This document shows, in pieces, positions 1-64,000 of a stretch of 64,000 bases of DNA. A model generated the notes under the pieces. The model did no database searches. It was not told the origin of the DNA and saw only the letters and a program-made list of their open reading frames with translations. The translations under genes and the position numbers were made by a program. Positions within the stretch are counted from its first letter, which is position 1. Every line of letters begins with the position of its first letter. The DNA is from Curtobacterium sp. MCLR17_036 (GTDB lineage Bacteria; Actinomycetota; Actinomycetes; Actinomycetales; Microbacteriaceae): the NCBI RefSeq assembly GCF_003234445.2, contig NZ_CP126269.1, positions 2,294,001 through 2,358,000 of the forward strand, read 5' to 3'.

Positions 1-827
1 GTGCCCGCGGCCATCACCGCCGTGTAGGGCTCCTGGTGCGGCTGCGACCCGGCGAACGAGGCGATCGCGACCGTGACCGGCTGCGTCGCGTCGCTCGACA
101 GCTGTGACGAGATGAGGTACTCGTTCCAGCTCGAGATGAACGCCAGGATCGCCGTCGTGAACACGGCGGGCGCGGCGAGCGGCAGGATGATCCGCCGGAA
201 CGCCTGGATGCGGGTGCACCCGTCGATGCGCGCTGCCTCTTCGAGGTCCCAGGGCATCTCACGGAAGAACGACGCCAGCGTGTAGACCGTCAGCGGCAGC
301 ACGAACGAGATGCTCGGCAGGATGAGCGCCTGGTAGCTCCCCATCCACCCGATGTCGGTGAAGAGCTGGAACAGCGGCGAGATGAGCGCGACGCCCGGGA
401 ACATCGACGCCGCGAGGATCGCGCCGGCGATGAGCGACTTGCCGCGGAACTCGAGCCGGGCGAGTGCGTACGCCGCCGACGTGCCGACCAGCAGCGCGAT
501 GACGGTCACGGCGATCCCGATGAAGACGCTGTTGAGCAGTGCCCGACCGAGGTGGTTGCCGAGTGCCGTGGAGAACGCGGTCGCGTAGTTGTCGAGCGTG
601 ACGTGGGTGAACCACGGCGTCGGGTCGAAGGTGTAGCCGACGTCGCGGAAGCTCGTCACCACCATCCAGTAGAACGGCAGCAGGCACCAGACGGCGATGA
701 CGGCGGCCTGCACGACGGTGCGGACGGTCGGGCCGTGGTGGCGGCGCACCCGGACGTCGGGACGGTCGGCGGCGCGGTCGCGGCTCGTCGCCGCCGGGGA
801 CCGTGGTCGGTCGGCTGCGAGGGTCAC
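1..827 (-). CDS. carbohydrate ABC transporter permease, MalG/AraQ type (3' end outside window)
   Basis: This is the second inner-membrane permease subunit of a sugar importer. The GTG start at 827 overlaps the TGA of the upstream permease as GTGA. The reading frame stays open to the window edge, giving 275 codons. Visible features are a basic N-terminal tail (VTLAADRPRSP...), a first membrane segment around VVQAAVIAVWCLLPFYWMVV, and the conserved EAA loop EEAARIDGCTRIQAFRRIIL, which contacts the ATPase in this family. The order binding protein, MalF-type permease, MalG-type permease is the classical CUT1 arrangement. No ATPase gene is visible. Actinobacterial CUT1 importers often share one ATPase (MsiK/UgpC type) encoded elsewhere, so its absence is not alarming. 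The substrate cannot be read from this subunit. Confidence 0.93.
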   Translation of the reverse strand, partial: MTLAADRPRSPAATSRDRAADRPDVRVRRHHGPTVRTVVQAAVIAVWCLLPFYWMVVTSFRDVGYTFDPTPWFTHVTLDNYATAFSTALGNHLGRALLNSVFIGIAVTVIALLVGTSAAYALARLEFRGKSLIAGAILAASMFPGVALISPLFQLFTDIGWMGSYQALILPSISFVLPLTVYTLASFFREMPWDLEEAARIDGCTRIQAFRRIILPLAAPAVFTTAILAFISSWNEYLISSQLSSDATQPVTVAIASFAGSQPHQEPYTAVMAAG

Positions 828-1849
828 TTGAGTTCACCCTTCTGCTGGGCTGCCTGGGTCTGCACGACGTTCGCCCCGAGGAAGCGGACGAAGACGAAGG
901 CGACGATGAAGACGATGAGGAACGTGATGGTGGACAGCGCCGAGGCGGCGTTGAACCCCTGCCGGATCTGGTCGACGACGAGCACGGAGAGCGAGACGGT
1001 CGCGTTGCCGGATCCGCCACCGCCGCCGGTCATGATGGCGATGAGGTCGTAGATGCGCAGCGCGTCGAGCACGCGGAACAGCACGGCGACCATCAGTGCC
1101 GGACGGACCAGGGGCAACGTGATGAGCAGGAAGCGTTGCACGGTCGACGCCCCGTCCATCTTGCCGGCCTCGTAGACGTCCTCGGGGATGAGCTGCAGGC
1201 CGGCCAGGATGAGCAGCGCCATGAACGGGGTCGTCTTCCACGTGTCGGCGATGACGATGGCGAAGCGGGACGCCCACTCGTCCGAGAACCAGAGGACCTG
1301 GTGACCGATGACGTGATTGAGCACGCCGTTCGCGTCGAAGATGAAGTACCAGAGCTTCGCCGTCACCGCGGTCGGGATCGCCCACGGCACGAGGATCGCG
1401 GCGCGGACGAACGCACGGCCGCGGAAGTCGCGGTTCATGATGATCGCCATCCAGAGCCCGATGACGGTCTCGAGCACCACGGTCACGGCCGTGAAGAAGA
1501 AGGTGTTGCCGAAGGCCACCCAGAACTGCGAGCCGAGGCTGCCGGGCGGGCAGCTGACCTCGCCGCACCGCTGGCCGAGCCAGTGCACGTAGTTGGCCAG
1601 GCCGGCGAAGCCGCCCTGCACGAACATGCCCGTCGCCTTGTCCAGGCCCTGGTCGAGCTGGAACGACTGGATGACCGCGCTGACCACCGGGTAGCCGATG
1701 ACGACCGCGAGGAGCACGATCGTCGGGCCGATGAGGTACACGGCCCACCGGCCGTGGTCCGCGTTGAGTCCGCCGGGGCGCCGTCGGCGCTCCGGCTCCG
1801 TCCCTGTGGGGTTCGGGACGGCTGCGGGGATCTCGGTTGCTGCTGACAC
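824..1849 (-). CDS. carbohydrate ABC transporter permease, MalF/UgpA type
   Basis: First permease of the sugar importer, 341 aa. The N-terminal 35 residues are polar and cytoplasmic, followed by about six membrane segments (the first near YLIGPTIVLLAVVIGYPVV). The EAA loop is DVYEAGKMDGASTVQRFLLI near residues 225-245. It lies about 107 bp downstream of the binding-protein gene, with a perfect hairpin (1891-1934) between them, and it overlaps the next permease by 4 nt (GTGA), suggesting translational coupling of the two permeases. The hairpin could lower expression of the permeases relative to the binding protein, a pattern known from malEFG-type operons. That role is inferred here. Confidence 0.93.
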   Translation of the reverse strand: MSAATEIPAAVPNPTGTEPERRRRPGGLNADHGRWAVYLIGPTIVLLAVVIGYPVVSAVIQSFQLDQGLDKATGMFVQGGFAGLANYVHWLGQRCGEVSCPPGSLGSQFWVAFGNTFFFTAVTVVLETVIGLWMAIIMNRDFRGRAFVRAAILVPWAIPTAVTAKLWYFIFDANGVLNHVIGHQVLWFSDEWASRFAIVIADTWKTTPFMALLILAGLQLIPEDVYEAGKMDGASTVQRFLLITLPLVRPALMVAVLFRVLDALRIYDLIAIMTGGGGGSGNATVSLSVLVVDQIRQGFNAASALSTITFLIVFIVAFVFVRFLGANVVQTQAAQQKGELK

Positions 1850-1890
1850 GTGTCGGCCTCCTTGCCGGGGTGTCGGAACGCAAGTAGGGG

Positions 1891-1934
1891 CGGACTGGAG
1901 GCACGTGCCGGGATGACACCGTGCCTCCAGTCCG
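1891..1934 (-). terminator. intercistronic hairpin between binding protein and permeases
   Basis: A perfect 14-bp stem (CGGACTGGAGGCAC against GTGCCTCCAGTCCG) with a 16-nt loop lies between the stop of the binding-protein gene and the first permease start. There is no U-tract. It probably acts as a partial terminator or as a 3' stabiliser of the binding-protein message. It shares the GGAGGC core with four other hairpins in the window. Confidence 0.7.
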
Positions 1935-1956
1935 ATGCGGCGTGCGCCGCGTGTCG

Positions 1957-3240
1957 CTAGCTGCTGGTCGCCGACGTGAGGGCGTCCTGCATGTCCTTCA
2001 GGGCTTCATCGACCGACTTCGAGCCCTTGAGCGCCGCGTAGGTGTTGTCCTGGATCGCCTTCGTCACCGCCGGGTAGAACGGCGTGACCGGCCGCGGTTC
2101 GGCGGACTCGATCGACTTGAGCAGCGTCGGCAGGTAGGGCAGCTTCGCCGTCAGCTCGGAGTCGGTGTAGAGGTCACCGACGACCGGGGCGAGCGACCCC
2201 TGGGTCGCGAAGAACTTCTGCGTGTCGTTCGAGATGAGGAACTCGAGGAAGTCGTGCGCCGTCGCTTTGTGCTTCGAGTACACGCTGATCGCGGCGTTGT
2301 GCCCGCCGAGCGTCGAGGCGCCGACGCCGTCCGCGCCCGGGATGGGGGCGACGCCGAAGGTGTCCTTGACCTTGCTCGAACCGTCGGTCTTCGCCAGGTT
2401 GTAGACGTACGGCCAGTTGCGCAGGAACAGCAGCTTGCCGGCCTCGAACGCGGTGCGGCCCTGCTCCTCCTGGTACGTGATCGCCTCGGCCGGGATGTTC
2501 CCGTCCTGGAACGCGTCGACCAGGTTCTGCAGGCCGGCCTTGGCGTCGGCGGTGTCGACGTCCGGGTCCCCGCTCTTGCCGAGCACCGAACCGCCGGAGC
2601 CGTTGATGGCCTCGGAGGCGTTCACCGTCAGGCCCTCGTACTTCGCGAACTGCCCGGCGTAGCAGCCGATGCCCTTGTCCTTCGCGATCTGGCAGTCGTC
2701 CATCATGTCGCTCCACGTCGTCGGGGGCGTCTTGACGAGGTCCTTGCGGTAGTAGAGCAGCGCGCCGTCCGAGGTCTGCGGGGCGGCGTAGAGGGTGTCG
2801 TTGTAGGTCGCGGTCTTCACCGTGGCCGGCAGGAGCTTCGACGTGTCGATCTCCATGTCCCCGGTCAACGGCGTCAGCCAGCTCTTCGCGGCGAACTCGG
2901 CGGTCCAGACGACGTCCACGTCGACGACGTCGTAGTTCGCGTCCTTGGCCTGGAAGTGCTGCACGAGGTCGTCGTGCTGCTGGTCGGCCTGGTCGGACTG
3001 CTCCTTGAAGGTGACCTTCTCGTCGGGGTGGGCCTTGTTCCACTTCGCGATCAGCGGGCGGACGACGTTCGAGTTGTCCTTGCCCTGCACGTACGTGATG
3101 GGCCCGCGGCTGTCCTGGCCGCTCTTGGCGTCGTCCGAACCGGCGCCGGAGCTCCCGCTCGAGCAGCCGGTGAGCACGAGGCCGATGACGGCGACCCCGG
3201 CAACGGATGCGAAACGCACCCTGGAGCGTGTTGTCTTCAC
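1957..3240 (-). CDS. extracellular sugar-binding lipoprotein of ABC importer (LpqY/ThuE-like)
   Basis: Solute-binding component of the importer, 427 aa, anchored outside the membrane. The signal peptide ends in a lipobox (LVLTGCSS, Cys at about residue 26), followed by a Ser/Gly linker. The mature protein begins PITYVQGKDNSN and contains the segment VVWTAEFAAKSWLTPL, which resembles trehalose/maltose-type binding proteins of the LpqY/ThuE group. That substrate assignment is weak. The GTG start at 3240 is preceded by a GAGGAGA ribosome site. The gene leads the operon. Its promoter overlaps a 14-bp LacI-type palindrome at 3357-3370, so repression relieved by an inducing sugar is likely. No repressor gene is in the window. 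Confidence 0.92.
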   Translation of the reverse strand: MKTTRSRVRFASVAGVAVIGLVLTGCSSGSSGAGSDDAKSGQDSRGPITYVQGKDNSNVVRPLIAKWNKAHPDEKVTFKEQSDQADQQHDDLVQHFQAKDANYDVVDVDVVWTAEFAAKSWLTPLTGDMEIDTSKLLPATVKTATYNDTLYAAPQTSDGALLYYRKDLVKTPPTTWSDMMDDCQIAKDKGIGCYAGQFAKYEGLTVNASEAINGSGGSVLGKSGDPDVDTADAKAGLQNLVDAFQDGNIPAEAITYQEEQGRTAFEAGKLLFLRNWPYVYNLAKTDGSSKVKDTFGVAPIPGADGVGASTLGGHNAAISVYSKHKATAHDFLEFLISNDTQKFFATQGSLAPVVGDLYTDSELTAKLPYLPTLLKSIESAEPRPVTPFYPAVTKAIQDNTYAALKGSKSVDEALKDMQDALTSATSS

Positions 3241-3264
3241 AGCGTTGTCTCCTCATCGAGATCA

Positions 3265-3304
3265 CCAGGACGGCGTCGGACGGGACCGTCCGACGCTGTC
3301 CTGG
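3265..3304 (-). promoter_or_regulatory. stem-loop in the 5' leader of the sugar importer mRNA
   Basis: A 19-bp inverted repeat with one mismatch (a G-U pair in one orientation) and a 2-nt loop lies between the predicted transcription start near 3326 and the ribosome site near 3250. It is strong enough to act as an attenuator or as a 5' mRNA protector. Which of these it does is not visible. Confidence 0.55.
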
Positions 3305-3332
3305 AGCAGGCGACGCTGCCTGCTGGGCGGTG

Positions 3333-3370
3333 ACGCTACGCCCGGCGGCGTGCTCCTGCAACCGGTTGCA
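3333..3370 (-). promoter_or_regulatory. promoter of the sugar importer with overlapping LacI-family operator
   Basis: On the minus strand, a -35 TTGCAG (3356-3361) and a -10 TAGCGT (3333-3338) are separated by exactly 17 bp. The perfect 14-bp palindrome TGCAACCGGTTGCA (3357-3370) covers the -35 box. Its central CG and flanking TGCAA/TTGCA match the consensus for LacI/GalR-family repressors, so bound repressor would block RNA polymerase directly. Confidence 0.8.
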
Positions 3371-3497
3371 CTGACACCGTGACCTGAGCGTGACCTCGGA
3401 AACCGACGTGGATGTCCCGTGAGCGCTCACCCCCGCTCGGGTGGCTCCGCCACGGTGCGGGAGTCCGCACGAACACCGCCACTGCGTTCCTGCGCCG

Positions 3498-3527
3498 TTG
3501 TCCGGCTCCGGCGTGCCCCCGTAGCGT
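3498..3527 (+). promoter_or_regulatory. leaderless promoter of the first GT2 gene
   Basis: TTGTCC (3498-3503), 18 bp, then TAGCGT (3522-3527). The -10 ends 7 nt before the ATG at 3535 and no ribosome site fits, so the transcript should start at or next to the start codon. Confidence 0.65.
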
Positions 3528-3534
3528 CCGCGGC

Positions 3535-4860
3535 ATGACCCAGCTCTCCTCCGTCTCCGTGCCCGGGCCCCGACGGGTCGTCAGCGTCGACCTCGACGCT
3601 CCCCTGCCCCGGCTCGTCGCCGACGAGACCGGTATCTCGGCGCTGGTGGTCGGCTACCGCGACGGACACCCCGTCGCGACGCGCGAGGTGCTGCTGACGG
3701 CGGACCCCGACGACGCCGCACGCGCGCTCGAGCCGATCGCGGGCGTCCGCGCCGACCGCGCCGGTGACGACACCCCGGTGCCGGACGAGCTGCTGCCGAT
3801 GATCTCGATCGTCGTCTCGACCGTCGTCGCCCGGGTCGAGGACCTCGGCCGGTTGCTCGACGTGCTCGAGCACCTCGACTACCCGCGGCACGAGGTGGTC
3901 CTCGTCGACAACCGGGTGGTGCTGCCCGGGTCCGACCCGCTGCCCGCCCTGCTCGAGGGCCGGACGGTCCGGCTCGTCACGGAACGCCGCCCGGGGTGTT
4001 CGGCGGGTCGGAACGCCGGGGTCGCCGCGGCACTCGGCGAGGTCATCGCCTTCACGGACGACGACGTGCGGGTGGACCCGCAGTGGCTCCGGATGATCGG
4101 CACCCGCTTCGTGCGGGAGCCCGCGCTCTCGGCCGTGACCGGCATGATCCTGCCCGTCGAGCTCGCCACCCCGGCACAGATCTGGTACGAGGCGTACTAC
4201 GGCGGCTTCAGCGGCGAGCGCACCTTCGACCCGGTGACGATCGTGCCCGACGACGTACCCGGTGTCATGCGCCACGCCCGTGTCTCCGCGGTCGCCCCGG
4301 ACGGCTCGATCCGGAAGCACTTCGCCGTGTACGGCATCGGCGGCTACGGCGCCGGCGCGAACTGGGCGTGCCGACGGTCCGCGTTCGACGCCGCGGGCGG
4401 CTTCGACACCACGCTCGGCGCCGGGGTACCAGCACGCGGCGGCGAGGACCTGGCGATCTTCATCGACATCCTCTGGAACGGCGGCCGGATCGGCTTCGAA
4501 CCCCGCGCCGTCGTGCACCACCGGCACCGCCAGGACCTCGCCGGCCTGCACCACCAGCTGCACTCGAACGGCGTCGGCTTCACCGCCCTGATGTGCGCGC
4601 TCGTCGTGAAGGACCGCCGGCACCTGCTGGCCCTGGCCCGTCTCATGCCCGTCGCCGCCGACGTCAAGACCCGCCAGCTCGTCTCCCGGCTGGCCGGACG
4701 ACGCGACGCAGCACCGGAGACGGTGACCGAGGCCTCGACGACGCGCATCCCCCGGTCCCTCGCGTTCCACGAGTTCCGCGGCTTCCCGGCCGGCCCGGCG
4801 GCGTACCTGCGCAGCCGACGGTTCTGGCGCTCGGTCGAGGAGGGCCGCTTCCGCCCGTAG
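3535..4860 (+). CDS. family 2 glycosyltransferase
   Basis: Glycosyltransferase of 441 aa, GT-A fold, probably adding a sugar from a nucleotide-sugar donor during exopolysaccharide assembly. An unusual N-terminal region of about 90 residues (from MTQLSSVSV) precedes the GT2 domain. Within the domain are ISIVVST and VVLVDNRV near residues 95-130, CSAGRNAGVAAALGEVIAFT followed by DDDV near 160-180 (the metal-binding acidic motif), and GGEDLAIFID further on. I chose the ATG at 3535 because a -10 box lies 7 nt upstream. The open frame begins further upstream but without supporting signals. The gene at 5254-6561, read towards it, is a paralogue with the same two-part layout. Acceptor and donor cannot be told from sequence. 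Confidence 0.88.
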   Translation: MTQLSSVSVPGPRRVVSVDLDAPLPRLVADETGISALVVGYRDGHPVATREVLLTADPDDAARALEPIAGVRADRAGDDTPVPDELLPMISIVVSTVVARVEDLGRLLDVLEHLDYPRHEVVLVDNRVVLPGSDPLPALLEGRTVRLVTERRPGCSAGRNAGVAAALGEVIAFTDDDVRVDPQWLRMIGTRFVREPALSAVTGMILPVELATPAQIWYEAYYGGFSGERTFDPVTIVPDDVPGVMRHARVSAVAPDGSIRKHFAVYGIGGYGAGANWACRRSAFDAAGGFDTTLGAGVPARGGEDLAIFIDILWNGGRIGFEPRAVVHHRHRQDLAGLHHQLHSNGVGFTALMCALVVKDRRHLLALARLMPVAADVKTRQLVSRLAGRRDAAPETVTEASTTRIPRSLAFHEFRGFPAGPAAYLRSRRFWRSVEEGRFRP

Positions 4861-4985
4861 GGGCACCGGGCGGTGCCGTGCCGGTGGGGTATGCCGGTAC
4901 CGGTGCCGTGCGGTCCGTTCGCTGTGCCGGTGCGGTGTGCCGGTGCCGTGCGCCGGTGCCGTGCACGTGCGGGCGGCGCTGCCGT

Positions 4986-5206
4986 GCGACGAGATCGACG
5001 TCGCACGAGACCGACGATGTCGCAGCCGCCGATGCCCCTCGCACGGCGCGACAAAGTCGACGTCGCACGACCTCGACGATGTCGCAGCCCCCGCCAGCCG
5101 CGCTGAGCGCGACAACCTCGACGTCGCACGACCTCGACGATGTCGCAGCTCCGCCAGCCGCGCCGAGCGCGACGACACCGCCGTCGCACGACACCGACGT
5201 CGTCGC
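4986..5206 (+). repeat. tandem array of four ~61-bp units, each with a 39-bp imperfect palindrome
   Basis: This 390-bp gap separates two convergent glycosyltransferase genes and has no credible gene. Four copies of a 38-39-bp imperfect palindrome start at 4986, 5048, 5109 and 5169 (periods 62, 61, 60). Each begins GCGACA or GCGACG, has GTCGCACGA in the middle and ends TGTCGCA or similar. The preceding stretch (about 4870-4975) is a degenerate run of GGTGCCGTGC-like units. Each palindrome can form a hairpin on either strand, so a bidirectional terminator role is plausible. Confidence 0.8.
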
Positions 5207-5253
5207 GCCAGCCCGCGCACCATCCCTGCGCGCCGCGGCCCCGCGCGCGGAGG

Positions 5254-6561
5254 TCAGCCCCGCCGCGCCCGTCCGACCAGGTACCGCCACGGACCGCCGA
5301 GCGCCGCGAGGAGCTCCACGCGCTGCAGCCCGGCGGTGGCCTGCCGGAACTCGTCGTCGACGGGCCAGCCGCCCACGGTGTCCACCGCGACGGGCTCGCC
5401 GGCACCGGCCGTCCCCTGCCCGAGCGCCCCGAGCTGCCGCAGCGCGCCGACGGCCCGACGGAGCACCGCCACCGCCGTCCGCGGTCGCAGCACGAGCTTC
5501 GTCACCCACGCCCCGAGACCGGTGCCGTAGCCGAGCGCCTGGGACCGCAGGGCGGCGCGGTCGGAGCGGTGTCGGTGCCAGACCACCGCGGCGGGCTCCA
5601 CGGCGAGCGCCCCGCCGGAGAACAGCACCCGCGTGAACAGGTCCGGGTCCTCGCCGGCGCGGGCGGGGGTCCCCGGGCCGAGGGCGACGTCGAAGCCGCC
5701 CAGGGCGAGCGCGGCCGAGCGCCGCAGCGACATGTTCGCCCCGGTGCCGAACGCGCCGACCGAGAACGGGAAGAGCGGCAGGTCGGCCGGCGGCGCCGAG
5801 GTCCGGAAGACCCGGCGGTCGGTGTTCCGCGCCCAGGTCACCCGCTCGTCGAAGTACCGCTGGGTGGGCGTGCGCAGTTCCCCGCTCGGCACGAGCCCGG
5901 TGACGCAAACGACGTCCGCGTCGCGGGCGTACGCCTCGGCGAGCGCCGCGAGCCAGAGGCGGTCGACGACCACGTCGTCGTCGACGAAGGCGACCACGGC
6001 TCCGGAGGCGACGGCGAGACCGGCGTTCCGTGCGCGTGAGACGCCGGGTCGGGCCTCCAGGACGTAGCGCAACCGGGGGTCGTCGAACGACGCGACCACG
6101 TCGCGGGTGGCGGTGGTCGAGGGCGCGTTGTCGACGACGACGACCTCGAGGTCGTCGTACGCCGAGTCGAGCACCGACCGGACGACGTGACGCACGTCGT
6201 CCGGCCGGTCGCGGGTACCGATGACGACGGAGACGCGGCCGACGGGCGTGCCGGTCGGTGCGGCCGGGAGGCCCGTGGCGCGCAGTGCACGGACGGCCGG
6301 TCCCAGCTCGGCCGGGTCCACCGCCCCCGCTGCGTCGACGGCGACGTCGACGAAGCCGGCGACCTCACGGCCGTCCCGGACGAGGAGCCGTGCGCGGCGG
6401 AAGCCCTCGGCGTCCTGCAGGGCGACGGCGGTCGCGGTGGCCGCCTCCTGCCGGTCGACGGCGCCGACCCAGGCGGCTCCGGCCCACGTCGGGACCCCGG
6501 CTGACGGCATCGCGGGGGTGACGGTGAGCACGCCGCTGACGGTCGCCCGGGGTTCGGTCAT
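5254..6561 (-). CDS. family 2 glycosyltransferase (paralogue of the convergent gene at 3535)
   Basis: Glycosyltransferase of 435 aa. As in its convergent neighbour, an N-terminal region of about 105 residues precedes the catalytic domain. Recognisable segments are VSVVIGTRDRPDDVRHVVRS, LEVVVVDNAPS, GVSRARNAGLAVASGAVVAF and DDDVVVD (acidic metal-binding motif), then AGEDPDLFTRVLFSGGAL. The start at 6561 is supported by a TTGACC-17-GAGCAT promoter whose -10 ends 6 nt before the ATG, predicting a leaderless transcript. The paired, convergent arrangement of two divergent paralogues suggests that they act at different steps of the same polymer. Confidence 0.88.
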   Translation of the reverse strand: MTEPRATVSGVLTVTPAMPSAGVPTWAGAAWVGAVDRQEAATATAVALQDAEGFRRARLLVRDGREVAGFVDVAVDAAGAVDPAELGPAVRALRATGLPAAPTGTPVGRVSVVIGTRDRPDDVRHVVRSVLDSAYDDLEVVVVDNAPSTTATRDVVASFDDPRLRYVLEARPGVSRARNAGLAVASGAVVAFVDDDVVVDRLWLAALAEAYARDADVVCVTGLVPSGELRTPTQRYFDERVTWARNTDRRVFRTSAPPADLPLFPFSVGAFGTGANMSLRRSAALALGGFDVALGPGTPARAGEDPDLFTRVLFSGGALAVEPAAVVWHRHRSDRAALRSQALGYGTGLGAWVTKLVLRPRTAVAVLRRAVGALRQLGALGQGTAGAGEPVAVDTVGGWPVDDEFRQATAGLQRVELLAALGGPWRYLVGRARRG

Positions 6562-6567
6562 GCTCCG

Positions 6568-6596
6568 ATGCTCGGGTGGGGGCTCCGGCCGGTCAA
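6568..6596 (-). promoter_or_regulatory. leaderless promoter of the second GT2 gene
   Basis: On the minus strand, TTGACC (6591-6596), a 17-bp spacer and GAGCAT (6568-6573), followed 6 nt later by the ATG. Confidence 0.6.
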
Positions 6597-6765
6597 CGAC
6601 GACCGGGGGCGCGTGCGGCGACGGACGCGCGACTTGCGGTTTGCCGCCAGGTGCCCGGACGGGCGGGCGGAGCGGACCGGGTTCCGCGGTCCGGGCGGCT
6701 CCCGGGCGCTGCCCCTAGGATCGACGACAGGACCGGCGGCAGCACGTCGGGCACGAGGAGGACGC

Positions 6766-6900
6766 ATGTCGCTGGGCCCCACGACCGAGCTCGGCGTCCC
6801 CACCTGCGTCTGCGGCCACGTGCAGGACGCCCACGAGCACTACCGCCCGGGCAGCGACTGCGCACTGTGCGACTGCCCGAGGTTCCGCCGACAGCGCTGA
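6766..6900 (+). CDS. small Cys/His-rich protein, probable zinc-binding
   Basis: A 44-aa protein preceded by a GAGGAG ribosome site and a -10 TAGGAT at 6716-6721. The centre reads CVCGHVQDAHEHYRPGSD and then CALCDCPRF, so five cysteines and three histidines lie within 30 residues, arranged like a small zinc ribbon. Similar short proteins recur in Actinobacteria and have no assigned role as far as I know. It stands alone between two glycosyltransferase genes. Its function is unknown; metal binding is inferred from residue spacing. Confidence 0.75.
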   Translation: MSLGPTTELGVPTCVCGHVQDAHEHYRPGSDCALCDCPRFRRQR

Positions 6901-6955
6901 TCCTCGGGCCCGGTGCGGGAAACCGCCGCTTCACCGCAGTGGCCCCACGGGCGCC

Positions 6956-6984
6956 TTGTCGCCCCGATCGCGTGCACCTAGCGT
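6956..6984 (+). promoter_or_regulatory. leaderless promoter of the GT14-like gene
   Basis: TTGTCG (6956-6961), 17-bp spacer, TAGCGT (6979-6984), then 7 nt to the ATG at 6992. Confidence 0.65.
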
Positions 6985-6991
6985 CGCGTCC

Positions 6992-7897
6992 ATGGCCATC
7001 TCCCCCGCGGCTCCGGCCTGCGTCGTCCTCGCGCACGAGGACCCCGTGCACGTCCGGCGGCTCGTCGAGGCGCTCGACCCGTTCCCCGTGTTCCTGCACT
7101 GCGACTCCCGGACGCCGGACGACGTCCACCAGGCGATGACCGAGGGGCTGCCCGACCGGGTGCGGTTGCTGCCGCGGATCCGGACCGGCTGGGCCCGGTG
7201 GGAGAACGTCGAGGCCGAGGTCGCCGGCTACCGTGCGGCGCTCGCCGAGACGGACGCGACGCACGTCGCCGTGCTGACCGGCAGCGACTACCCGTTGGCG
7301 TCCCCGGCGGAGACGACGGCGCTGCTCGAGGCACACCGGGACCGCTCGTTCGTGTTCGCGCACCCGCTGCCGCACCCCGAGTGGGGTCGCGACGGCGGTG
7401 TCGGCCGGATCCGCTACCGGCACTGGGCCTGGCGGAAGCACATGCTGCGGCTGCCGGTGCCCCGGCGAGCGCCGCGTGACGTCGTGCTGACGGGTGGCTC
7501 GCAGCTCAAGGTCCTCGCGCGCCGGCACGCGGCCGCGGTCGTCGACACGGTGGACCGCCGGCCGGACCTGACGGACTTCTGGCGGCGCACCTGGGTGGCC
7601 GACGAGACGTTCGTGCTCTCCGTGCTCGGCTCCCCCGCGCTGGTGCCCGGCTTCGCCGACGAGCACGTGCCGCACTCGCTGTGGTGGATCGGGTGGGACG
7701 GCACGGCGCAGAAGAGCCCGCCGTGGCTGACCATCGAGGACGCCGGGCGGCTCCTCGCCGGCCGGACCGACACCGCGGACGCGCTGCCGCAGGTCTTCGC
7801 GCGGAAGTTCTCGACGGACCGCAGCGCCGACCTGCTCGACGTCGTCGACGGCGCGTTCGGGCTGCGTCCGGGCCTGGCCGCCGCGGTCGCCTCGTGA
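6992..7897 (+). CDS. core-2/I-branching type glycosyltransferase (GT14-like)
   Basis: A 301-aa protein resembling the core-2/I-branching beta-1,6-N-acetylglucosaminyltransferase family (Pfam Branch), which bacteria use in surface-polysaccharide clusters. Supporting segments are the N-terminal CVVLAHEDPVHVRRLVEAL, the motif VLTGSDYPLAS, then GGSQLKVLARRHAAAVVD and WVADETFVLSVLGSP in the catalytic half. I prefer the ATG at 6992 to an upstream in-frame start, because a -10 box ends 7 nt before it. Its stop overlaps the start of the flippase-like gene (GTGA), so the two are probably made together. The sugar transferred is unknown. Confidence 0.8.
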   Translation: MAISPAAPACVVLAHEDPVHVRRLVEALDPFPVFLHCDSRTPDDVHQAMTEGLPDRVRLLPRIRTGWARWENVEAEVAGYRAALAETDATHVAVLTGSDYPLASPAETTALLEAHRDRSFVFAHPLPHPEWGRDGGVGRIRYRHWAWRKHMLRLPVPRRAPRDVVLTGGSQLKVLARRHAAAVVDTVDRRPDLTDFWRRTWVADETFVLSVLGSPALVPGFADEHVPHSLWWIGWDGTAQKSPPWLTIEDAGRLLAGRTDTADALPQVFARKFSTDRSADLLDVVDGAFGLRPGLAAAVAS

Positions 7898-9381
7898 CCC
7901 TGCCCCCGCAGACCCGGCGGCAGGCCCGGGCCACCCGGGACGGCGAGGACGGCGGTGCATCAGCCGTCCGCAAGGGCGCCTCGGTCCTGTTCGGCCGCGG
8001 GTTGCTCTACGTCGTCGTCTGGTCGATGCAGCTCGTCGTCTCGTCGCTCATCTCGCCCGTGCTCGCGCACCTCATGCCGCCGTCGGAGTTCGGCGTCCTG
8101 GCATCGGCGATCGCTCTGTACCAGGCGCTCGTCGTGCTGGCGGTCGCCGGCCTCGACCAGGCGACCGTCCTGCAGCGTGCCGAGGACGGCGACGACCGCC
8201 GGGCCCGCGGGCTGCTCGCGGTCGGGGTCGTCACCGCCGCCGTCGTGATTGCGGTCGCGCTCGCGACGATCCCCGCGTGGGGCGACGCCGCCGGGTTCGT
8301 CGGCGCACACCCGCTGCTCCTCGTCGCCGTGCTCTGGACGGGGCCGTCGGCGATCGTCCAGCTGTCCCTCGCGGTGCTCGTCGCCCAGGACCGCATCCGC
8401 GTCTTCGCCGTGACGAGCCTGCTGTCGTCGATCGGCGGGTCCGTCATCGGGCTCGGCCTGCTCGCCGCCGTGCACGCCGACGCCACCACGTACGCGTGGG
8501 GCGGTGTCGTCGCGCAGGGCGCGGCGATGGTGGTGGGGATCGCAGCGACGCGACCGCGGATCGCGGGGCTGCTCGACCGCAGGACGACCGCCCGCGCGTT
8601 CCGTCTCGGCATCCCGGTGGCGCTCGGGAACCTGTCGTACTTCGTGCTGAACGCCGGCGACCGGATCGTCGTGCAGCGGCTGCTCGGTCCGGACGAGGTC
8701 GCGCGCTACCAGATCGCCTACGTCGTCGGGTCGGCGGTCATCCTGCTGCTCACGTTCACGAACCAGGCGTGGGCGCCGCACTTCGCCGCGGTCCGCGACG
8801 CCGTGGCCCGGCGCGAGCTCGCCGTGCACGCCCGCGACGAGCTGTACCGGTTGCTCGCGCCCGTGCTCCTCGCGGTGACCCTGGTGTCGCCGATCGCCCT
8901 GCCCGTCCTGGCGCCGGCGTCCTACCGGGTGCAGGGGCTCACGGTCGTCGTCTTCATCGTCGCGGTCACGGCCCTGCCGGTCGTCGCGAGCGGCGCCACC
9001 GGCCGGCTGCTGCTCGTGGAGCGACGCGGCGTGGCCGTCGGCGTCATCGCGGCCGTCGCCGGAGCGGTGAACATCGGCGCGAACCTCGTGCTCGTCCCGC
9101 TGTTCGGCATCGCCGGCGCCGGCGCCGCGACCGTCCTGGCGTACGTCGTGCTCGCGGTGCTGCAGCTCGCGGTCCTGCCCGACCGGCGTGCCTGGAACGG
9201 CCCGGGTCCCGCGGTCGTGCTCCCGGTGGCCGGGGCGCTCCTCGTGGCGGCCGCGTCGCTCTTCGTACCGGAGGACGCGCTCTGGAACTGGGTGCGGGCC
9301 GCCGGGGTGCTCGCCTGCCTGCCGTGGTTCGTCGTCCGGCTGCGGTCGGCTCGAGGACGAGGCGCGGCGACCTCGTCCTGA
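7894..9381 (+). CDS. polysaccharide flippase/O-antigen-transporter-like membrane protein
   Basis: A 495-aa polytopic protein with a basic N-terminal tail followed by about 12-14 membrane segments, in the pattern of Wzx/MurJ-superfamily exporters. Examples are SVLFGRGLLYVVVWSMQLVV at about residues 31-50, GNLSYFVLNAGDRIVVQRLL near 246-265 and GAGAATVLAYVVLAVLQLAV near the C-terminus. The motif in which the protein switches to the second half (NAGDRIVVQ...LGPDEVARYQIAY) is typical of this family. The GTG start at 7894 overlaps the preceding stop. The likely role is flipping a lipid-linked oligosaccharide across the membrane for the glycosyltransferases encoded around it. The substrate is inferred from context. 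Confidence 0.85.
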   Translation: MTLPPQTRRQARATRDGEDGGASAVRKGASVLFGRGLLYVVVWSMQLVVSSLISPVLAHLMPPSEFGVLASAIALYQALVVLAVAGLDQATVLQRAEDGDDRRARGLLAVGVVTAAVVIAVALATIPAWGDAAGFVGAHPLLLVAVLWTGPSAIVQLSLAVLVAQDRIRVFAVTSLLSSIGGSVIGLGLLAAVHADATTYAWGGVVAQGAAMVVGIAATRPRIAGLLDRRTTARAFRLGIPVALGNLSYFVLNAGDRIVVQRLLGPDEVARYQIAYVVGSAVILLLTFTNQAWAPHFAAVRDAVARRELAVHARDELYRLLAPVLLAVTLVSPIALPVLAPASYRVQGLTVVVFIVAVTALPVVASGATGRLLLVERRGVAVGVIAAVAGAVNIGANLVLVPLFGIAGAGAATVLAYVVLAVLQLAVLPDRRAWNGPGPAVVLPVAGALLVAAASLFVPEDALWNWVRAAGVLACLPWFVVRLRSARGRGAATSS

Positions 9382-9449
9382 CGGCGGCACGTGGGCGCGC
9401 GTCCGGTAGGGGGCGGCTCGCCAAGCCGCACCGCGCCGAGCACCGACCC

Positions 9450-9797
9450 GGCGCCGAGCGCCCGCACACTGCGCGGGCGCGCAGCGCACGGCACACACCG
9501 CGTCGGCGCCCAGCGCCCGCCGCGCACCATGCCGGCGCCCAGCGCCCGTCGCGCACCGCCTCGGCGCCCACGCCCGTCGCACACCGCGCCGGCGCCCAGC
9601 GCCCAGCGCCCGTCGCACACCGCGCCGCCGCCCAGCGCCCGTCACGCACCGCGCCGCCGCCCAGCGCCCAGCGCCCGTCGCACACCGCGCCGGCGCCCAG
9701 CGCCCGTCACGCACCGTGCCGGCGCCCGGCGCCCGTCACGCACCGTGCCGGCGCTCAGCGCCCGTCACGCACCGTGCCGGCGCTCAGCGCCCGTCAC
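9450..9797 (+). repeat. tandem array of ~29-bp GC-rich units at a convergent junction
   Basis: About ten to eleven imperfect copies of a unit close to GCGCCCAGCGCCCGTCACGC plus ACCGYGCCG fill the gap between the flippase gene and the GH16-like gene. The array runs into the 3' end of the latter: its last residues (RDGR) and stop codon lie within a repeat unit. The gap has no other gene. Such GC-rich units can pair with one another on both strands. Confidence 0.85.
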
Positions 9798-10725
9798 GGT
9801 CCGGCGTGGTCGCCTGCGGGTCGGCGCCGGCCGCGGGCACGTCGATCGTCACCCAGTCGACGAGCAGGGACCCGGCGGCGCTCCGCGGCGGGACACCGGC
9901 GATCGAGCCGGCCTGCACGACCAGGTGCATCGGGGCCGTCGGGATCGACTCGGTCGTCGTGCCGACGAGGGCACCGTCGACCAGGAACGACATCCGCGAG
10001 CGCGTCCACTCGATCGTGTACGTGTGCCAGTCGGCCAGCGACGCAGCGGTCTCGTGCTGCACGCACTTCTGCTCCGGGTCGCCCACGCAGTGCACGTTGA
10101 GCCCGGCCGTGCCGCCGAGCGCACCCTCGGGGAAGTCGACCTCGCCGTCCGCCCAGACGTTGTCGTCGCTCCAGAGCAGCACCGCGACGCCGTAGCCGTC
10201 GACGCGGTCACTCTTCATGCGGATGCTGTACCGACCAGCGGTCTGTCCGCCCCACCGGCCGTCGACCAGGGGGACGACGCCGCCGGCGAGCGGTGTGCCG
10301 CCCGCGGTGGTGCGCAGGTGCACGTCGAGCACGCCGCCGTGCGCGCTCAGGGCGGAGGCCTGGTAGCGGCCCGTCCCGGCGGTGTCCGCGAACCCGTGGT
10401 ACACCGAGAACCGGTCGCCGTAGGTGCGCTCGAAGGCGCCCGTCGCGGTCGGTTCGGCGAAGTCCTCGGCGAAGACGCGCTGCCACCCGCCGCCGCCGTC
10501 GGCCGTCGGCATCACCGCTCCGCTCGGGTCGACCGCGTCGACGCCCCGCCCGGTCGTGGCACCGGCGACGACGGCCGCGGCGACCACGACCGCCGCGGCG
10601 ACGAGCGCGGCACGGCGGCCGCTGCCCGCCGCACGGCGGTGTCGGGAGCGCCCGGTGGCGTGCGCCGCCGGCGCGCCGTTCGCGGCTGCGGCACGGGGGT
10701 CGAGCGTCGGTCCGACGCGGGTCAC
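9784..10725 (-). CDS. membrane-anchored GH16-like glycoside hydrolase
   Basis: A 313-aa protein with a cytoplasmic N-terminus of about 35 residues, one membrane anchor (RRAALVAAAVVVAAAVVAGA) and an extracytoplasmic beta-jelly-roll domain. The catalytic signature ExDxxE of family 16 is present as EVDFPE. Further family-like segments are FSVYHGF, WGGQTAGRYSIRMKSD and WHTYTIEWTRSRMSFLVDG. Family 16 enzymes cut or re-ligate beta-glucans and galactans. In an exopolysaccharide operon the expected role is trimming or releasing the operon's own polymer. The GTG start overlaps the upstream stop by 4 nt. The C-terminus has been extended or remade by the adjacent repeat array. Confidence 0.8.
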   Translation of the reverse strand: MTRVGPTLDPRAAAANGAPAAHATGRSRHRRAAGSGRRAALVAAAVVVAAAVVAGATTGRGVDAVDPSGAVMPTADGGGGWQRVFAEDFAEPTATGAFERTYGDRFSVYHGFADTAGTGRYQASALSAHGGVLDVHLRTTAGGTPLAGGVVPLVDGRWGGQTAGRYSIRMKSDRVDGYGVAVLLWSDDNVWADGEVDFPEGALGGTAGLNVHCVGDPEQKCVQHETAASLADWHTYTIEWTRSRMSFLVDGALVGTTTESIPTAPMHLVVQAGSIAGVPPRSAAGSLLVDWVTIDVPAAGADPQATTPDRDGR

Positions 10726-12959
10726 CCCGCGGCCCCGGCGGCCCGGCGCAGCCCCGCCGGCGTGAGCTCGTAGAGCGTCGTGGTTCCGGACGACCAGACC
10801 CGCTGCCACTGCGACGAGGACGCCATCGCCCGGGCGAGCCGCTGGTAGTCGGCGTCGCTCTGGTAGCCGTACCGCTCGTCGTAGGCGCCGAACGGTTCGG
10901 CGACGAGCGCGTAGTACTTCGTCGCGGCCCAGTTCTGCACGAGCTCCCGGGTCAGGACGGACACGTCGGCGGTCGCGTCGTAGCCCTGCGGGGACGGGTA
11001 CGGTCCCAGGGCCTCGCGGGACAGGTAGCCGACGTCGAAGTACCGCGCGCCGGTGTTGCTCGGCACCGCGTTCGCCGAGCCGGTCAGCAGCATCACCGAT
11101 CCTGCGGGTGCGGTGCGGTCGTACAGCCGCGTGGCCTCGGACTGACTGCGGGTCATCACGCGGTTCCAGTCGAGCGCGGTCTGCCCGAACGCCCCGACCG
11201 CGACGAGCGCGGCGACCCCCGCAGCGGCGACCGCGTACCGCACCGCGGTGGGACGGCCCACCCGACGAAGCAGCGCGCCGACGGGTGCGAACCGACCGGC
11301 CGGCAGCGGGAGCGCTGCGGCGAGGACGGCGATCCAGGGCGTCGCGAACAGGACGACGCGGAACACGCCCTCCTGGCCGTAGTTCGTCGCGACGAGCAGC
11401 GACACCGGGCTCGCCGCCGCGGCGAGCAGGGCCCAGTGCACGCGGTCCCGGCGGAGCAGCACCGTGACGACCGCCGCGATGCCGAGCAGCACGAGCGCCG
11501 CCGCCGGCACGTCGAACGCCAACCGGGTGACGAGCGGTCGCGGCAGCACGGTCAGGTCGTGGGCGGGCGGCTGGACGTTGTCGAGCACACGGCCGACGGC
11601 GGCCAGGGACAGGAACTTGCCGAGCACGTCGCCGTTCAACGCGGCGAACACCACCGCCGGCACGAGCACGACGGCCGGCAACCACCAGGGCCGGAGCAGT
11701 CGGAAGACCACCAGGACGACGAGCGCGGCGACCGTCAGGTACGGCGAGATCTGGTGCGTGACGGCGAGCACGACGCCGATCACCGCGATGGCGACGATGC
11801 GGGTCGGCCCGACGGTCCGGGTGCGCGCGAGGGAGGGGGTCGTGGCGTCCCGGACGGGCCCGGTCGCGAGCACCAGGATGACCACGGACAGCAGGATGCC
11901 CGTCGACTGCGGCGAGAAGTACGTCGTGTTGAGCGACCCCGTCATCGCGGTGAGCAGCGCGGCGACCCAGGGGCGTCGGGCCCCGGGCAACCAGTGTGCC
12001 GCGAGCACCCCGACGGCGATGGTCGTGCTGAACGCGAGCAGGACCGGCACCCACGCGGCGATCGTCATCGTGTCGACGATGCCGCCGACGTCGGCCACCC
12101 AGGCACCGCCGGCGAACAGGCCGGACCACGTCTGGAAGATGTCGGCGGCGGGATCGGTGCCGCCGTGCTGCCGGATGTACTCGAGGACGCCGATGTGCCG
12201 GGCTGCGGCGGTCACGGTCGGCACGCCGTACGTGATCGCCTGTGCGAGCTGGACGACACCGCCGAGCACCACGACGGGGACCGCGAGTCCGCGTCCGCGG
12301 ACGAGTGCCAGCACCGTCGCGGCGACCACCAGGACGAGCCCGACGACGAGCCCGGGCCCGAGCGAGCCGAACAGCCCGGCGGGCACGGGGTCGCCGACGT
12401 GGGTCACCGCGGCGACGACCACGATGCCCAGCCCGACGAGCGAGAGCGTCGTGACGATCGTGGTCGGTCCGGCGCGCCACCCGCGCGGCGCACCGGCCGG
12501 GCGTGCTGTCCGCAGCGCCCGCAGCGCCCGCAGGTCGCGCGGCACGACGACGTTGAGCACCACCACGGTGCCGACGACCAGGGCGACGAACGGTCCGGAC
12601 GGCTCCCAGCTGTGGGCGGTCGCCATGGCGTACCCGATGCCGATCGTCCCGACCAGGGAGCCGGCGACGGCGAGGACGGCGAACCGCGCGAGCGGCATCG
12701 GCCGGACGAGCAGGAGCGGCGCGACGCCGAGCAGTGCGAACAGGAAGACCCCGACGGCGCTCCCCCGCAGGGTCGGCAGGTCCGCGACCGTGCCGACGAG
12801 CGCGACGACGAGCGTGGCCACGACCGTCGCAGCGGCCGTGAGCCGCGCGGCGGGTCCCATCACCCGGTCGCGGCCGTCGCGCACCGGTGTGCCGTCGTCG
12901 GACGCGGGCGGGCCGGACGGGTCCGGCGAGGTGACCGGCGCGATCGTCGTGCCGGTCAC
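10722..12959 (-). CDS. large polytopic membrane protein of the polysaccharide operon
   Basis: A 745-aa integral membrane protein with roughly 14-16 hydrophobic segments and a C-terminal soluble part of about 120 residues (from about FGQTALDWNRVM). The central stretch around AADIFQTWSGLFAGGAWVAD and SLNTTYFSPQSTGILLSVVI looks like a large periplasmic-loop glycosyltransferase of the GT-C class or a Wzy-like polymerase, but I recognise no diagnostic motif. It is coupled by GTGA overlaps to the GT2 gene upstream and the GH16-like gene downstream. Given a flippase-like gene 3 kb away, a polymerase role fits the context. This is inference. Confidence 0.7.
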   Translation of the reverse strand: MTGTTIAPVTSPDPSGPPASDDGTPVRDGRDRVMGPAARLTAAATVVATLVVALVGTVADLPTLRGSAVGVFLFALLGVAPLLLVRPMPLARFAVLAVAGSLVGTIGIGYAMATAHSWEPSGPFVALVVGTVVVLNVVVPRDLRALRALRTARPAGAPRGWRAGPTTIVTTLSLVGLGIVVVAAVTHVGDPVPAGLFGSLGPGLVVGLVLVVAATVLALVRGRGLAVPVVVLGGVVQLAQAITYGVPTVTAAARHIGVLEYIRQHGGTDPAADIFQTWSGLFAGGAWVADVGGIVDTMTIAAWVPVLLAFSTTIAVGVLAAHWLPGARRPWVAALLTAMTGSLNTTYFSPQSTGILLSVVILVLATGPVRDATTPSLARTRTVGPTRIVAIAVIGVVLAVTHQISPYLTVAALVVLVVFRLLRPWWLPAVVLVPAVVFAALNGDVLGKFLSLAAVGRVLDNVQPPAHDLTVLPRPLVTRLAFDVPAAALVLLGIAAVVTVLLRRDRVHWALLAAAASPVSLLVATNYGQEGVFRVVLFATPWIAVLAAALPLPAGRFAPVGALLRRVGRPTAVRYAVAAAGVAALVAVGAFGQTALDWNRVMTRSQSEATRLYDRTAPAGSVMLLTGSANAVPSNTGARYFDVGYLSREALGPYPSPQGYDATADVSVLTRELVQNWAATKYYALVAEPFGAYDERYGYQSDADYQRLARAMASSSQWQRVWSSGTTTLYELTPAGLRRAAGAAG

Positions 12960-13918
12960 CTCGCGCTCACCGGCTGCTCGACCGGGCGGGCCGCCGGCGT
13001 GGTGACGACCACGCCGCCGAGCACCCGGCCCACGGCGTAGCCGAGGACGGTCGCGGCGACGGACAGCACGATCGCGCCGGCCCGGCGCCCGCCGCCGCGG
13101 CCGATCCGGCCGAGTTCGCGCAGGACGGCGCCGGGGATGACCCGAGTCAGGTACGTCGACTCGCTCGCGAGCGAGTCACCCGTGCCGACGCGCCGGCTGA
13201 GCACCGCCTTCGAGATGCCCTCGTAGTAGCTCCGACGGCGCAGGTAGCGCACGGTCACGCGGTCCGGCGAGACCCGGTGCGCGACGTTCGACCGCGGCTC
13301 GTACCGGATCCGTGCGCCGGGCCGCACCTGGGCGATCCGGATGCACAGCTCGGTCTCCTCGCAGCCGAGGGGCTGGTCGCCGACACGGCCGATGCCGGAG
13401 CGGAAGCCCCCGGCCAGCAGGATCGCCTCGCGGCGGAACGCCATGCTCGACCCGATCACGTTCCGGACGTCGCCCGGCGCCTCCGGCAGCCCGCGGTACG
13501 AGCACCCGACGATCCAGAGCAGCTCGTCGGCGTAGGGGCCGGCCCCGGTGGCGGTCGGCCAGGACGGCGTCGCACGGCCGCCGACGCCGACGACCTCGGG
13601 GTCCTCGAGCGCTGCGAGCAGGTGGCGCAACCAGTCGGGGTCCGCCGTGGCGTCGTCGTCGAGGAACGCGACCACGTCCGCCTCGGTCAGGGCGACGCCG
13701 GTGTTCCGCGCGCCGGAGAGCCCGCGGTCCTCGGTGTTCGGCACGACCCGCAGGTCGGGCCACCGCGCCGACGCCCGGGCCAGGAGCTCGGGCTCGTGGT
13801 CGATCACCACGACCACCTCGGGCTGCTCGGACTGGCGGACGGCGGACTCGACGCTGTCCTGCAGGTCGCCCCACCGCTGCTGCGTGTACGCGCAGATGAC
13901 GACCGCGACGGTCGTCAC
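12956..13918 (-). CDS. family 2 glycosyltransferase with C-terminal membrane anchor
   Basis: A 320-aa GT2 enzyme. Visible are VAVVICAYTQQRWGDLQDSV at the N-terminus, EVVVVIDHEPELLARA, the acceptor-side segment GLSGARNTGVALTEADVVAF, the acidic motif DDDATADPDW and the late motif GCEETELCIRI. One hydrophobic segment near the end (AGAIVLSVAATVLGYAVGRV) probably anchors it. The GTG start at 13918 overlaps the stop of the preceding GT2 gene (GTGA), and its own stop overlaps the next start. It is the second gene of the four-gene minus-strand polysaccharide operon. Confidence 0.87.
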   Translation of the reverse strand: MTTVAVVICAYTQQRWGDLQDSVESAVRQSEQPEVVVVIDHEPELLARASARWPDLRVVPNTEDRGLSGARNTGVALTEADVVAFLDDDATADPDWLRHLLAALEDPEVVGVGGRATPSWPTATGAGPYADELLWIVGCSYRGLPEAPGDVRNVIGSSMAFRREAILLAGGFRSGIGRVGDQPLGCEETELCIRIAQVRPGARIRYEPRSNVAHRVSPDRVTVRYLRRRSYYEGISKAVLSRRVGTGDSLASESTYLTRVIPGAVLRELGRIGRGGGRRAGAIVLSVAATVLGYAVGRVLGGVVVTTPAARPVEQPVSAR

Positions 13919-14796
13919 GCGACGTCCTCCTCGAGGCCGACGACCACGGCGGCGGCCGCAGCGGCCGCGACGGGAGCGCCGTGCGCCGCCGCCGGCTGGC
14001 CGGCGACGATCGGGGGGACGGCGTGCACGGCGACGCGACGTGCCTCGGCACGGCCGGCGACGGCGCGACGACGCTCGTGCATGATCGACTTCAGCACGCG
14101 GATGCCGTCCGTGACGGCGTTGAGGTTGCTGTGACCGTGCACGCGGAGCTTCTCGTGGCTCGGCACCTCGGTGATCGCCAACGCGGCCGACGACCAGCGG
14201 CAGGTCAGGACGGTCTCGATCTCGAAGCCGTCGCCCCAGAGCATCGTCCCGTCGGCCGGGCGCGGCAGCTCGGAGGAGAGCAGCCCGATCTCCGGCAGGA
14301 CGTCCGCCCAGAAGGCGTTGTAGCCGTAGCAGAGGTCGCTGTACCGGGTGCCGAGGATGACGTTGCACAGCGCGTTCAGCCCGCGGTTGCCGAGGTTGCG
14401 CAGGATCGTGATGTCGTCGCTCCCCCCGCCGAGGGCGTACCGGGTGCCCTTCGCGACGTCGGCGCCGTCGACGAGCGCCTGCACGAAGCGCGGGATCTCG
14501 TCGGGGTCGGCGGAGCAGTCGGCGTCGAACATGACGACCACGTCGCCGGTCACGGCTTCGAACCCGCAGGCGAGCGCGTTGCCCTTGCCCTTGCGGGTCT
14601 GGTGCACGACACGGATGCCGGGCAGCACGCGCTGCGCCGTCGCGACGGTGTCGTCGACCGAGTTGCCGTCGACCAGGATCACCTCGTGCACGGGCGGGAG
14701 CATCGGCAGGATGATCTCGAGGTTGCGGGCCTCGTTGCGGGCCGGGATGACGACGGAGACCCGCGGGTCTGCGGGGCGGACGGTTCGAACGGGCAT
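13915..14796 (-). CDS. family 2 glycosyltransferase, polyprenyl-phosphate-sugar-synthase-like
   Basis: A 293-aa GT2 enzyme and first gene of the operon. Motifs are RVSVVIPARNEARNLEIILP, EVILVDGNSVDDTVATA, RKGKGNALACGFEAVTGDVV and DADCSADPDEIPRFV, the last containing the DxD site. The short single-domain form resembles dolichyl-phosphate-mannose-synthase-like enzymes, so it may load a lipid carrier. The final 45 residues are alanine-rich and of low complexity. The ATG at 14796 is chosen because an ACAGGA ribosome site lies 8 nt upstream; a GTG two codons earlier is also possible. Confidence 0.85.
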   Translation of the reverse strand: MPVRTVRPADPRVSVVIPARNEARNLEIILPMLPPVHEVILVDGNSVDDTVATAQRVLPGIRVVHQTRKGKGNALACGFEAVTGDVVVMFDADCSADPDEIPRFVQALVDGADVAKGTRYALGGGSDDITILRNLGNRGLNALCNVILGTRYSDLCYGYNAFWADVLPEIGLLSSELPRPADGTMLWGDGFEIETVLTCRWSSAALAITEVPSHEKLRVHGHSNLNAVTDGIRVLKSIMHERRRAVAGRAEARRVAVHAVPPIVAGQPAAAHGAPVAAAAAAAVVVGLEEDVA

Positions 14797-15215
14797 GAGC
14801 ACGGTCCTGTCGGGTCAGGGTTGCGGTCGGGTGTCTCGGAGTGGGACCGGCGTCCGCTGACGACGCCGCGACGGCACGGGACGCCGCCGTCGGGTGGGCA
14901 CGGCACCGTCGCCACCGGGAACGCGGCCGAGTGGGTACCCTCGCCCGCGGTCCAACCATCGCCGTGGGCGGGGCAGCGGTCAATGCGGGTCCGATGCGCT
15001 TGCGGACACTCCGGCGCGGATACGGAAACCCGCAACCGCCGCGCAGGTGGCGCGGTCGGCGCGGCGGCGCACTGTCCGGGGACGGGACCGGCTGCCGGAC
15101 GGGAGGCACGGCGCGGCCCCGCACCGCGCCTCCTGTCCGTCCGTGGTCCGGCGACACGGCGACGGGCGCCTCCACGACGCGACGCGTCGGTCTCGCGGAT
15201 CACCTGCAGAGACGA
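14797..15215 (-). promoter_or_regulatory. upstream region of the polysaccharide operon; no gene seen
   Basis: About 420 bp without a convincing reading frame. It should hold the operon promoter. The best candidate I see on the minus strand is TTGACC (14978-14983), 17 bp, GATGGT (14955-14960), which is a weak -10. It also contains the imperfect GGAGGC-type hairpin listed separately. Confidence 0.35.
15097..15138. repeat. degenerate GGAGGC-core hairpin
   Basis: An 18-bp stem with two mismatches and one G-U pair (GGACGGGAGGCACGG on one arm). Its core matches the perfect hairpins at 28463, 44579 and 56508. It looks like a decayed member of that family and lies outside any gene. Confidence 0.6.
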
Positions 15216-15248
15216 GAACAGCCCCCGGGAAGATCCCGGGGGCTGTTC
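15216..15248 (-). terminator. terminator of tRNA-Gln
   Basis: A perfect 15-bp GC-rich stem (GAACAGCCCCCGGGA and its complement) with a 3-nt loop, 9 nt past the tRNA 3' end. Confidence 0.85.
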
Positions 15249-15256
15249 GTCGAGTG

Positions 15257-15328
15257 CTGGGGTACCTGGACTCGAACCAAGAACGACGGTACCAGAAACC
15301 GCTGTGTTGCCAATTACACCATACCCCA
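15257..15328 (-). tRNA. tRNA-Gln (anticodon CUG)
   Basis: A 72-nt cloverleaf. The acceptor stem is TGGGGTA/TACCCCA, the T loop GGTTCGAGTCC is canonical, and the anticodon loop TTCTGGT gives CUG. The 3' CCA is not encoded. It lies near gltX. Actinobacteria generally charge this tRNA first with glutamate, using a non-discriminating GltX, and then amidate it with GatCAB, so the proximity is functionally suggestive. Confidence 0.95.
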
Positions 15329-15372
15329 AGAGGCCCTGCGGCCTCGTGTCCCGTTGTCCGGGGCACGATCAA

Positions 15373-16374
15373 CTACTGTACAGCATCCCGGAGGTCCGTG
15401 AGACCACCCACCAGGTCCCGGTGCACGGCGGCGGCCGTCGCGGCACCGTGGCCGGCAGCCACGATGAGCTGTTCCGGCCCCGGAGGCGTCACGTCTCCCA
15501 CGGCGTAGAGCCCCGGGACCGAGGTCCGACCGACCCGGTCGACGACGAGCAACCCGTCCGCGTCCCGACGGAGCGGCGGGAACGCTCCGGGCGTGTCGTC
15601 ACGCTCGTCCGGACCGTCCCCGACCTGCAGCCAGTCGAGGTCGGCGTGCCAGGTCGGGCGCACGAAGCCACCGGAGCGGGGTTCCACGTGCCCGTCGGCG
15701 AGCCGGACGCCGGTCATGCCGGTCCGGTCGCCCTCCAGGTCCTCGACCCGTCGCTCGTCGACCACGACGCCCGCGGCGGCGAGTCGGGCACGGCCGGCGT
15801 CGTCCACCCGGGCGACGCCGTTCGTGTAGACGACCAGGTCGTCCGTCCAGGCCGCGACGAGCAGGGCGCGGTCCACGACGTCGTCGGTCTCGCAGATGAA
15901 CGCGAGGGGCTCACCGGCCTTGTCGTAGGCGTCGCACTCGACGCAGCTGTGCACGGAGGTGCCGTAGAACGCCCGCAACGTCGGGAGCGCCGGGAACTCC
16001 TCGCGGAGCCCCGTTGCCACGACGACGGCGCGCGCCCGTGCGTCGAGCTCGGTCCCCCGCCACGCACCGTGCAGGCGCCACCCCGCGGCGTCGGGCGTGA
16101 CGAGGTCGACGACGGACTGCACGACCGTGGCCTCGGGGTACCCCTCCACCTCGGTACGGCCGAGCTTGCGGAGCTCGAGCGGCGAGATCCCGTCGCGGGT
16201 CAGGAACCCGTGCGACCGCAGCGTGGCCGCGTTCCGGGGTCGGTTGGCGTCGACGAGCAGCACCGTCCGCTTCGCACGGACCAGGTTGAGCGCAGCGCTC
16301 AGCCCGGCCGGGCCGGCGCCGATCACCGCGACGTCGTGGACGACCGGCCCGTCCTGCGGTTCGGTGGTGCTCAT
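15373..16374 (-). CDS. FAD-dependent oxidoreductase, thioredoxin-reductase-like
   Basis: A 333-aa flavoprotein. The FAD-binding Rossmann motif GAGPAG is at about residues 19-24 (VAVIGAGPAGLSAALNLVRA), and the C-terminal FAD motif is GLYAVGDVTPPGPEQLIVAA. Where thioredoxin reductases carry the redox pair CATC, this protein has SCVECDAY, so a CxxC is kept with a different interior. The region expected to hold the NADPH site (AFICETDDVVDRALLVAAWT) lacks a clear GxGxxA. It may therefore not use NADPH, or it may be one of the atypical low-affinity branches. It is 10 bp downstream of gltX and probably co-transcribed. Confidence 0.82.
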   Translation of the reverse strand: MSTTEPQDGPVVHDVAVIGAGPAGLSAALNLVRAKRTVLLVDANRPRNAATLRSHGFLTRDGISPLELRKLGRTEVEGYPEATVVQSVVDLVTPDAAGWRLHGAWRGTELDARARAVVVATGLREEFPALPTLRAFYGTSVHSCVECDAYDKAGEPLAFICETDDVVDRALLVAAWTDDLVVYTNGVARVDDAGRARLAAAGVVVDERRVEDLEGDRTGMTGVRLADGHVEPRSGGFVRPTWHADLDWLQVGDGPDERDDTPGAFPPLRRDADGLLVVDRVGRTSVPGLYAVGDVTPPGPEQLIVAAGHGAATAAAVHRDLVGGLTDLRDAVQ

Positions 16375-16384
16375 CGTCAGCGGG

Positions 16385-17872
16385 TCAGCGGGCCGCGAAG
16401 GCGCGGAGCCGCGTCAGGGTCGAGTCCTTGCCGAGGATCTCCATCGACTCGAACAGCGGCGGGCTGATGCGTCGGCCGGACACCGCGACGCGGAGCGGCC
16501 CGAAGGCCACCCGCGGCTTCAGTCCGAGCCCGTCGATGAGCGCCGCACGGAGCGCGGCCTCGATCGCCTCGGTCGTCCAGTCCTCGACCTGCTCGAGGGC
16601 GGCGGTGCTGGCCGTGACGACCTCGGTGGTGTCGCCCTTCAGCGAGGCGAGCGCGTCGTCCTCGACCACCAGATCGGCGTCGTCGGTGAACAGGAAGCCG
16701 AGCATCGCGGGCGCCTCGCCGAGCAGCTGCATGCGCTCCTGCACGAGGGGCGCGGCCTTGGTGAGGACCGCAAGCTGCTCCGGTGTCGCCGGGTCCGAGA
16801 CGAACTCGGTCAGGTACGGCAGCAGGCGCGACCGGAAGTCGTCGGCGTCGAGCAGACGGATGTGGTCCCCGTTGATCGCCTCGGCCTTCTTGTGGTCGAA
16901 GCGGGCCGGGTTCGGGTTGACCTGCGTCACGTCGAACGCGGCGACCATCTCGTCGATCGAGAACACGTCGCGGTCCGGGCCGATCGACCAGCCGAGCAGC
17001 GCGAGGTAGTTGACGAGCCCCTCCGGGATCATGCCGGCGGCACGGTGGTGGAACAGGTTCGACTCGGGGTCGCGCTTCGAGAGCTTCTTGTTGCCCTCCC
17101 CCATCACGTACGGCAGGTGGCCGAACACCGGGATGGCCGGAGCGATCCCGATCTCGTACAGCGCCTCGTAGAGCGCGATCTGCCGCGGCGTCGACGACAG
17201 CAGGTCCTCACCCCGGAGCACGTGCGTGATGCCCATCAGGGCGTCGTCCAGCGGGTTCGTGAACGTGTAGAGCGGCTTGCCGTTCGGCCGCACGACGACG
17301 AAGTCCGGGAAGGTCCCCTGCTTGAAGGTGATCTCCCCGCGCACCAGGTCGTCGAAGCTCAGGTCGCGGTCCGGCACACGGAGGCGCAGCGCCGGCTCGC
17401 GCCCCTCGTCGCGGAAGGCCTGACGCTCGGCGTCGGTGAGGTCGCGCTCGTGGTTGTCGTAGCCCTGCTTCGGGTCGCGGCCGGCCGCACGGTTGCGGGC
17501 TTCCATCTCGTCCGGGGTCACGTAGGACTCGTAGACGTGCCCGGAGGCCTTGAGCTGTTCGATCACGTCGTCGTAGATCGCCGTGCGCTCGGACTGCCGG
17601 TACGGGCCGTGCTCGCCGCCGGCGTCCACGCCCTCGTCCCAGTCGAGCCGCAGCCAGCGCAGCGCGTCGAGGATCTGCGCGTACGACTCCTCGCTGTCAC
17701 GGGCGGCGTCGGTGTCCTCGATGCGGAAGACGAGCTTGCCGCCCGTGTGGCGCGCGTACGCCCAGTTGAAGAGCGCCGTGCGGATGAGCCCGACGTGCGG
17801 GGTCCCCGTCGGGCTCGGGCAGAAGCGGACGCGGATGTCGGAGCCGGAGGCAGTGGTGAATGGCGCAGTCAT
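16385..17872 (-). CDS. gltX: glutamyl-tRNA synthetase
   Basis: A 495-aa class I aminoacyl-tRNA synthetase, of the usual length. The HIGH-equivalent lies in [20 protein letters not shown] near residues 17-36 and the KMSKS-equivalent is KKLSKRD near residue 263. It attaches glutamate to tRNA-Glu and, in organisms lacking GlnRS, also to tRNA-Gln. The ATG at 17872 follows the rRNA operon terminator, so it must have its own promoter in the short gap. In many Actinobacteria the preceding gene is the FAH-family gene. Here an entire rRNA operon separates them. Confidence 0.97.
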
Positions 17873-17917
17873 GACCCGCCGATCCTACCGTGGCCTCCAG
17901 GCTCCGGGATCGCAGAA

Positions 17918-17945
17918 AACCCCTGACCACGAATGGTCAGGGGTT
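17918..17945 (-). terminator. rRNA operon terminator
   Basis: A perfect 12-bp stem (AACCCCTGACCA) with a CGAA/TTCG tetraloop, followed on the minus strand by a TTTTC tail. It lies about 20 bp past the 5S 3' end and is the best canonical intrinsic terminator in the window. Confidence 0.93.
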
Positions 17946-17966
17946 CCCTGGTCTTACTGAGTTAAG

Positions 17967-18083
17967 TCCGGCGGCGTCCTACTCTCCCACAAGGTCCCCC
18001 TTGCAGTACCATCGGCGCTGAGAGGCTTAGCTTCCGGGTTCGGAATGTGACCGGGCGTTTCCCTCTCGCTATGACCACCGGAA
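17967..18083 (-). rRNA. rrf: 5S ribosomal RNA
   Basis: About 117 nt on the minus strand. It begins near TTCCGGTGGTCATAGCGAG and ends near GGACGCCGCCGGA, with the conserved internal CCGAACCCGGAAGCTAAGC. Ends are accurate to a few bases. Confidence 0.95.
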
Positions 18084-18240
18084 CACCTTCGACCAGATCA
18101 TACTTGGTCTCAAAGCTGTCCCGACTGCCGTCACCCGAAGGTGACAGAGCGGTGTATTCAGTTTCGATTCCCGATCGTCTGTCGGGAACCACAAAGTGGA
18201 CGCGAGCCCCACACCCGAAGGTGTGGGAAATAATTGTGTT

Positions 18241-23320
<5,080 letters not shown>

Positions 23321-23642
23321 AAAATACAACCAACACCCGAGGCGTCAGCGAGTTGATTCTGACTGTCGACTGTCTACTGACAATCTTCAATCCAAAAGGA
23401 ATTGCATCATGACCCGGTCAGCAAGCCGACCAGGCACGAGGTCAATCAATAAATTGGCATTGACAATGTGCACGCTGTTGAGTTCTCAAGGACCAGACGC
23501 ACTCCCCGCTCGGTCCCACATGGAGACTCCGCCAGAGAGGCTTCGGTTTCGTTGCCCGGGGAAGAACCGTGGCGGACAAGATCTCCGGGTGTTGACCCGG
23601 TGACCGTCTCGGCCGTTCCGTTCTCCGCCTCAGCGGCAACGA
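23321..23642 (-). other. rRNA operon leader with boxA-type antitermination element
   Basis: About 320 nt between the predicted start site and mature 16S, without a gene. It holds the conserved element CTTGAGAACTCAACAGCGTG (23461-23490 region), also found in the 16S-23S spacer. A run of seven T on the minus strand lies just before the 16S 5' end, and flanking sequences probably form the RNase III processing stem. Confidence 0.75.
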
Positions 23643-23648
23643 GTGATT

Positions 23649-23678
23649 ACTCTACGCAGAGGTGAACGGCTGCGCCAA
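23649..23678 (-). promoter_or_regulatory. rRNA operon promoter
   Basis: On the minus strand, -35 TTGGCG (23673-23678), 18-bp spacer, -10 TAGAGT (23649-23654), with a start near 23642. I see only one good promoter, but a second could lie upstream within the terminator region of the FAH-family gene. Confidence 0.6.
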
Positions 23679-23731
23679 GCCAGCCCACATCCCGGGCGTG
23701 TCGTGCCGACGGGGCATCCGGCACGAACGCC

Positions 23732-23765
23732 GACGGCCCGCTCCCCTGCTGGGGAACGGGCCGTC
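23732..23765 (-). terminator. terminator of the serA-leuB-ilvE-FAH operon
   Basis: A two-part stem, GACGGCCCG/CGGGCCGTC outside and TCCCC/GGGGA inside, 12 bp after the FAH-family stop codon. A second small hairpin (GTGCCG/CGGCAC) follows at about 23704-23725. Together they separate this operon from the rRNA promoter. Confidence 0.8.
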
Positions 23766-23777
23766 TCGGAGCGTGCG

Positions 23778-24548
23778 TCAGTGCCGCGCGATCACCGGGT
23801 TCTTCAGCGAACCGATGCCGGAGATCGTGACCTCCACCACCTCGCCGTCGCGGATCTGTCCGACGCCGGCGGGTGTCCCGGTCAGGATCACGTCGCCGGG
23901 CAGGAGCGTCCAGATCGACGAGACGAACTCGACGAGCGACGGGATGTCGTGCACCATCTCGTTCGTCGAGGCCGCCTGACGCAGGTCGCCGTCGACGCGG
24001 GTCTCGATCCGGATGTCCGAAGGGTCGATCTCGGTCTCGATCACCGGGCCGAGCGGGCAGAACGTGTCGAAGCCCTTCGCCCGGGTCCACTGGCCGTCGC
24101 GCGCCTGCAGGTCACGGGCGGTGACGTCGTTCGCGATGGTGTACCCGAGGATCACGCTCGCGAAGTCCTCGCGGCGGACGTTCTTGGCGAGCGAGCCGAT
24201 CACGATGGCGAGTTCGCCCTCGTGGTCGACGCGGCCGACGTCGGCGGGGAGCCGGATCGGTTCCTCGGGACCGATCACCGACGTGTTCGGCTTGAGGAAG
24301 ACGACGGGGTCGTCGCTCGCGCGCTCGTCCATCTCGGACGCGTGCTCCGAGTAGTTGAGCCCGACACCGACGACCTTCGACCGCGGGATCACCGGGGCGA
24401 GGAGCTTGGCGTCCGCCAGGGCGACGCGCTCCCCCGTGGTCTCGAAGCCCTGGTACATCGGGTCCCCCGCGAGCACCACCAGGTGCCGCTCGTCGAGGAT
24501 GCCGTACCGGGGGTCTTCACCCTTGCTGCTGAACCGTGCGATCTTCAC
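23778..24548 (-). CDS. fumarylacetoacetate hydrolase family protein
   Basis: A 256-aa protein of the FAH superfamily (2-hydroxyhepta-2,4-diene-1,7-dioate isomerase/acylpyruvase-like). The metal-binding acidic residues are in VDHEGELAIVIGS. Other family landmarks are GVGLNYSEHASEM, NDVTARDLQARDGQWTRAKG, DTFCPLGPVI and GDVILTGTPAGVG. Members hydrolyse or decarboxylate diketo acids or oxaloacetate-like compounds with Mg2+ or Mn2+. The precise substrate is unknown. It starts 30 bp after ilvE and lies at the end of a four-gene run. The same neighbour set (serA, leuB, FAH, gltX) occurs in mycobacteria, so the link is old, but no amino-acid pathway step is obvious for it. Confidence 0.9.
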   Translation of the reverse strand: MKIARFSSKGEDPRYGILDERHLVVLAGDPMYQGFETTGERVALADAKLLAPVIPRSKVVGVGLNYSEHASEMDERASDDPVVFLKPNTSVIGPEEPIRLPADVGRVDHEGELAIVIGSLAKNVRREDFASVILGYTIANDVTARDLQARDGQWTRAKGFDTFCPLGPVIETEIDPSDIRIETRVDGDLRQAASTNEMVHDIPSLVEFVSSIWTLLPGDVILTGTPAGVGQIRDGEVVEVTISGIGSLKNPVIARH

Positions 24549-24578
24549 CGTTCGACCCTACCCACGCTCGCCGGTCGA

Positions 24579-25694
24579 TCAGGACGCGTCGGTCAGCTTC
24601 GTCATCCACCCGTGCGGGTCGGGACGACGGCCGTACTGGATGTCGGTGAGCTCGTCGCGCAGGGACATCGTCAGCTCCCCCGCGCCCACGGTCGGCGACC
24701 CGATCGTGAACCCGTCGCCGCGCAGCTCGGCGATCGGTGTGACGACAGCGGCCGTACCGCAGGCGAAGGCCTCGGTGATCGAGCCGTCGGCGACACCGTC
24801 GCGCCACTCGTCGAGGGTCACCCGACGACGCTCGACGCGCAGTCCCCGGTCCTCCGCCAGCTGCAGGATCGAGTCGCGGGTGATGCCCTCGAGGATCGAG
24901 TCGGAGTCCGGTGTGACGAGGGTGCCGTCGGCCTTCACCAGGACGACGTTCATGCCGCCGAGCTCCTCGAGGTACTTGCCCTCCACCGAGTCGAGGAACA
25001 TCACCTGCTGGCAGCCGTGCTCGTAGGCCTCCTGCTGGGGCAGCAGCGAGGACGCGTAGTTGCCACCGGTCTTCGCCGCACCGGTGCCGCCCTTGCCGGC
25101 GCGGGCGTACTGGGTCGACAGCCAGATCGACACGGGCTTCGGTCCCGACGTGAAGTAGGCGCCGGCCGGGCTCGCGATGCAGTGGTACGCCACCGCCTGT
25201 GCGGCCCGCACCCCCAGGAAGGACTCGGTGGCGATCATGAACGGCCGCAGGTACAGGCTGGTCTCGGGCGCCGACGGCACCCAGTCGACGTCGGCGCGCA
25301 CGAGCTGCCGGATCGACTCGACGAAGGCGTCGACCGGCAGTTCCGGCAGTGCCAGGCGTCGGGCCGACCGCTGGAAGCGACGGGCGTTGGCGTCCGGGCG
25401 GAACGTCCACACCGAGCCGTCCTGGTGGCGGTAGGCCTTCAGCCCCTCGAAGATCTCCTGCGCGTAGTGCAGCACGCTCGCGCTCGGGTCGAGGGTGAGC
25501 GGTCCGTACGGGTGGATCGACGCGTCGTGCCAGCCGTCGTCGAGGGTCCACCGCACGGTCGCCATGTGGTCGGTGAAGTGCTTGCCGAAGCCCGGGTCCG
25601 CGAGGATCTCCTCGCGCTCGGCGGCCGCACGACGGTCGGCGGAGGGGGTGGTGGCGAACGTGGGCCCGAACTCGGCGTCGGTGTCGGTGCTCAT
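24579..25694 (-). CDS. ilvE: branched-chain amino acid aminotransferase
   Basis: A 371-aa fold-type IV PLP enzyme that makes leucine, isoleucine and valine from their keto acids with glutamate. The catalytic lysine is in AAKTGGNYASSLLPQQEA (about residue 205). The phosphate-binding end is CGTAAVVTPIAEL, and the conserved MFLDSVEGKYLEELGGMNVV follows the lysine. It begins 12 bp after leuB, in the same operon as serA and leuB. Confidence 0.96.
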   Translation of the reverse strand: MSTDTDAEFGPTFATTPSADRRAAAEREEILADPGFGKHFTDHMATVRWTLDDGWHDASIHPYGPLTLDPSASVLHYAQEIFEGLKAYRHQDGSVWTFRPDANARRFQRSARRLALPELPVDAFVESIRQLVRADVDWVPSAPETSLYLRPFMIATESFLGVRAAQAVAYHCIASPAGAYFTSGPKPVSIWLSTQYARAGKGGTGAAKTGGNYASSLLPQQEAYEHGCQQVMFLDSVEGKYLEELGGMNVVLVKADGTLVTPDSDSILEGITRDSILQLAEDRGLRVERRRVTLDEWRDGVADGSITEAFACGTAAVVTPIAELRGDGFTIGSPTVGAGELTMSLRDELTDIQYGRRPDPHGWMTKLTDAS

Positions 25695-25706
25695 GGGGAC
25701 TCCTTG

Positions 25707-26776
25707 TCAGGCTGAGGTGGTGCGGGCCGTGGCGGCCGCGGCGATCGCGTCGCCGATCTCGGCGGTGCTCCGCTGCGTCGTGCCGCGCTCGGCGAGGTCC
25801 TGCTCGACCGCTGCCGTGACGGCGGCGGCCAGGTCGCTCCGACCGATGTGGTCGAGCAGCAGGGCGACGGACAGCACGGCGGCCGTGGGGTCGGCGAGCT
25901 GCTGGCCCGCGATGTCCGGGGCGGAGCCGTGCACCGGCTCGAACATGCTCGGGAAGGTGCGGTCGGGGTTGATGTTCCCCGAGGCCGCCAGACCGATGCC
26001 GCCGCTGATCGCGCCGGCGAGGTCGGTGATGATGTCGCCGAACAGGTTGTCGGTGACGATCACGTCGAAGCGCGCGGGGTCGCGGACCATGTGGATGGTG
26101 ACCGCGTCGACGTGCTGGTAGTCCACGGTGACGTCGGGGTACTCGGCACCGACCGCCGCGACGGTCCGCTGCCAGAGCGCTCCGGCGTGCACGAGGACGT
26201 TGCTCTTGTGCACGAGGGTCAGGTGCCGCCGCGGGCGGCGGTCCGCCAGGTCGAACGCGTACCGGACGACCCGTTCGACGCCGAACGCCGTGTTGAGCGA
26301 GACCTCGGTCGCGATCTCCTGCGGCGTCCCCGCGCGGATGACGCCGCCGTTGCCGACGTACGGCCCCTCGGTGCCCTCGCGCACGACCACGAAGTCGACC
26401 TCGCCGGGCGCCGCGAGCGGGGTCGCGACGGCGTCGCGGACCTTCGTCGGCCGCAGGTTGACGTGGTGGTCGAAGGCGAAGCGCAGTTTGAGGAGCAGCC
26501 CGCGTTCGATGATCCCGCCGGCGAGACGGGGGTCACGCGGGTCGCCGCCGACCGCGCCGAGCAGGATCGCGTCGTGCGTGGCGAGGGCGGCCATGTCGTC
26601 CTCGGTGAGGACGTCGCCGGTCTCGAGGTACCGGGTCGCCCCGAGGGCGAACGGGGTCTCCTCGACGACGAGGTCGGCCGGGACCACGGCGTGCAGGACC
26701 TTCAGCGCCTCGTCGACGACCTCCGGACCGATGCCGTCACCGCGGATCACCGCGAGCTTGAGCGTGCGCGTCTCCA

Positions 26777-26777
<1 letters not shown>
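25707..26777 (-). CDS. leuB: 3-isopropylmalate dehydrogenase
   Basis: A 356-aa NAD-dependent decarboxylating dehydrogenase of leucine synthesis. Landmarks are [20 protein letters not shown] at the N-terminus, the [14 protein letters not shown] segment, the metal-binding [20 protein letters not shown], and [14 protein letters not shown] near the C-terminus. Its ATG overlaps the serA stop by one base (TGATG), so the two are translationally coupled. leuA, leuC and leuD are not in the window. Confidence 0.96.
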
Positions 26778-28366
<1,589 letters not shown>

Positions 28367-28462
28367 AGCTGCTGTTTCCTCACACGAGACGGGTGGTATC
28401 CCACCATGCTATCGACGCGACGGGTCCGTGACGACCGTCCCGCTGGTCGGGTGGTGGCGCCG

Positions 28463-28510
28463 GACGGACGGGAGGCCCGTGGCGGGGTCGCCACGGGCCT
28501 CCCGTCCGTC
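28463..28510. terminator. 22-bp perfect GGAGGC-core hairpin
   Basis: The arm begins GACGGACGGGAGGCCCGTGG (28463-28484) and its exact complement spans 28489-28510, with the 4-nt loop GGGT. It lies 36 bp past the stop of the small membrane protein gene at 28547 and about 95 bp before serA. It should terminate the upstream minus-strand transcript. The arm is identical to that of the hairpin at 44579. Confidence 0.85.
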
Positions 28511-28546
28511 GTGCGGTCACGCGGACCGATCGCTCGGACCGATCGC

Positions 28547-28924
28547 TCAGCCGCCGATTCGCAGCGTGCTCGCGACGTACTGCAGCAGGGTGAACCAGAG
28601 CGCGGAGACGGCGCAGCCGGCGGCGAGGAAGACGACGACCGTGCGGAGCACGTCCATCCGCCGCGACACCAGCCAGGCGACGACGAAGGCCACGGGCGCG
28701 ATGGCGACGTCCACGACCAGTGCCGGCCACGGCACGGCCGTCTGCAGGGTGGTCCCGCCGTTGCTCGCCGCGAACTCGTTGAAGGCGGTGACGTTGCGCG
28801 AGACGCCGACCAGGTTGCCGACCGCCTGCCAGGTGACGTAGGCCAGGGCGACGGCCGCGACGACCCACACGACGACCTTGCCGATCGTGACGACCCGGGC
28901 GCGTTCCACCGGTGTCGCGCTCAC
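28547..28924 (-). CDS. small membrane protein, function unknown
   Basis: A 125-aa protein with three predicted membrane segments (KVVVWVVAAVALAYVTWQAV, ALVVDVAIAPVAFVVAWLV and TVVVFLAAGCAVSALWFTLL). I do not recognise a family. I chose the GTG at 28924, which overlaps the stop of the upstream gene as GTGA, rather than a longer frame reading back into that gene. It is paired with another small membrane protein and may act with it. Confidence 0.75.
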   Translation of the reverse strand: MSATPVERARVVTIGKVVVWVVAAVALAYVTWQAVGNLVGVSRNVTAFNEFAASNGGTTLQTAVPWPALVVDVAIAPVAFVVAWLVSRRMDVLRTVVVFLAAGCAVSALWFTLLQYVASTLRIGG

Positions 28925-29382
28925 CCGAAGCTCCGCGTCATGATGAAGGGCCACGGGATGAGGACGACCGCGCCGACGACGAGCCACGTGAACCGCGTGC
29001 GGTCACGGTGCCCCTGGCAGAGCCAGAGCGTCGCGGCGAACCAGAGCGCGGGGGCCATGATCGCGAGCACGCGCATGGTCTCGGACGCGACGCCCGCGAG
29101 GCCGGTGCCGCTGACCGTCAGCAGGCTCGCGCTGACGAGCCAGGCCACCGTGTAGAGCAGGTACAGCCCGCCGAGGACGCCCATGCCGACGAGCGCGCCC
29201 GAGCCGGTCGGCGCCTCGGGGTCGTGGGAGGCGCGGTCCTTCACGCGGACCGGGTTGTGCGCCGCGTCGACGTGGGTGGCGTCGTCCGCGTCGCCCCAGC
29301 TGAGCGCGTCGTCGTCGTGGTCGACGGCGTTCGGCGCGTCCGGGTCGGTCGACCCGTCTGGTGGGGATGCTGCCGTGGTCAT
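28921..29382 (-). CDS. small membrane protein with acidic N-terminus, function unknown
   Basis: A 153-aa protein with an Asp/Pro-rich, probably disordered cytoplasmic N-terminal half (DHDDDALSWGDADDAT), then three hydrophobic segments starting with GVLGGLYLLYTVAWLVSASL. It sits between mtlD and the GTGA-coupled partner at 28547. No family is recognised. Confidence 0.75.
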   Translation of the reverse strand: MTTAASPPDGSTDPDAPNAVDHDDDALSWGDADDATHVDAAHNPVRVKDRASHDPEAPTGSGALVGMGVLGGLYLLYTVAWLVSASLLTVSGTGLAGVASETMRVLAIMAPALWFAATLWLCQGHRDRTRFTWLVVGAVVLIPWPFIMTRSFG

Positions 29383-29444
29383 GCCTCCGATCCTACGAGG
29401 GACCGGCGACGGACGGGACCACCCGGGCCCCGGACCGGGTGCGC

Positions 29445-30635
29445 TCAGGCGTCGGCGGGCTGCGTCTCGAGGACGCTCGCGACGACGTCGCGCACGGCCG
29501 GGAAGAGCGGGTGGCTCTCCATCAGGCCGGTGAGGATCTCGGTGAGGGCGTGCGCCGTCGCCCCGGAACGCAGCAGCGCGTGGAGCTCGATCGACTCGGG
29601 GTCGTTCTCGTCGTCGAAGGCGAGCGCGGCACGGACCGAGCCGAGCAGGTGGTCGACGGGCAGGCCGCGCTCGGCGAGCTGGGAGGCCGGACCGATGAAG
29701 CGCTCCCGTCGACCGAGCTTGCGGAGGGGGTTGCGTCCGACGCGCGCCGTGGTGTCCGGCAGGAGCGGGTTCGCGATCCGCGAGAGGTTCGCCGCGACGT
29801 ACCGGGCGTGGTCCTCGGGGTCGAAGCCGTGCTTGGCGACGAGGAGCGCGGTGGTCTCGGCGAGCACCCCGTCGACCTCGGCGCGCACCGCGGAGTCCTC
29901 GAGGGCCTCGCGGATGAGGCGGATGCCCCGGACGTAGCCGTGGTAGGCCGCCGTCGCGTGCGCGGTGTTCACCGTGTAGAGCTTGCGCTCGACGAAGGGC
30001 TGCAGGTCGTCGACCCAGGTCACGCCCTCGATCGCCGGCGGTTCGGAGTCCGAGCCGCGGAACGGGGTGCGCTCGATGACCCACTCGTAGAAGGGCTCGA
30101 GCACGACGTCGAGGCCGCCGGACTGTCCGAGCACACCGGACTGGTCGGGGACGATGCGGTCGATCGCGCAGTTCGCGAACACGGCCGCGACGACGCGGTC
30201 CTCGAGGATGGGGGCGCGGCGGATGCTCGCGTGCAGCGAGTCGGTGGCGTTGAACGCGTTCTCGCAGGCGACGACCGTGACGTCACCGCGCTCGGCCGGG
30301 CGGGCGGCGAGCCCCTCGGCGATGAGCGGCGCGACGAGCGGCAGGGTGCGTGCGCCGACCGCCGTGGTGACGACGTCGGCCTCGGCGATGGCCTGGACCA
30401 CGCGCTCGCGGTCGGTCTTGCTGTTCAGCGCCCGGAAGCCGTACACGAGGTGCTCGACCGGCAGCTCGCCGACCTCGTGCACCACGAATCGCCCGGCCTC
30501 GTTCAGCGCGGAGACCACGCGCTCGTCGACGTCGACGAAGGTGAGCTCGTAGCCGCTCGCCACGAGGAACTGGCCCACGAACCCGCGCCCGATCTTGCCG
30601 GCGCCGATGTGGACCGCTCGCTTCGTCACCGCCAT
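29445..30635 (-). CDS. mtlD: mannitol-1-phosphate 5-dehydrogenase
   Basis: A 396-aa NAD-dependent polyol dehydrogenase interconverting mannitol 1-phosphate and fructose 6-phosphate. The N-terminal nucleotide-binding motif is AVHIGAGKIGRGFVGQFL, the family segment ACENAFNATDSL follows, and the catalytic lysine motif is ERKLYTVNTAHATAAYHGY near residue 218. No mannitol PTS gene is nearby, which is unusual because mtlD is normally next to mtlA/mtlF. It may serve mannitol synthesis as a compatible solute, or work with a transporter encoded elsewhere. Confidence 0.92.
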   Translation of the reverse strand: MAVTKRAVHIGAGKIGRGFVGQFLVASGYELTFVDVDERVVSALNEAGRFVVHEVGELPVEHLVYGFRALNSKTDRERVVQAIAEADVVTTAVGARTLPLVAPLIAEGLAARPAERGDVTVVACENAFNATDSLHASIRRAPILEDRVVAAVFANCAIDRIVPDQSGVLGQSGGLDVVLEPFYEWVIERTPFRGSDSEPPAIEGVTWVDDLQPFVERKLYTVNTAHATAAYHGYVRGIRLIREALEDSAVRAEVDGVLAETTALLVAKHGFDPEDHARYVAANLSRIANPLLPDTTARVGRNPLRKLGRRERFIGPASQLAERGLPVDHLLGSVRAALAFDDENDPESIELHALLRSGATAHALTEILTGLMESHPLFPAVRDVVASVLETQPADA

Positions 30636-30790
30636 CCGACGATCATCCCATGCTGTCGGGGGCGCCCCGGACCGCGGCCGCGCTGAGCGGCCGTCGGCCG
30701 TCGGTGATCGTCGCCGAGCGCGGCGAGGACGGGCCGGTGCACGGCGTGGTTGTGGGCAAGAGGGAGATGCATAACGTTCGGGTCACATCG

Positions 30791-30822
30791 CGAGGCGGCG
30801 GTGCCGGGACACCGCCGCCTCG
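30791..30822 (-). terminator. terminator after ilvC
   Basis: A perfect 13-bp stem (CGAGGCGGCGGTG) with a 6-nt loop, 22 bp past the ilvC stop codon. It ends the ilvD-ilvB-ilvN-ilvC transcript before mtlD. Confidence 0.88.
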
Positions 30823-30843
30823 TCATCGAGTGGTCCTGCGAGA

Positions 30844-31869
30844 CTACCGCGCAGCCGAGCCGTCGACGTAGTCGCCGTCGTTCTGCTTCCACGCGAAGAG
30901 CGCGCGGAGCTCGCGGCCGGTGGCCTCGATCGGGTGGCCCTCGCCCTTCGCGCGGAGCGCCTTGAACTCCGGCGCACCGGCGTCCTGGTCGTCGATGAAG
31001 CGCTTCGCGAAGGCACCGTTCTGGATGTCCGCGAGCACCGCCTTCATGTTCTCCTTGACCTCGGGCGAGATCACGCGCGGGCCGGAGACGTAGTCACCGA
31101 ACTCGGCGGTGTCGGAGATCGACCAGCGCTGCTTCGTGAGGCCGCCCTCCCAGATGAGGTCGACGATGAGCTTGAGCTCGTGCAGGACCTCGAAGTAGGC
31201 GATCTGCGGCTGGTAGCCCGCCTCGACCAGGGTCTCGAAGCCGTACTGGATGAGCTGCGAGGTGCCACCGCACAGGACGGCCTGCTCGCCGAACAGGTCG
31301 GTCTCGGTCTCCTCGGTGAAGGTCGTCTTGATGCCGCCGGAGCGCAGGCCGCCGATGGCCTTCGCGTACGACCAGGCGAGCTCCCACGCCGAACCGGAAG
31401 CGTCGACCTCGACGGCGACGATGACGGGGACGCCGCGGCCGGCCTCGTACTCGCGACGGACCGTGTGGCCCGGACCCTTCGGGGCGACGAGCGACACGTC
31501 GACGCCCTCGGGCGCCTCGATGTAGCCGAAGCGGATGTTGAAGCCGTGCCCGAAGACGAGCGTCGCGCCCGGCTTGAGGTTCGGCGCGATGTCCTCGGCG
31601 TAGACGATGCGCTGGACCTGGTCCGGCGCGAGGATGACGACGACGTCCGCCCAGGCGGTGGCCTCGGCCGGCGTGTGGACCTCGAAGCCCGCCTCTTCGG
31701 CCTTCTGACGGCTCTTCGAGCCCTCCTTGAGGCCGATCTTGACCTCGACGCCGGAGTCGCGGAGGTTGAGTGCGTGGGCGTGGCCCTGCGAGCCGTAGCC
31801 GATGACGGCGACCTTCTTGCCCTGGATGAGCGTCAGGTCGGCGTCGGCGTCGTACACGATGTCAGTCAC
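30844..31869 (-). CDS. ilvC: ketol-acid reductoisomerase
   Basis: A 341-aa class I enzyme converting acetolactate or acetohydroxybutyrate to dihydroxy acids. The N-terminal nucleotide-binding site is [20 protein letters not shown]. The metal and substrate residues lie in the knotted C-terminal domain ([21 protein letters not shown]). The GTG start has an AAGGAG ribosome site 10 nt upstream. Last gene of the ilvDBNC run, 41 bp after ilvN. Confidence 0.97.
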
Positions 31870-31910
31870 GAGGGTGTGTCTCCTTGGTTCTGGTGGTCTG
31901 TGGGGTGCGC

Positions 31911-32411
31911 TCAGCGCACCCGGTCGGTGATGCTCTTCGGCCCGCGGCCCATGCCGAGCAGGCCGGCCCGCGCGAGCTCCTTGATGCCGTAGGGCTCGAG
32001 GACGCGGAGGATCGCCTGGATCTTGCCGGGGTCACCGGTCACCTCGACGATGAGCGAGTCGTTCGCGACGTCGACGACCTGTGCGCGGAACAGGTTCACT
32101 GCCTCGAGCACGGCCGAACGGGTCTGGTTGTCGACCCGGACCTTGACGAGCATGTGCTCGCGCTGGACCGACTGCGAGAAGTCGAGCTCGACGATCTTGA
32201 TGACGTTGACCAGCTTGTTGAGCTGCTTCGTCACCTGCTCCAGCGGGAGGTCCTCGACGTCGACGACGACGGTGATCCGGCTGAGGCCGTCGACCTCGGT
32301 GTTGCCGACGGCGAGCGACTCGATGTTGAAGCCGCGGCGGGCGAACAGCCCGGCCACGCGGGTCAACAGGCCCGGCTTGTCCTCGACGAGGAGGGAGAGG
32401 ACGTGGCTCAT
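31911..32411 (-). CDS. ilvN: acetolactate synthase small (regulatory) subunit
   Basis: A 166-aa ACT-domain protein that activates IlvB and mediates valine feedback. The N-terminal ACT segment is [20 protein letters not shown], followed by [12 protein letters not shown] and the C-terminal dimerisation part ending [12 protein letters not shown]. Its ATG overlaps the ilvB stop as ATGA, which fits the fixed subunit stoichiometry. Confidence 0.96.
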
Positions 32412-34231
32412 GCGGTTTCCCCCGTCATGTCGGCGTCCTCGTCGTCCCAGCTGGGGGCGAGGGCGCGGGCGTACTCGATCGAGGAGTTGCCGACCCCCTG
32501 CGGGACCATCGGCCAGACCATCGAGTCGCGGCTCACCACGAAGTCGATGACCACCGGACGGTCGTTCGTCGCGAGGGCGAGCTCGATCGCGGCGTCGACC
32601 TCGTCCGCCTTCTCGACGCGGATGCCGAGGGCACCGTAGGCGTCGGCGAGCTTCACGAAGTCGGGCACGCGGCGCGACTGGTGCCCCGTCTCGAGGTCGG
32701 TGAAGGAGTGCCGGCCGTCGTAGAACAGCGTCTGCCACTGCCGCACCATGCCGAGCGACGAGTTGTTGATGATCGCGACCTTGATCGGGATGTCGTTGAT
32801 GACGCAGGTCGCGAGTTCCTGGTTCGTCATCTGGAAGCAGCCGTCGCCGTCGATCGCCCAGACCACGCGGTCCGGCTGGGCGACCTTCGCGCCCATCGCG
32901 GCCGGGACGGAGTAGCCCATCGTGCCGGCGCCGCCGGAGTTCAGCCAGGCGTTCGGCCGCTCGTACTTGATGAACTGCGCCGACCACATCTGGTGCTGGC
33001 CGACACCGGAGGCGTAGACCGCCTCGGGGCCGGTCAGCTCGCCGATGCGCTTGATGATCGCCTGCGGGGCGAGGAGTCCGTCGGTGGGCTCCGCGTAGCC
33101 GAGCGGGAAGTCGGTCTTCAGCTGCTCGAGCTTCGCCCACCACGCGGCGGTCGAGGCGCGGTCGTCGGCGGCGATGCCGCCCCAGGCGTCGAGCAGGTCG
33201 ACGAGGACCTCGCGTGCGTCACCGACGATCGGGACGTCGGCGAAGCGGATCTTCGAGATCTCGGCGGGGTCGATGTCGACGTGCACGACCTTGGCGCCGG
33301 GCGCGAACTCGTCCGCCTTGCCGGTCACGCGGTCGTCGAAGCGGGCGCCGAGCGCGATGATGAGGTCGCTGTCCTGCAGGCCGAGCACCGCGGGCACGGT
33401 GCCGTGCATGCCGGGCATGCCGAGGTGCTGCGGGTGCGAGTCCGGGAACGCGCCGCGGGCCATCAGCGTCGTGACCACGGGGGCACCGGTCGCCTCGGCG
33501 AAGCGGAGCAGCTCGGCGGTCGCGCCGGAGCGGATGACGCCGCCGCCGACGTACAGCACCGGGCGCTCGGCCTCGGCGAGCAGCTGGGCGGCCGCGGTGA
33601 TCTGCTTGCCGTGCGCCTTCGTCACCGGTCGGTAGCCGGGCAGGTCGACCTGCGGCGGCCACACGTAGGGCGCCGACAGCTGCTGGGCGTCCTTCGTGAT
33701 GTCGACGAGCACCGGGCCGGGGCGACCGGTCGTCGCGATCTGGTGCGCGGCGGCGAGCGTCGCCGGGATGTCGGCCGGGTTCGTCACGAGGAACGAGTGC
33801 TTCGTGATCGGCATCGTGATGCCGACGATGTCGGCCTCCTGGAACGCGTCCGTGCCCATCAGCGTCGAGAACACCTGGCCGGTGATCGCGATGAACGGCA
33901 CCGAGTCCATGTAGGCGTCGGCGATCGCGGTGACGAGGTTCGTCGCGCCGGGGCCGGAGGTTGCGATGGCGACGCCGACCTTGCCGGACGACGAGGCGTA
34001 CCCCTCGGCGGCGTGGCCGGCGCCCTGCTCGTGCCGGACGAGGATGTGCCGGATCGTCGTCGACGCCATGAGCTCGTCGTAGAACGGGATGATCGCGCCG
34101 CCCGGCAGGCCGAAGACGTCGGTGATCCCGAGGTGCTCGAGCGTCCGGAGGACGGCTCCCGAGCCGGTGAGGATCTCCGGCGACCGGCGTGCACCGGCGG
34201 CCGCGGACAACGGGGTTGCTTCCGTGGGCAT
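32408..34231 (-). CDS. ilvB: acetolactate synthase large (catalytic) subunit
   Basis: A 607-aa thiamine-diphosphate enzyme making acetolactate for valine/leucine and acetohydroxybutyrate for isoleucine. The cofactor-activating glutamate is in [16 protein letters not shown]. The FAD domain lies mid-protein. The TPP/Mg motif is [18 protein letters not shown] with a downstream NN ([15 protein letters not shown]). It starts 47 bp after ilvD. No room remains for a leader-peptide attenuator between the two, so control probably acts at the ilvD promoter. Confidence 0.97.
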
Positions 34232-34278
34232 GAGGTGGTCCTTGCCTGGAGAGGTGGCGGTGGTGCGGGTGTCGGACG

Positions 34279-35973
34279 CTAGCCCGTGACCGCGCCCTGG
34301 GCGGCGGACTTGACGAGCTTGGCGTACTTCGCGAGGACTCCGCGGGTGTAGCGCGGGGGCAGCGGGGCCCAGCCGTCACGGCGGGCCTCCAGCTCGGCCG
34401 GGTCGACCAGTAGGTCGAGCGAACGAGCCGCGATGTCGACACGGATGCGGTCGCCATCACGAACGAAAGCGACGGGACCTGCGTCCACTGCTTCCGGTGC
34501 GATGTGGCCGATGCACAGGCCGGTTGTGCCGCCTGAGAATCGACCGTCGGTCAAGAGTAGTACATCCTTGCCGAGGCCCGCGCCCTTGATCGCCGCGGTG
34601 ATGGCGAGCATCTCGCGCATGCCGGGGCCGCCCTTCGGGCCCTCGTAGCGGATGACGACGACGTCGCCCTTCTGGATCGTCCCCTCGGTGAGGGCGTCCA
34701 TCGCGGCACGCTCCCGGTCGAACACCCGGGCGGGGCCCTCGAACACCTCGGCGTCGAAGCCCGCGGTCTTCACCACGGCACCCTCGGGTGCGAACGAGCC
34801 CTGCAGGACCGTCAGGCCGCCGGTCTCGTGGATCGGGTTGTCGAGGGTGCGGAGGACCTCGCCGTCGAGCGCCGGCGGGTCGATCTCGGCGAGGTTCTCG
34901 GCGAGGGTCTTGCCGGTGACGGTCATCGCGTCGCCGTGCAGCAGCCCGGCGTCGAGCAGCGCCTTCATGACCACCGGGATGCCGCCCTGCTGGTCGATGT
35001 CCTTCATGACGTAGCGCCCGAACGGCTTCATGTCGGCGAGGTGCGGGACCTTCGAGCCGATGCGGTTGAAGTCGTCGAGCGACAGCTCGACCTCGGCCTC
35101 GTAGGCGATCGCGAGCAGGTGCAGGACGGCGTTCGTCGAGCCGCCGAGCGCCATGAGCACGGTGATGGCGTTCTCGAACGCCTCCTTGGTCAGGATCTGC
35201 CGGGCGGTGAGGCCGAGCTCGAGCATCCGCACGACGGCCTCGCCGGAACGGTGCGCGTAGTAGTCGCGGCGACGGTCCGCGGACGGCGGCGCGGCCGAGC
35301 CCGGCAGCGACATGCCGAGCGCCTCGGCCAGGCTCGCCATCGTGTTCGCCGTGTACATGCCACCGCAGGCGCCCTCGCCCGGGACGATGGCGCACTCGAT
35401 CTTCTTGAGCTCCTCCTCGGACATGGTGCCGGCCTTGCAGGCGCCGACGCCCTCGAAGGAGTCGATGATCGTGACCTCCTTCATGGTGCCGTCGGCCTGC
35501 TTCACGTAGCCCGGCATGACCGAGCCCGCGTAGAGGAAGACGCTCGCCAGGTCGAGGCGAGCAGCGGCCATGAGCATGCCCGGCAGGGACTTGTCGCAGC
35601 CGGCGAGCAGGACGGTGCCGTCCAGGCGCTCGGCGTTCACGACGGTCTCGACGCTGTCCGCGATGACCTCGCGCGAGACGAGCGAGAAGTGCATGCCCTC
35701 GTGGCCCATCGAGATGCCGTCGGAGACGGAGATGGTGCCGAACTGCAGCGGGTAGCCGCCGCCGGAGTGCACGCCTTCCTTGGCGCCCTGCGCGAGCCGG
35801 TCGAGCGACAGGTTGCACGGCGTGATCTCGTTCCACGAGGACGCGATGCCGATCTGCGGCTTGCTCCAGTCCTCGTCTCCCATACCGACGGCCCGCAGCA
35901 TGCCACGCGAGGTGGTTGCTTCGATCCCGTCGGTGACGACCCGGCTGCGCGGCTTGACGTCGATATCAGGCAT
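34279..35973 (-). CDS. ilvD: dihydroxy-acid dehydratase
   Basis: A 564-aa Fe-S dehydratase giving the keto acids of valine and isoleucine. Fe-S cysteines are visible in [13 protein letters not shown] and [20 protein letters not shown]. The [14 protein letters not shown] segment is also present, and the final domain contains [19 protein letters not shown]. The ATG at 35973 has a -10 box TAGACT ending 6 nt upstream, so the operon mRNA appears leaderless. First gene of ilvD-ilvB-ilvN-ilvC. Confidence 0.97.
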
Positions 35974-35979
35974 GGGGTG

Positions 35980-36031
35980 AGTCTAGGACGCTTTGGGATA
36001 CCAGTCGCGCAACAACATGCGTCCGCATGTT
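35980..36031 (-). promoter_or_regulatory. ilvD promoter with upstream 18-bp palindrome
   Basis: The -10 TAGACT is at 35980-35985. An 18-bp palindrome, AACATGCG-TC-CGCATGTT (36014-36031), is centred about 49 bp upstream of the ATG, near or just upstream of where a -35 box would lie. It looks like a dimeric regulator operator. No standard -35 is obvious, which would fit an activated promoter. The regulator is unknown. Confidence 0.6.
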
Positions 36032-36064
36032 CACGGGGACGGAGGGGAGGCCCGGATCACCTGC

Positions 36065-36847
36065 TCAGCGCGTCGCCCGGAGGCGAGCGAGCTGCTTCAG
36101 GACGTCGGTGAGCGCCGCCGGATCGGCGACGCGGTACCCGGCGGTGGTCTCCCCCGGACCCACCTTGACGCCGACGTCGCCGTCGCCGAGCACGCGGAAG
36201 GCGTCCTCGTCGGTGACGTCGTCGCCGGCGAAGAACACCGCGTCGGCACCGTGCAGCTCGCGGAGCCGCACGATCGCGTCGCCCTTCGTGACGTGCCGGA
36301 CGGCGAACTCGACGATGTCCTTACCGCCGCGCTCGAGCACGTCGGGGTCGGCGGCGTGCGCGGCCTCGCTCGCGTCGGCGTCCGCCCGGGCGGCGACCTC
36401 GGCGCTGACACGGCGGGTGTGCACCCCGTGGCCGGCCGGCTTGTGCTCGATGACGACGCCGGGGTACCGCGCACCGACCTCGTCGAGCGCAGCGCCGACC
36501 CGCGCCACGCGCTCGGCCTCGTCGTCGGTCAGCGCGGCCTCGTCGTGACCGTCGACGCGCCACTCGACGCCGTGCGAGCCGACGAGCGCCATGCCCTCGG
36601 GGGCGTACGACACGGCGGCCAGGCTGTCGAGCGGTCGACCCGAGACGAGGACCACCTCGGTGTCCGGCGCACGGTGCAGGGTGAGCACGGCCGCCCAGGA
36701 CCCCGGGAGCGCGCCGACCTGCGAGGGCTCGTCGGCGAACGGCGCGAGCGTGCCGTCGAAGTCCAGTGCGACGACGAGTCGCGGCGCAGCCGCGAGCGTC
36801 TCGAGTGCCGCCGTGACGGCGGACAGGTCGGCGGTGGGCTCACGCAT
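36065..36847 (-). CDS. otsB: trehalose-6-phosphate phosphatase
   Basis: A 260-aa HAD-superfamily phosphatase giving free trehalose. Motif I is VVALDFDGTLAPFADEPSQV near residues 26-45, the threonine/serine motif is VVLVSGRPLDSL, and motif III/IV is FFAGDDVTDEDAFRVL. The start codon region overlaps the 3' end of otsA by 8 bp, so the pair is coupled. Together they form the OtsAB pathway for osmotic and desiccation protection. Confidence 0.94.
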   Translation of the reverse strand: MREPTADLSAVTAALETLAAAPRLVVALDFDGTLAPFADEPSQVGALPGSWAAVLTLHRAPDTEVVLVSGRPLDSLAAVSYAPEGMALVGSHGVEWRVDGHDEAALTDDEAERVARVGAALDEVGARYPGVVIEHKPAGHGVHTRRVSAEVAARADADASEAAHAADPDVLERGGKDIVEFAVRHVTKGDAIVRLRELHGADAVFFAGDDVTDEDAFRVLGDGDVGVKVGPGETTAGYRVADPAALTDVLKQLARLRATR

Positions 36848-38432
36848 CACGGGCCTCCCGGGTGTCCTCGGCGGCCCGCGCGGACTGCGCGTCCTGGTCG
36901 AAGATCGACGTGCCGTCGGTCTGCGCCTCGCGGTGGCGGTCCGCCGGGTCCGTGGCGGACGGGTCGAGCTGCGCATTGCGCGGCGCGTGCCGGTCGAGCG
37001 CCTCGAGGAAGGAACGCGACCAGCGGGCCACGTCGTTGTCGCGCACGCGCTTGCGGAGCGCGCGCATCCGGGTCGAGCGCTCCCGGCGGGGCATCTCGAC
37101 GGCGCGCAGGATGCTGTCCTTCAGCGCGCCGATGTCGTGCGGGTTCACGATGACGGCCTGCTTGAGCTCGTCGGCCGCGCCGGCGAACTCGGAGAGGATG
37201 AGGACCCCGTCGGTGTCGAAGCGGGCCGCGACGTACTCCTTGGCGACGAGGTTCATGCCGTCGCGCAGCGCGGTGACGAGCATGATGTCCGCGGCCAGGT
37301 AGAGCGCGACCATCTCCTCGCGCGGGTAGCCGTGGTGCAGGTACGAGATCGGCTGGTGCCCGATGACGCCGAGGTCGCCGTTGATGCGTCCGACGCTCAG
37401 CTCGATCTCGTCGCGCAGCGTCGCGTAGGTGTCGACGCGCTCGCGGCTCGGGCTGGCGACCTGGATGAGCGTCGCGTCCTCGACCTTGATGCGGCCGTCC
37501 TCGACGAGCTCGCCGAACGCCTTGATGCGGTGCCGGATGCCCTTGGTGTAGTCGAGCCGGTCGACGCCGAGCAGCACCGTCTTCGGGTTGCCGAGGCTCG
37601 ACCGGATCTCGCGGGCGCGTTCCTGCACCTCGGGCCGGCGGGCGATCGCCTCGAAGCTCTCGGCGTCGATCGAGATCGGGAAGTGCCGCGCCTCGACGTG
37701 GCGCACCGTGATGCCCTTGCGGCTCCGTGGCGCGTCCGGGTCGTCGACGGGCACGTCGATCATCGACCCCTTCGTCGTGTAGCCCTTGATGTGCCGGACC
37801 GCACGGAGGAAGTCGCTGGCGTCGTCCTGCCGCTGGAAGCCGATGACGTCGGCGCCGAGCAGGCCGTCGAGGATCTGCGCACGCCAGGGCAGCTGCGCGT
37901 AGATGCCGACGGGCGGGAACGGGATGTGGTTGAAGAAGCCGATCGTCAGGTCGGGCCGCTTCGCCCGGAGCAGTGCCGGCACGAGCTGCAGCTGGTAGTC
38001 CTGCACCCAGACGATGCCGTCCTGCTCGACGATCTCGGCGATCTGCGTCGCGAAGCGCTCGTTGACCCGCTTGTACGCGTTCCACCAGTCACGGTGGTAG
38101 CTCGGGTGCTCGATCACGTCGTGGTACAGCGGCCACAGGGTGTCGTTGCTGAACCCCTCGTAGTACTCCTCGACGTCCTCGACGGAGAGCGGGACCGGCA
38201 CGATGTGGATCCCGTCGTTGTCGAACGGCTCGACCTCGACCGCCGGCTGCCCGACCCACCCCACCCAGGCGCCGTCGTTCGCCCGCATCACGGGTTCGAG
38301 CGCGGTGACGAGGCCGCCGGGCGAGTGCCGCCAGCCCTCGTTGCCGTCCTGGTCGACGACGCGGTCCACCGGGAGGCGGTTGGAGGCGACGACGAACGAG
38401 TACCGGGTCTGATCGGTGCGGTCTGCAGACAT
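36840..38432 (-). CDS. otsA: trehalose-6-phosphate synthase
   Basis: A 530-aa GT20 enzyme joining UDP- or ADP-glucose and glucose 6-phosphate. Landmarks are VVASNRLPVDRVV at the N-terminus, VWVQDYQLQLVPALLR, IGFFNHIPFPPVGIYAQLPW, and the sugar-nucleotide site VDRLDYTKGIRHRIKAFGEL, then EFAGAADELKQAVIVNPHD. It is about 40-60 residues longer than typical OtsA because of a polar C-terminal tail (from about HAPRNAQLDPSATD). A sugar importer of possible trehalose specificity lies 33 kb away; no direct link is visible. Confidence 0.95.
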   Translation of the reverse strand: MSADRTDQTRYSFVVASNRLPVDRVVDQDGNEGWRHSPGGLVTALEPVMRANDGAWVGWVGQPAVEVEPFDNDGIHIVPVPLSVEDVEEYYEGFSNDTLWPLYHDVIEHPSYHRDWWNAYKRVNERFATQIAEIVEQDGIVWVQDYQLQLVPALLRAKRPDLTIGFFNHIPFPPVGIYAQLPWRAQILDGLLGADVIGFQRQDDASDFLRAVRHIKGYTTKGSMIDVPVDDPDAPRSRKGITVRHVEARHFPISIDAESFEAIARRPEVQERAREIRSSLGNPKTVLLGVDRLDYTKGIRHRIKAFGELVEDGRIKVEDATLIQVASPSRERVDTYATLRDEIELSVGRINGDLGVIGHQPISYLHHGYPREEMVALYLAADIMLVTALRDGMNLVAKEYVAARFDTDGVLILSEFAGAADELKQAVIVNPHDIGALKDSILRAVEMPRRERSTRMRALRKRVRDNDVARWSRSFLEALDRHAPRNAQLDPSATDPADRHREAQTDGTSIFDQDAQSARAAEDTREARDA

Positions 38433-38638
38433 GGGGTGGTGGGATCTTTCGTTCCGCCCGGCGGCGCGCCGGGTGCGTCGGTCCGGCTCGGGCGCCGGCG
38501 TGCGACCCCGAAGTTACCAGCGCCCGGACAGCGCATTCACGGCGGATCGGCGGTTCCGGTACGCTGCTCCTCGCGTGTCGGGGGGACACAGGTGCTGAAG
38601 GGCGGCACCGGCCTCCTGGCCGGAGAGGACCACCAGCC

Positions 38639-41326
38639 GTGAGCGACCACCCGCCCGTCCCGCCGGGACAGCCAGGACCGCAGGACCCGTCGACCCCGCA
38701 GGGGCAGGGGCAGCCCTGGCAGCAGCAGCAGCCGGGAGGCGCGCCCCAGTGGTCGGGCCAGCCCACCCCCGCCGGCGCCCCGGCTCCGCAGTCGTCGGAC
38801 GCATTCGGTCGCCTGCTGCAGTCGCTGACCGGCCGCGACTGGCTCGCGTCGGTGCTGGCGGGCGTCGGCGGCTGGGTCGCCGCCTACGTCGTCGCCGGCC
38901 TCTCCCTGCTGCTCACCGTCGCGGTCGCCGCGACCGGCAGCAGCGGGTCGTCGCTCGGGTCCGGCTCCGTCAGCGGGTCGGGCAGCGAGCTCGGCACCGG
39001 CGGCGCACCGGACGTGCAGTCGCTGCTGTCCGGCGTGAGCGTCCTGCTCGGCGCCCCCGCCCAGCTCGTCGCGATGGCGGACCTCGGCCGCCTGCACGGA
39101 TCCGGTTCGGTCGGCCTGCTCGGCTCCGGCTCCGGCTCGCTCGCGGTCGTGCCGGTGCTCGTGCTCGCGGCGCAGGTCGTCCTCGCCGTCGTCCTGACGC
39201 GGCGCATCCGGTCGCGCGCCCTCGGCCGCTGGCAGGTCGTCGTGCTCGCCGTGGTCTCCGGGCTCGTCACCACCGTCCTGGTGAACGCCTTCGCCGGGCT
39301 GCTCGCGATCCGCTTCCCCGACCTGCCCGGCATCGAGATCGAGCCCGTGCACGCCGTCGGGTTCAGCAGCGTCGTCGGCGCGTTCCTCATCGGCGCGCTC
39401 GCCGCCCTGCTCGCACGCCCGTCCGTCCTGATCGGCGGCCGCACCTGGTCGGGCCGCGTCCTCGGCGCCGTCCGGGTCGCCGCGTCGCAGGCCGTCGTGC
39501 TGGTCGTCGTCGTCGCGGTCGCCGTGGTCGTCGTCGCGCTCGTGACGCAGCCCTCGTGGGGTGCGGCCCTGCCGGTCTTCATCGGCAACGTCGCGGTCGC
39601 CGTGACGGCCCTCGGCTTCTTCGGTGGCCTCGGCACGGCCGGTCTCGGGTCGGGTGGCGACAGCGCCACGGTCTTCGACGGTGCCGGCGGCTGGACGTGG
39701 CTCGCCGTGCTGCTCGTCCTCGCCACGTCGGTCGTCGCGGGCCTCGCCCTCGCGGTCCGGCGCAACGACCGGGTCCGCTCGGTCCTGGACTGGGTCGCCA
39801 CGCCGGTGGTGTGGTTCGCGCTCGGGCTCCTGCTCTTCGTGCTCGGCACCGGGATCGTGTCCTACGACACCAGCGGGTACACGGCCGTCGGCGGCAGCGG
39901 TTCGCTCGGCGTCACCCCGTGGACGCCGTTCGTGTTCCTGCTCTGGGGCGGTCTGGTCGAGGCCGTCGCCCGGTACCTCGCGCCCGTGCTGCTCCCCCGC
40001 CTCGGCGGCGGGGTCGTGCTCGCGGTGTCGCGCCTGGTCGGCGCGGACCCCCGACCGCTCGTGTCCGCTCCCGCCGGCGCAGCCGCACCGGCCGGTGCGT
40101 TCCCGGACGCCCCGGCACAGGGCGCTGTGTTCCCCGGTGGCCCGGCACAGGGCGGTGCGTTCCCCGGTGGCCCGGCGCAGGCCGGCGCGTTCCCCGGTGC
40201 CCCGGCTCAGGCCGGCGCCGCCCCGGGTGCTCCGGCCCACACCGGCGCACAGTCGTGGTCGACGGGCGGTCCGGTCGACCCGGCCGCCTCGGCGTGGGGC
40301 GCGACGCCCGGCGTCGCCCAGCCCGCGCAGCCCTTCATCGGCGGAGACGGCCCCGCACCGAAGCCGATGTCGGCGCGGTCGCGGAAGATCCTGGTCCGTT
40401 CGCTGGTCGCCGGCGGCGTCGTGGTCGTCGTCGTCATCGCCGGTGCCGTCACGGCCGGCGTCCTGCGCTCGAACGTCTGGGGCCCCGGCGCGACGGTCAA
40501 GTCGTACGTGCAGGCGATCGAGCGCGGCGACGCCGACGCCGCCGGCCGCCTGAGCGACCAGCCCGACGACGCCACCATGCTCGACTCGACGGTGCTGAAG
40601 AGCGCGAAGGACCGCCCGACGGACGTCCGCGTGGGCCGCGTCGCCACCAGCGGGGACAACGCGATCGCCACGATCAGCTACACCCAGGGCGGCAAGAACC
40701 GCTCCGGCCAGATCGGTCTGCGCCGCACCGGCACGTCGTTCGTGGTGAAGGACGAGTGGCGCATCGTGCAGCCCCTCGCCCAGATCGTCACCCTGACCGC
40801 GTCCGAGGCCCTCGAGGGCGCCCCGGTCACGATCGGCGGCAAGGAGGTCGGGAAGATCGCCGACGGCCGCTTCCAGTCGCTCGCCTACCCCGGCACCTAC
40901 GGCGTCGAGGTCGGTGGGACGGAGTACTTCACCGGCGGGACGAAGTCCGTGACGGTCGGGCCGCGCGCCACCGACTACATCGACTTCCAGCCGACGCCGA
41001 CGAAGGCGCTGCACGACGACGTCGACCAGTACGTGTCGGACCTCATCGAGGAGTGCGCGGCGAAGACCGACATCAGCGCGCTGAGCGACTGCCCCTGGTA
41101 CGGGCCGTACGACGCGGACGGGGCGGTGCGGTACGACGTCACGACCATGCCGGAGATCGAGCTCGAGGCGTCCGGCACCGGCAACGTCATCGTGCAGAGC
41201 ACGAAGGACGGCGTCGTCGAGTACGACTACACGTCGTACACCGGGGACCGGGAGCACGGCGAGGACGAGTTCGCGATCAACGAGTACCTGAAGGTCGAGG
41301 ACGGCGAGCTCGTCTCCGCCTACTGA
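38639..41326 (+). CDS. large membrane protein with Gln/Pro-rich N-terminus and secreted C-terminal domain
   Basis: An 895-aa protein of unknown function. Order: a disordered Pro/Gln N-terminus (about 1-55); a hydrophobic region of about ten membrane segments (60-470); a low-complexity Ala-Pro-Gly stretch with 10-residue repeats (about 480-535); a single membrane helix (VVVVVIAGAVTAGVLRSNVW); and an extracytoplasmic domain of about 280 residues. The last begins like an NTF2/TcaA-type fold (TVKSYVQAIERGDADAAGRL) and carries one cysteine pair near the end (EECAAKTD...SDCPWY). The GTG start has a GGAGAGGA ribosome site and a -10 TACGCT near 38559. The layout suggests an envelope sensor or transport-linked protein, but this is a guess. 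It is divergent from otsA. Confidence 0.8.
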   Translation: MSDHPPVPPGQPGPQDPSTPQGQGQPWQQQQPGGAPQWSGQPTPAGAPAPQSSDAFGRLLQSLTGRDWLASVLAGVGGWVAAYVVAGLSLLLTVAVAATGSSGSSLGSGSVSGSGSELGTGGAPDVQSLLSGVSVLLGAPAQLVAMADLGRLHGSGSVGLLGSGSGSLAVVPVLVLAAQVVLAVVLTRRIRSRALGRWQVVVLAVVSGLVTTVLVNAFAGLLAIRFPDLPGIEIEPVHAVGFSSVVGAFLIGALAALLARPSVLIGGRTWSGRVLGAVRVAASQAVVLVVVVAVAVVVVALVTQPSWGAALPVFIGNVAVAVTALGFFGGLGTAGLGSGGDSATVFDGAGGWTWLAVLLVLATSVVAGLALAVRRNDRVRSVLDWVATPVVWFALGLLLFVLGTGIVSYDTSGYTAVGGSGSLGVTPWTPFVFLLWGGLVEAVARYLAPVLLPRLGGGVVLAVSRLVGADPRPLVSAPAGAAAPAGAFPDAPAQGAVFPGGPAQGGAFPGGPAQAGAFPGAPAQAGAAPGAPAHTGAQSWSTGGPVDPAASAWGATPGVAQPAQPFIGGDGPAPKPMSARSRKILVRSLVAGGVVVVVVIAGAVTAGVLRSNVWGPGATVKSYVQAIERGDADAAGRLSDQPDDATMLDSTVLKSAKDRPTDVRVGRVATSGDNAIATISYTQGGKNRSGQIGLRRTGTSFVVKDEWRIVQPLAQIVTLTASEALEGAPVTIGGKEVGKIADGRFQSLAYPGTYGVEVGGTEYFTGGTKSVTVGPRATDYIDFQPTPTKALHDDVDQYVSDLIEECAAKTDISALSDCPWYGPYDADGAVRYDVTTMPEIELEASGTGNVIVQSTKDGVVEYDYTSYTGDREHGEDEFAINEYLKVEDGELVSAY
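40095..40250 (+). repeat. in-frame 30-bp tandem repeats coding for a decapeptide
   Basis: About five copies of a 30-bp unit encode GGAFPGGPAQ-like decapeptides (variants AGAFPDAPAQ, GAVFPGGPAQ, AGAFPGAPAQ, AGAAPGAPAH). They form the flexible linker between the membrane bundle and the last helix of the 895-aa protein. Copy number is likely to vary between strains. Confidence 0.85.
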
Positions 41327-41341
41327 CGCACACCGCGCACC

Positions 41342-41378
41342 GCGACGGCCGGCCTGGGATCCCCGGGCCGGCCGTCGC
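41342..41378 (+). terminator. terminator between the large membrane protein and corA
   Basis: A perfect 13-bp stem GCGACGGCCGGCC plus an inner GGG/CCC, ending 3 bp before the -10 box of corA (41381). Terminator and promoter are thus packed back to back. Confidence 0.82.
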
Positions 41379-41393
41379 CGTAGGCTGACCGGC

Positions 41394-42362
41394 ATGGTCA
41401 GGACACGGGCGTGGCGGAACGGTGCCGTCACGGAACAGGACTTCCCCGTCGACCGGATCTCCGACCTGGTCAGCGACCCGGACACGTTCGTCTGGGTCGA
41501 CTACACCGACCCGCAGGGCGCCGACCTCGAGCACGTCGAGCAGGAGCTCGGGCTGCACGCCCTCGCCGTCGAGGACGCCCTCGAGCACGGGCAGCGCCCG
41601 AAGCTCGACCGCTACCGCGACAGCCTGTTCCTCGTCGTCTACGACGTCGGCTGGACGCGGGACGGCGAGCTCGCGACGCACGAGGTCAAGGCCTTCGTCA
41701 CCGAACGGGCCCTCGTCACGATCCACGGCGCCGACGTCGACACCTCGTCGATGGAGCACCGGCTCGCGACCAACGACGACGTCGCCGCGCACGGGGTGCC
41801 GTGGCTCGTCTGGGCGCTGCTCGACGCCGTCGTCGACCACGCCACCGACGTGGTGGAGTCGATCGAGCAGGCGATCGACGACCTCGAGGACGACCTGTTC
41901 GAACGCAGCGACCCGCGCGAGCAGCAGATCCAGCGACGCTCGTTCCGCCTGCGGAAGGCGCTCGGCGTCATCCGTCGGCTCGTGGTGCCGACGCGCGACG
42001 GCGTCTCGTCGCTGCTGCACGGCGACGCCGAGGCCGTCGGCACCGGCATCCGGCCGTACTTCCGCGACGTCGAGGACCACCTCGTCTCGATCTCCGACTC
42101 GGTCGAGCAACTGCGCGACGCGGTGTCGAGCGTCCTCGACACGAACCTCAACCTGGCGTCGAACCGGCAGAACACGGTGATGAAGAAGGTGACGAGCTGG
42201 GCGGCGATCATCGCGATCCCGACCGCGATCACCGGCTTCTTCGGGCAGAACGTGACCTTCCCCGGCGAGGGACAGTGGAGCGGCCTGTTCGCGTCGGTCT
42301 CCCTCATCATCGCGACGTCGCTGCTGCTCTACCGCGCGTTCCGTTCCCGCGACTGGCTCTGA
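41394..42362 (+). CDS. CorA-family divalent-cation transporter with GQN instead of GMN
   Basis: A 322-aa Mg2+/Co2+-type transporter: a cytoplasmic alpha/beta domain of about 230 residues, a long helix (EDHLVSISDSVEQLRDAVSS), and two C-terminal membrane segments. The signature that is usually GMN reads ITGFFGQNVTFPGEGQW. GQN variants occur in actinobacterial CorA-like proteins, to my knowledge, and could change ion selectivity. The ATG at 41394 follows a -10 TAGGCT by 7 nt, so the message is probably leaderless. Ion specificity is not certain. Confidence 0.88.
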   Translation: MVRTRAWRNGAVTEQDFPVDRISDLVSDPDTFVWVDYTDPQGADLEHVEQELGLHALAVEDALEHGQRPKLDRYRDSLFLVVYDVGWTRDGELATHEVKAFVTERALVTIHGADVDTSSMEHRLATNDDVAAHGVPWLVWALLDAVVDHATDVVESIEQAIDDLEDDLFERSDPREQQIQRRSFRLRKALGVIRRLVVPTRDGVSSLLHGDAEAVGTGIRPYFRDVEDHLVSISDSVEQLRDAVSSVLDTNLNLASNRQNTVMKKVTSWAAIIAIPTAITGFFGQNVTFPGEGQWSGLFASVSLIIATSLLLYRAFRSRDWL

Positions 42363-42471
42363 CGCCGGGCGTTGCGCGTCGCGCGTCGCGCGTCGGTGTC
42401 GGGCGTCCCGCGTCGGGGTCGCGGCCCCGGCGTCGGCCCGGCGTCGATCTCGGCGTCGATCTCGGCGTCGA

Positions 42472-43072
42472 GTGAGCAGAAGATGTCGGGTCGGCAAGGC
42501 CCACTCGACATCTTCTGCTCACCAAGGGCGCGGCGATGGGCAGCGGGACGCGACCGAGAACGTTGCCGGCGCCCCCGCATCGAGTGAGCAGAAGATGTCG
42601 GGTCGGCAGGGCCCACTCGACATCTTCTGCTCACCAAGGGCGCGGCGATGGGCAGCGGGGCGGGACCGGGGGCAGCGGGACGGGCAGTCAGGGATCGGGC
42701 GCGACCGGGGGCGTCGGCGACGGCGCCCTGCATCGAGCGAGCAGAAGATGTCGGGTCGGCACGTCCCACTCGACATCTTGTGCTCACCAGGGGCGTGACG
42801 ATGGGCAGCGGGGCGCGACCGGGGGCAGCGGGGCACGCCGTCGGGCATCGGGCGCGACCGGGGGCAGCGGGACGGGCCCGAGAGCGTTGTCGGGCGCCCC
42901 GGCACCGAGTGAGCAGAAGATGTCGGGTCGGCAGGACGCACTCGACATCTTCTGCTCACCATCGGCGGGGCGGTGGGCAGCGGGGCGGGACCGAGAGCGT
43001 TGCCGGGCGCCCCGGCATCGAGTGAGCAGAAGATGTCGGGTCGGCAGGAACCACTCGACATCTTCTGCTCAT
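42472..43072. repeat. array of five ~51-bp palindromic units between corA and the ArsB-like gene
   Basis: Five copies at 42472-42522, 42584-42634, 42737-42787, 42909-42959 and 43022-43072. Each has 17-bp arms GTGAGCAGAAGATGTCG and CGACATCTTCTGCTCAC around a conserved 17-nt loop (GGTCGGCAAGGCCCACT-like). Copy 3 has paired changes in both arms, and copy 5 lacks the last pair. The separators are also related, with GATGGGCAGCGGGGCGGGAC-like segments. A short 12-bp repeat (CGGCGTCGATCT) precedes copy 1. The 760-bp gap has no credible gene. Confidence 0.92.
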
Positions 43073-43122
43073 TGCGCTCGCCGCGACGGGGTGCAGCGCG
43101 GCTCGCCGGGGCGCTCGCGGCG

Positions 43123-44280
43123 CTAGAGCGCGAGGGCGAGCACGCCGGCGACGACCGTGAGCGGTGCCGCGATGCAACCGAGGAGCATGTAGCGCCCCCA
43201 CGACAGGTGCACGCCCTCGCTCGACAGGCGCGCGTGCCAGAGCAGGGTCGCGAGCGACGCCCAGGGGGTCACGAGGCAGCCCGCGTTCACGCCGATGAGC
43301 AGGGCCGCGTAGCGCAGTGCGTCGTGGCCGGCGGCCGGCTCGAGCACCAGGTAGGCAGGCAGGTTGTCGATGGCGTTCGCGGCCACCGCGCCCGCACCGC
43401 CGAGCAGCAGGAGCGGCCCGGTTCCCGTCCCGGAGCCGAGCGCATCGACGACCGGGTCGGTGACGCCCGTCGCGTGCAGGGTCTCGACCACGACGAACAG
43501 GCCGGCCGCGAACAGCAGCGTCGACCACGGCACCCGCGAGGGGCGGAGCTGCTCCGGCGCCCGGAACGCCGAGACGACGACGAGCACGACCGCTGCGGCG
43601 ATCGCGGCGATCCACACCGTGACGCCCACCGTCAGCGCCACGACGAGCGCGACGAGCACGGCCGAGGCGGCCCAGAACGACACCGGGTCCGACGGCTGCC
43701 GCACCGAGACGCGCATGTACCGCCCGAACAGTCCGCGACGGAACACGACGAGCAGGACCGCGCACGGCACGACGACGCCGGCGACGGCCGCCCACACCAT
43801 CAGGCCGGCGAAGGGCAGCGGTCCGCCGAGCCCCATCCGGTCGACCGCGAGCAGGTTCGTGAGGTTCGACACCGGCAGCAGCAGCGACGCGGTGTTCGCC
43901 AGCCACACGGTGGTCAGGGCGAACGGCATCGGCGGCAGGCCGACGCGTCGGGCGAGCGAGATGACGATCGGCGTCAGCAGGACGGCGGTGGTGTCGATGG
44001 ACAGGAAGACGGTGCAGAGCACGGCGAGCACGACGACCGCGCCCCACAGGCCGATCGTGCGTCCGCCGCCGACCCGAGCAGCGACGTCGGCGAGTCGGTC
44101 GAAGACCCCGGCGTCCGCCGCGAGCTCCGACACGATCGTCAGCCCGAGGACGAAGCCGAGGACGGGCAGCACCCGCTCGGCCAGGGCGCCGAGGTCGTCC
44201 AGGGGCAGCAGACCGAGCGCGACGCACACCGCGCCCACCAGGAGCAGGGCTCCACCGATGACGGCCTGACGCACGGGCAC
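43123..44280 (-). CDS. ArsB/SLC13-type anion permease
   Basis: A 385-aa membrane protein with about 10-11 segments of the ion-transporter superfamily that includes ArsB and SLC13/NhaD. Family-like segments are DTTAVLLTPIVISLARRVG and LANTASLLLPVSNLTNLLAV, and a pseudo-symmetrical copy, NAIDNLPAYLVLEPAAG with TPWASLATLLW, lies in the second half. It is somewhat shorter than typical ArsB (about 420-430 aa). No arsR, arsA or arsC is nearby, so arsenite export is not supported by context and the substrate is open. Confidence 0.82.
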   Translation of the reverse strand: MPVRQAVIGGALLLVGAVCVALGLLPLDDLGALAERVLPVLGFVLGLTIVSELAADAGVFDRLADVAARVGGGRTIGLWGAVVVLAVLCTVFLSIDTTAVLLTPIVISLARRVGLPPMPFALTTVWLANTASLLLPVSNLTNLLAVDRMGLGGPLPFAGLMVWAAVAGVVVPCAVLLVVFRRGLFGRYMRVSVRQPSDPVSFWAASAVLVALVVALTVGVTVWIAAIAAAVVLVVVSAFRAPEQLRPSRVPWSTLLFAAGLFVVVETLHATGVTDPVVDALGSGTGTGPLLLLGGAGAVAANAIDNLPAYLVLEPAAGHDALRYAALLIGVNAGCLVTPWASLATLLWHARLSSEGVHLSWGRYMLLGCIAAPLTVVAGVLALAL

Positions 44281-44367
44281 TCCTTCGCGAGCACACCGGC
44301 CCGGGCGACCAGCGGCGCTCCAATGTACTGACCGGTAGCGTTGTCAGGACGACGACAGGAGGCCTCT

Positions 44368-44559
44368 GTGCGCAAGTTCATGTTCAACGGTGCCGTGTGG
44401 AGTTCGCTCATCAGCGGCTACAGCGTGCTGCAGACCACCCGACAGGGACCGCGCGACTGGCGCCTGGCCCTGACCTGGGTGGCCTGGCTCGCGACCACCA
44501 TCGTGGCGATCGGCACGGTCGTCGAGGACGACCGCGCTGTCAAGGCGCGGCAGCCGTAG
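44368..44559 (+). CDS. small conserved-looking membrane protein
   Basis: A 63-aa protein that starts at a GTG with an excellent ACAGGAGG ribosome site; a -10 TAGCGT lies at 44336-44341. The sequence VRKFMFNGAVWSSLISGYSV and then WRLALTWVAWLATTIVAIGT gives one or two membrane segments. It is followed at once by a long terminator hairpin, which supports it as a real transcription unit. Function is unknown. Confidence 0.7.
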   Translation: MRKFMFNGAVWSSLISGYSVLQTTRQGPRDWRLALTWVAWLATTIVAIGTVVEDDRAVKARQP

Positions 44560-44578
44560 GTCGCCAGCGCGACCACAG

Positions 44579-44626
44579 GACGGACGGGAGGCCCGTGGCG
44601 GATCCGCCACGGGCCTCCCGTCCGTC
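44579..44626. terminator. 22-bp-arm GGAGGC-core hairpin at a convergent junction
   Basis: A perfect 48-bp palindrome. The arm starts GACGGACGGGAGGCCCGTGG and the central GATC forms the loop. It sits between convergent genes ending at 44559 and 44665, so it can terminate both. Its arms are identical base for base to those at 28463-28510. Confidence 0.88.
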
Positions 44627-44664
44627 GTCGGTCCCGTCCACGGCACCTGGTCGCGCAGTGGGGG

Positions 44665-45828
44665 TCAGCGCTCCGAACGCGGGATGTCCGACGTCTGGAG
44701 CGGCCCGGTGAAGAGCGCCGCGCGGTCCTCCTGCCCGGGCGCGAACAGCGCCGAGTCGGCGGCGGACGACGTGCCACGGCGGCGCGGCGCGGTCTCGTCG
44801 ACCATGAGCACGCGCTGCACCGGCAGGGCGTCCGGGTGGGTGCGCTGGATCCACTCGACGAGCTCCTCGCGGATGTAGCACCGCAGGTCGAACAGCGACG
44901 GGGCGTCGTGCGACGTCGCGAGCACCCGGATGCGCACCCAGCCCTGCACCGCCTCGGTGACCTGGAGCACCTTGACCCGACGGTCCCACAGCTCGGTGCG
45001 GTCGAGGATCCGGTCGAGTTCGTCCCGTATCTCCCCCGGCCGGACCCGCCAGTCGAGGTCGAACTCGACTGCACCGAGCAGTTCGCTGTTCGTGCGCGTC
45101 CAGTTCTCGAACGGCGTGCTCGTGAAGTACGTCGACGGCAGCACGAAACGCCGGTCGTCCCACAGGTGCACGACGACGTAGGTCAGCGTGATCTCCTCGA
45201 TGCGCCCCCACTGCTGCTCGACCACGACGACGTCGTCGACGCGGATCGAGCCGGAGAACGCGAGCTGCATGCCCGCGAAGACGTTGCCGAGGGTCGACTG
45301 CGCCGCCAGGCCCGCGACGACCGAGATGAGCCCGGCGCTCGCGAGCACGCTCGCCCCCGCTGCCTCGACCCCGTCGAAGGTGAGCAGGATCGCGCCGACG
45401 GCGATGATGACGAGGACGGCGACGGTGAGCCGTCGGATGATGAGGACCTGCGTGCGGATGCGTCGGGCCTGGCGGTTGTCCGGCACGTCGATGCGGAAGC
45501 GGTGCAGGCCGAGGTCCTCGAGGAAGATCGCGACCTGGCAGGCGAGCCAGCAGCCGACCGCGATCGTCACGATGAGGAAGCCGTGCACGACCTCGTCCCG
45601 CCACGGGTAGGCGTCCGGGTCGCGCGGGACGCTCGCGGTGAACGCGACCCAGAGCAGGACCACGAGCAGGACCGTGCGGAACGGGTGCTTCGTCCGCCGC
45701 GAGAGCACGCCGGCCCACCGTTCCCGGCGCGCGATCGTCCGGAGCACCAGGTGCAGGACGAGGGCGACGACGGCGGTGACGAGGAGGGCGAACCCGGTCG
45801 CGACGAGGAGTCGGAGGAGGATGTCCAT
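44665..45828 (-). CDS. mechanosensitive channel, MscS family
   Basis: A 387-aa protein. N-terminal membrane segments begin [20 protein letters not shown]. The pore-lining helix is recognisable as [20 protein letters not shown] followed by [20 protein letters not shown], and the beta domain after it contains [20 protein letters not shown]. Such channels release solutes on hypo-osmotic shock. The C-terminal 45 residues are polar and variable. The ATG at 45828 has a GGAGGG ribosome site. Confidence 0.9.
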
Positions 45829-45947
45829 CCCTCCATGCAAGCAACGGACGTCGTGCGACGCCCAGGCTCCGGTCGGGTCGATGCTGTGCGGACGTTCAAC
45901 TGGGTCGGGGTGCCGCACGGTGTCGGACCGCCTGTAGCGTGTCGCGA

Positions 45948-47483
45948 ATGACAGCGCAGAACGACACGGGATCCCCCGCGCCCGCGAACGACTTCTCGCA
46001 CGAGCAGGAGGGCTACCAGCACGGTCTGAAGCCCCGGCAACTGCAGATGATCGCAATCGGCGGCGCCATCGGGACCGGACTCTTCCTGGGCGCCGGTGGC
46101 CGCCTGCACACCGCGGGTCCCGCCCTGGCCGTCGTGTACCTGATCGCGGGCGTGTTCGCCTTCTTCATCCTCAGGGCGCTCGGCGAGCTCGTGCTGCACC
46201 GCCCGTCCTCCGGGTCGTTCATCTCGTACGCCCGTGAGTTCTACGGCGAGAAGTTCGCCTACGCGGCCGGCTGGATGTACTTCCTCAACTGGGCGATGAC
46301 GTCGATCGTCGACACGACCGCGGTCGCGCTCTACCTGCACTACTGGGCCGGACCGCGTGCGATCCCGCAGTGGGCGCTCGCCCTCGCTGCGCTGCTGATC
46401 GTGCTCGCCGCGAACCTGGTGGCCGTCAAGGTGTTCGGCGAGCTCGAGTTCTGGTTCGCGATCATCAAGGTCGCCGCGCTCGTGGCCTTCCTGGTGGTCG
46501 CGCTCATCTGGCTGTTCTTCGCCTTCCCGGTCGAGACGGGCGGCGAGACCGTCCGCACCGGCTTCAGCATCTGGTCGGACAACGGCGGCCTGTTCCCGAC
46601 CGGCTTGCTGCCCACCGTGCTCGTCGTGCAGGGCGTCGTGTTCGCGTACGCCGCGATCGAGCTCGTCGGCACGGCCTCGGGCGAGACGCAGGACACCGAG
46701 AAGGTCATCCCCCGCGCCATCAACTCCGTCGTGCTGCGCATCGCGGTCTTCTACGTCGGCTCGGTGGTGCTCCTGTCGCTCCTGCTGCCGTACACGTCCT
46801 ACAAGGAGGGCGTCAGCCCCTTCGTGACGTTCTTCTCGTCGATCGGCAACCGGCAGGTGGGCGAGGTCATCGGGTCCGTCATGAACTTCGTCGTGCTGAC
46901 GGCCGCGCTGTCGTCGCTGAACGCCGGGCTCTACTCGACCGGCCGTGCACTGCACTCGATGGGCATGAACGGCTCGGCGCCGAAGTGGACGACGAAGATG
47001 ACGAAGGGCGGCGTGCCGTTCGCCGGCATCCTGCTCACCTCGGCGTTCACGCTCATCGGGGTGATCCTCAACCTGTTCGTCCCCGCTCAGGCGTTCGAGA
47101 TCGCGCTGAACATCGCGAGCCTCGGCATCGTCACCGCCTGGGGCACGATCATCCTGTGCCAGATGAAGCTGCGCTCGTGGGCGAAGCAGGGCCTGGCGAA
47201 GGAGCCGTCCTTCAAGCTGCCCGGTGCCCCCGTGACGTCCTGGCTGACCCTGGCGTTCCTTGCGACCGTCATCGTGCTCATGGCGATCGACTACCCGCGA
47301 GGCACCTTCACGGTCGCATCGCTCGTCGTCGTCATCCCGCTGCTCATCCTCGGGTGGTACCTGCAGCGCGACCGCATCATGCAGATCGCCTCGCTGCGGT
47401 CCGGCGTGACCGGTCCGTACCCGGTCACCGGCCGCGACCCGGCCAAGCAGGTGCGTCGCCGCGAGGGAGGCGGCACCGAGTAG
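45948..47483 (+). CDS. amino acid permease, L-asparagine permease (AnsP) type
   Basis: A 511-aa APC-superfamily permease with about 12 membrane segments. The N-terminus [20 protein letters not shown], then [20 protein letters not shown] and [20 protein letters not shown] closely match AnsP of mycobacteria and Streptomyces as I remember them. Asparagine or a related polar amino acid is therefore the likely substrate. An earlier in-frame GTG at 45939 overlaps the -10 box TAGCGT (45935-45940). The ATG at 45948, 7 nt after that box, is the better start and implies a leaderless mRNA. Confidence 0.88.
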
Positions 47484-47562
47484 CGCAGCACACCTGTCCC
47501 CGGAACGCGACCACGCGCTCCGGACGTGCCGGTGGTCCGGCACCCGTCGGTACGATCGGCGG

Positions 47563-47868
47563 GTGCCGGACTCTCCTGTCTCCCCCTCGCTCGACCTGCA
47601 GCTCGTCTGGCGGGGGACCTTCGGTCGCGTCCGGGTGTTCCCGGACCGCATCGACGCCGAGACCGACTTCGAGCGCGACGCCCGCACCCGCATCCCGATG
47701 GACGCGGTGCGGGGCTGGCGCATCGAGCCGTGCGACTTCGACGCCGTCTGCGTGGAGTTCGTGACCGAGCAGGAGACCTTCCGGGTGCTCCTCGACACCG
47801 CCGACGAGAAGGTCGCCGGTCTCGCGCTGCGTCGCGCTCTCGGCACGCCGCTGCCGCCGGCCTCCTGA
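47563..47868 (+). CDS. hypothetical protein, 101 aa
   Basis: A soluble protein rich in beta-strand-forming residues (LDLQLVWRGTFGRVRVFPDR, VCVEFVTEQETFRVLLDTAD). No family is recognised. The GTG at 47563 is preceded by a -10 TACGAT (47551-47556) ending 6 nt upstream, so a leaderless start is likely. A 24-bp repeat array begins right after its stop codon. Confidence 0.65.
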   Translation: MPDSPVSPSLDLQLVWRGTFGRVRVFPDRIDAETDFERDARTRIPMDAVRGWRIEPCDFDAVCVEFVTEQETFRVLLDTADEKVAGLALRRALGTPLPPAS

Positions 47869-47869
47869 C

Positions 47870-47965
47870 CGGCGCCCGACGCGGTCGGCGGCCCGGCGCC
47901 CGACGCGGTCGGCGGCCCGGCGTCCGACGCGGTCGGCGGGCCGGCATCCGACGCGGTCGGCGGCC
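47870..47965. repeat. four tandem 24-bp units at a convergent junction
   Basis: Four near-identical units of CGGCGCCCGACGCGGTCGGC plus GGCC at 47870, 47894, 47918 and 47942, with single-base changes. The array starts one base after the stop codon of the 101-aa gene and ends about 20 bp before the stop of the lipoprotein gene. Confidence 0.9.
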
Positions 47966-47983
47966 CGGCGACCGCGGCCGCCG

Positions 47984-48628
47984 TCAGTCGTCGGTGTCGA
48001 CCCGGTCGGTCACCACGTCGCCCGAGCCCGCGTCGACCCGCACGCTGTGCTTCGTGCCGGACGCGTCGACGACGTCGCCCTCCCACACGACCGCGCCGCG
48101 GTGGTCGTCGAGACCGATCTCGGTGACCGCGCCGTCGTGCAGGTCCGTCAGGGCGCGCACGGCCCGCTCGACGTCGAGGTCGGCGGCCGCCACGAACCGT
48201 TCGTGCTCGGCACGGTCGTCGGCGTCGGCGGTCTCCTGCTGGGGCGTGCCGACCACCGCGGTGCCGTCAGCGTCCGTGCGCACCTCGTGCTCGGTGCCGT
48301 CCTTCGTGACGACGAGGACCTCGTGGCCCGAGCCGTCCTGCTCCCACTCGACCGCGAGGACCGTGCCCGATCCGACGTCCTCACGCGCGGTCGCGGCGGC
48401 AGCGAGCAGTGCGTCGGTCGACCCGGCGGACGCGGCCGTCGTGCCGCCCGTCGCCGGACCGGTGGCCGGCCCCGAGGTCGCGCCGGCTCCGGCGACCCGG
48501 TCGGTGCGGTCGGCGTCGTCGTCGTCCGACGAGCAGCCGGCGAGGGCGAGGACCGCCGCCACGGGCAGGGCGGCGACCGCGGCGAGGCGGCGGGTGGTGG
48601 ACGTCTGGTGCTGGGTGCGGAAGATCAT
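47984..48628 (-). CDS. PepSY-like lipoprotein of the two-component locus
   Basis: A 214-aa predicted lipoprotein. The signal peptide ends VLALAGCSSDDD (lipobox Cys). After an Ala/Thr/Gly linker come two related beta-alpha-beta modules. One contains TVLAVEWEQDGSGHEVLVVT and the second ERAVRALTDLHDGAVTEIGL, then HRGAVVWEGDVVDASGTKHS, the pattern of PepSY domains. PepSY proteins often lie next to two-component kinases and may inhibit a sensor or protease. I prefer the ATG at 48628, because a -10 CATGCT (48636-48641) ends 7 nt upstream. An ATG at 48640 falls inside that box. Its promoter carries the same regulator box as the kinase operon. Confidence 0.8.
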   Translation of the reverse strand: MIFRTQHQTSTTRRLAAVAALPVAAVLALAGCSSDDDDADRTDRVAGAGATSGPATGPATGGTTAASAGSTDALLAAAATAREDVGSGTVLAVEWEQDGSGHEVLVVTKDGTEHEVRTDADGTAVVGTPQQETADADDRAEHERFVAAADLDVERAVRALTDLHDGAVTEIGLDDHRGAVVWEGDVVDASGTKHSVRVDAGSGDVVTDRVDTDD

Positions 48629-48651
48629 GGGCACGAGCATGTCGGCGCGGT

Positions 48652-48670
48652 GCTGAAGCAGGCCTGAAGC
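48652..48670 (-). promoter_or_regulatory. response-regulator box upstream of the PepSY-like gene
   Basis: Direct repeat GCTGAAGC-AGG-CCTGAAGC (plus-strand reading), period 11 bp, ending 10 bp upstream of the -10 box. It is nearly identical to the box at 50780-50798. The spacing fits two OmpR-type monomers bound head to tail. Confidence 0.72.
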
Positions 48671-48676
48671 CCCCTG

Positions 48677-48751
48677 TTCAGCTGCCGAGCGCTCAGTCGC
48701 CGAGTGCTCAGTCGCCGCGCGTTCAGCCGCCGAGTGCTCAGTCGGCGAGTG
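48677..48751. repeat. five tandem 15-bp units overlapping the kinase 3' end
   Basis: Units CTCAGTCGCCGAGTG and close variants start at 48677, 48692, 48707, 48722 and 48737. The last one contains the stop codon of the histidine kinase gene. Confidence 0.88.
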
Positions 48752-50087
48752 CGATGCGCACGACGAACCGTGCGCCGCCGAGGGGTGCGTCGGTCACCAT
48801 CGCGTCGCCGCCGTGGGCGAGGACGGCGTCGCGCACGATCGCCAGCCCGAGGCCGGCTCCCCCGACGTCGCGGCTCCGGGCGTCGTCGAGGCGGACGAAG
48901 CGCTCGAACACCCGCTCGCGCTCCTGCACGGGCACCCCGGGACCGTCGTCGTCCACCGCGAGCACGGCCTCGCCGCCGCCCGTGCCGAGCGTGACGGCGA
49001 CGCGCGAGGACGCGTGTCGGACGGCGTTGTCGACCAGGTTGCGGACGACCGCGGTGAGGACGCGCTCGTCACCGAGCACGCGAGCGGCCGAGATCCCGGA
49101 ACCGTCGACGCGGACCCCGGCCCTCGCGGTCGTCCGGGCGCGGGCCACGGCGTCGAACGCGAGGTCGTCGAGGTCCACCGGACGTCGCGTGCCGGTGCCG
49201 CCCTCGTCGAGGCGGGAGAGCTCGAGGAGGGCGGCGACGAGGTCCTGCAACCGCACCGCCTCGGACCGCACGACGGCGGAGAGGTCGCGGACGTCGGACC
49301 GGTCGGGGTGCGCGACCGCGACCTCCGCGTGCTGGCGGATCGACGTGATCGGCGACCGCAGCTCGTGCGAGGCGTCGGCGACGAAGCGTCGCTGCGACTC
49401 CGCCGACCGGTCGAGCCGGTCGAGCATGACGTTCATCGTGCTCGCCAGCCGGGCGATCTCGTCGCCCGTGTCCGGCACGTCGACGCGCGCCTCCGGTCGG
49501 GCGGCGCGGATCGCCTCGACCTCGCGCCGCATCCGCTCGACGGGGCGGAGTGACCGTCCGGTCACCGACCAGGTCACCGCCACGAGCAGGAGCACGAGCA
49601 CCGGCACCCCGACGGCCAACAGCACGGTCGCCGTCCGGATCGCCGCGTCGGTCTGCTCGAGCGGGACGCCGTACACCAGCGTCGCCGACCCGGAACCGGG
49701 CAGGTCGACGTCGTCCGCCACCACCAGCCACCGGTCGCCGTCGTCCGACCACGTCGACTCGTCGGCGGTCGGCAGCGGGGCAGGTTCGGTGTCCTCGCCG
49801 TGCGCCAGGACGGCACCGTCCTCCCCCACGACCTGGACGAGCACGTCCTCGGCGTCCCGCACCGCCCCGGCGCCCTCCGACTCCACCCGCGACGACACCT
49901 GTTCGAGCCCCGTCTCTGCTGCCGCACGAACACCGTCGAGCAGGACCAGCCGGAGCACGACGACGAACCCCACCGCACCGACGACCAGCGCGGCGAGCAC
50001 GACGAGTCCGGCGCCGAGCGTGGTGCGCGCCCGGACGGAGCGGAACCGACGTCGTCGGGGCACCGACCGGTCCCCGCGGTCAGCCAC
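48738..50087 (-). CDS. sensor histidine kinase (HAMP, HisKA, HATPase)
   Basis: A 449-aa membrane kinase. One membrane helix at about 22-45 (LGAGLVVLAALVVGAVGFVV), an extracytoplasmic domain of about 110 residues, a second helix (VLLAVGVPVLVLLLVAVTWS), then HAMP, and the H-box DASHELRSPITSIRQHAEVA with the phospho-accepting His. The ATP-binding domain has NLVDNAVRHASS, VDDDGPGVPVQERERVFERF and GGAGLGLAIVRDAV. I take the GTG at 50087, which overlaps the response-regulator stop by 8 bp. The stimulus is unknown. The PepSY-like lipoprotein downstream could modulate the sensor domain from outside. Confidence 0.9.
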   Translation of the reverse strand: MADRGDRSVPRRRRFRSVRARTTLGAGLVVLAALVVGAVGFVVVLRLVLLDGVRAAAETGLEQVSSRVESEGAGAVRDAEDVLVQVVGEDGAVLAHGEDTEPAPLPTADESTWSDDGDRWLVVADDVDLPGSGSATLVYGVPLEQTDAAIRTATVLLAVGVPVLVLLLVAVTWSVTGRSLRPVERMRREVEAIRAARPEARVDVPDTGDEIARLASTMNVMLDRLDRSAESQRRFVADASHELRSPITSIRQHAEVAVAHPDRSDVRDLSAVVRSEAVRLQDLVAALLELSRLDEGGTGTRRPVDLDDLAFDAVARARTTARAGVRVDGSGISAARVLGDERVLTAVVRNLVDNAVRHASSRVAVTLGTGGGEAVLAVDDDGPGVPVQERERVFERFVRLDDARSRDVGGAGLGLAIVRDAVLAHGGDAMVTDAPLGGARFVVRIALAD

Positions 50088-50757
50088 CGTCGGCCGCCAA
50101 CCGGTACCCGGCACCGCGCACGGTCTCCAGCGCGGCGCGCCCGAAGGGGCGGTCGATCTTGCGGCGCAGGTGCCCGACGTACACCTCGACGATGTTCGGG
50201 TCCCCGTCGAAGTCGACGTCCCACACGTTCTCGATGACGTCGCGCTTCGAGCACACCTGCCCGGCCCGTCGCGCCAGGTGTTCGAGCACCGCGAACTCGC
50301 GGCTCGTCAGGTCGACGGGCGTCCCCGCGCGGGTCACCGACCGCGCCGCCGGGTCGACGGCGAGGTCGCCGAGTTCCAGGACCGTCGGACGCTCGCGGGC
50401 GCCGCGGCGGACCAGCGCGCGGAGCCGGGCGACGAGCACGGGGTGGGAGAACGGCTTCGTGACGTAGTCGTCGGCGCCGGCGTCGAGTGCCTCGACCTGG
50501 TCCCACTCGCCGTCCTTCGCCGTGAGCATGAGCACGGGCGTCCAGTCCTGCTCGGCGCGGAGCTCGGCGCAGACCGCCCACCCGCTCAGCCCGGGCATCA
50601 TGAGGTCGAGGACGATCACGTCGTAGCGGAACTCCCGGGCGTGCCACAGGCCGTCGACGCCGTCGTGGGCGACGTCGACCGCCCATCCCTCGGCCTCGAG
50701 GCCGCGACGGACCCCGTCGGCGAGCCGGACCTCGTCGTCGACCACCAGCACGCGCAT
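50080..50757 (-). CDS. OmpR-family response regulator
   Basis: A 225-aa regulator. The receiver domain has the acidic pocket VLVVDDEVRL, the phospho-acceptor Asp in DVIVLDLMMPGLSG (about residue 51) and the conserved Lys in DDYVTKPFSHP. The winged-helix DNA-binding domain includes LTSREFAVLEHLARRAGQVC and VYVGHLRRKIDRPF. First gene of the operon; the kinase follows with an 8-bp overlap. A -10 CAGGAT (50765-50770) ends 7 nt before the ATG. The adjacent direct-repeat box points to autoregulation. Confidence 0.93.
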   Translation of the reverse strand: MRVLVVDDEVRLADGVRRGLEAEGWAVDVAHDGVDGLWHAREFRYDVIVLDLMMPGLSGWAVCAELRAEQDWTPVLMLTAKDGEWDQVEALDAGADDYVTKPFSHPVLVARLRALVRRGARERPTVLELGDLAVDPAARSVTRAGTPVDLTSREFAVLEHLARRAGQVCSKRDVIENVWDVDFDGDPNIVEVYVGHLRRKIDRPFGRAALETVRGAGYRLAADGG

Positions 50758-50779
50758 GGCGACGATCCTGCCGTGCGCC

Positions 50780-50798
50780 GCTGAAGCAGGGCTGAAGC
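50780..50798 (-). promoter_or_regulatory. response-regulator box upstream of the two-component operon
   Basis: Direct repeat GCTGAAGC-AGG-GCTGAAGC (period 11 bp), ending 9 bp upstream of the -10 box at 50765-50770. The matching box lies in front of the PepSY-like gene at 48652. Confidence 0.75.
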
Positions 50799-50809
50799 GT
50801 CCGGTCGGC

Positions 50810-51022
50810 TCAGACGAACAGCAGGATGCCCGCGAGGATCGACGCCACGGCGATCGCCAGCGCAACGAGCAGCAGGACGAGGTGCACCGTGTAGAAGGTC
50901 GTCGGCTTGCCCGCGGCGTCGCGGGCCCGGGTGTCGTTCGCCACGCGCTGGAAGAAGCGGGGCCACGTGATGACGTTGAAGACGGCACCGAGGAACAGGA
51001 CGACTGCGGCGAAGACGAGCAC
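50810..51022 (-). CDS. small membrane protein, SCO4848-like
   Basis: A 70-aa protein with two membrane helices (VFAAVVLFLGAVFNVITWPR and VHLVLLLVALAIAVASILAG) joined by a polar loop RVANDTRARDAAGKPTTFYT. The pattern resembles the small SCO4848 family of Actinobacteria, whose role is unknown. The GTG start at 51022 follows a TAGACT -10 box by 6 nt, so it is probably leaderless. Confidence 0.68.
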   Translation of the reverse strand: MLVFAAVVLFLGAVFNVITWPRFFQRVANDTRARDAAGKPTTFYTVHLVLLLVALAIAVASILAGILLFV

Positions 51023-51103
51023 CGTCCGAGTCTAGACAACGGGGTCGGTGGTGCTCGGCCGCCCCCAACGCGGCCGAGTCCCACCCCCGTCGGACTCAAG
51101 TGT

Positions 51104-51117
51104 GTAGCACTTGCTAC
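51104..51117. promoter_or_regulatory. palindrome and direct repeats between regulator gene and small membrane gene
   Basis: GTAGCA-CT-TGCTAC at 51104-51117 is followed by two copies of GTACACGTCSG, near 51123 and 51170. The 170-bp gap has no gene. The elements lie upstream of the SCO4848-like gene and immediately downstream of the HTH gene, so they could be operators for that regulator. This is inference. Confidence 0.4.
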
Positions 51118-51193
51118 AGACTGTACACGTCCGTGCCGCTGAGGTCGAGGCGCCGCGGCCTCGGAGCGTCGTACACGTCGGATCGACCCGGCG

Positions 51194-51634
51194 TCAGACC
51201 ACCGTGCCGCGCTGGGACTCCTCCTCGAGCACCTCGGCGATGCGCCGGAGCGCCTCGGGCGAGAGCTCCCCGGGGAACGTGCGTGCGGCGAACCCGCTCA
51301 CCCGCGCCGAGCGCAGGGACCGGACGAGGGCGAGCTGGGCACCGATGCGCTCCGGGACGTCGCTGTCCTCGAGCAGGAACCGCTCGTCGACCTCGAAGAA
51401 GCCCGCGAGCAGGCGGAGCAGCTCCGTGTCGCGGTTGCGTCGTCCGTCGCCCGAGATCATGTACGTCCACTTCGCCCGCGACAGCGAACCGCCGTGCGAC
51501 GCGACGTACTCCTCGATCGAGGCGAACGGCACCGGGGCGCCCCGCTGTGACTCCTCGAAGTCGAGCAGCAGGTTCAGCCGTCGTGCCAGTTCGGATGCGT
51601 CGAGGGCACCGCCCTTCGGATCCCGTGGCTCCAT
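51194..51634 (-). CDS. helix-turn-helix transcriptional regulator
   Basis: A 146-aa protein. The helix-turn-helix region lies at about 30-80 (FASIEEYVASHGGSLSRAKW, YMISGDGRRNRDTELLRLLA, GFFEVDERFLL). The layout is like XRE/EspR-type actinobacterial regulators, in which a gene-specific loop separates the helices. A C-terminal helical part of about 50 residues (LALVRSLRSARVSGFAAR) may dimerise. The ATG at 51634 is chosen because GGAGGAG lies 6 nt upstream. The target is unknown. Confidence 0.8.
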   Translation of the reverse strand: MEPRDPKGGALDASELARRLNLLLDFEESQRGAPVPFASIEEYVASHGGSLSRAKWTYMISGDGRRNRDTELLRLLAGFFEVDERFLLEDSDVPERIGAQLALVRSLRSARVSGFAARTFPGELSPEALRRIAEVLEEESQRGTVV

Positions 51635-51711
51635 GTCGGACTCCTCCCCAGCCGCGTGCGTGCACGACATCGTAGCGCGGCACCCCGGCACCGCGCCGAT
51701 ACCCTCGACGG

Positions 51712-52362
51712 GTGAGCCGCTCCTTCCCCGCCACCATCGCCGGCCCGGTGGAGCACGAGATCGTCATCTCGAAGTCACGGTTCATCACCACCGTCGCACC
51801 GGCCCCTGGCGTCGCCGAGGCCGAGGCGGTCATCGCGGACGTGAAGCGTCGGTACTGGGACGCCCGACACAACTGCACCGCGATGGTCACCGGCGTGCTC
51901 GGCGACCAGGCGCGGTCGTCCGACGACGGCGAGCCGTCGGGGACCGCCGGCGTGCCGATGCTCGAGGTCCTGCGCCGCCGCGACCTCACCGACGTCGTCG
52001 CCGTCGTCACCCGGTACTTCGGCGGCGTCAAGCTCGGCGCTGGCGGACTGGTCCGCGCGTACTCGTCGGCCGTCTCGGAGACGCTCGACGCCGCCGACAC
52101 CGTGCGCCGCGAAGCGCTGACCGCCGTGCGCTTCGACGCCGACCACGCAGACGCAGGTCGGCTCGACAACGTCCTGCGCGACTGGGTCCGCCACCACCAC
52201 GCCACACTCGGTCCGACGACGTACGGCCGCGCCGCGACCTTCGAGGTCTGGGTCCCGGCGGACGACCTCGCGGTGCTGACCGCCGACCTGGCCTCGGCGT
52301 CGGGCGGCGCCGTTGAGACCGTCGTCGGCGAGGAGCGGATCGTCGACATCCCGTCGAGCTGA
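51712..52362 (+). CDS. YigZ/IMPACT-family protein
   Basis: A 216-aa protein of the YigZ/IMPACT family. Characteristic segments are EIVISKSRFITTVAPA, RHNCTAMVTGVLGDQARSSD, DGEPSGTAGVPMLEVLRR and VTRYFGGVKLGAGGLVRAYS. The N-terminal UPF0029 domain and a C-terminal EF-G-like domain cover the full length. Its biochemical role is not settled; roles near translation or proline metabolism have been suggested. The GTG at 51712 follows a TACCCT -10 box by 6 nt. Confidence 0.93.
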   Translation: MSRSFPATIAGPVEHEIVISKSRFITTVAPAPGVAEAEAVIADVKRRYWDARHNCTAMVTGVLGDQARSSDDGEPSGTAGVPMLEVLRRRDLTDVVAVVTRYFGGVKLGAGGLVRAYSSAVSETLDAADTVRREALTAVRFDADHADAGRLDNVLRDWVRHHHATLGPTTYGRAATFEVWVPADDLAVLTADLASASGGAVETVVGEERIVDIPSS

Positions 52363-52445
52363 TTCCGGCGGACCACACAGTCCGGGCGTGTCCCACGAGG
52401 GTCCCTGCAGTCTGCGGCCAGCGCCGTCGAGGAGGTCGATGCACT

Positions 52446-52550
52446 TCACGCTCGGGGCTGTACGGTTCCGCCGACGTCGTCGAGCGTGAGTCGTCGCGCC
52501 TGCCCGTGGTGCTGGATCTCAGCGGTGATCGTCTCCACTTCGTCCGTCAC
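52446..52550 (-). CDS. possible 34-aa peptide coupled to the upstream membrane gene
   Basis: A GTG at 52550 with an excellent GAGGAGG ribosome site 5 nt upstream opens a frame of 34 codons reading VTDEVETITAEIQHHGQARR and then LTLDDVGGTVQPRA. It starts 10 bp after the stop of the gene at 52561. No membrane segment, no recognised family. It could be real or a chance frame; the ribosome site is the only positive evidence. Confidence 0.4.
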   Translation of the reverse strand: MTDEVETITAEIQHHGQARRLTLDDVGGTVQPRA

Positions 52551-52560
52551 GGCGCCCTCC

Positions 52561-53184
52561 TCATCCGTCACGCGGCGGAGCCCACCACGTGGGGTCGACG
52601 AACCTCGATCGCCGAAGCGCTCTGACCGCCTGTGCGCGACGCAAGCCGAGAACGATCGCGGTCGCCGAGACCCCGAGGAGCGCCACGGGCAGCACGATGC
52701 GACCGGCAGTGACGTTGCGCGCATCGCGCTGAGCGCGCGTTTCCTCCCGAGCAGCCGACTCCAGGGTCGGTGCACGCAGCGTGCCGACTGCACCGTCTGC
52801 GATCACTCGGGGCTGTTGATCGATCACGACGAGGAACTCTCGCTGCGGTGCGTGGTCGACGGAGGGCGGGAAGCCCCACGTGGACGGTCCGGTCGCTCGC
52901 ATGGTGCGCGCCGGAAGCCCTGCCCGAGCCGGTAGGCGGAGGAGGTAGATCGGTGTCTCCTTTGGTAGCCCAGACGTCGTGCCCGTGTCGACGAGGGCTC
53001 CGACGACCACGGCGGAGCGGTTCGCCGCATCCCGCTCCCGCGCGGCGTGCTCTCGACTCGTCCCAGCGATGGCATCCAAGCTGAACACCGTGATCGGCGC
53101 GACCAGCAGGACCACTCCGAAGACGATCCACAGCGGCCACACCGGGGGCGGCAGTCGTCTTCCGACCGGCGGTGGGAGCGTCAT
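52561..53184 (-). CDS. membrane protein of unknown function, DUF3592-like topology
   Basis: A 207-aa protein with two membrane helices (PLWIVFGVVLLVAPITVFSL near residues 17-36 and IVLPVALLGVSATAIVLGL near 165-185) enclosing an extracytoplasmic domain of about 120 residues without cysteines. This two-helix layout recalls DUF3592-type proteins, but I cannot claim membership. Its ATG overlaps the stop of the large upstream gene (ATGA), so the two are made together and may form a complex. Confidence 0.7.
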   Translation of the reverse strand: MTLPPPVGRRLPPPVWPLWIVFGVVLLVAPITVFSLDAIAGTSREHAARERDAANRSAVVVGALVDTGTTSGLPKETPIYLLRLPARAGLPARTMRATGPSTWGFPPSVDHAPQREFLVVIDQQPRVIADGAVGTLRAPTLESAAREETRAQRDARNVTAGRIVLPVALLGVSATAIVLGLRRAQAVRALRRSRFVDPTWWAPPRDG

Positions 53185-55430
53185 TGCAGCCCGCAGCGTG
53201 CTCGGTCGCAGCGGATGACGAACCCATGGGAACCCTCGTCCCGGTTGTCGGACATCACGCTGGAGACCAGCATCGGCACGTCATCGGCTGTCAGTCCGAT
53301 CGCCAGCGCGCTGCTGCTCTCCCAGATGGGCCCCGGCGGTACGAACCGGGCGATCGTGGCCTCTTGGTGGTCGTCACACCGTGCATCACTGCACGAGACC
53401 AACCCGACGGCACCTCGTTCGTCGTCGCGGGTCGCGATCAGCGGTCGACCTGATCGGTCGATGACGAACGCCGGCGGGGCGTCCGATGACGAAACCGTCG
53501 CGATCTCCCTGTGCGTCGCCGACGAGCACGAGATGTCTGAACAGAACGTCAGCCGTTGCGCATCGACCCCGTGCGTCCGCCCGAGCACGACCGGGTTGCC
53601 GTCTCCGCCGATCGCGACGCGAGCGTCGGGGGCTGCCTCGTACGACCGCGCAGATGCCGCGGGCGGGAACGCCTCAGGGAGGTCGCGCACGACCGGCTCC
53701 GCGCCGTCCGGGTGCATCGACACCACTCGCAGGGACGGCAGCTCCGGCCACGACGACACCGTCTCGGAGACCAGCGACACCACGGCCGTACCGTCCGGTG
53801 CGACGGCGAGGTCCAACCCTTGATCGCCGATGTACGACGGGATCCACGGAAGCGCCACGTGCCGGACCGCGTGCCGCGCGCACGACGGCTCCTGGCAGAA
53901 GACAACGAACAGGTGTGCTCGGGCGTCCGGTTCGCCGCTCCGGGCGATGCCTGCGATGACCGGTCGATGACCATGTGCGGCGATGGCTGAATCGGATACG
54001 TGGTAGTTGCTCTGGTCGCGGTCGACGACCTGCACGGTGGCGAGCGAGGTCCGTCGCCCTGCAGGTCGATCGGCGTCGGTCTCGTCCTCCACTCCGGACG
54101 GTCCGGCGCGTCGCCCGCGCGGCCATGCGTTGTCCTGCGGCTTCTGAGGAGGCTCGAGCTCATCCGGGTGGGAGTGGACGACCTCGAGCTCGAACCGCTC
54201 CGTGGTGTACCGCTCGCCGCGAGGATGCCACTGCACGGTGAGGAGACCGCCGTCACCGGCCGGGCCGATGGCGGAGTTGACCTCGCTGGGACTCACGCCG
54301 GAGCCGACGCCGCATCGTGCTCGCTGACACGAGCGGTAGAGACTCGAGCGTGCCCGCGGCGAGCTGACGACGACCGTTCGATCTCCGACGTCAGCGACAT
54401 CCGCGCCGCCGAGGTCCCCCGTGTCCACGGTCGCGACGCTGTACTGAACCAAGCCGAACGGGTTGCTCGTCACCAGCACCGCGAACACCAGGGCAGGCAC
54501 GAGCAGGACGCCGACCCCGGTGAGACCGTCACGCAGGGGCCGCCGAGCACCCCCGGAGTCCGCCACCACCGGAGCCCGGAGCCGACTCTCCTCGCCGCGT
54601 ACTACTGCCCCGCGTGCAGCGACCGCGACGACGAACACCACCAGCACGGTCACCGCGACGCAGGACCACGCCACCGTCAGGCTGGCGCGCGCCGCCGATG
54701 CCGGGAGGAGCCGCACGAGCAACCAGACACCGATGCCGAGCACCAGCGCCACGGAGGCCGCTCCGACCAGCGCCCGGCGTGGTGACGACGTCGCTTCCAG
54801 CCCGCCTCGGACCACGACGCGTCCCGACGACCAGCCCCGACGCACCGCCTCACCGCGGGGGACGCCCGCGACGACGAGCACCCAGCCGAGCAGGAGCGGC
54901 GCAGCGAGCACCGCGACGACGACCAGCAGCACCAGCACGGCCGCGACGACGACCCGCCCGCCGTCCTGCCACGAGCGCACCACCACCGTCCCGACCGCGA
55001 CCGACACGGCCGCTGCCAGCGCGGCCTCGACGACGAGCCGTCGCTGTCCGAACGTCCATCGCCATGCCGATCGTGGACCGAGCGACTCCTCGTCCGCTCC
55101 GGCGATCATGACCGCCGTCGACGCGGTGGCGCCGAACCCGAACCCCACCACGGCGAGCACCGCGCCGGCGACGACGACCAGCACCGACACCGCCGGCGAC
55201 TCGACGACCGAGAACACACCGTTCGCCAGGACGACACGGCCGTCGCGCACCCCGACGAGCAGTGCCACCCCTGCGAGGAGCGCTCCGACAACAACGGGAG
55301 CTGCGAACGCCACCACGGCACCGCCGCCGCCCCAGGCGATCGACGGCACCACTGGTGGGCCGTACTGCTTCCGCTTCGCAGACTCGTTCGGCGTGATCAC
55401 GCCTCCGACGTTCTGTGCACTCTCGACCAT
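53181..55430 (-). CDS. membrane protein with extracytoplasmic CX4C-repeat domain
   Basis: A 749-aa protein of unknown function. The first 330 residues hold about eight membrane segments (for example WGGGGAVVAFAAPVVVGALL). A last helix near GVLLVPALVFAVLVTSNPFG leads into an outside domain of about 400 residues. That domain contains five CX4C pairs at roughly regular spacing, in CQRARC, CQEPSC, CSDISC, CSDARC and CDRARC; three are followed by a short strand such as HREIATV or HQEATIARF. I read these as beta-propeller blades, each closed by a disulfide. The ATG at 55430 has a GGAGGGG site; an upstream ATG at 55460 is possible. It is coupled to the gene at 52561. Its AT content looks slightly higher than its surroundings. 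Confidence 0.75.
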   Translation of the reverse strand: MVESAQNVGGVITPNESAKRKQYGPPVVPSIAWGGGGAVVAFAAPVVVGALLAGVALLVGVRDGRVVLANGVFSVVESPAVSVLVVVAGAVLAVVGFGFGATASTAVMIAGADEESLGPRSAWRWTFGQRRLVVEAALAAAVSVAVGTVVVRSWQDGGRVVVAAVLVLLVVVAVLAAPLLLGWVLVVAGVPRGEAVRRGWSSGRVVVRGGLEATSSPRRALVGAASVALVLGIGVWLLVRLLPASAARASLTVAWSCVAVTVLVVFVVAVAARGAVVRGEESRLRAPVVADSGGARRPLRDGLTGVGVLLVPALVFAVLVTSNPFGLVQYSVATVDTGDLGGADVADVGDRTVVVSSPRARSSLYRSCQRARCGVGSGVSPSEVNSAIGPAGDGGLLTVQWHPRGERYTTERFELEVVHSHPDELEPPQKPQDNAWPRGRRAGPSGVEDETDADRPAGRRTSLATVQVVDRDQSNYHVSDSAIAAHGHRPVIAGIARSGEPDARAHLFVVFCQEPSCARHAVRHVALPWIPSYIGDQGLDLAVAPDGTAVVSLVSETVSSWPELPSLRVVSMHPDGAEPVVRDLPEAFPPAASARSYEAAPDARVAIGGDGNPVVLGRTHGVDAQRLTFCSDISCSSATHREIATVSSSDAPPAFVIDRSGRPLIATRDDERGAVGLVSCSDARCDDHQEATIARFVPPGPIWESSSALAIGLTADDVPMLVSSVMSDNRDEGSHGFVIRCDRARCGLQ

Positions 55431-55815
55431 GAACGTGTTCCCCTCCAGACCAGCGGTCATCCTCGCAGGACGGACGTGTCATGTCCAGGGTTCTACATTT
55501 CAATGGCACGGGCCGCACTTGCAAGCCTCGAAGCATCACTTCGCTCCACGTTGCAGCCCCCGCCACTGCCCGGTTCGACGGCTGCCGGTGAGCGCGCACC
55601 TTCCTCATGTCGCCGTCTCCGAACGAGGCGGTCATCACCGCGGCTCCACGGGCCAGGCCGCGACGCCCGTGACGAGGGTCCGCCATCGGCATGGCGCGGT
55701 GTCATCGAGCCCGCCGTCGACGAGGGACAGGCTGCAAGGAGCCCCCGGACCGAATCGACCGACTCGTGCGGCCCGGGCGTGTCCCGCCCTGACGACCGTC
55801 ACTCCCCCGGAACGC
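55431..55815. other. non-coding gap upstream of the CX4C membrane protein; nothing clear
   Basis: About 385 bp. Frames on both strands run into the tRNA-Lys gene and show no family features. On the minus strand a TTGCAA and a TAGAAC occur near 55490-55530 but with poor spacing, so the promoter is not clear. Confidence 0.4.
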
Positions 55816-55850
55816 ACGAACGCCCCGACTCGATGAGCCGGGGCGTTCGT
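55816..55850 (-). terminator. terminator of tRNA-Lys
   Basis: A perfect 12-bp stem ACGAACGCCCCG/CGGGGCGTTCGT with an 11-nt loop, 7 bp past the tRNA 3' end. Confidence 0.88.
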
Positions 55851-55857
55851 CCTGCGG

Positions 55858-55930
<73 letters not shown>

Positions 55931-56025
55931 ATGTTCCGGCTTCCGTGCCGCAACGGGAATCAACAATAGCATGGGTTTCGCGCGCTCACGACCACTCGTG
56001 GGCACACGATCCGAACAGGAGCACC

Positions 56026-56496
56026 ATGACCGACCGTCTCGCCGCCGGCGACACCGCCCCCGACTTCACGCTGCCCGACCAGGACGGCGTCGAGCACTCG
56101 CTCGCCGACCTGCGCGGCCGCAAGGTCATCGTGTACTTCTACCCGGCGGCGTCGACCCCGGGGTGCACCACCGAGGCCTGCGACTTCCGCGACAACATGT
56201 CGTCGCTGCAGGCAGCCGGCTACGAGGTGCTCGGCGTCTCGAAGGACGAGCAGGCGAAGCTCAAGGACTTCCAGCACGAGCAGGCCCTGACGTTCCCGCT
56301 GCTGAGCGACCCCGACCTCGCCGTGCACAGGGCGTACGCCGCCTGGGGCGAGAAGAACAACTACGGCAAGATCGTCACCGGCACGATCCGCTCGACGATC
56401 GTCGTCGACGAGCAGGGCGCCGTGCAGCTGCCGCTCTACAACGTGAAGGCCACCGGGCACGTGGCGAGCCTGCGGAAGAAGCTCGGCCTGGTCTGA
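56026..56496 (+). CDS. bcp: thioredoxin-dependent peroxiredoxin, Bcp/PrxQ type
   Basis: A 156-aa atypical 2-Cys peroxiredoxin removing hydroperoxides. The active-site segment ASTPGCTTEACDFRDNMSSL has the peroxidatic cysteine and the resolving cysteine five residues later, the alpha-2 PrxQ arrangement. N-terminal GDTAPDFTLPDQDGVEHSLA and VIVYFYPAASTPG are typical. The ATG has an ACAGGA ribosome site. It is followed by a very strong terminator hairpin. Confidence 0.95.
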   Translation: MTDRLAAGDTAPDFTLPDQDGVEHSLADLRGRKVIVYFYPAASTPGCTTEACDFRDNMSSLQAAGYEVLGVSKDEQAKLKDFQHEQALTFPLLSDPDLAVHRAYAAWGEKNNYGKIVTGTIRSTIVVDEQGAVQLPLYNVKATGHVASLRKKLGLV

Positions 56497-56507
56497 GGAC
56501 CGGCCAC

Positions 56508-56558
56508 GCACTGGAGGCCCGGTGCCGGTTCCGAGAACCGGCACCGGGCCTCCAGTGC
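56508..56558. terminator. 24-bp perfect GGAGGC-core hairpin at a convergent junction
   Basis: Arms begin GCACTGGAGGCCCGGTGCCG (56508-56531) and pair without mismatch to 56535-56558 across a 3-nt loop. It lies between convergent genes ending at 56496 and 56640, and is the longest of the five GGAGGC-core hairpins. Confidence 0.88.
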
Positions 56559-56639
56559 GCTGCCTGCAGACCGCCCTCGCAGGCTCGGCCGGCGCTGGCG
56601 CCGCGCGCCGCTGGCGCGTCGCCCCGTGCGGGGCGCGCG

Positions 56640-57062
56640 CTACTCCGCCGGGTGCGCGAGCGCGGCGGTCACCGACCGCGACAGCACGAGCGTGATGCCC
56701 AGCAGGGCCGGCAGGAGCAGGAGCCACCCGATCGCCGGCACGCGGAAGACGCCCTGGAACGCACCGATCGCGATCGCGCCCTGCAGGACCTGCCAGACGA
56801 TGATCCCGGACCGGACCCAGGCGCGACGCTGCCACAGGCCGTTCAGCAGGGCGCCGAGCCACAGCGCGGCGACGGCGGCCAGGATCGTCAACGCGATCCC
56901 CGACGCCAGGCTCGTCGCCGGCGCCACGACAAGTTCGACGACGAGCACGACCGTCACGACGACGAGCGCGAGGAACTCGAGACCGACCACGACGAGCAGG
57001 CCGATCAGGGCCGGGGACCGTCGCTCGGGGCGGCCGACCTCGGTCGGGGTGTCGTCGTGCAC
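56640..57062 (-). CDS. four-helix membrane protein, function unknown
   Basis: A 140-aa protein with four hydrophobic segments (ALIGLLVVVGLEFLALVVVT, SGIALTILAAVAALWLGALL, SGIIVWQVLQGAIAIGAF and GWLLLLPALLGITLVLSRSV). The GTG at 57062 is chosen because GGAGGA lies 5 nt upstream; an upstream ATG at 57083 lacks this. It is divergent from whiB1 and shares a 260-bp upstream region with it. No family name can be given. Confidence 0.75.
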   Translation of the reverse strand: MHDDTPTEVGRPERRSPALIGLLVVVGLEFLALVVVTVVLVVELVVAPATSLASGIALTILAAVAALWLGALLNGLWQRRAWVRSGIIVWQVLQGAIAIGAFQGVFRVPAIGWLLLLPALLGITLVLSRSVTAALAHPAE

Positions 57063-57321
57063 AGTGATCCTCCAGCATCGCAACCCTTGATTTGGCCCTA
57101 TCAGTATGGAACGATATTGGAGGTCGTTTGGACGGCACGATGTGGTGTGCGTCTCCCGTGGTTCGTCGCTCCTCCCCCGAGCGTCACGCGGGCGTCAGAC
57201 TCGCTTCCTGCGGACTCCTCCCCACAGTTGTCCCGTCATGCCGCATGCATGTCAGCGTTCCGATCCCCCGAACCACGGCCCCGGCCTGCCGTTCGAGCAT
57301 CGACATCAAGGAGCACCACAC

Positions 57322-57570
57322 ATGGACTGGCGTGACAAGGCAGCCTGCCTCACCGCGGACCCCGAGCTCTTCTTCCCCGTCGGGAACACCGGGCCCGCCG
57401 TCGACCAGATCGAGAAGGCCAAGTCGGTCTGTGCTCGTTGCACGGTCACCGAGATGTGCCTGCAGTACGCGCTCGAGAACAACCAGGACTCCGGTGTCTG
57501 GGGCGGCCTGAGCGAGGACGAGCGTCGTGCGCTGAAGCGTCGCGCCGCTCGCGCCCGCCGCGCTTCCTGA
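57322..57570 (+). CDS. whiB1: WhiB-family Fe-S transcription factor, WhiB1-like
   Basis: An 82-aa protein with the four [4Fe-4S] cysteines (AACLTAD, then SVCARCTVTEMC), the GVWGG turn, and a basic C-terminal tail RRALKRRAARARRAS for DNA binding. Size, N-terminus MDWRDKAACL and position next to pdtaS match WhiB1, the essential nitric-oxide-responsive factor of mycobacteria. A long 5' region (57063-57321) suggests complex control; I see no firm promoter in it. A terminator follows at 57592. Confidence 0.95.
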   Translation: MDWRDKAACLTADPELFFPVGNTGPAVDQIEKAKSVCARCTVTEMCLQYALENNQDSGVWGGLSEDERRALKRRAARARRAS

Positions 57571-57591
57571 CGCCGCACCACCCGCGCGGCT

Positions 57592-57624
57592 GACGCCCGC
57601 CGTCCCTCCGGGGCGGCGGGCGTC
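57592..57624 (+). terminator. terminator of whiB1
   Basis: Stem GACGCCCGCCG/CGGCGGGCGTC (11 bp) extended by an inner CCC/GGG, 21 bp past the stop codon. Confidence 0.82.
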
Positions 57625-57654
57625 GTCGTGTGCGGGGGGGGCGTGGTCGTGTTG

Positions 57655-57800
57655 GCTTGCAGGCGCGGCGCGCGGCGCGCGGCGCGCGGCGGTAGCGGCG
57701 CACGACCACAGTGCGTTCGAACCGCGCGATGGCGTGGCGCGAGTGCACTGTGGTTGTGCGGCGTGCGGCGTGCGGCGGCGAGGCGCGGCGCGCCCCGGTG
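57655..57800. repeat. GC-rich repeat run and long inverted repeat at the whiB1/pdtaS junction
   Basis: A run of GGCGCGC-type units (about 57663-57690) is followed by a 17-bp arm GCGCACGACCACAGTGC (57698-57714). Its imperfect complement GCACTGTGGTTGTGCGG is at 57745-57761, then GCGTGCGGC repeats follow. No gene lies in the 256 bp between the whiB1 terminator and the pdtaS stop. Confidence 0.75.
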
Positions 57801-57880
57801 CCGTCGTCGCGCCCCGAGGAGTCGGGGCGCGATGTCCGTGCAGGGGCGCGGACCGTCCGGCCTCCGGTGCCCGGGCGGGG

Positions 57881-59380
57881 TCAGGCCGGGGCGGTGAGCC
57901 AGCGGAACGGGATGGTGATGGTCACCTCGGTGCCGCTGCCGGTCAGGGTGTGCCAGTCGATCGTGCCGCCGAGTTCGCCCTGGATGAGCGTGCGGACGAT
58001 CTGCGTGCCGAGGCCGGAGCCGACCTTGCCCTCGGGAAGGCCGACGCCGTTGTCGCGGACCTCGATCTCCAGGTGGTCGTCGAACCGGCGGGCGACGATC
58101 TCGACCTCGCCGTCGCGACCGTCGAGTCCGTGCTCGACCGCGTTCGTCACGAGCTCGGTGAGCCCGAGGGCGAGCGGGGTCGCCGCTTCGGACGGCAGGA
58201 CGCCGAACTCCCCGGTCTTCTTGGGGTGCACGGTGGTGTTGTGCGAGGCCGCGACCTCGGTCACGAGCTTGAGCACCGAGTCGAACACGTCGTCGAAGTC
58301 GACCGTCTGGCTCAGTCCGCTCGACAGCGTGTCGTGCACGACGGCGATCGCGGCGACCCGGCGCATCGCGTTCTGCAGGGACGTGCGGGCCTCGTCGGAG
58401 TGGGTCCGCCGCGCCTGGATGCGCAGCAGGGACGCCACCGTCTGCAGGTTGTTCTTCACACGGTGGTGGATCTCGCGGATCGTGGCGTCCTTCGTGATGA
58501 GCTCGCGCTCCTGGTGCCGGAGCTCCGACACGTCACGGCACAGGACGATCGCGCCGATGCGCTCACCGTGGTCGCGCAGCGGGATCGAGCGGAGGGACAC
58601 GGTGACGCCCTTCGACTCGACGTCGGCACGCCACGGCGCACGACCGGTCACGACGAGGGGCAGCGACTCGTCGACGTCGAGCTGGGCGCCGATGAGCTCG
58701 GTGGTCACCTCGGCGAGGGACTTCCGCTCGAGCTCGCCCTCGAAGCCCATCCGGTTGAACGCGCTGAGTCCGTTCGGACTGGCGAAGGTCACCATGCCGG
58801 CGGTGTCGAGGCGGAGCAGGCCGTCGCTGGCGCGCGGCGCCCCACGACGGGGACCGGCCGGCGCGCCGAGGTCGGGGAAGTCGCCCGTGGCGATCATCCC
58901 GAACAGGTCGTTCGCGCTCGCCGTGAAGTTGAGCTCCTGGCGGCTCGGGGTCCGCATCTCATCCTGGTTGGAGTGCCGCGTGACGACGGCGATGGGCCGC
59001 TCGGTCGTCTCGGCGCTCTTCGCGCTGAGGCGGCGCAGCACCGGGATGGCACGGACGCGGGTCGGGGTGTCCTCGTACCAGTCCGGCTCGGCGGAGTCGA
59101 CGACCCGCGAACCGGCGAAGCTCTCGGTGACCTGGCTGCGCCACTCCTCGCGGATCTCCTGCCCGACGATGTCGCGGTAGAACAGCGTCGCCGCGGAGCT
59201 CGGGCGGGCGTGCGCGACCGCGACGAACGAGCCGTCCTCGGCGGTCGGGACCCAGAGGACCATGTCCGCGAAGGACAGGTCGGCGAGCAGCTGCCAGTCC
59301 CCCACCAGCAGGTGGAGCCACTCCACGTCCGCTTCGGAGGAACGGCCTTGTGCGAGGACGAGGTCACTGAGGGTCGACAC
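57881..59380 (-). CDS. pdtaS: cytoplasmic sensor histidine kinase, PdtaS type
   Basis: A 499-aa kinase without membrane segments. N-terminal GAF-like domain (about 1-150, VEWLHLLVGDWQLLADLSFA), PAS domain (about 185-300, LLRLDTAGMVTFASPNGLSA), then the HisKA_2 dimerisation box REIHHRVKNNLQTVASLLRI carrying the phospho-His, and an ATPase domain with ELVTNAVEHGL and DNGVGLPEG. In mycobacteria PdtaS signals to the RNA-binding antiterminator PdtaR and is inhibited by NO and copper. The gene converges on whiB1 in the same order as there. pdtaR is not in the window. Confidence 0.94.
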   Translation of the reverse strand: MSTLSDLVLAQGRSSEADVEWLHLLVGDWQLLADLSFADMVLWVPTAEDGSFVAVAHARPSSAATLFYRDIVGQEIREEWRSQVTESFAGSRVVDSAEPDWYEDTPTRVRAIPVLRRLSAKSAETTERPIAVVTRHSNQDEMRTPSRQELNFTASANDLFGMIATGDFPDLGAPAGPRRGAPRASDGLLRLDTAGMVTFASPNGLSAFNRMGFEGELERKSLAEVTTELIGAQLDVDESLPLVVTGRAPWRADVESKGVTVSLRSIPLRDHGERIGAIVLCRDVSELRHQERELITKDATIREIHHRVKNNLQTVASLLRIQARRTHSDEARTSLQNAMRRVAAIAVVHDTLSSGLSQTVDFDDVFDSVLKLVTEVAASHNTTVHPKKTGEFGVLPSEAATPLALGLTELVTNAVEHGLDGRDGEVEIVARRFDDHLEIEVRDNGVGLPEGKVGSGLGTQIVRTLIQGELGGTIDWHTLTGSGTEVTITIPFRWLTAPA

Positions 59381-59499
59381 CCCGCCAGTCTAGGTGCGCC
59401 GGACTGTGGAGAACTGCCGCCTGTCCACAGGCCCAGAGCCAGTGGTATTTCGCATGTTGCTCCGACCGTACGCTCGCCACACGATCGGAAGGGGCACAG

Positions 59500-59949
59500 G
59501 TGGCAGAGCAGGCACGACGCATCGACGAGACGACGACGAGGGAACCGGCCTCGCCCGTCCCCGCGCTGGTGGCGGTCCCGCCGCTCCCCGTCGAGGAACG
59601 TCCCTCCGAGCCGCCGGACCCCGAGTCGGCGGCACGCGCGCTCGGCCTCTGCGTGGCCGAGGTGCTCACCGGCTCGCGCGAGGTCGACAGCATCGCGCGC
59701 TGGATCACCGACGACGTGCACCGGCACCTGCAGCACCGCGCCGCGGTCGCCGCGCACGCCCGGTCGATCGCCCGGCGGTCCCGGGCCCGGCCCGCGCTCC
59801 ACGTCGGCAGCGTCGTCCTCTGCCGTCCGGCTCCCGGGGTCGTCGAGGCGTCGGTCGTGGTCCACACGCGCAGCCACGCCCGCGCGGTGGCGATCCGGCT
59901 CGAGGACTGGCACGGCCGGTGGCGCGCGACCGCGATCGGGGTGTTGTAG
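59500..59949 (+). CDS. Rv3235-family protein
   Basis: A 149-aa protein. About 45 disordered Pro/Glu-rich residues come first. A compact domain then starts AARALGLCVAEVLTGSREVD and includes SIARWITDDVHRHLQHRAAV and, near the end, RAVAIRLEDWHGRWRATAIG. This matches the actinobacterial Rv3235 family, of unknown function, usually located near secA. The GTG at 59500 has a GGAAGGGG site and a -10 TACGCT at 59468-59473. Confidence 0.85.
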   Translation: MAEQARRIDETTTREPASPVPALVAVPPLPVEERPSEPPDPESAARALGLCVAEVLTGSREVDSIARWITDDVHRHLQHRAAVAAHARSIARRSRARPALHVGSVVLCRPAPGVVEASVVVHTRSHARAVAIRLEDWHGRWRATAIGVL

Positions 59950-60005
59950 CGGGCGGGTCCCTCGATCCCGCGCCCGCACGGTCCGCAGGCCCTCCGGCGC
60001 CGGGG

Positions 60006-60050
60006 AACAGCAACGGCCGGTCCGCCGAGGCGGGACCGACCGTTGCTGTT
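60006..60050. terminator. bidirectional terminator between the Rv3235-family gene and secA
   Basis: An 11-bp outer stem AACAGCAACGG/CCGTTGCTGTT continues, after one mismatch and one bulge, into a further 9 bp. It lies between two convergent stops. Confidence 0.85.
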
Positions 60051-60078
60051 CGCCGAACGCTCGCGCGCCCGGTGCGGA

Positions 60079-62859
<2,781 letters not shown>

Positions 62860-62958
62860 GTGAGCTCCTTACGAGGTCGTCGCGCGCGACCTGCGCGCCC
62901 GATCGACCAGTCATGCTAGCAACCCGCGGGTGCCCCGCGCTGGGAGCACCGTCGCGGG

Positions 62959-63012
62959 TCCGCCCGCGGCGTGCGCTCCCCGGCAGGGGGCCGCGCGCAC
63001 GCCGCGGGCGGA
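62959..63012 (-). terminator. terminator of hpf
   Basis: A perfect 18-bp stem TCCGCCCGCGGCGTGCGC with an 18-nt loop, 19 bp past the hpf stop codon, separating hpf from secA. Confidence 0.9.
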
Positions 63013-63030
63013 GGTGGGGTGCGGGTCGCG

Positions 63031-63732
63031 CTAGGCGATCGCCGCGGCCGGTTCGGCTGCGGTCTCGGACGACGCGTCGGACGTGCCGTCGAGGCCGATC
63101 ACGCCGTAGTCCCAGCCCTTGCGCCGGTAGACGACGCTCGGGCGGTGGGTCTCGGCGTCGACGAACAGGTAGAAGTCGTGCCCGACGAGCTCCATGTAGT
63201 ACAGCGCGTCGTCGACCGTCATCGGGGCGGCCTCGAAGACCTTGTGCCGGATGACGACCGGGCTGTAGACCTCGGTCTCGTCGTCCTCGGGCCCCTGTGC
63301 GTCGACGACGGGGACGGCACCGGTGGCGACGTCCTCGATGAGCTTGCCGTCGGCCGGGACCACACCCATGCCGTCGAAGCCGCTGCCCGCAGCCTCGGCC
63401 ACCGAGGTCGGGCGGTGGCGTCCGCGGTGCACCTTGCGGCGGTCGCGCGCGCGGCGCAGCCGTTCGGTGATGCGGGCGAACGCGAGGTCGAAGGCGGCGT
63501 ACTTGTCGGACGCCGCGGACTCCGCCCGCACGAGGGGCCCGGGACCGATGAGCGTCAGTTCGACGCGGTCCTCGCCCTGGCTGCTGCCGGACTTCTCGTG
63601 GTGGCGGCTGATGCGGACCTCGAAGGCCAGCGCACGGTCAGCGAGCACGTCGATCTTCTCGGACTTCTGCTCGACATAGGTGCGGAATCGGTCGGTGACC
63701 CCGACGTTCCGGCCCGTGATCGTCACGTCCAT
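63031..63732 (-). CDS. hpf: long-form ribosome hibernation promoting factor
   Basis: A 233-aa protein. The N-terminal ribosome-binding domain starts MDVTITGRNVGVTDRFRTYV and contains basic segments (RLRRARDRRKVHRGRHR). A linker of about 70 residues follows, then the C-terminal dimerisation domain VFEAAPMTVDDALYYMELVG, HDFYLFVDAETHRPSVVYRR. The long form makes 100S ribosome dimers in stationary phase. The tail after the domain is Ala/Ser-rich. Confidence 0.95.
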   Translation of the reverse strand: MDVTITGRNVGVTDRFRTYVEQKSEKIDVLADRALAFEVRISRHHEKSGSSQGEDRVELTLIGPGPLVRAESAASDKYAAFDLAFARITERLRRARDRRKVHRGRHRPTSVAEAAGSGFDGMGVVPADGKLIEDVATGAVPVVDAQGPEDDETEVYSPVVIRHKVFEAAPMTVDDALYYMELVGHDFYLFVDAETHRPSVVYRRKGWDYGVIGLDGTSDASSETAAEPAAAIA

Positions 63733-63903
63733 GTGGCGGCTCCCATCCAGACTCAGCGCGTCGCCTCCATCCGGCGATCCTGAACGCCTTGTCGCGAGGC
63801 TAGCCCCGTGGAGCAGCCCGCGTCACTGATCACCGGCGAGTCCTCGAGACCCCCACCGGACACCCAGTGGTCACCCGGCGTCCACCGAGGTGACACTGGC
63901 CGG

Positions 63904-64000
63904 TCAGTCCTCGACGCTCGCGACGGCGACGCACCGGACCACGAGACCACCGCCGGCGCGGACGGCACGGACCCCCTCGGCCATGGTCACCCCGGTGGTC
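63904..64000 (-). CDS. comF: C-terminal end of a ComF-family phosphoribosyltransferase (partial)
   Basis: The last 32 codons of a gene that enters from the right edge read TTGVTMAEGVRAVRAGGGLV, VRCVAVASVED and stop. The TTG(A/V)T followed by AEGVRALR-like sequence is the end of the PRPP-binding site and the last helix and strand of ComF proteins, which lie upstream of hpf and secA in many Actinobacteria. Most of the gene is outside the window, so the call rests on this tail and on gene order. Confidence 0.6.
   Translation of the reverse strand, partial: TTGVTMAEGVRAVRAGGGLVVRCVAVASVED

Follow-up and report, generated by a model that had tools for sequence, protein, structure and literature searches.

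Stem-loops are already known to favour the 3′ ends of genes and hence convergent gaps. According to the available text of a 2006 survey (PMC1590033), all bacteria studied, three high-GC Gram-positives among them, place stem-loops preferentially in convergent rather than divergent spacers and, where the spacer is unidirectional, within 50 bp downstream of the stop codon. That survey treated generic stem-loops, whereas the present analysis deals with dispersed families, applies a two-end model and compares turnover. REP elements with GTAG or CGTC tags (PMC3733652, 2013) are, in the text available, short dispersed palindromes lying mostly in convergent or unidirectional ORF gaps near 3′ ends, as do the elements described here, and those with CGTC tags likewise have no dedicated transposase. 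The same text mentions untagged REP-like sequences in M. tuberculosis and contains no word starting with 'actinobact'. REPINs with RAYT (PMC3116915, 2011), as described in the accessible part of that paper, share with the present elements two inverted half-sites, a preferred spacing and a hairpin unit. Uptake-sequence terminators (PMC1852404, 2007) also consist of one inverted repeated motif, and the accessible text describes them genome-wide, mostly tail-to-tail. Finally, the intrinsic terminators of Streptomyces (PMC12207403, 2025, available portion) are, like the hairpins considered below, very stable and long, with weak U-tracts, in GC-rich actinobacteria.

We analyzed a 64,000-nt stretch of Curtobacterium sp. 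MCLR17_036 (GCF_003234445.2, NZ_CP126269.1, positions 2,294,001-2,358,000), referred to as the window, together with 59 further 20-kb stretches of the chromosome; coding sequence makes up 86% of this sample. Gene calls were those of our own gene caller, uncurated, and features are given without strand. Palindrome and tandem scores of gaps of 40-1000 nt were judged against 10-20 shuffles per gap. The first-pass annotation of the window had listed nine convergent gaps and held that these carry structured repeats almost without exception. Our caller also gave nine, eight of them at identical coordinates. The ninth starts at 52363 as first described, but its right end at 52446 depends on a doubtful ORF (52446-52793) which our caller did not call and which has no Pfam match; when the ORF is omitted the gap extends to 53180. 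As first read (52363..52445) this gap is indeed free of strong structure (RNA fold z +2.1). Eight of the nine gaps exceeded all of their own shuffles in at least one measure. Junction repeats thus exist, although they are not near-universal and several of the structures had been mislabelled.

Five gaps had been described as repeat arrays, and four of these, at 4861, 9382, 42363 and 47869, are tandem. Three are local GC-rich arrays. The gap 4861..5253 has a period of about 61 bp, its units containing a weak hairpin GCGACA...TGTCGC (fold z -4.0 for one unit), and is mostly local, with three weak matches elsewhere in the sequence examined. The 29-bp array at 9382..9783 and the 24-bp array at 47869..47983 have one and three weak matches elsewhere, respectively. 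Both are repetitive, but the term 'structured' does not suit them: palindrome scores were not above those of shuffles, and no RNA structure above shuffles was found in the folded 106-nt stretch 9564-9669 (z +0.3) or in the 47869 array (z -0.8).

The fourth array occupies the CorA/CitMHS gap (42363..43122) and consists of five 51-bp palindromes, which we call class B, separated by filler at spacings of 112-172; it matches 12 other places in the sequence examined. Unit 1 (42472..42522), GTGAGCAGAAGATGTCGGGT ... ACTCGACATCTTCTGCTCAC, gave fold z-values of -9.0 on the + strand and -9.6 on the - strand, and it is followed by units 2 (42584..42634), 3 (42737..42787, with degenerate ends), 4 (42909..42959) and 5 (43022..43072). 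The tandem clusters of REPINs, the largest of which is >700 bp in the available text of PMC3116915, resemble this arrangement.

The fifth gap, 57571-57880, is not an array (tandem score 16 against 19.5 in shuffles) and contains three separate hairpins. One adjoins the WhiB stop (57592..57624; z -5.3 for 57589-57632) and is conserved in the genus, being recognised in 17/21 genomes; the others are a class H palindrome, GCACGACCACAGTGC ... GCACTGTGGTTGTGC, at 57699..57760 (z -3.7 for 57705-57766), and a class F palindrome, CGCGCCCCG ... CGGGGCGCG, at 57789..57850. Repeats of this gap match 16 other places in the sequence examined.

The single hairpins reported at 44560, 56497 and 59950 were all found again. 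In the orf63/MscS gap (44560-44664) the hairpin (44579..44626, z -9.3) has a GGAGGC stem, the mark of class A, and a class A variant with a ACTGGAGGC stem lies at 56507..56559 (z -10.4) in the AhpC/orf140 gap (56497-56639), with matches at two other places in the sequence examined. The DUF6459/SecA gap (59950-60078) holds a hairpin at 60001..60055 (z -7.0 on +, -8.8 on -) which resembles a diverged class B element; this putative label is based on a short motif, and BLAST of the sequence examined found no further copies. The window sites are therefore a mixture of local GC-rich tandem arrays, terminator-like GGAGGC-stem hairpins and dispersed REP-like palindromes, the last at 42363 and 57571 and probably at 59950.

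Across the chromosome sample the rule 'almost without exception' fails, since strong palindromes were found in only 72/119 convergent gaps of 40-1000 nt; the counts were 7/169 for divergent and 92/363 for co-directional gaps. Moreover, 54/185 convergent junctions in the 59 stretches are shorter than 30 nt and so have no room for repeats. The co-directional hairpins are of the same kinds as the convergent ones; class A, for example, occurs at 28463..28510 in the window in a gap where no genes converge. In co-directional gaps, 99/123 hairpins lie closer to the upstream stop, at a median distance of 33 nt (21 nt for class A). The same location rule holds in the distant relative G043 (24/40 convergent, 3/62 divergent and 17/116 co-directional gaps with palindromes), although a pattern search found no class B there and class A is scarce.

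The first-pass annotation had suggested that convergence itself is responsible, collision of transcription either selecting strong bidirectional terminators or driving repeat expansion where polymerases meet. It had named equal palindrome density at matched gap length as a refutation, and this was not seen: relative to divergent and co-directional gaps, odds ratios were 43 and 4.2 for palindromes and 41 and 5.4 for tandem repeats, to be read with the reservation that the elements themselves alter gap length. For gaps of 100 nt or more, however, the number of hairpins per 3′ end was the same, 0.483 in convergent and 0.481 in co-directional gaps (95% interval of the difference -0.14 to 0.15). 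Convergent gaps of this length with 0, 1 and 2 or more hairpins numbered 33, 34 and 20, and two independent co-directional 3′ ends predict 32.0, 33.2 and 21.8. Enrichment at convergent gaps therefore stands, but convergence or collision is not needed for the hairpins. An excess over the two-end model was seen for tandem arrays at 100-400 nt (26 against 11 predicted) and for palindromes at 40-100 nt (18 against 5). Convergent gaps are also the fastest diverging: between two strains substitutions reached 10.3% there, 4.8% in divergent gaps, 4.9% in co-directional gaps and 7.7% at fourfold-degenerate sites. The enrichment at matched length, the excess and the divergence speak for an effect of convergence; the equal rates per 3′ end, the many junctions below 30 nt and the CorA/CitMHS junction of relatives (see below) speak against it, and as a general cause we regard it as unlikely. 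Bidirectional termination at convergent junctions, a putative function, is plausible. The suggestion that repeat expansion is tolerated where no promoter is present fits the tandem arrays, given their excess at 100-400 nt and the fast divergence of the gaps. Our preferred reading, which we consider probable, is that repeats mark gene 3′ ends generally and not convergence as such. Convergent gaps are richest in hairpins and repeats because two 3′ ends meet in each of them and promoters are absent, which, with no convergence effect on hairpins from 100 nt upwards, adds a quantitative reason to the known preference.

The dispersed elements have fixed dimensions. The distance between GGAGGC boxes of class A is 32 nt in 78/142 pairs. 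Class B, like a REPIN, is made of two inverted half-sites at fixed spacing: the span is 51 bp in 56/58 copies, and exact pairs lie at 51 bp in 33/35 cases, as do 11/11 in G031 and 4/4 in other relatives. The span is 55/56 bp for C1 (class C mostly 55/56) and 60 for H. This genome contains 200 class B arms, and a reversed control gave 0. None of the 31 strict 51-bp elements in sample and window lies in a called gene. Nine convergent gaps hold 17 of them and eight co-directional gaps 12; one is in a divergent gap and one is unassigned. Class B is thus a dispersed palindrome with many copies outside genes, like a classical REP element. Its arms covary (78/104 pairs at four variable positions, one element per locus, a value reached in 0/2000 shuffles). 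The covariation is uneven: position 18 shows none, and at position 12 a partner slid by two columns pairs almost as often (32 against 36).

Class B nevertheless differs from the tagged REPs, which measure 20-40 bp and bear an unpaired tag in the available text of PMC3733652, since it is 51 bp long and untagged (GTAG in 0/112 and CGTC/GACG in 4/112 of the 8-nt flanks). It differs from the REPIN/RAYT system, as far as the text at hand of PMC3116915 describes it, in that the Y1 (RAYT-type) transposase domain PF01797 was found in 0/66 Curtobacterium genomes at E 0.001; 5/14 control genomes were positive.

A different origin would be paired DNA-uptake motifs. In Neisseria and Pasteurellaceae these serve as terminators: a single short motif occurs as inverted pairs where genes end, most often tail-to-tail (PMC1852404, text available), a distribution similar to the present one. 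That text describes T/A-enriched tails, whereas the hairpins here lack a U-tract and genes contain few copies of the class A motif. DNA-uptake motifs are expected in genes too, as many single copies. By contrast GGACGGGAGGC, the class A motif, is almost restricted to spacers, with 97 noncoding and 19 coding copies despite the large coding share of the sample, and we consider this origin extremely improbable.

Could all hairpins, class B included, be ordinary terminators which evolved independently and share sequence through a shared mechanism? Stable GC-rich hairpins do occur soon after stops, with z-values of -9 to -10 for the folded class A hairpins and the 42472 class B unit, and the Streptomyces terminators show that very stable hairpins with weak U-tracts are compatible with such a role. 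Those were found by RNA 3′-end mapping and have 3-4 U in the first 10 nt (PMC12207403, available portion), more than the approximately 1.6 T per 10 nt that follow class A in co-directional gaps; TTT occurs within 8 nt in only 4/349 tails, and a scan for U-tract terminators gave 4 against 3.2 in shuffles, which is chance level. Against independent origin, near-identical hairpins stand at unrelated genes (that at 44579..44626 matches 52 other places in the sequence examined), the fixed 51 bp of class B spans a variable centre, for which terminator function has no known requirement, and in a family-wide sample the families are almost limited to the genus. We therefore find this explanation very unlikely.

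The opposite view, that these are purely selfish REP-like elements and slippage products, functionless and surviving 3′ of genes as insertion elsewhere is harmful, agrees with the fixed element length, with divergence of convergent gaps beyond that of fourfold sites and with lineage-specific presence: a 15-mer from the window's class B arm is present in 16/66 genus genomes, and the CorA/CitMHS junction is 6-230 nt and without a class B array in 12/13 relatives read, so that convergence there does not require one. It does not account for the preserved position of class A (orf63/MscS, 16/17 genomes; AhpC/orf140, 15/20), for hairpins about 20-35 nt past stops or for the covariation of class B arms. 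Nor does it account for the double stem changes between strains, of which 11/13 in convergent and 3/5 in co-directional gaps restore pairing, although one-sided changes (63) outnumber double ones (13) and six of the 11 stem from two hairpins. On balance a purely selfish nature seems rather unlikely.

We favour, as the likely explanation, three superimposed layers. Class A and similar unclassified hairpins about 20-35 nt past stop codons would form the first, acting most likely as orientation-independent terminators or 3′-end stabilisers. The second would be the REP-like families of fixed span (B, C, H, F and others), with no known transposase, which may copy themselves as units into 3′-end spacers, where no promoter is harmed, and could substitute for the resident terminator hairpin. 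In the third, tandem arrays would expand through slippage and unequal recombination within these same spacers, which are under weak constraint. The missing U-tracts, the uneven covariation of class B arms and the predominance of one-sided stem changes count against this explanation, as do the excess over the two-end model and the outcome of the alignments given below.

At orthologous junctions differing families occupy equivalent positions. In most of the relatives read, the DUF6459/SecA junction carries only class A; G007 and L168 have both A and B, and this species a B-like hairpin alone. These states are possible steps of terminator takeover. One may go further and propose, tentatively and with more doubt than confidence, that a genus pool of fixed-length mobile hairpins, moved by a putative non-RAYT enzyme, continually rewrites transcript ends, an element landing beside the resident terminator and taking over, with loss of the old hairpin. 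The genus-specific families, in an actinobacterium without REP-associated transposase, appear to be new, as does their exchange at terminator positions. If the hairpins terminate transcription, Curtobacterium is a place to watch repeats replace terminators, and to seek an enzyme that moves REP-like elements without RAYT. In four alignments (3/9 gaps with differing element content, and the 44560 gap) neither a clean empty site nor a target duplication was found; the differences were rearranged repeats or a swapped stem.

Length changes were frequent between the two strains: among gaps of 40 nt or longer, indels of at least 15 nt occurred in 14/36 convergent, 6/51 divergent and 21/118 co-directional ones. 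The head-to-tail, non-dispersed arrays are local tandem repeats (VNTR) by their arrangement, and variation in length comes from the 47869 array: the gap is 115 nt here and 82 nt in a sister strain, and in relatives the junction measures 6-274 nt and is without the 24-bp array.

Nine convergent gene gaps, nearly all with structured repeats, had been described in the window by the first-pass annotation and were taken as collision or termination zones. The nine gaps (4861-5253, 9382-9783, 42363-43122, 44560-44664, 47869-47983, 52363-52445, 56497-56639, 57571-57880 and 59950-60078) were confirmed, the right border of 52363-52445 being doubtful: the ORF that forms it (52446-52793, minus strand) lacks a Pfam match and was passed over by the codon model, so that this ninth gap may be wider. 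In eight of the nine, the palindrome or the tandem score was higher than in every one of the 10-20 shuffles of that gap. The supposed array at 57571-57880 proved to be three separate hairpins and qualifies through palindromes alone. At 9382, where one 106-nt stretch was folded, and at 47869 the arrays are repetitive as described but not structured, their folding being no better than that of shuffles.

The genome is a single contig of 3,635,022 bp, of which the window covers 2294001-2358000. Statistics were obtained on 59 stretches of 20 kb each, spaced evenly along the chromosome and lying outside the window (a sixtieth, overlapping it, was excluded). Genes were called without curation by a purpose-made caller; its known weak point is genes with unusual codon use, which were given a second pass. 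Among gaps 40-1000 nt long, palindromes scoring 12 or more were present in 72 of the 119 convergent gaps, 7 of the 169 divergent ones and 92 of the 363 co-directional ones; tandem repeats scoring 25 or more were present in 35, 3 and 31 of these, respectively. This enrichment persisted when length was stratified, with odds ratios for convergent gaps of 43 versus divergent and 4.2 versus co-directional gaps for palindromes, and 41 and 5.4 for tandem repeats. The association of repeats with convergent junctions is real, but 54 of 185 sampled convergent junctions are shorter than 30 nt and too short to hold any.

The number of gene 3′ ends is two in a convergent gap, one in a co-directional and none in a divergent gap. 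Counted per 3′ end, hairpins in gaps of 100 nt or more were equally frequent in convergent (0.483, n = 87) and co-directional (0.481, n = 216) gaps. Convergent gaps of this length held none, one, or two or more hairpins in 33, 34 and 20 cases; a model of two independent co-directional ends predicts 32.0, 33.2 and 21.8. Given the equal rate per 3′ end, convergence or collision is unnecessary as a driver of hairpins in these gaps. With the length limit lowered to 40 nt, the rates were 0.429 in convergent versus 0.320 in co-directional gaps (95% interval of the difference 0.007-0.219), and convergent gaps of 40-100 nt were above the two-end model (18 with a palindrome versus 5.0 predicted), perhaps because many short co-directional gaps lie within operons. 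Tandem arrays were also above this model in gaps of 100-400 nt (26 seen versus 11 predicted). Within co-directional gaps 99 of 123 hairpins were nearer to the upstream stop, at a median of 33 nt, and 14 of 123 were no more than 30 nt from the next start. The same location rule was found in G043, a distant relative (24/40 convergent, 3/62 divergent and 17/116 co-directional gaps), where a hairpin family designated class C was prominent among the best hairpins.

In the portions available, published reports state that in every bacterium studied stem-loops favour convergent spacers over divergent ones and also the vicinity of stops (PMC1590033), that REPs occur chiefly in convergent and unidirectional spacers, adjoining 3′ ends (PMC3733652), and that convergent spacers are safe for REPs, since two gene ends recruit no regulators (PMC1525189). 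The location pattern itself is thus already known in kind. Among the papers listed by one literature library on REPs, convergent genes, palindromes, Microbacteriaceae and Actinobacteria, none described such elements for Curtobacterium in its title or abstract opening.

K-mers common to different gaps revealed dispersed hairpin families. Class A has a GGAGGC...GCCTCC stem, and 78 of its 142 inverted pairs had a box-to-box span of 32 nt, with no favoured span in 58 outward control pairs. Of 58 copies of class B, the repeat of the 42363 gap, found with a pattern permitting 41-60, 56 were exactly 51 bp long; these copies came from the sample, from a contiguous stretch and from 30 short loci that the window's own variant had retrieved. 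Preferred spans were also seen in other families: 55 or 56 for C1, with GAGATCGCA arms, and 53 or 85 for a second C motif; 60 for class H (4 pairs); 22 or 41 for class F (20 of 28); 45 or 64 for class E; and 51 or 92 for class G. At least 200 class B arms are present in the genome, and the reversed-pattern control gave 0. Strict class B elements in the sample and window numbered 31, with 17 in nine convergent gaps, 12 in eight co-directional gaps, one in a divergent gap, one unassigned and none in called genes.

Of 398 genomes sampled across the family, 10 belong to the genus. Class A, represented by one 19-nt pattern, was detected in 9 of these 10 and in 1 of the remaining 388; class B was detected in 4 and 6, respectively, with no more than two copies in each of the six. 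A 15-mer from the window's class B arm was found in 16 of 66 genus genomes. A class C-like element of G043 (locus L151, position 6391) has within its arm GCAGAAGATG, the core of the window's class B repeat, which hints that arm segments were exchanged between families.

The boxes GTGAGCAG and GTCG are almost invariant in both class B arms, and positions 9 and 11-13 are variable and covary. With one element taken per locus (26 loci), 78 of 104 arm pairs matched, a value reached by none of 2000 shuffles; position 18 showed no covariation, and partners slid by two columns paired nearly as often in some cases. Template switching can perfect quasi-palindromes, and such a non-selective source could also have produced the covariation.

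Turnover within the species was followed in the sister strain G031 (median protein identity 98.6%), with which 305 of 311 orthologous gaps were compared, two being dropped for length and four for N. Substitutions amounted to 780/7544 sites (10.3%) in convergent gaps, a figure that alignment within repeats may inflate, versus 391/8138 (4.8%) in divergent and 854/17522 (4.9%) in co-directional gaps and 3966/51636 (7.7%) at fourfold-degenerate sites. Convergent gaps also had an excess of long indels (15 nt or more, counted in gaps of 40 nt or more), which were present in 14/36 versus 6/51 divergent (P = 0.004) and 21/118 co-directional gaps (P = 0.012). Stems of convergent gaps changed less than the remainder (188/2245 versus 562/5052 sites). 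By comparison, the available part of PMC5381666 describes bidirectional terminators common to convergent genes of Bacillus cereus as more conserved, in contrast to the fast-diverging convergent gaps here, although here too the stems change less.

Double changes at paired stem positions restored pairing in 11 of 13 cases in convergent and 3 of 5 in co-directional gaps; six of the 11 stem from two hairpins, and one-sided changes numbered 63. In the 44560 hairpin the two strains have different inner stems, with both arms changed (GTGGCG versus GGTGCC types), and identical outer stems. Near genome position 2370616, GCGCCCCG-type hairpins are present here and a class H hairpin in G031. By strict patterns, element content differed in 8 of 16 element-holding convergent and 1 of 7 co-directional gaps, part of these differences being point changes that break the pattern. 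Long 8-bp-period "arrays" in G031 were N runs of its draft assembly and were excluded. Runs of more than 600 N lie in two of its convergent gaps (L116:4522-5165 and probably L122:11567-12205), one of them within a class H hairpin; palindromes may break assemblies, so that drafts may undercount them.

Across the genus, 20 relatives were fetched for the SecA region; each junction was readable in a subset, and family labels, assigned by regular expression, are rough. At CorA/CitMHS (42363) class B was present in one of 13 relatives (G031), the other 12 having 6-230 nt without it. At orf63/MscS (44560) class A was found in 16 of 17 genomes, MCLR17_036 included, and class F in one; the inner stem has five types, requiring seven changes on a four-gene tree. 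The AhpC/orf140 junction (56497) had class A in 15, class F in two and nothing above threshold in three of 20. At WhiB/PdtaS (57571) the WhiB-adjacent hairpin was recognised in 17 of 21 genomes, and in 14 of these 17 further hairpins come after it, either unclassified or from families A, F, H, I or K. Between the DUF6459 gene (59500-59949) and SecA, six genomes showed class A in three, A with B in the relative G007, and B-like elements in MCLR17_036 and G031. Nine named Curtobacterium records, which leave out two loci of other genera and may partly duplicate the G-numbered genomes, had the GGAGGC hairpin in eight, and one of these (L168) adds an adjacent class B.

Mobilisation by a RAYT was rejected, as the Y1 transposase domain was found neither in this genome nor in any of 66 genus genomes by a search positive in 5 of 14 controls. 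The GTAG and CGTC tags were absent or rare at class B flanks. The elements are therefore REP-like in form and place and fall outside tagged REPs and REPIN/RAYT systems as defined. A class B-flanked partner gene was also considered; one stretch with class B on both sides (locus L039, 3422-6008) held no transposase. It carries a LacI-type regulator gene and a DUF559/MTES_1575 (restriction-endonuclease-like) gene. Uptake motifs were rejected, the class A motif being rare within genes. A scan of window 41001-61000 for canonical U-tract terminators gave chance levels; the hairpins fit terminators in position and stability, and the U-tract is absent. According to the part of a Streptomyces study available (PMC12207403), terminators of GC-rich actinobacteria combine very stable hairpins with weak U-tracts. 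We favour, as fairly probable, an explanation in which hairpins at gene 3′ ends, putative enders or protectors of transcripts, would be recruited from a pool of dispersed palindromes, and tandem repeats would expand neutrally in promoter-less spacers. Our confidence is slightly reduced by the small number and the clustering of the paired double changes.

Rfam matches in the window were confined to 5S, 23S and 16S rRNA genes (17966-23320, minus strand) and tRNAs at 15257-15328 and 55858-55930. A 759-aa ORF at 53181-55460 (minus strand), without Pfam match, is unusual in codon use, with a third-position GC of 0.83 versus 0.94 in the gene at 5254-6561. Stretches from the other 19 relatives gave no match to it, and the sister strain has a homologue (94%); it is possibly an acquired gene.
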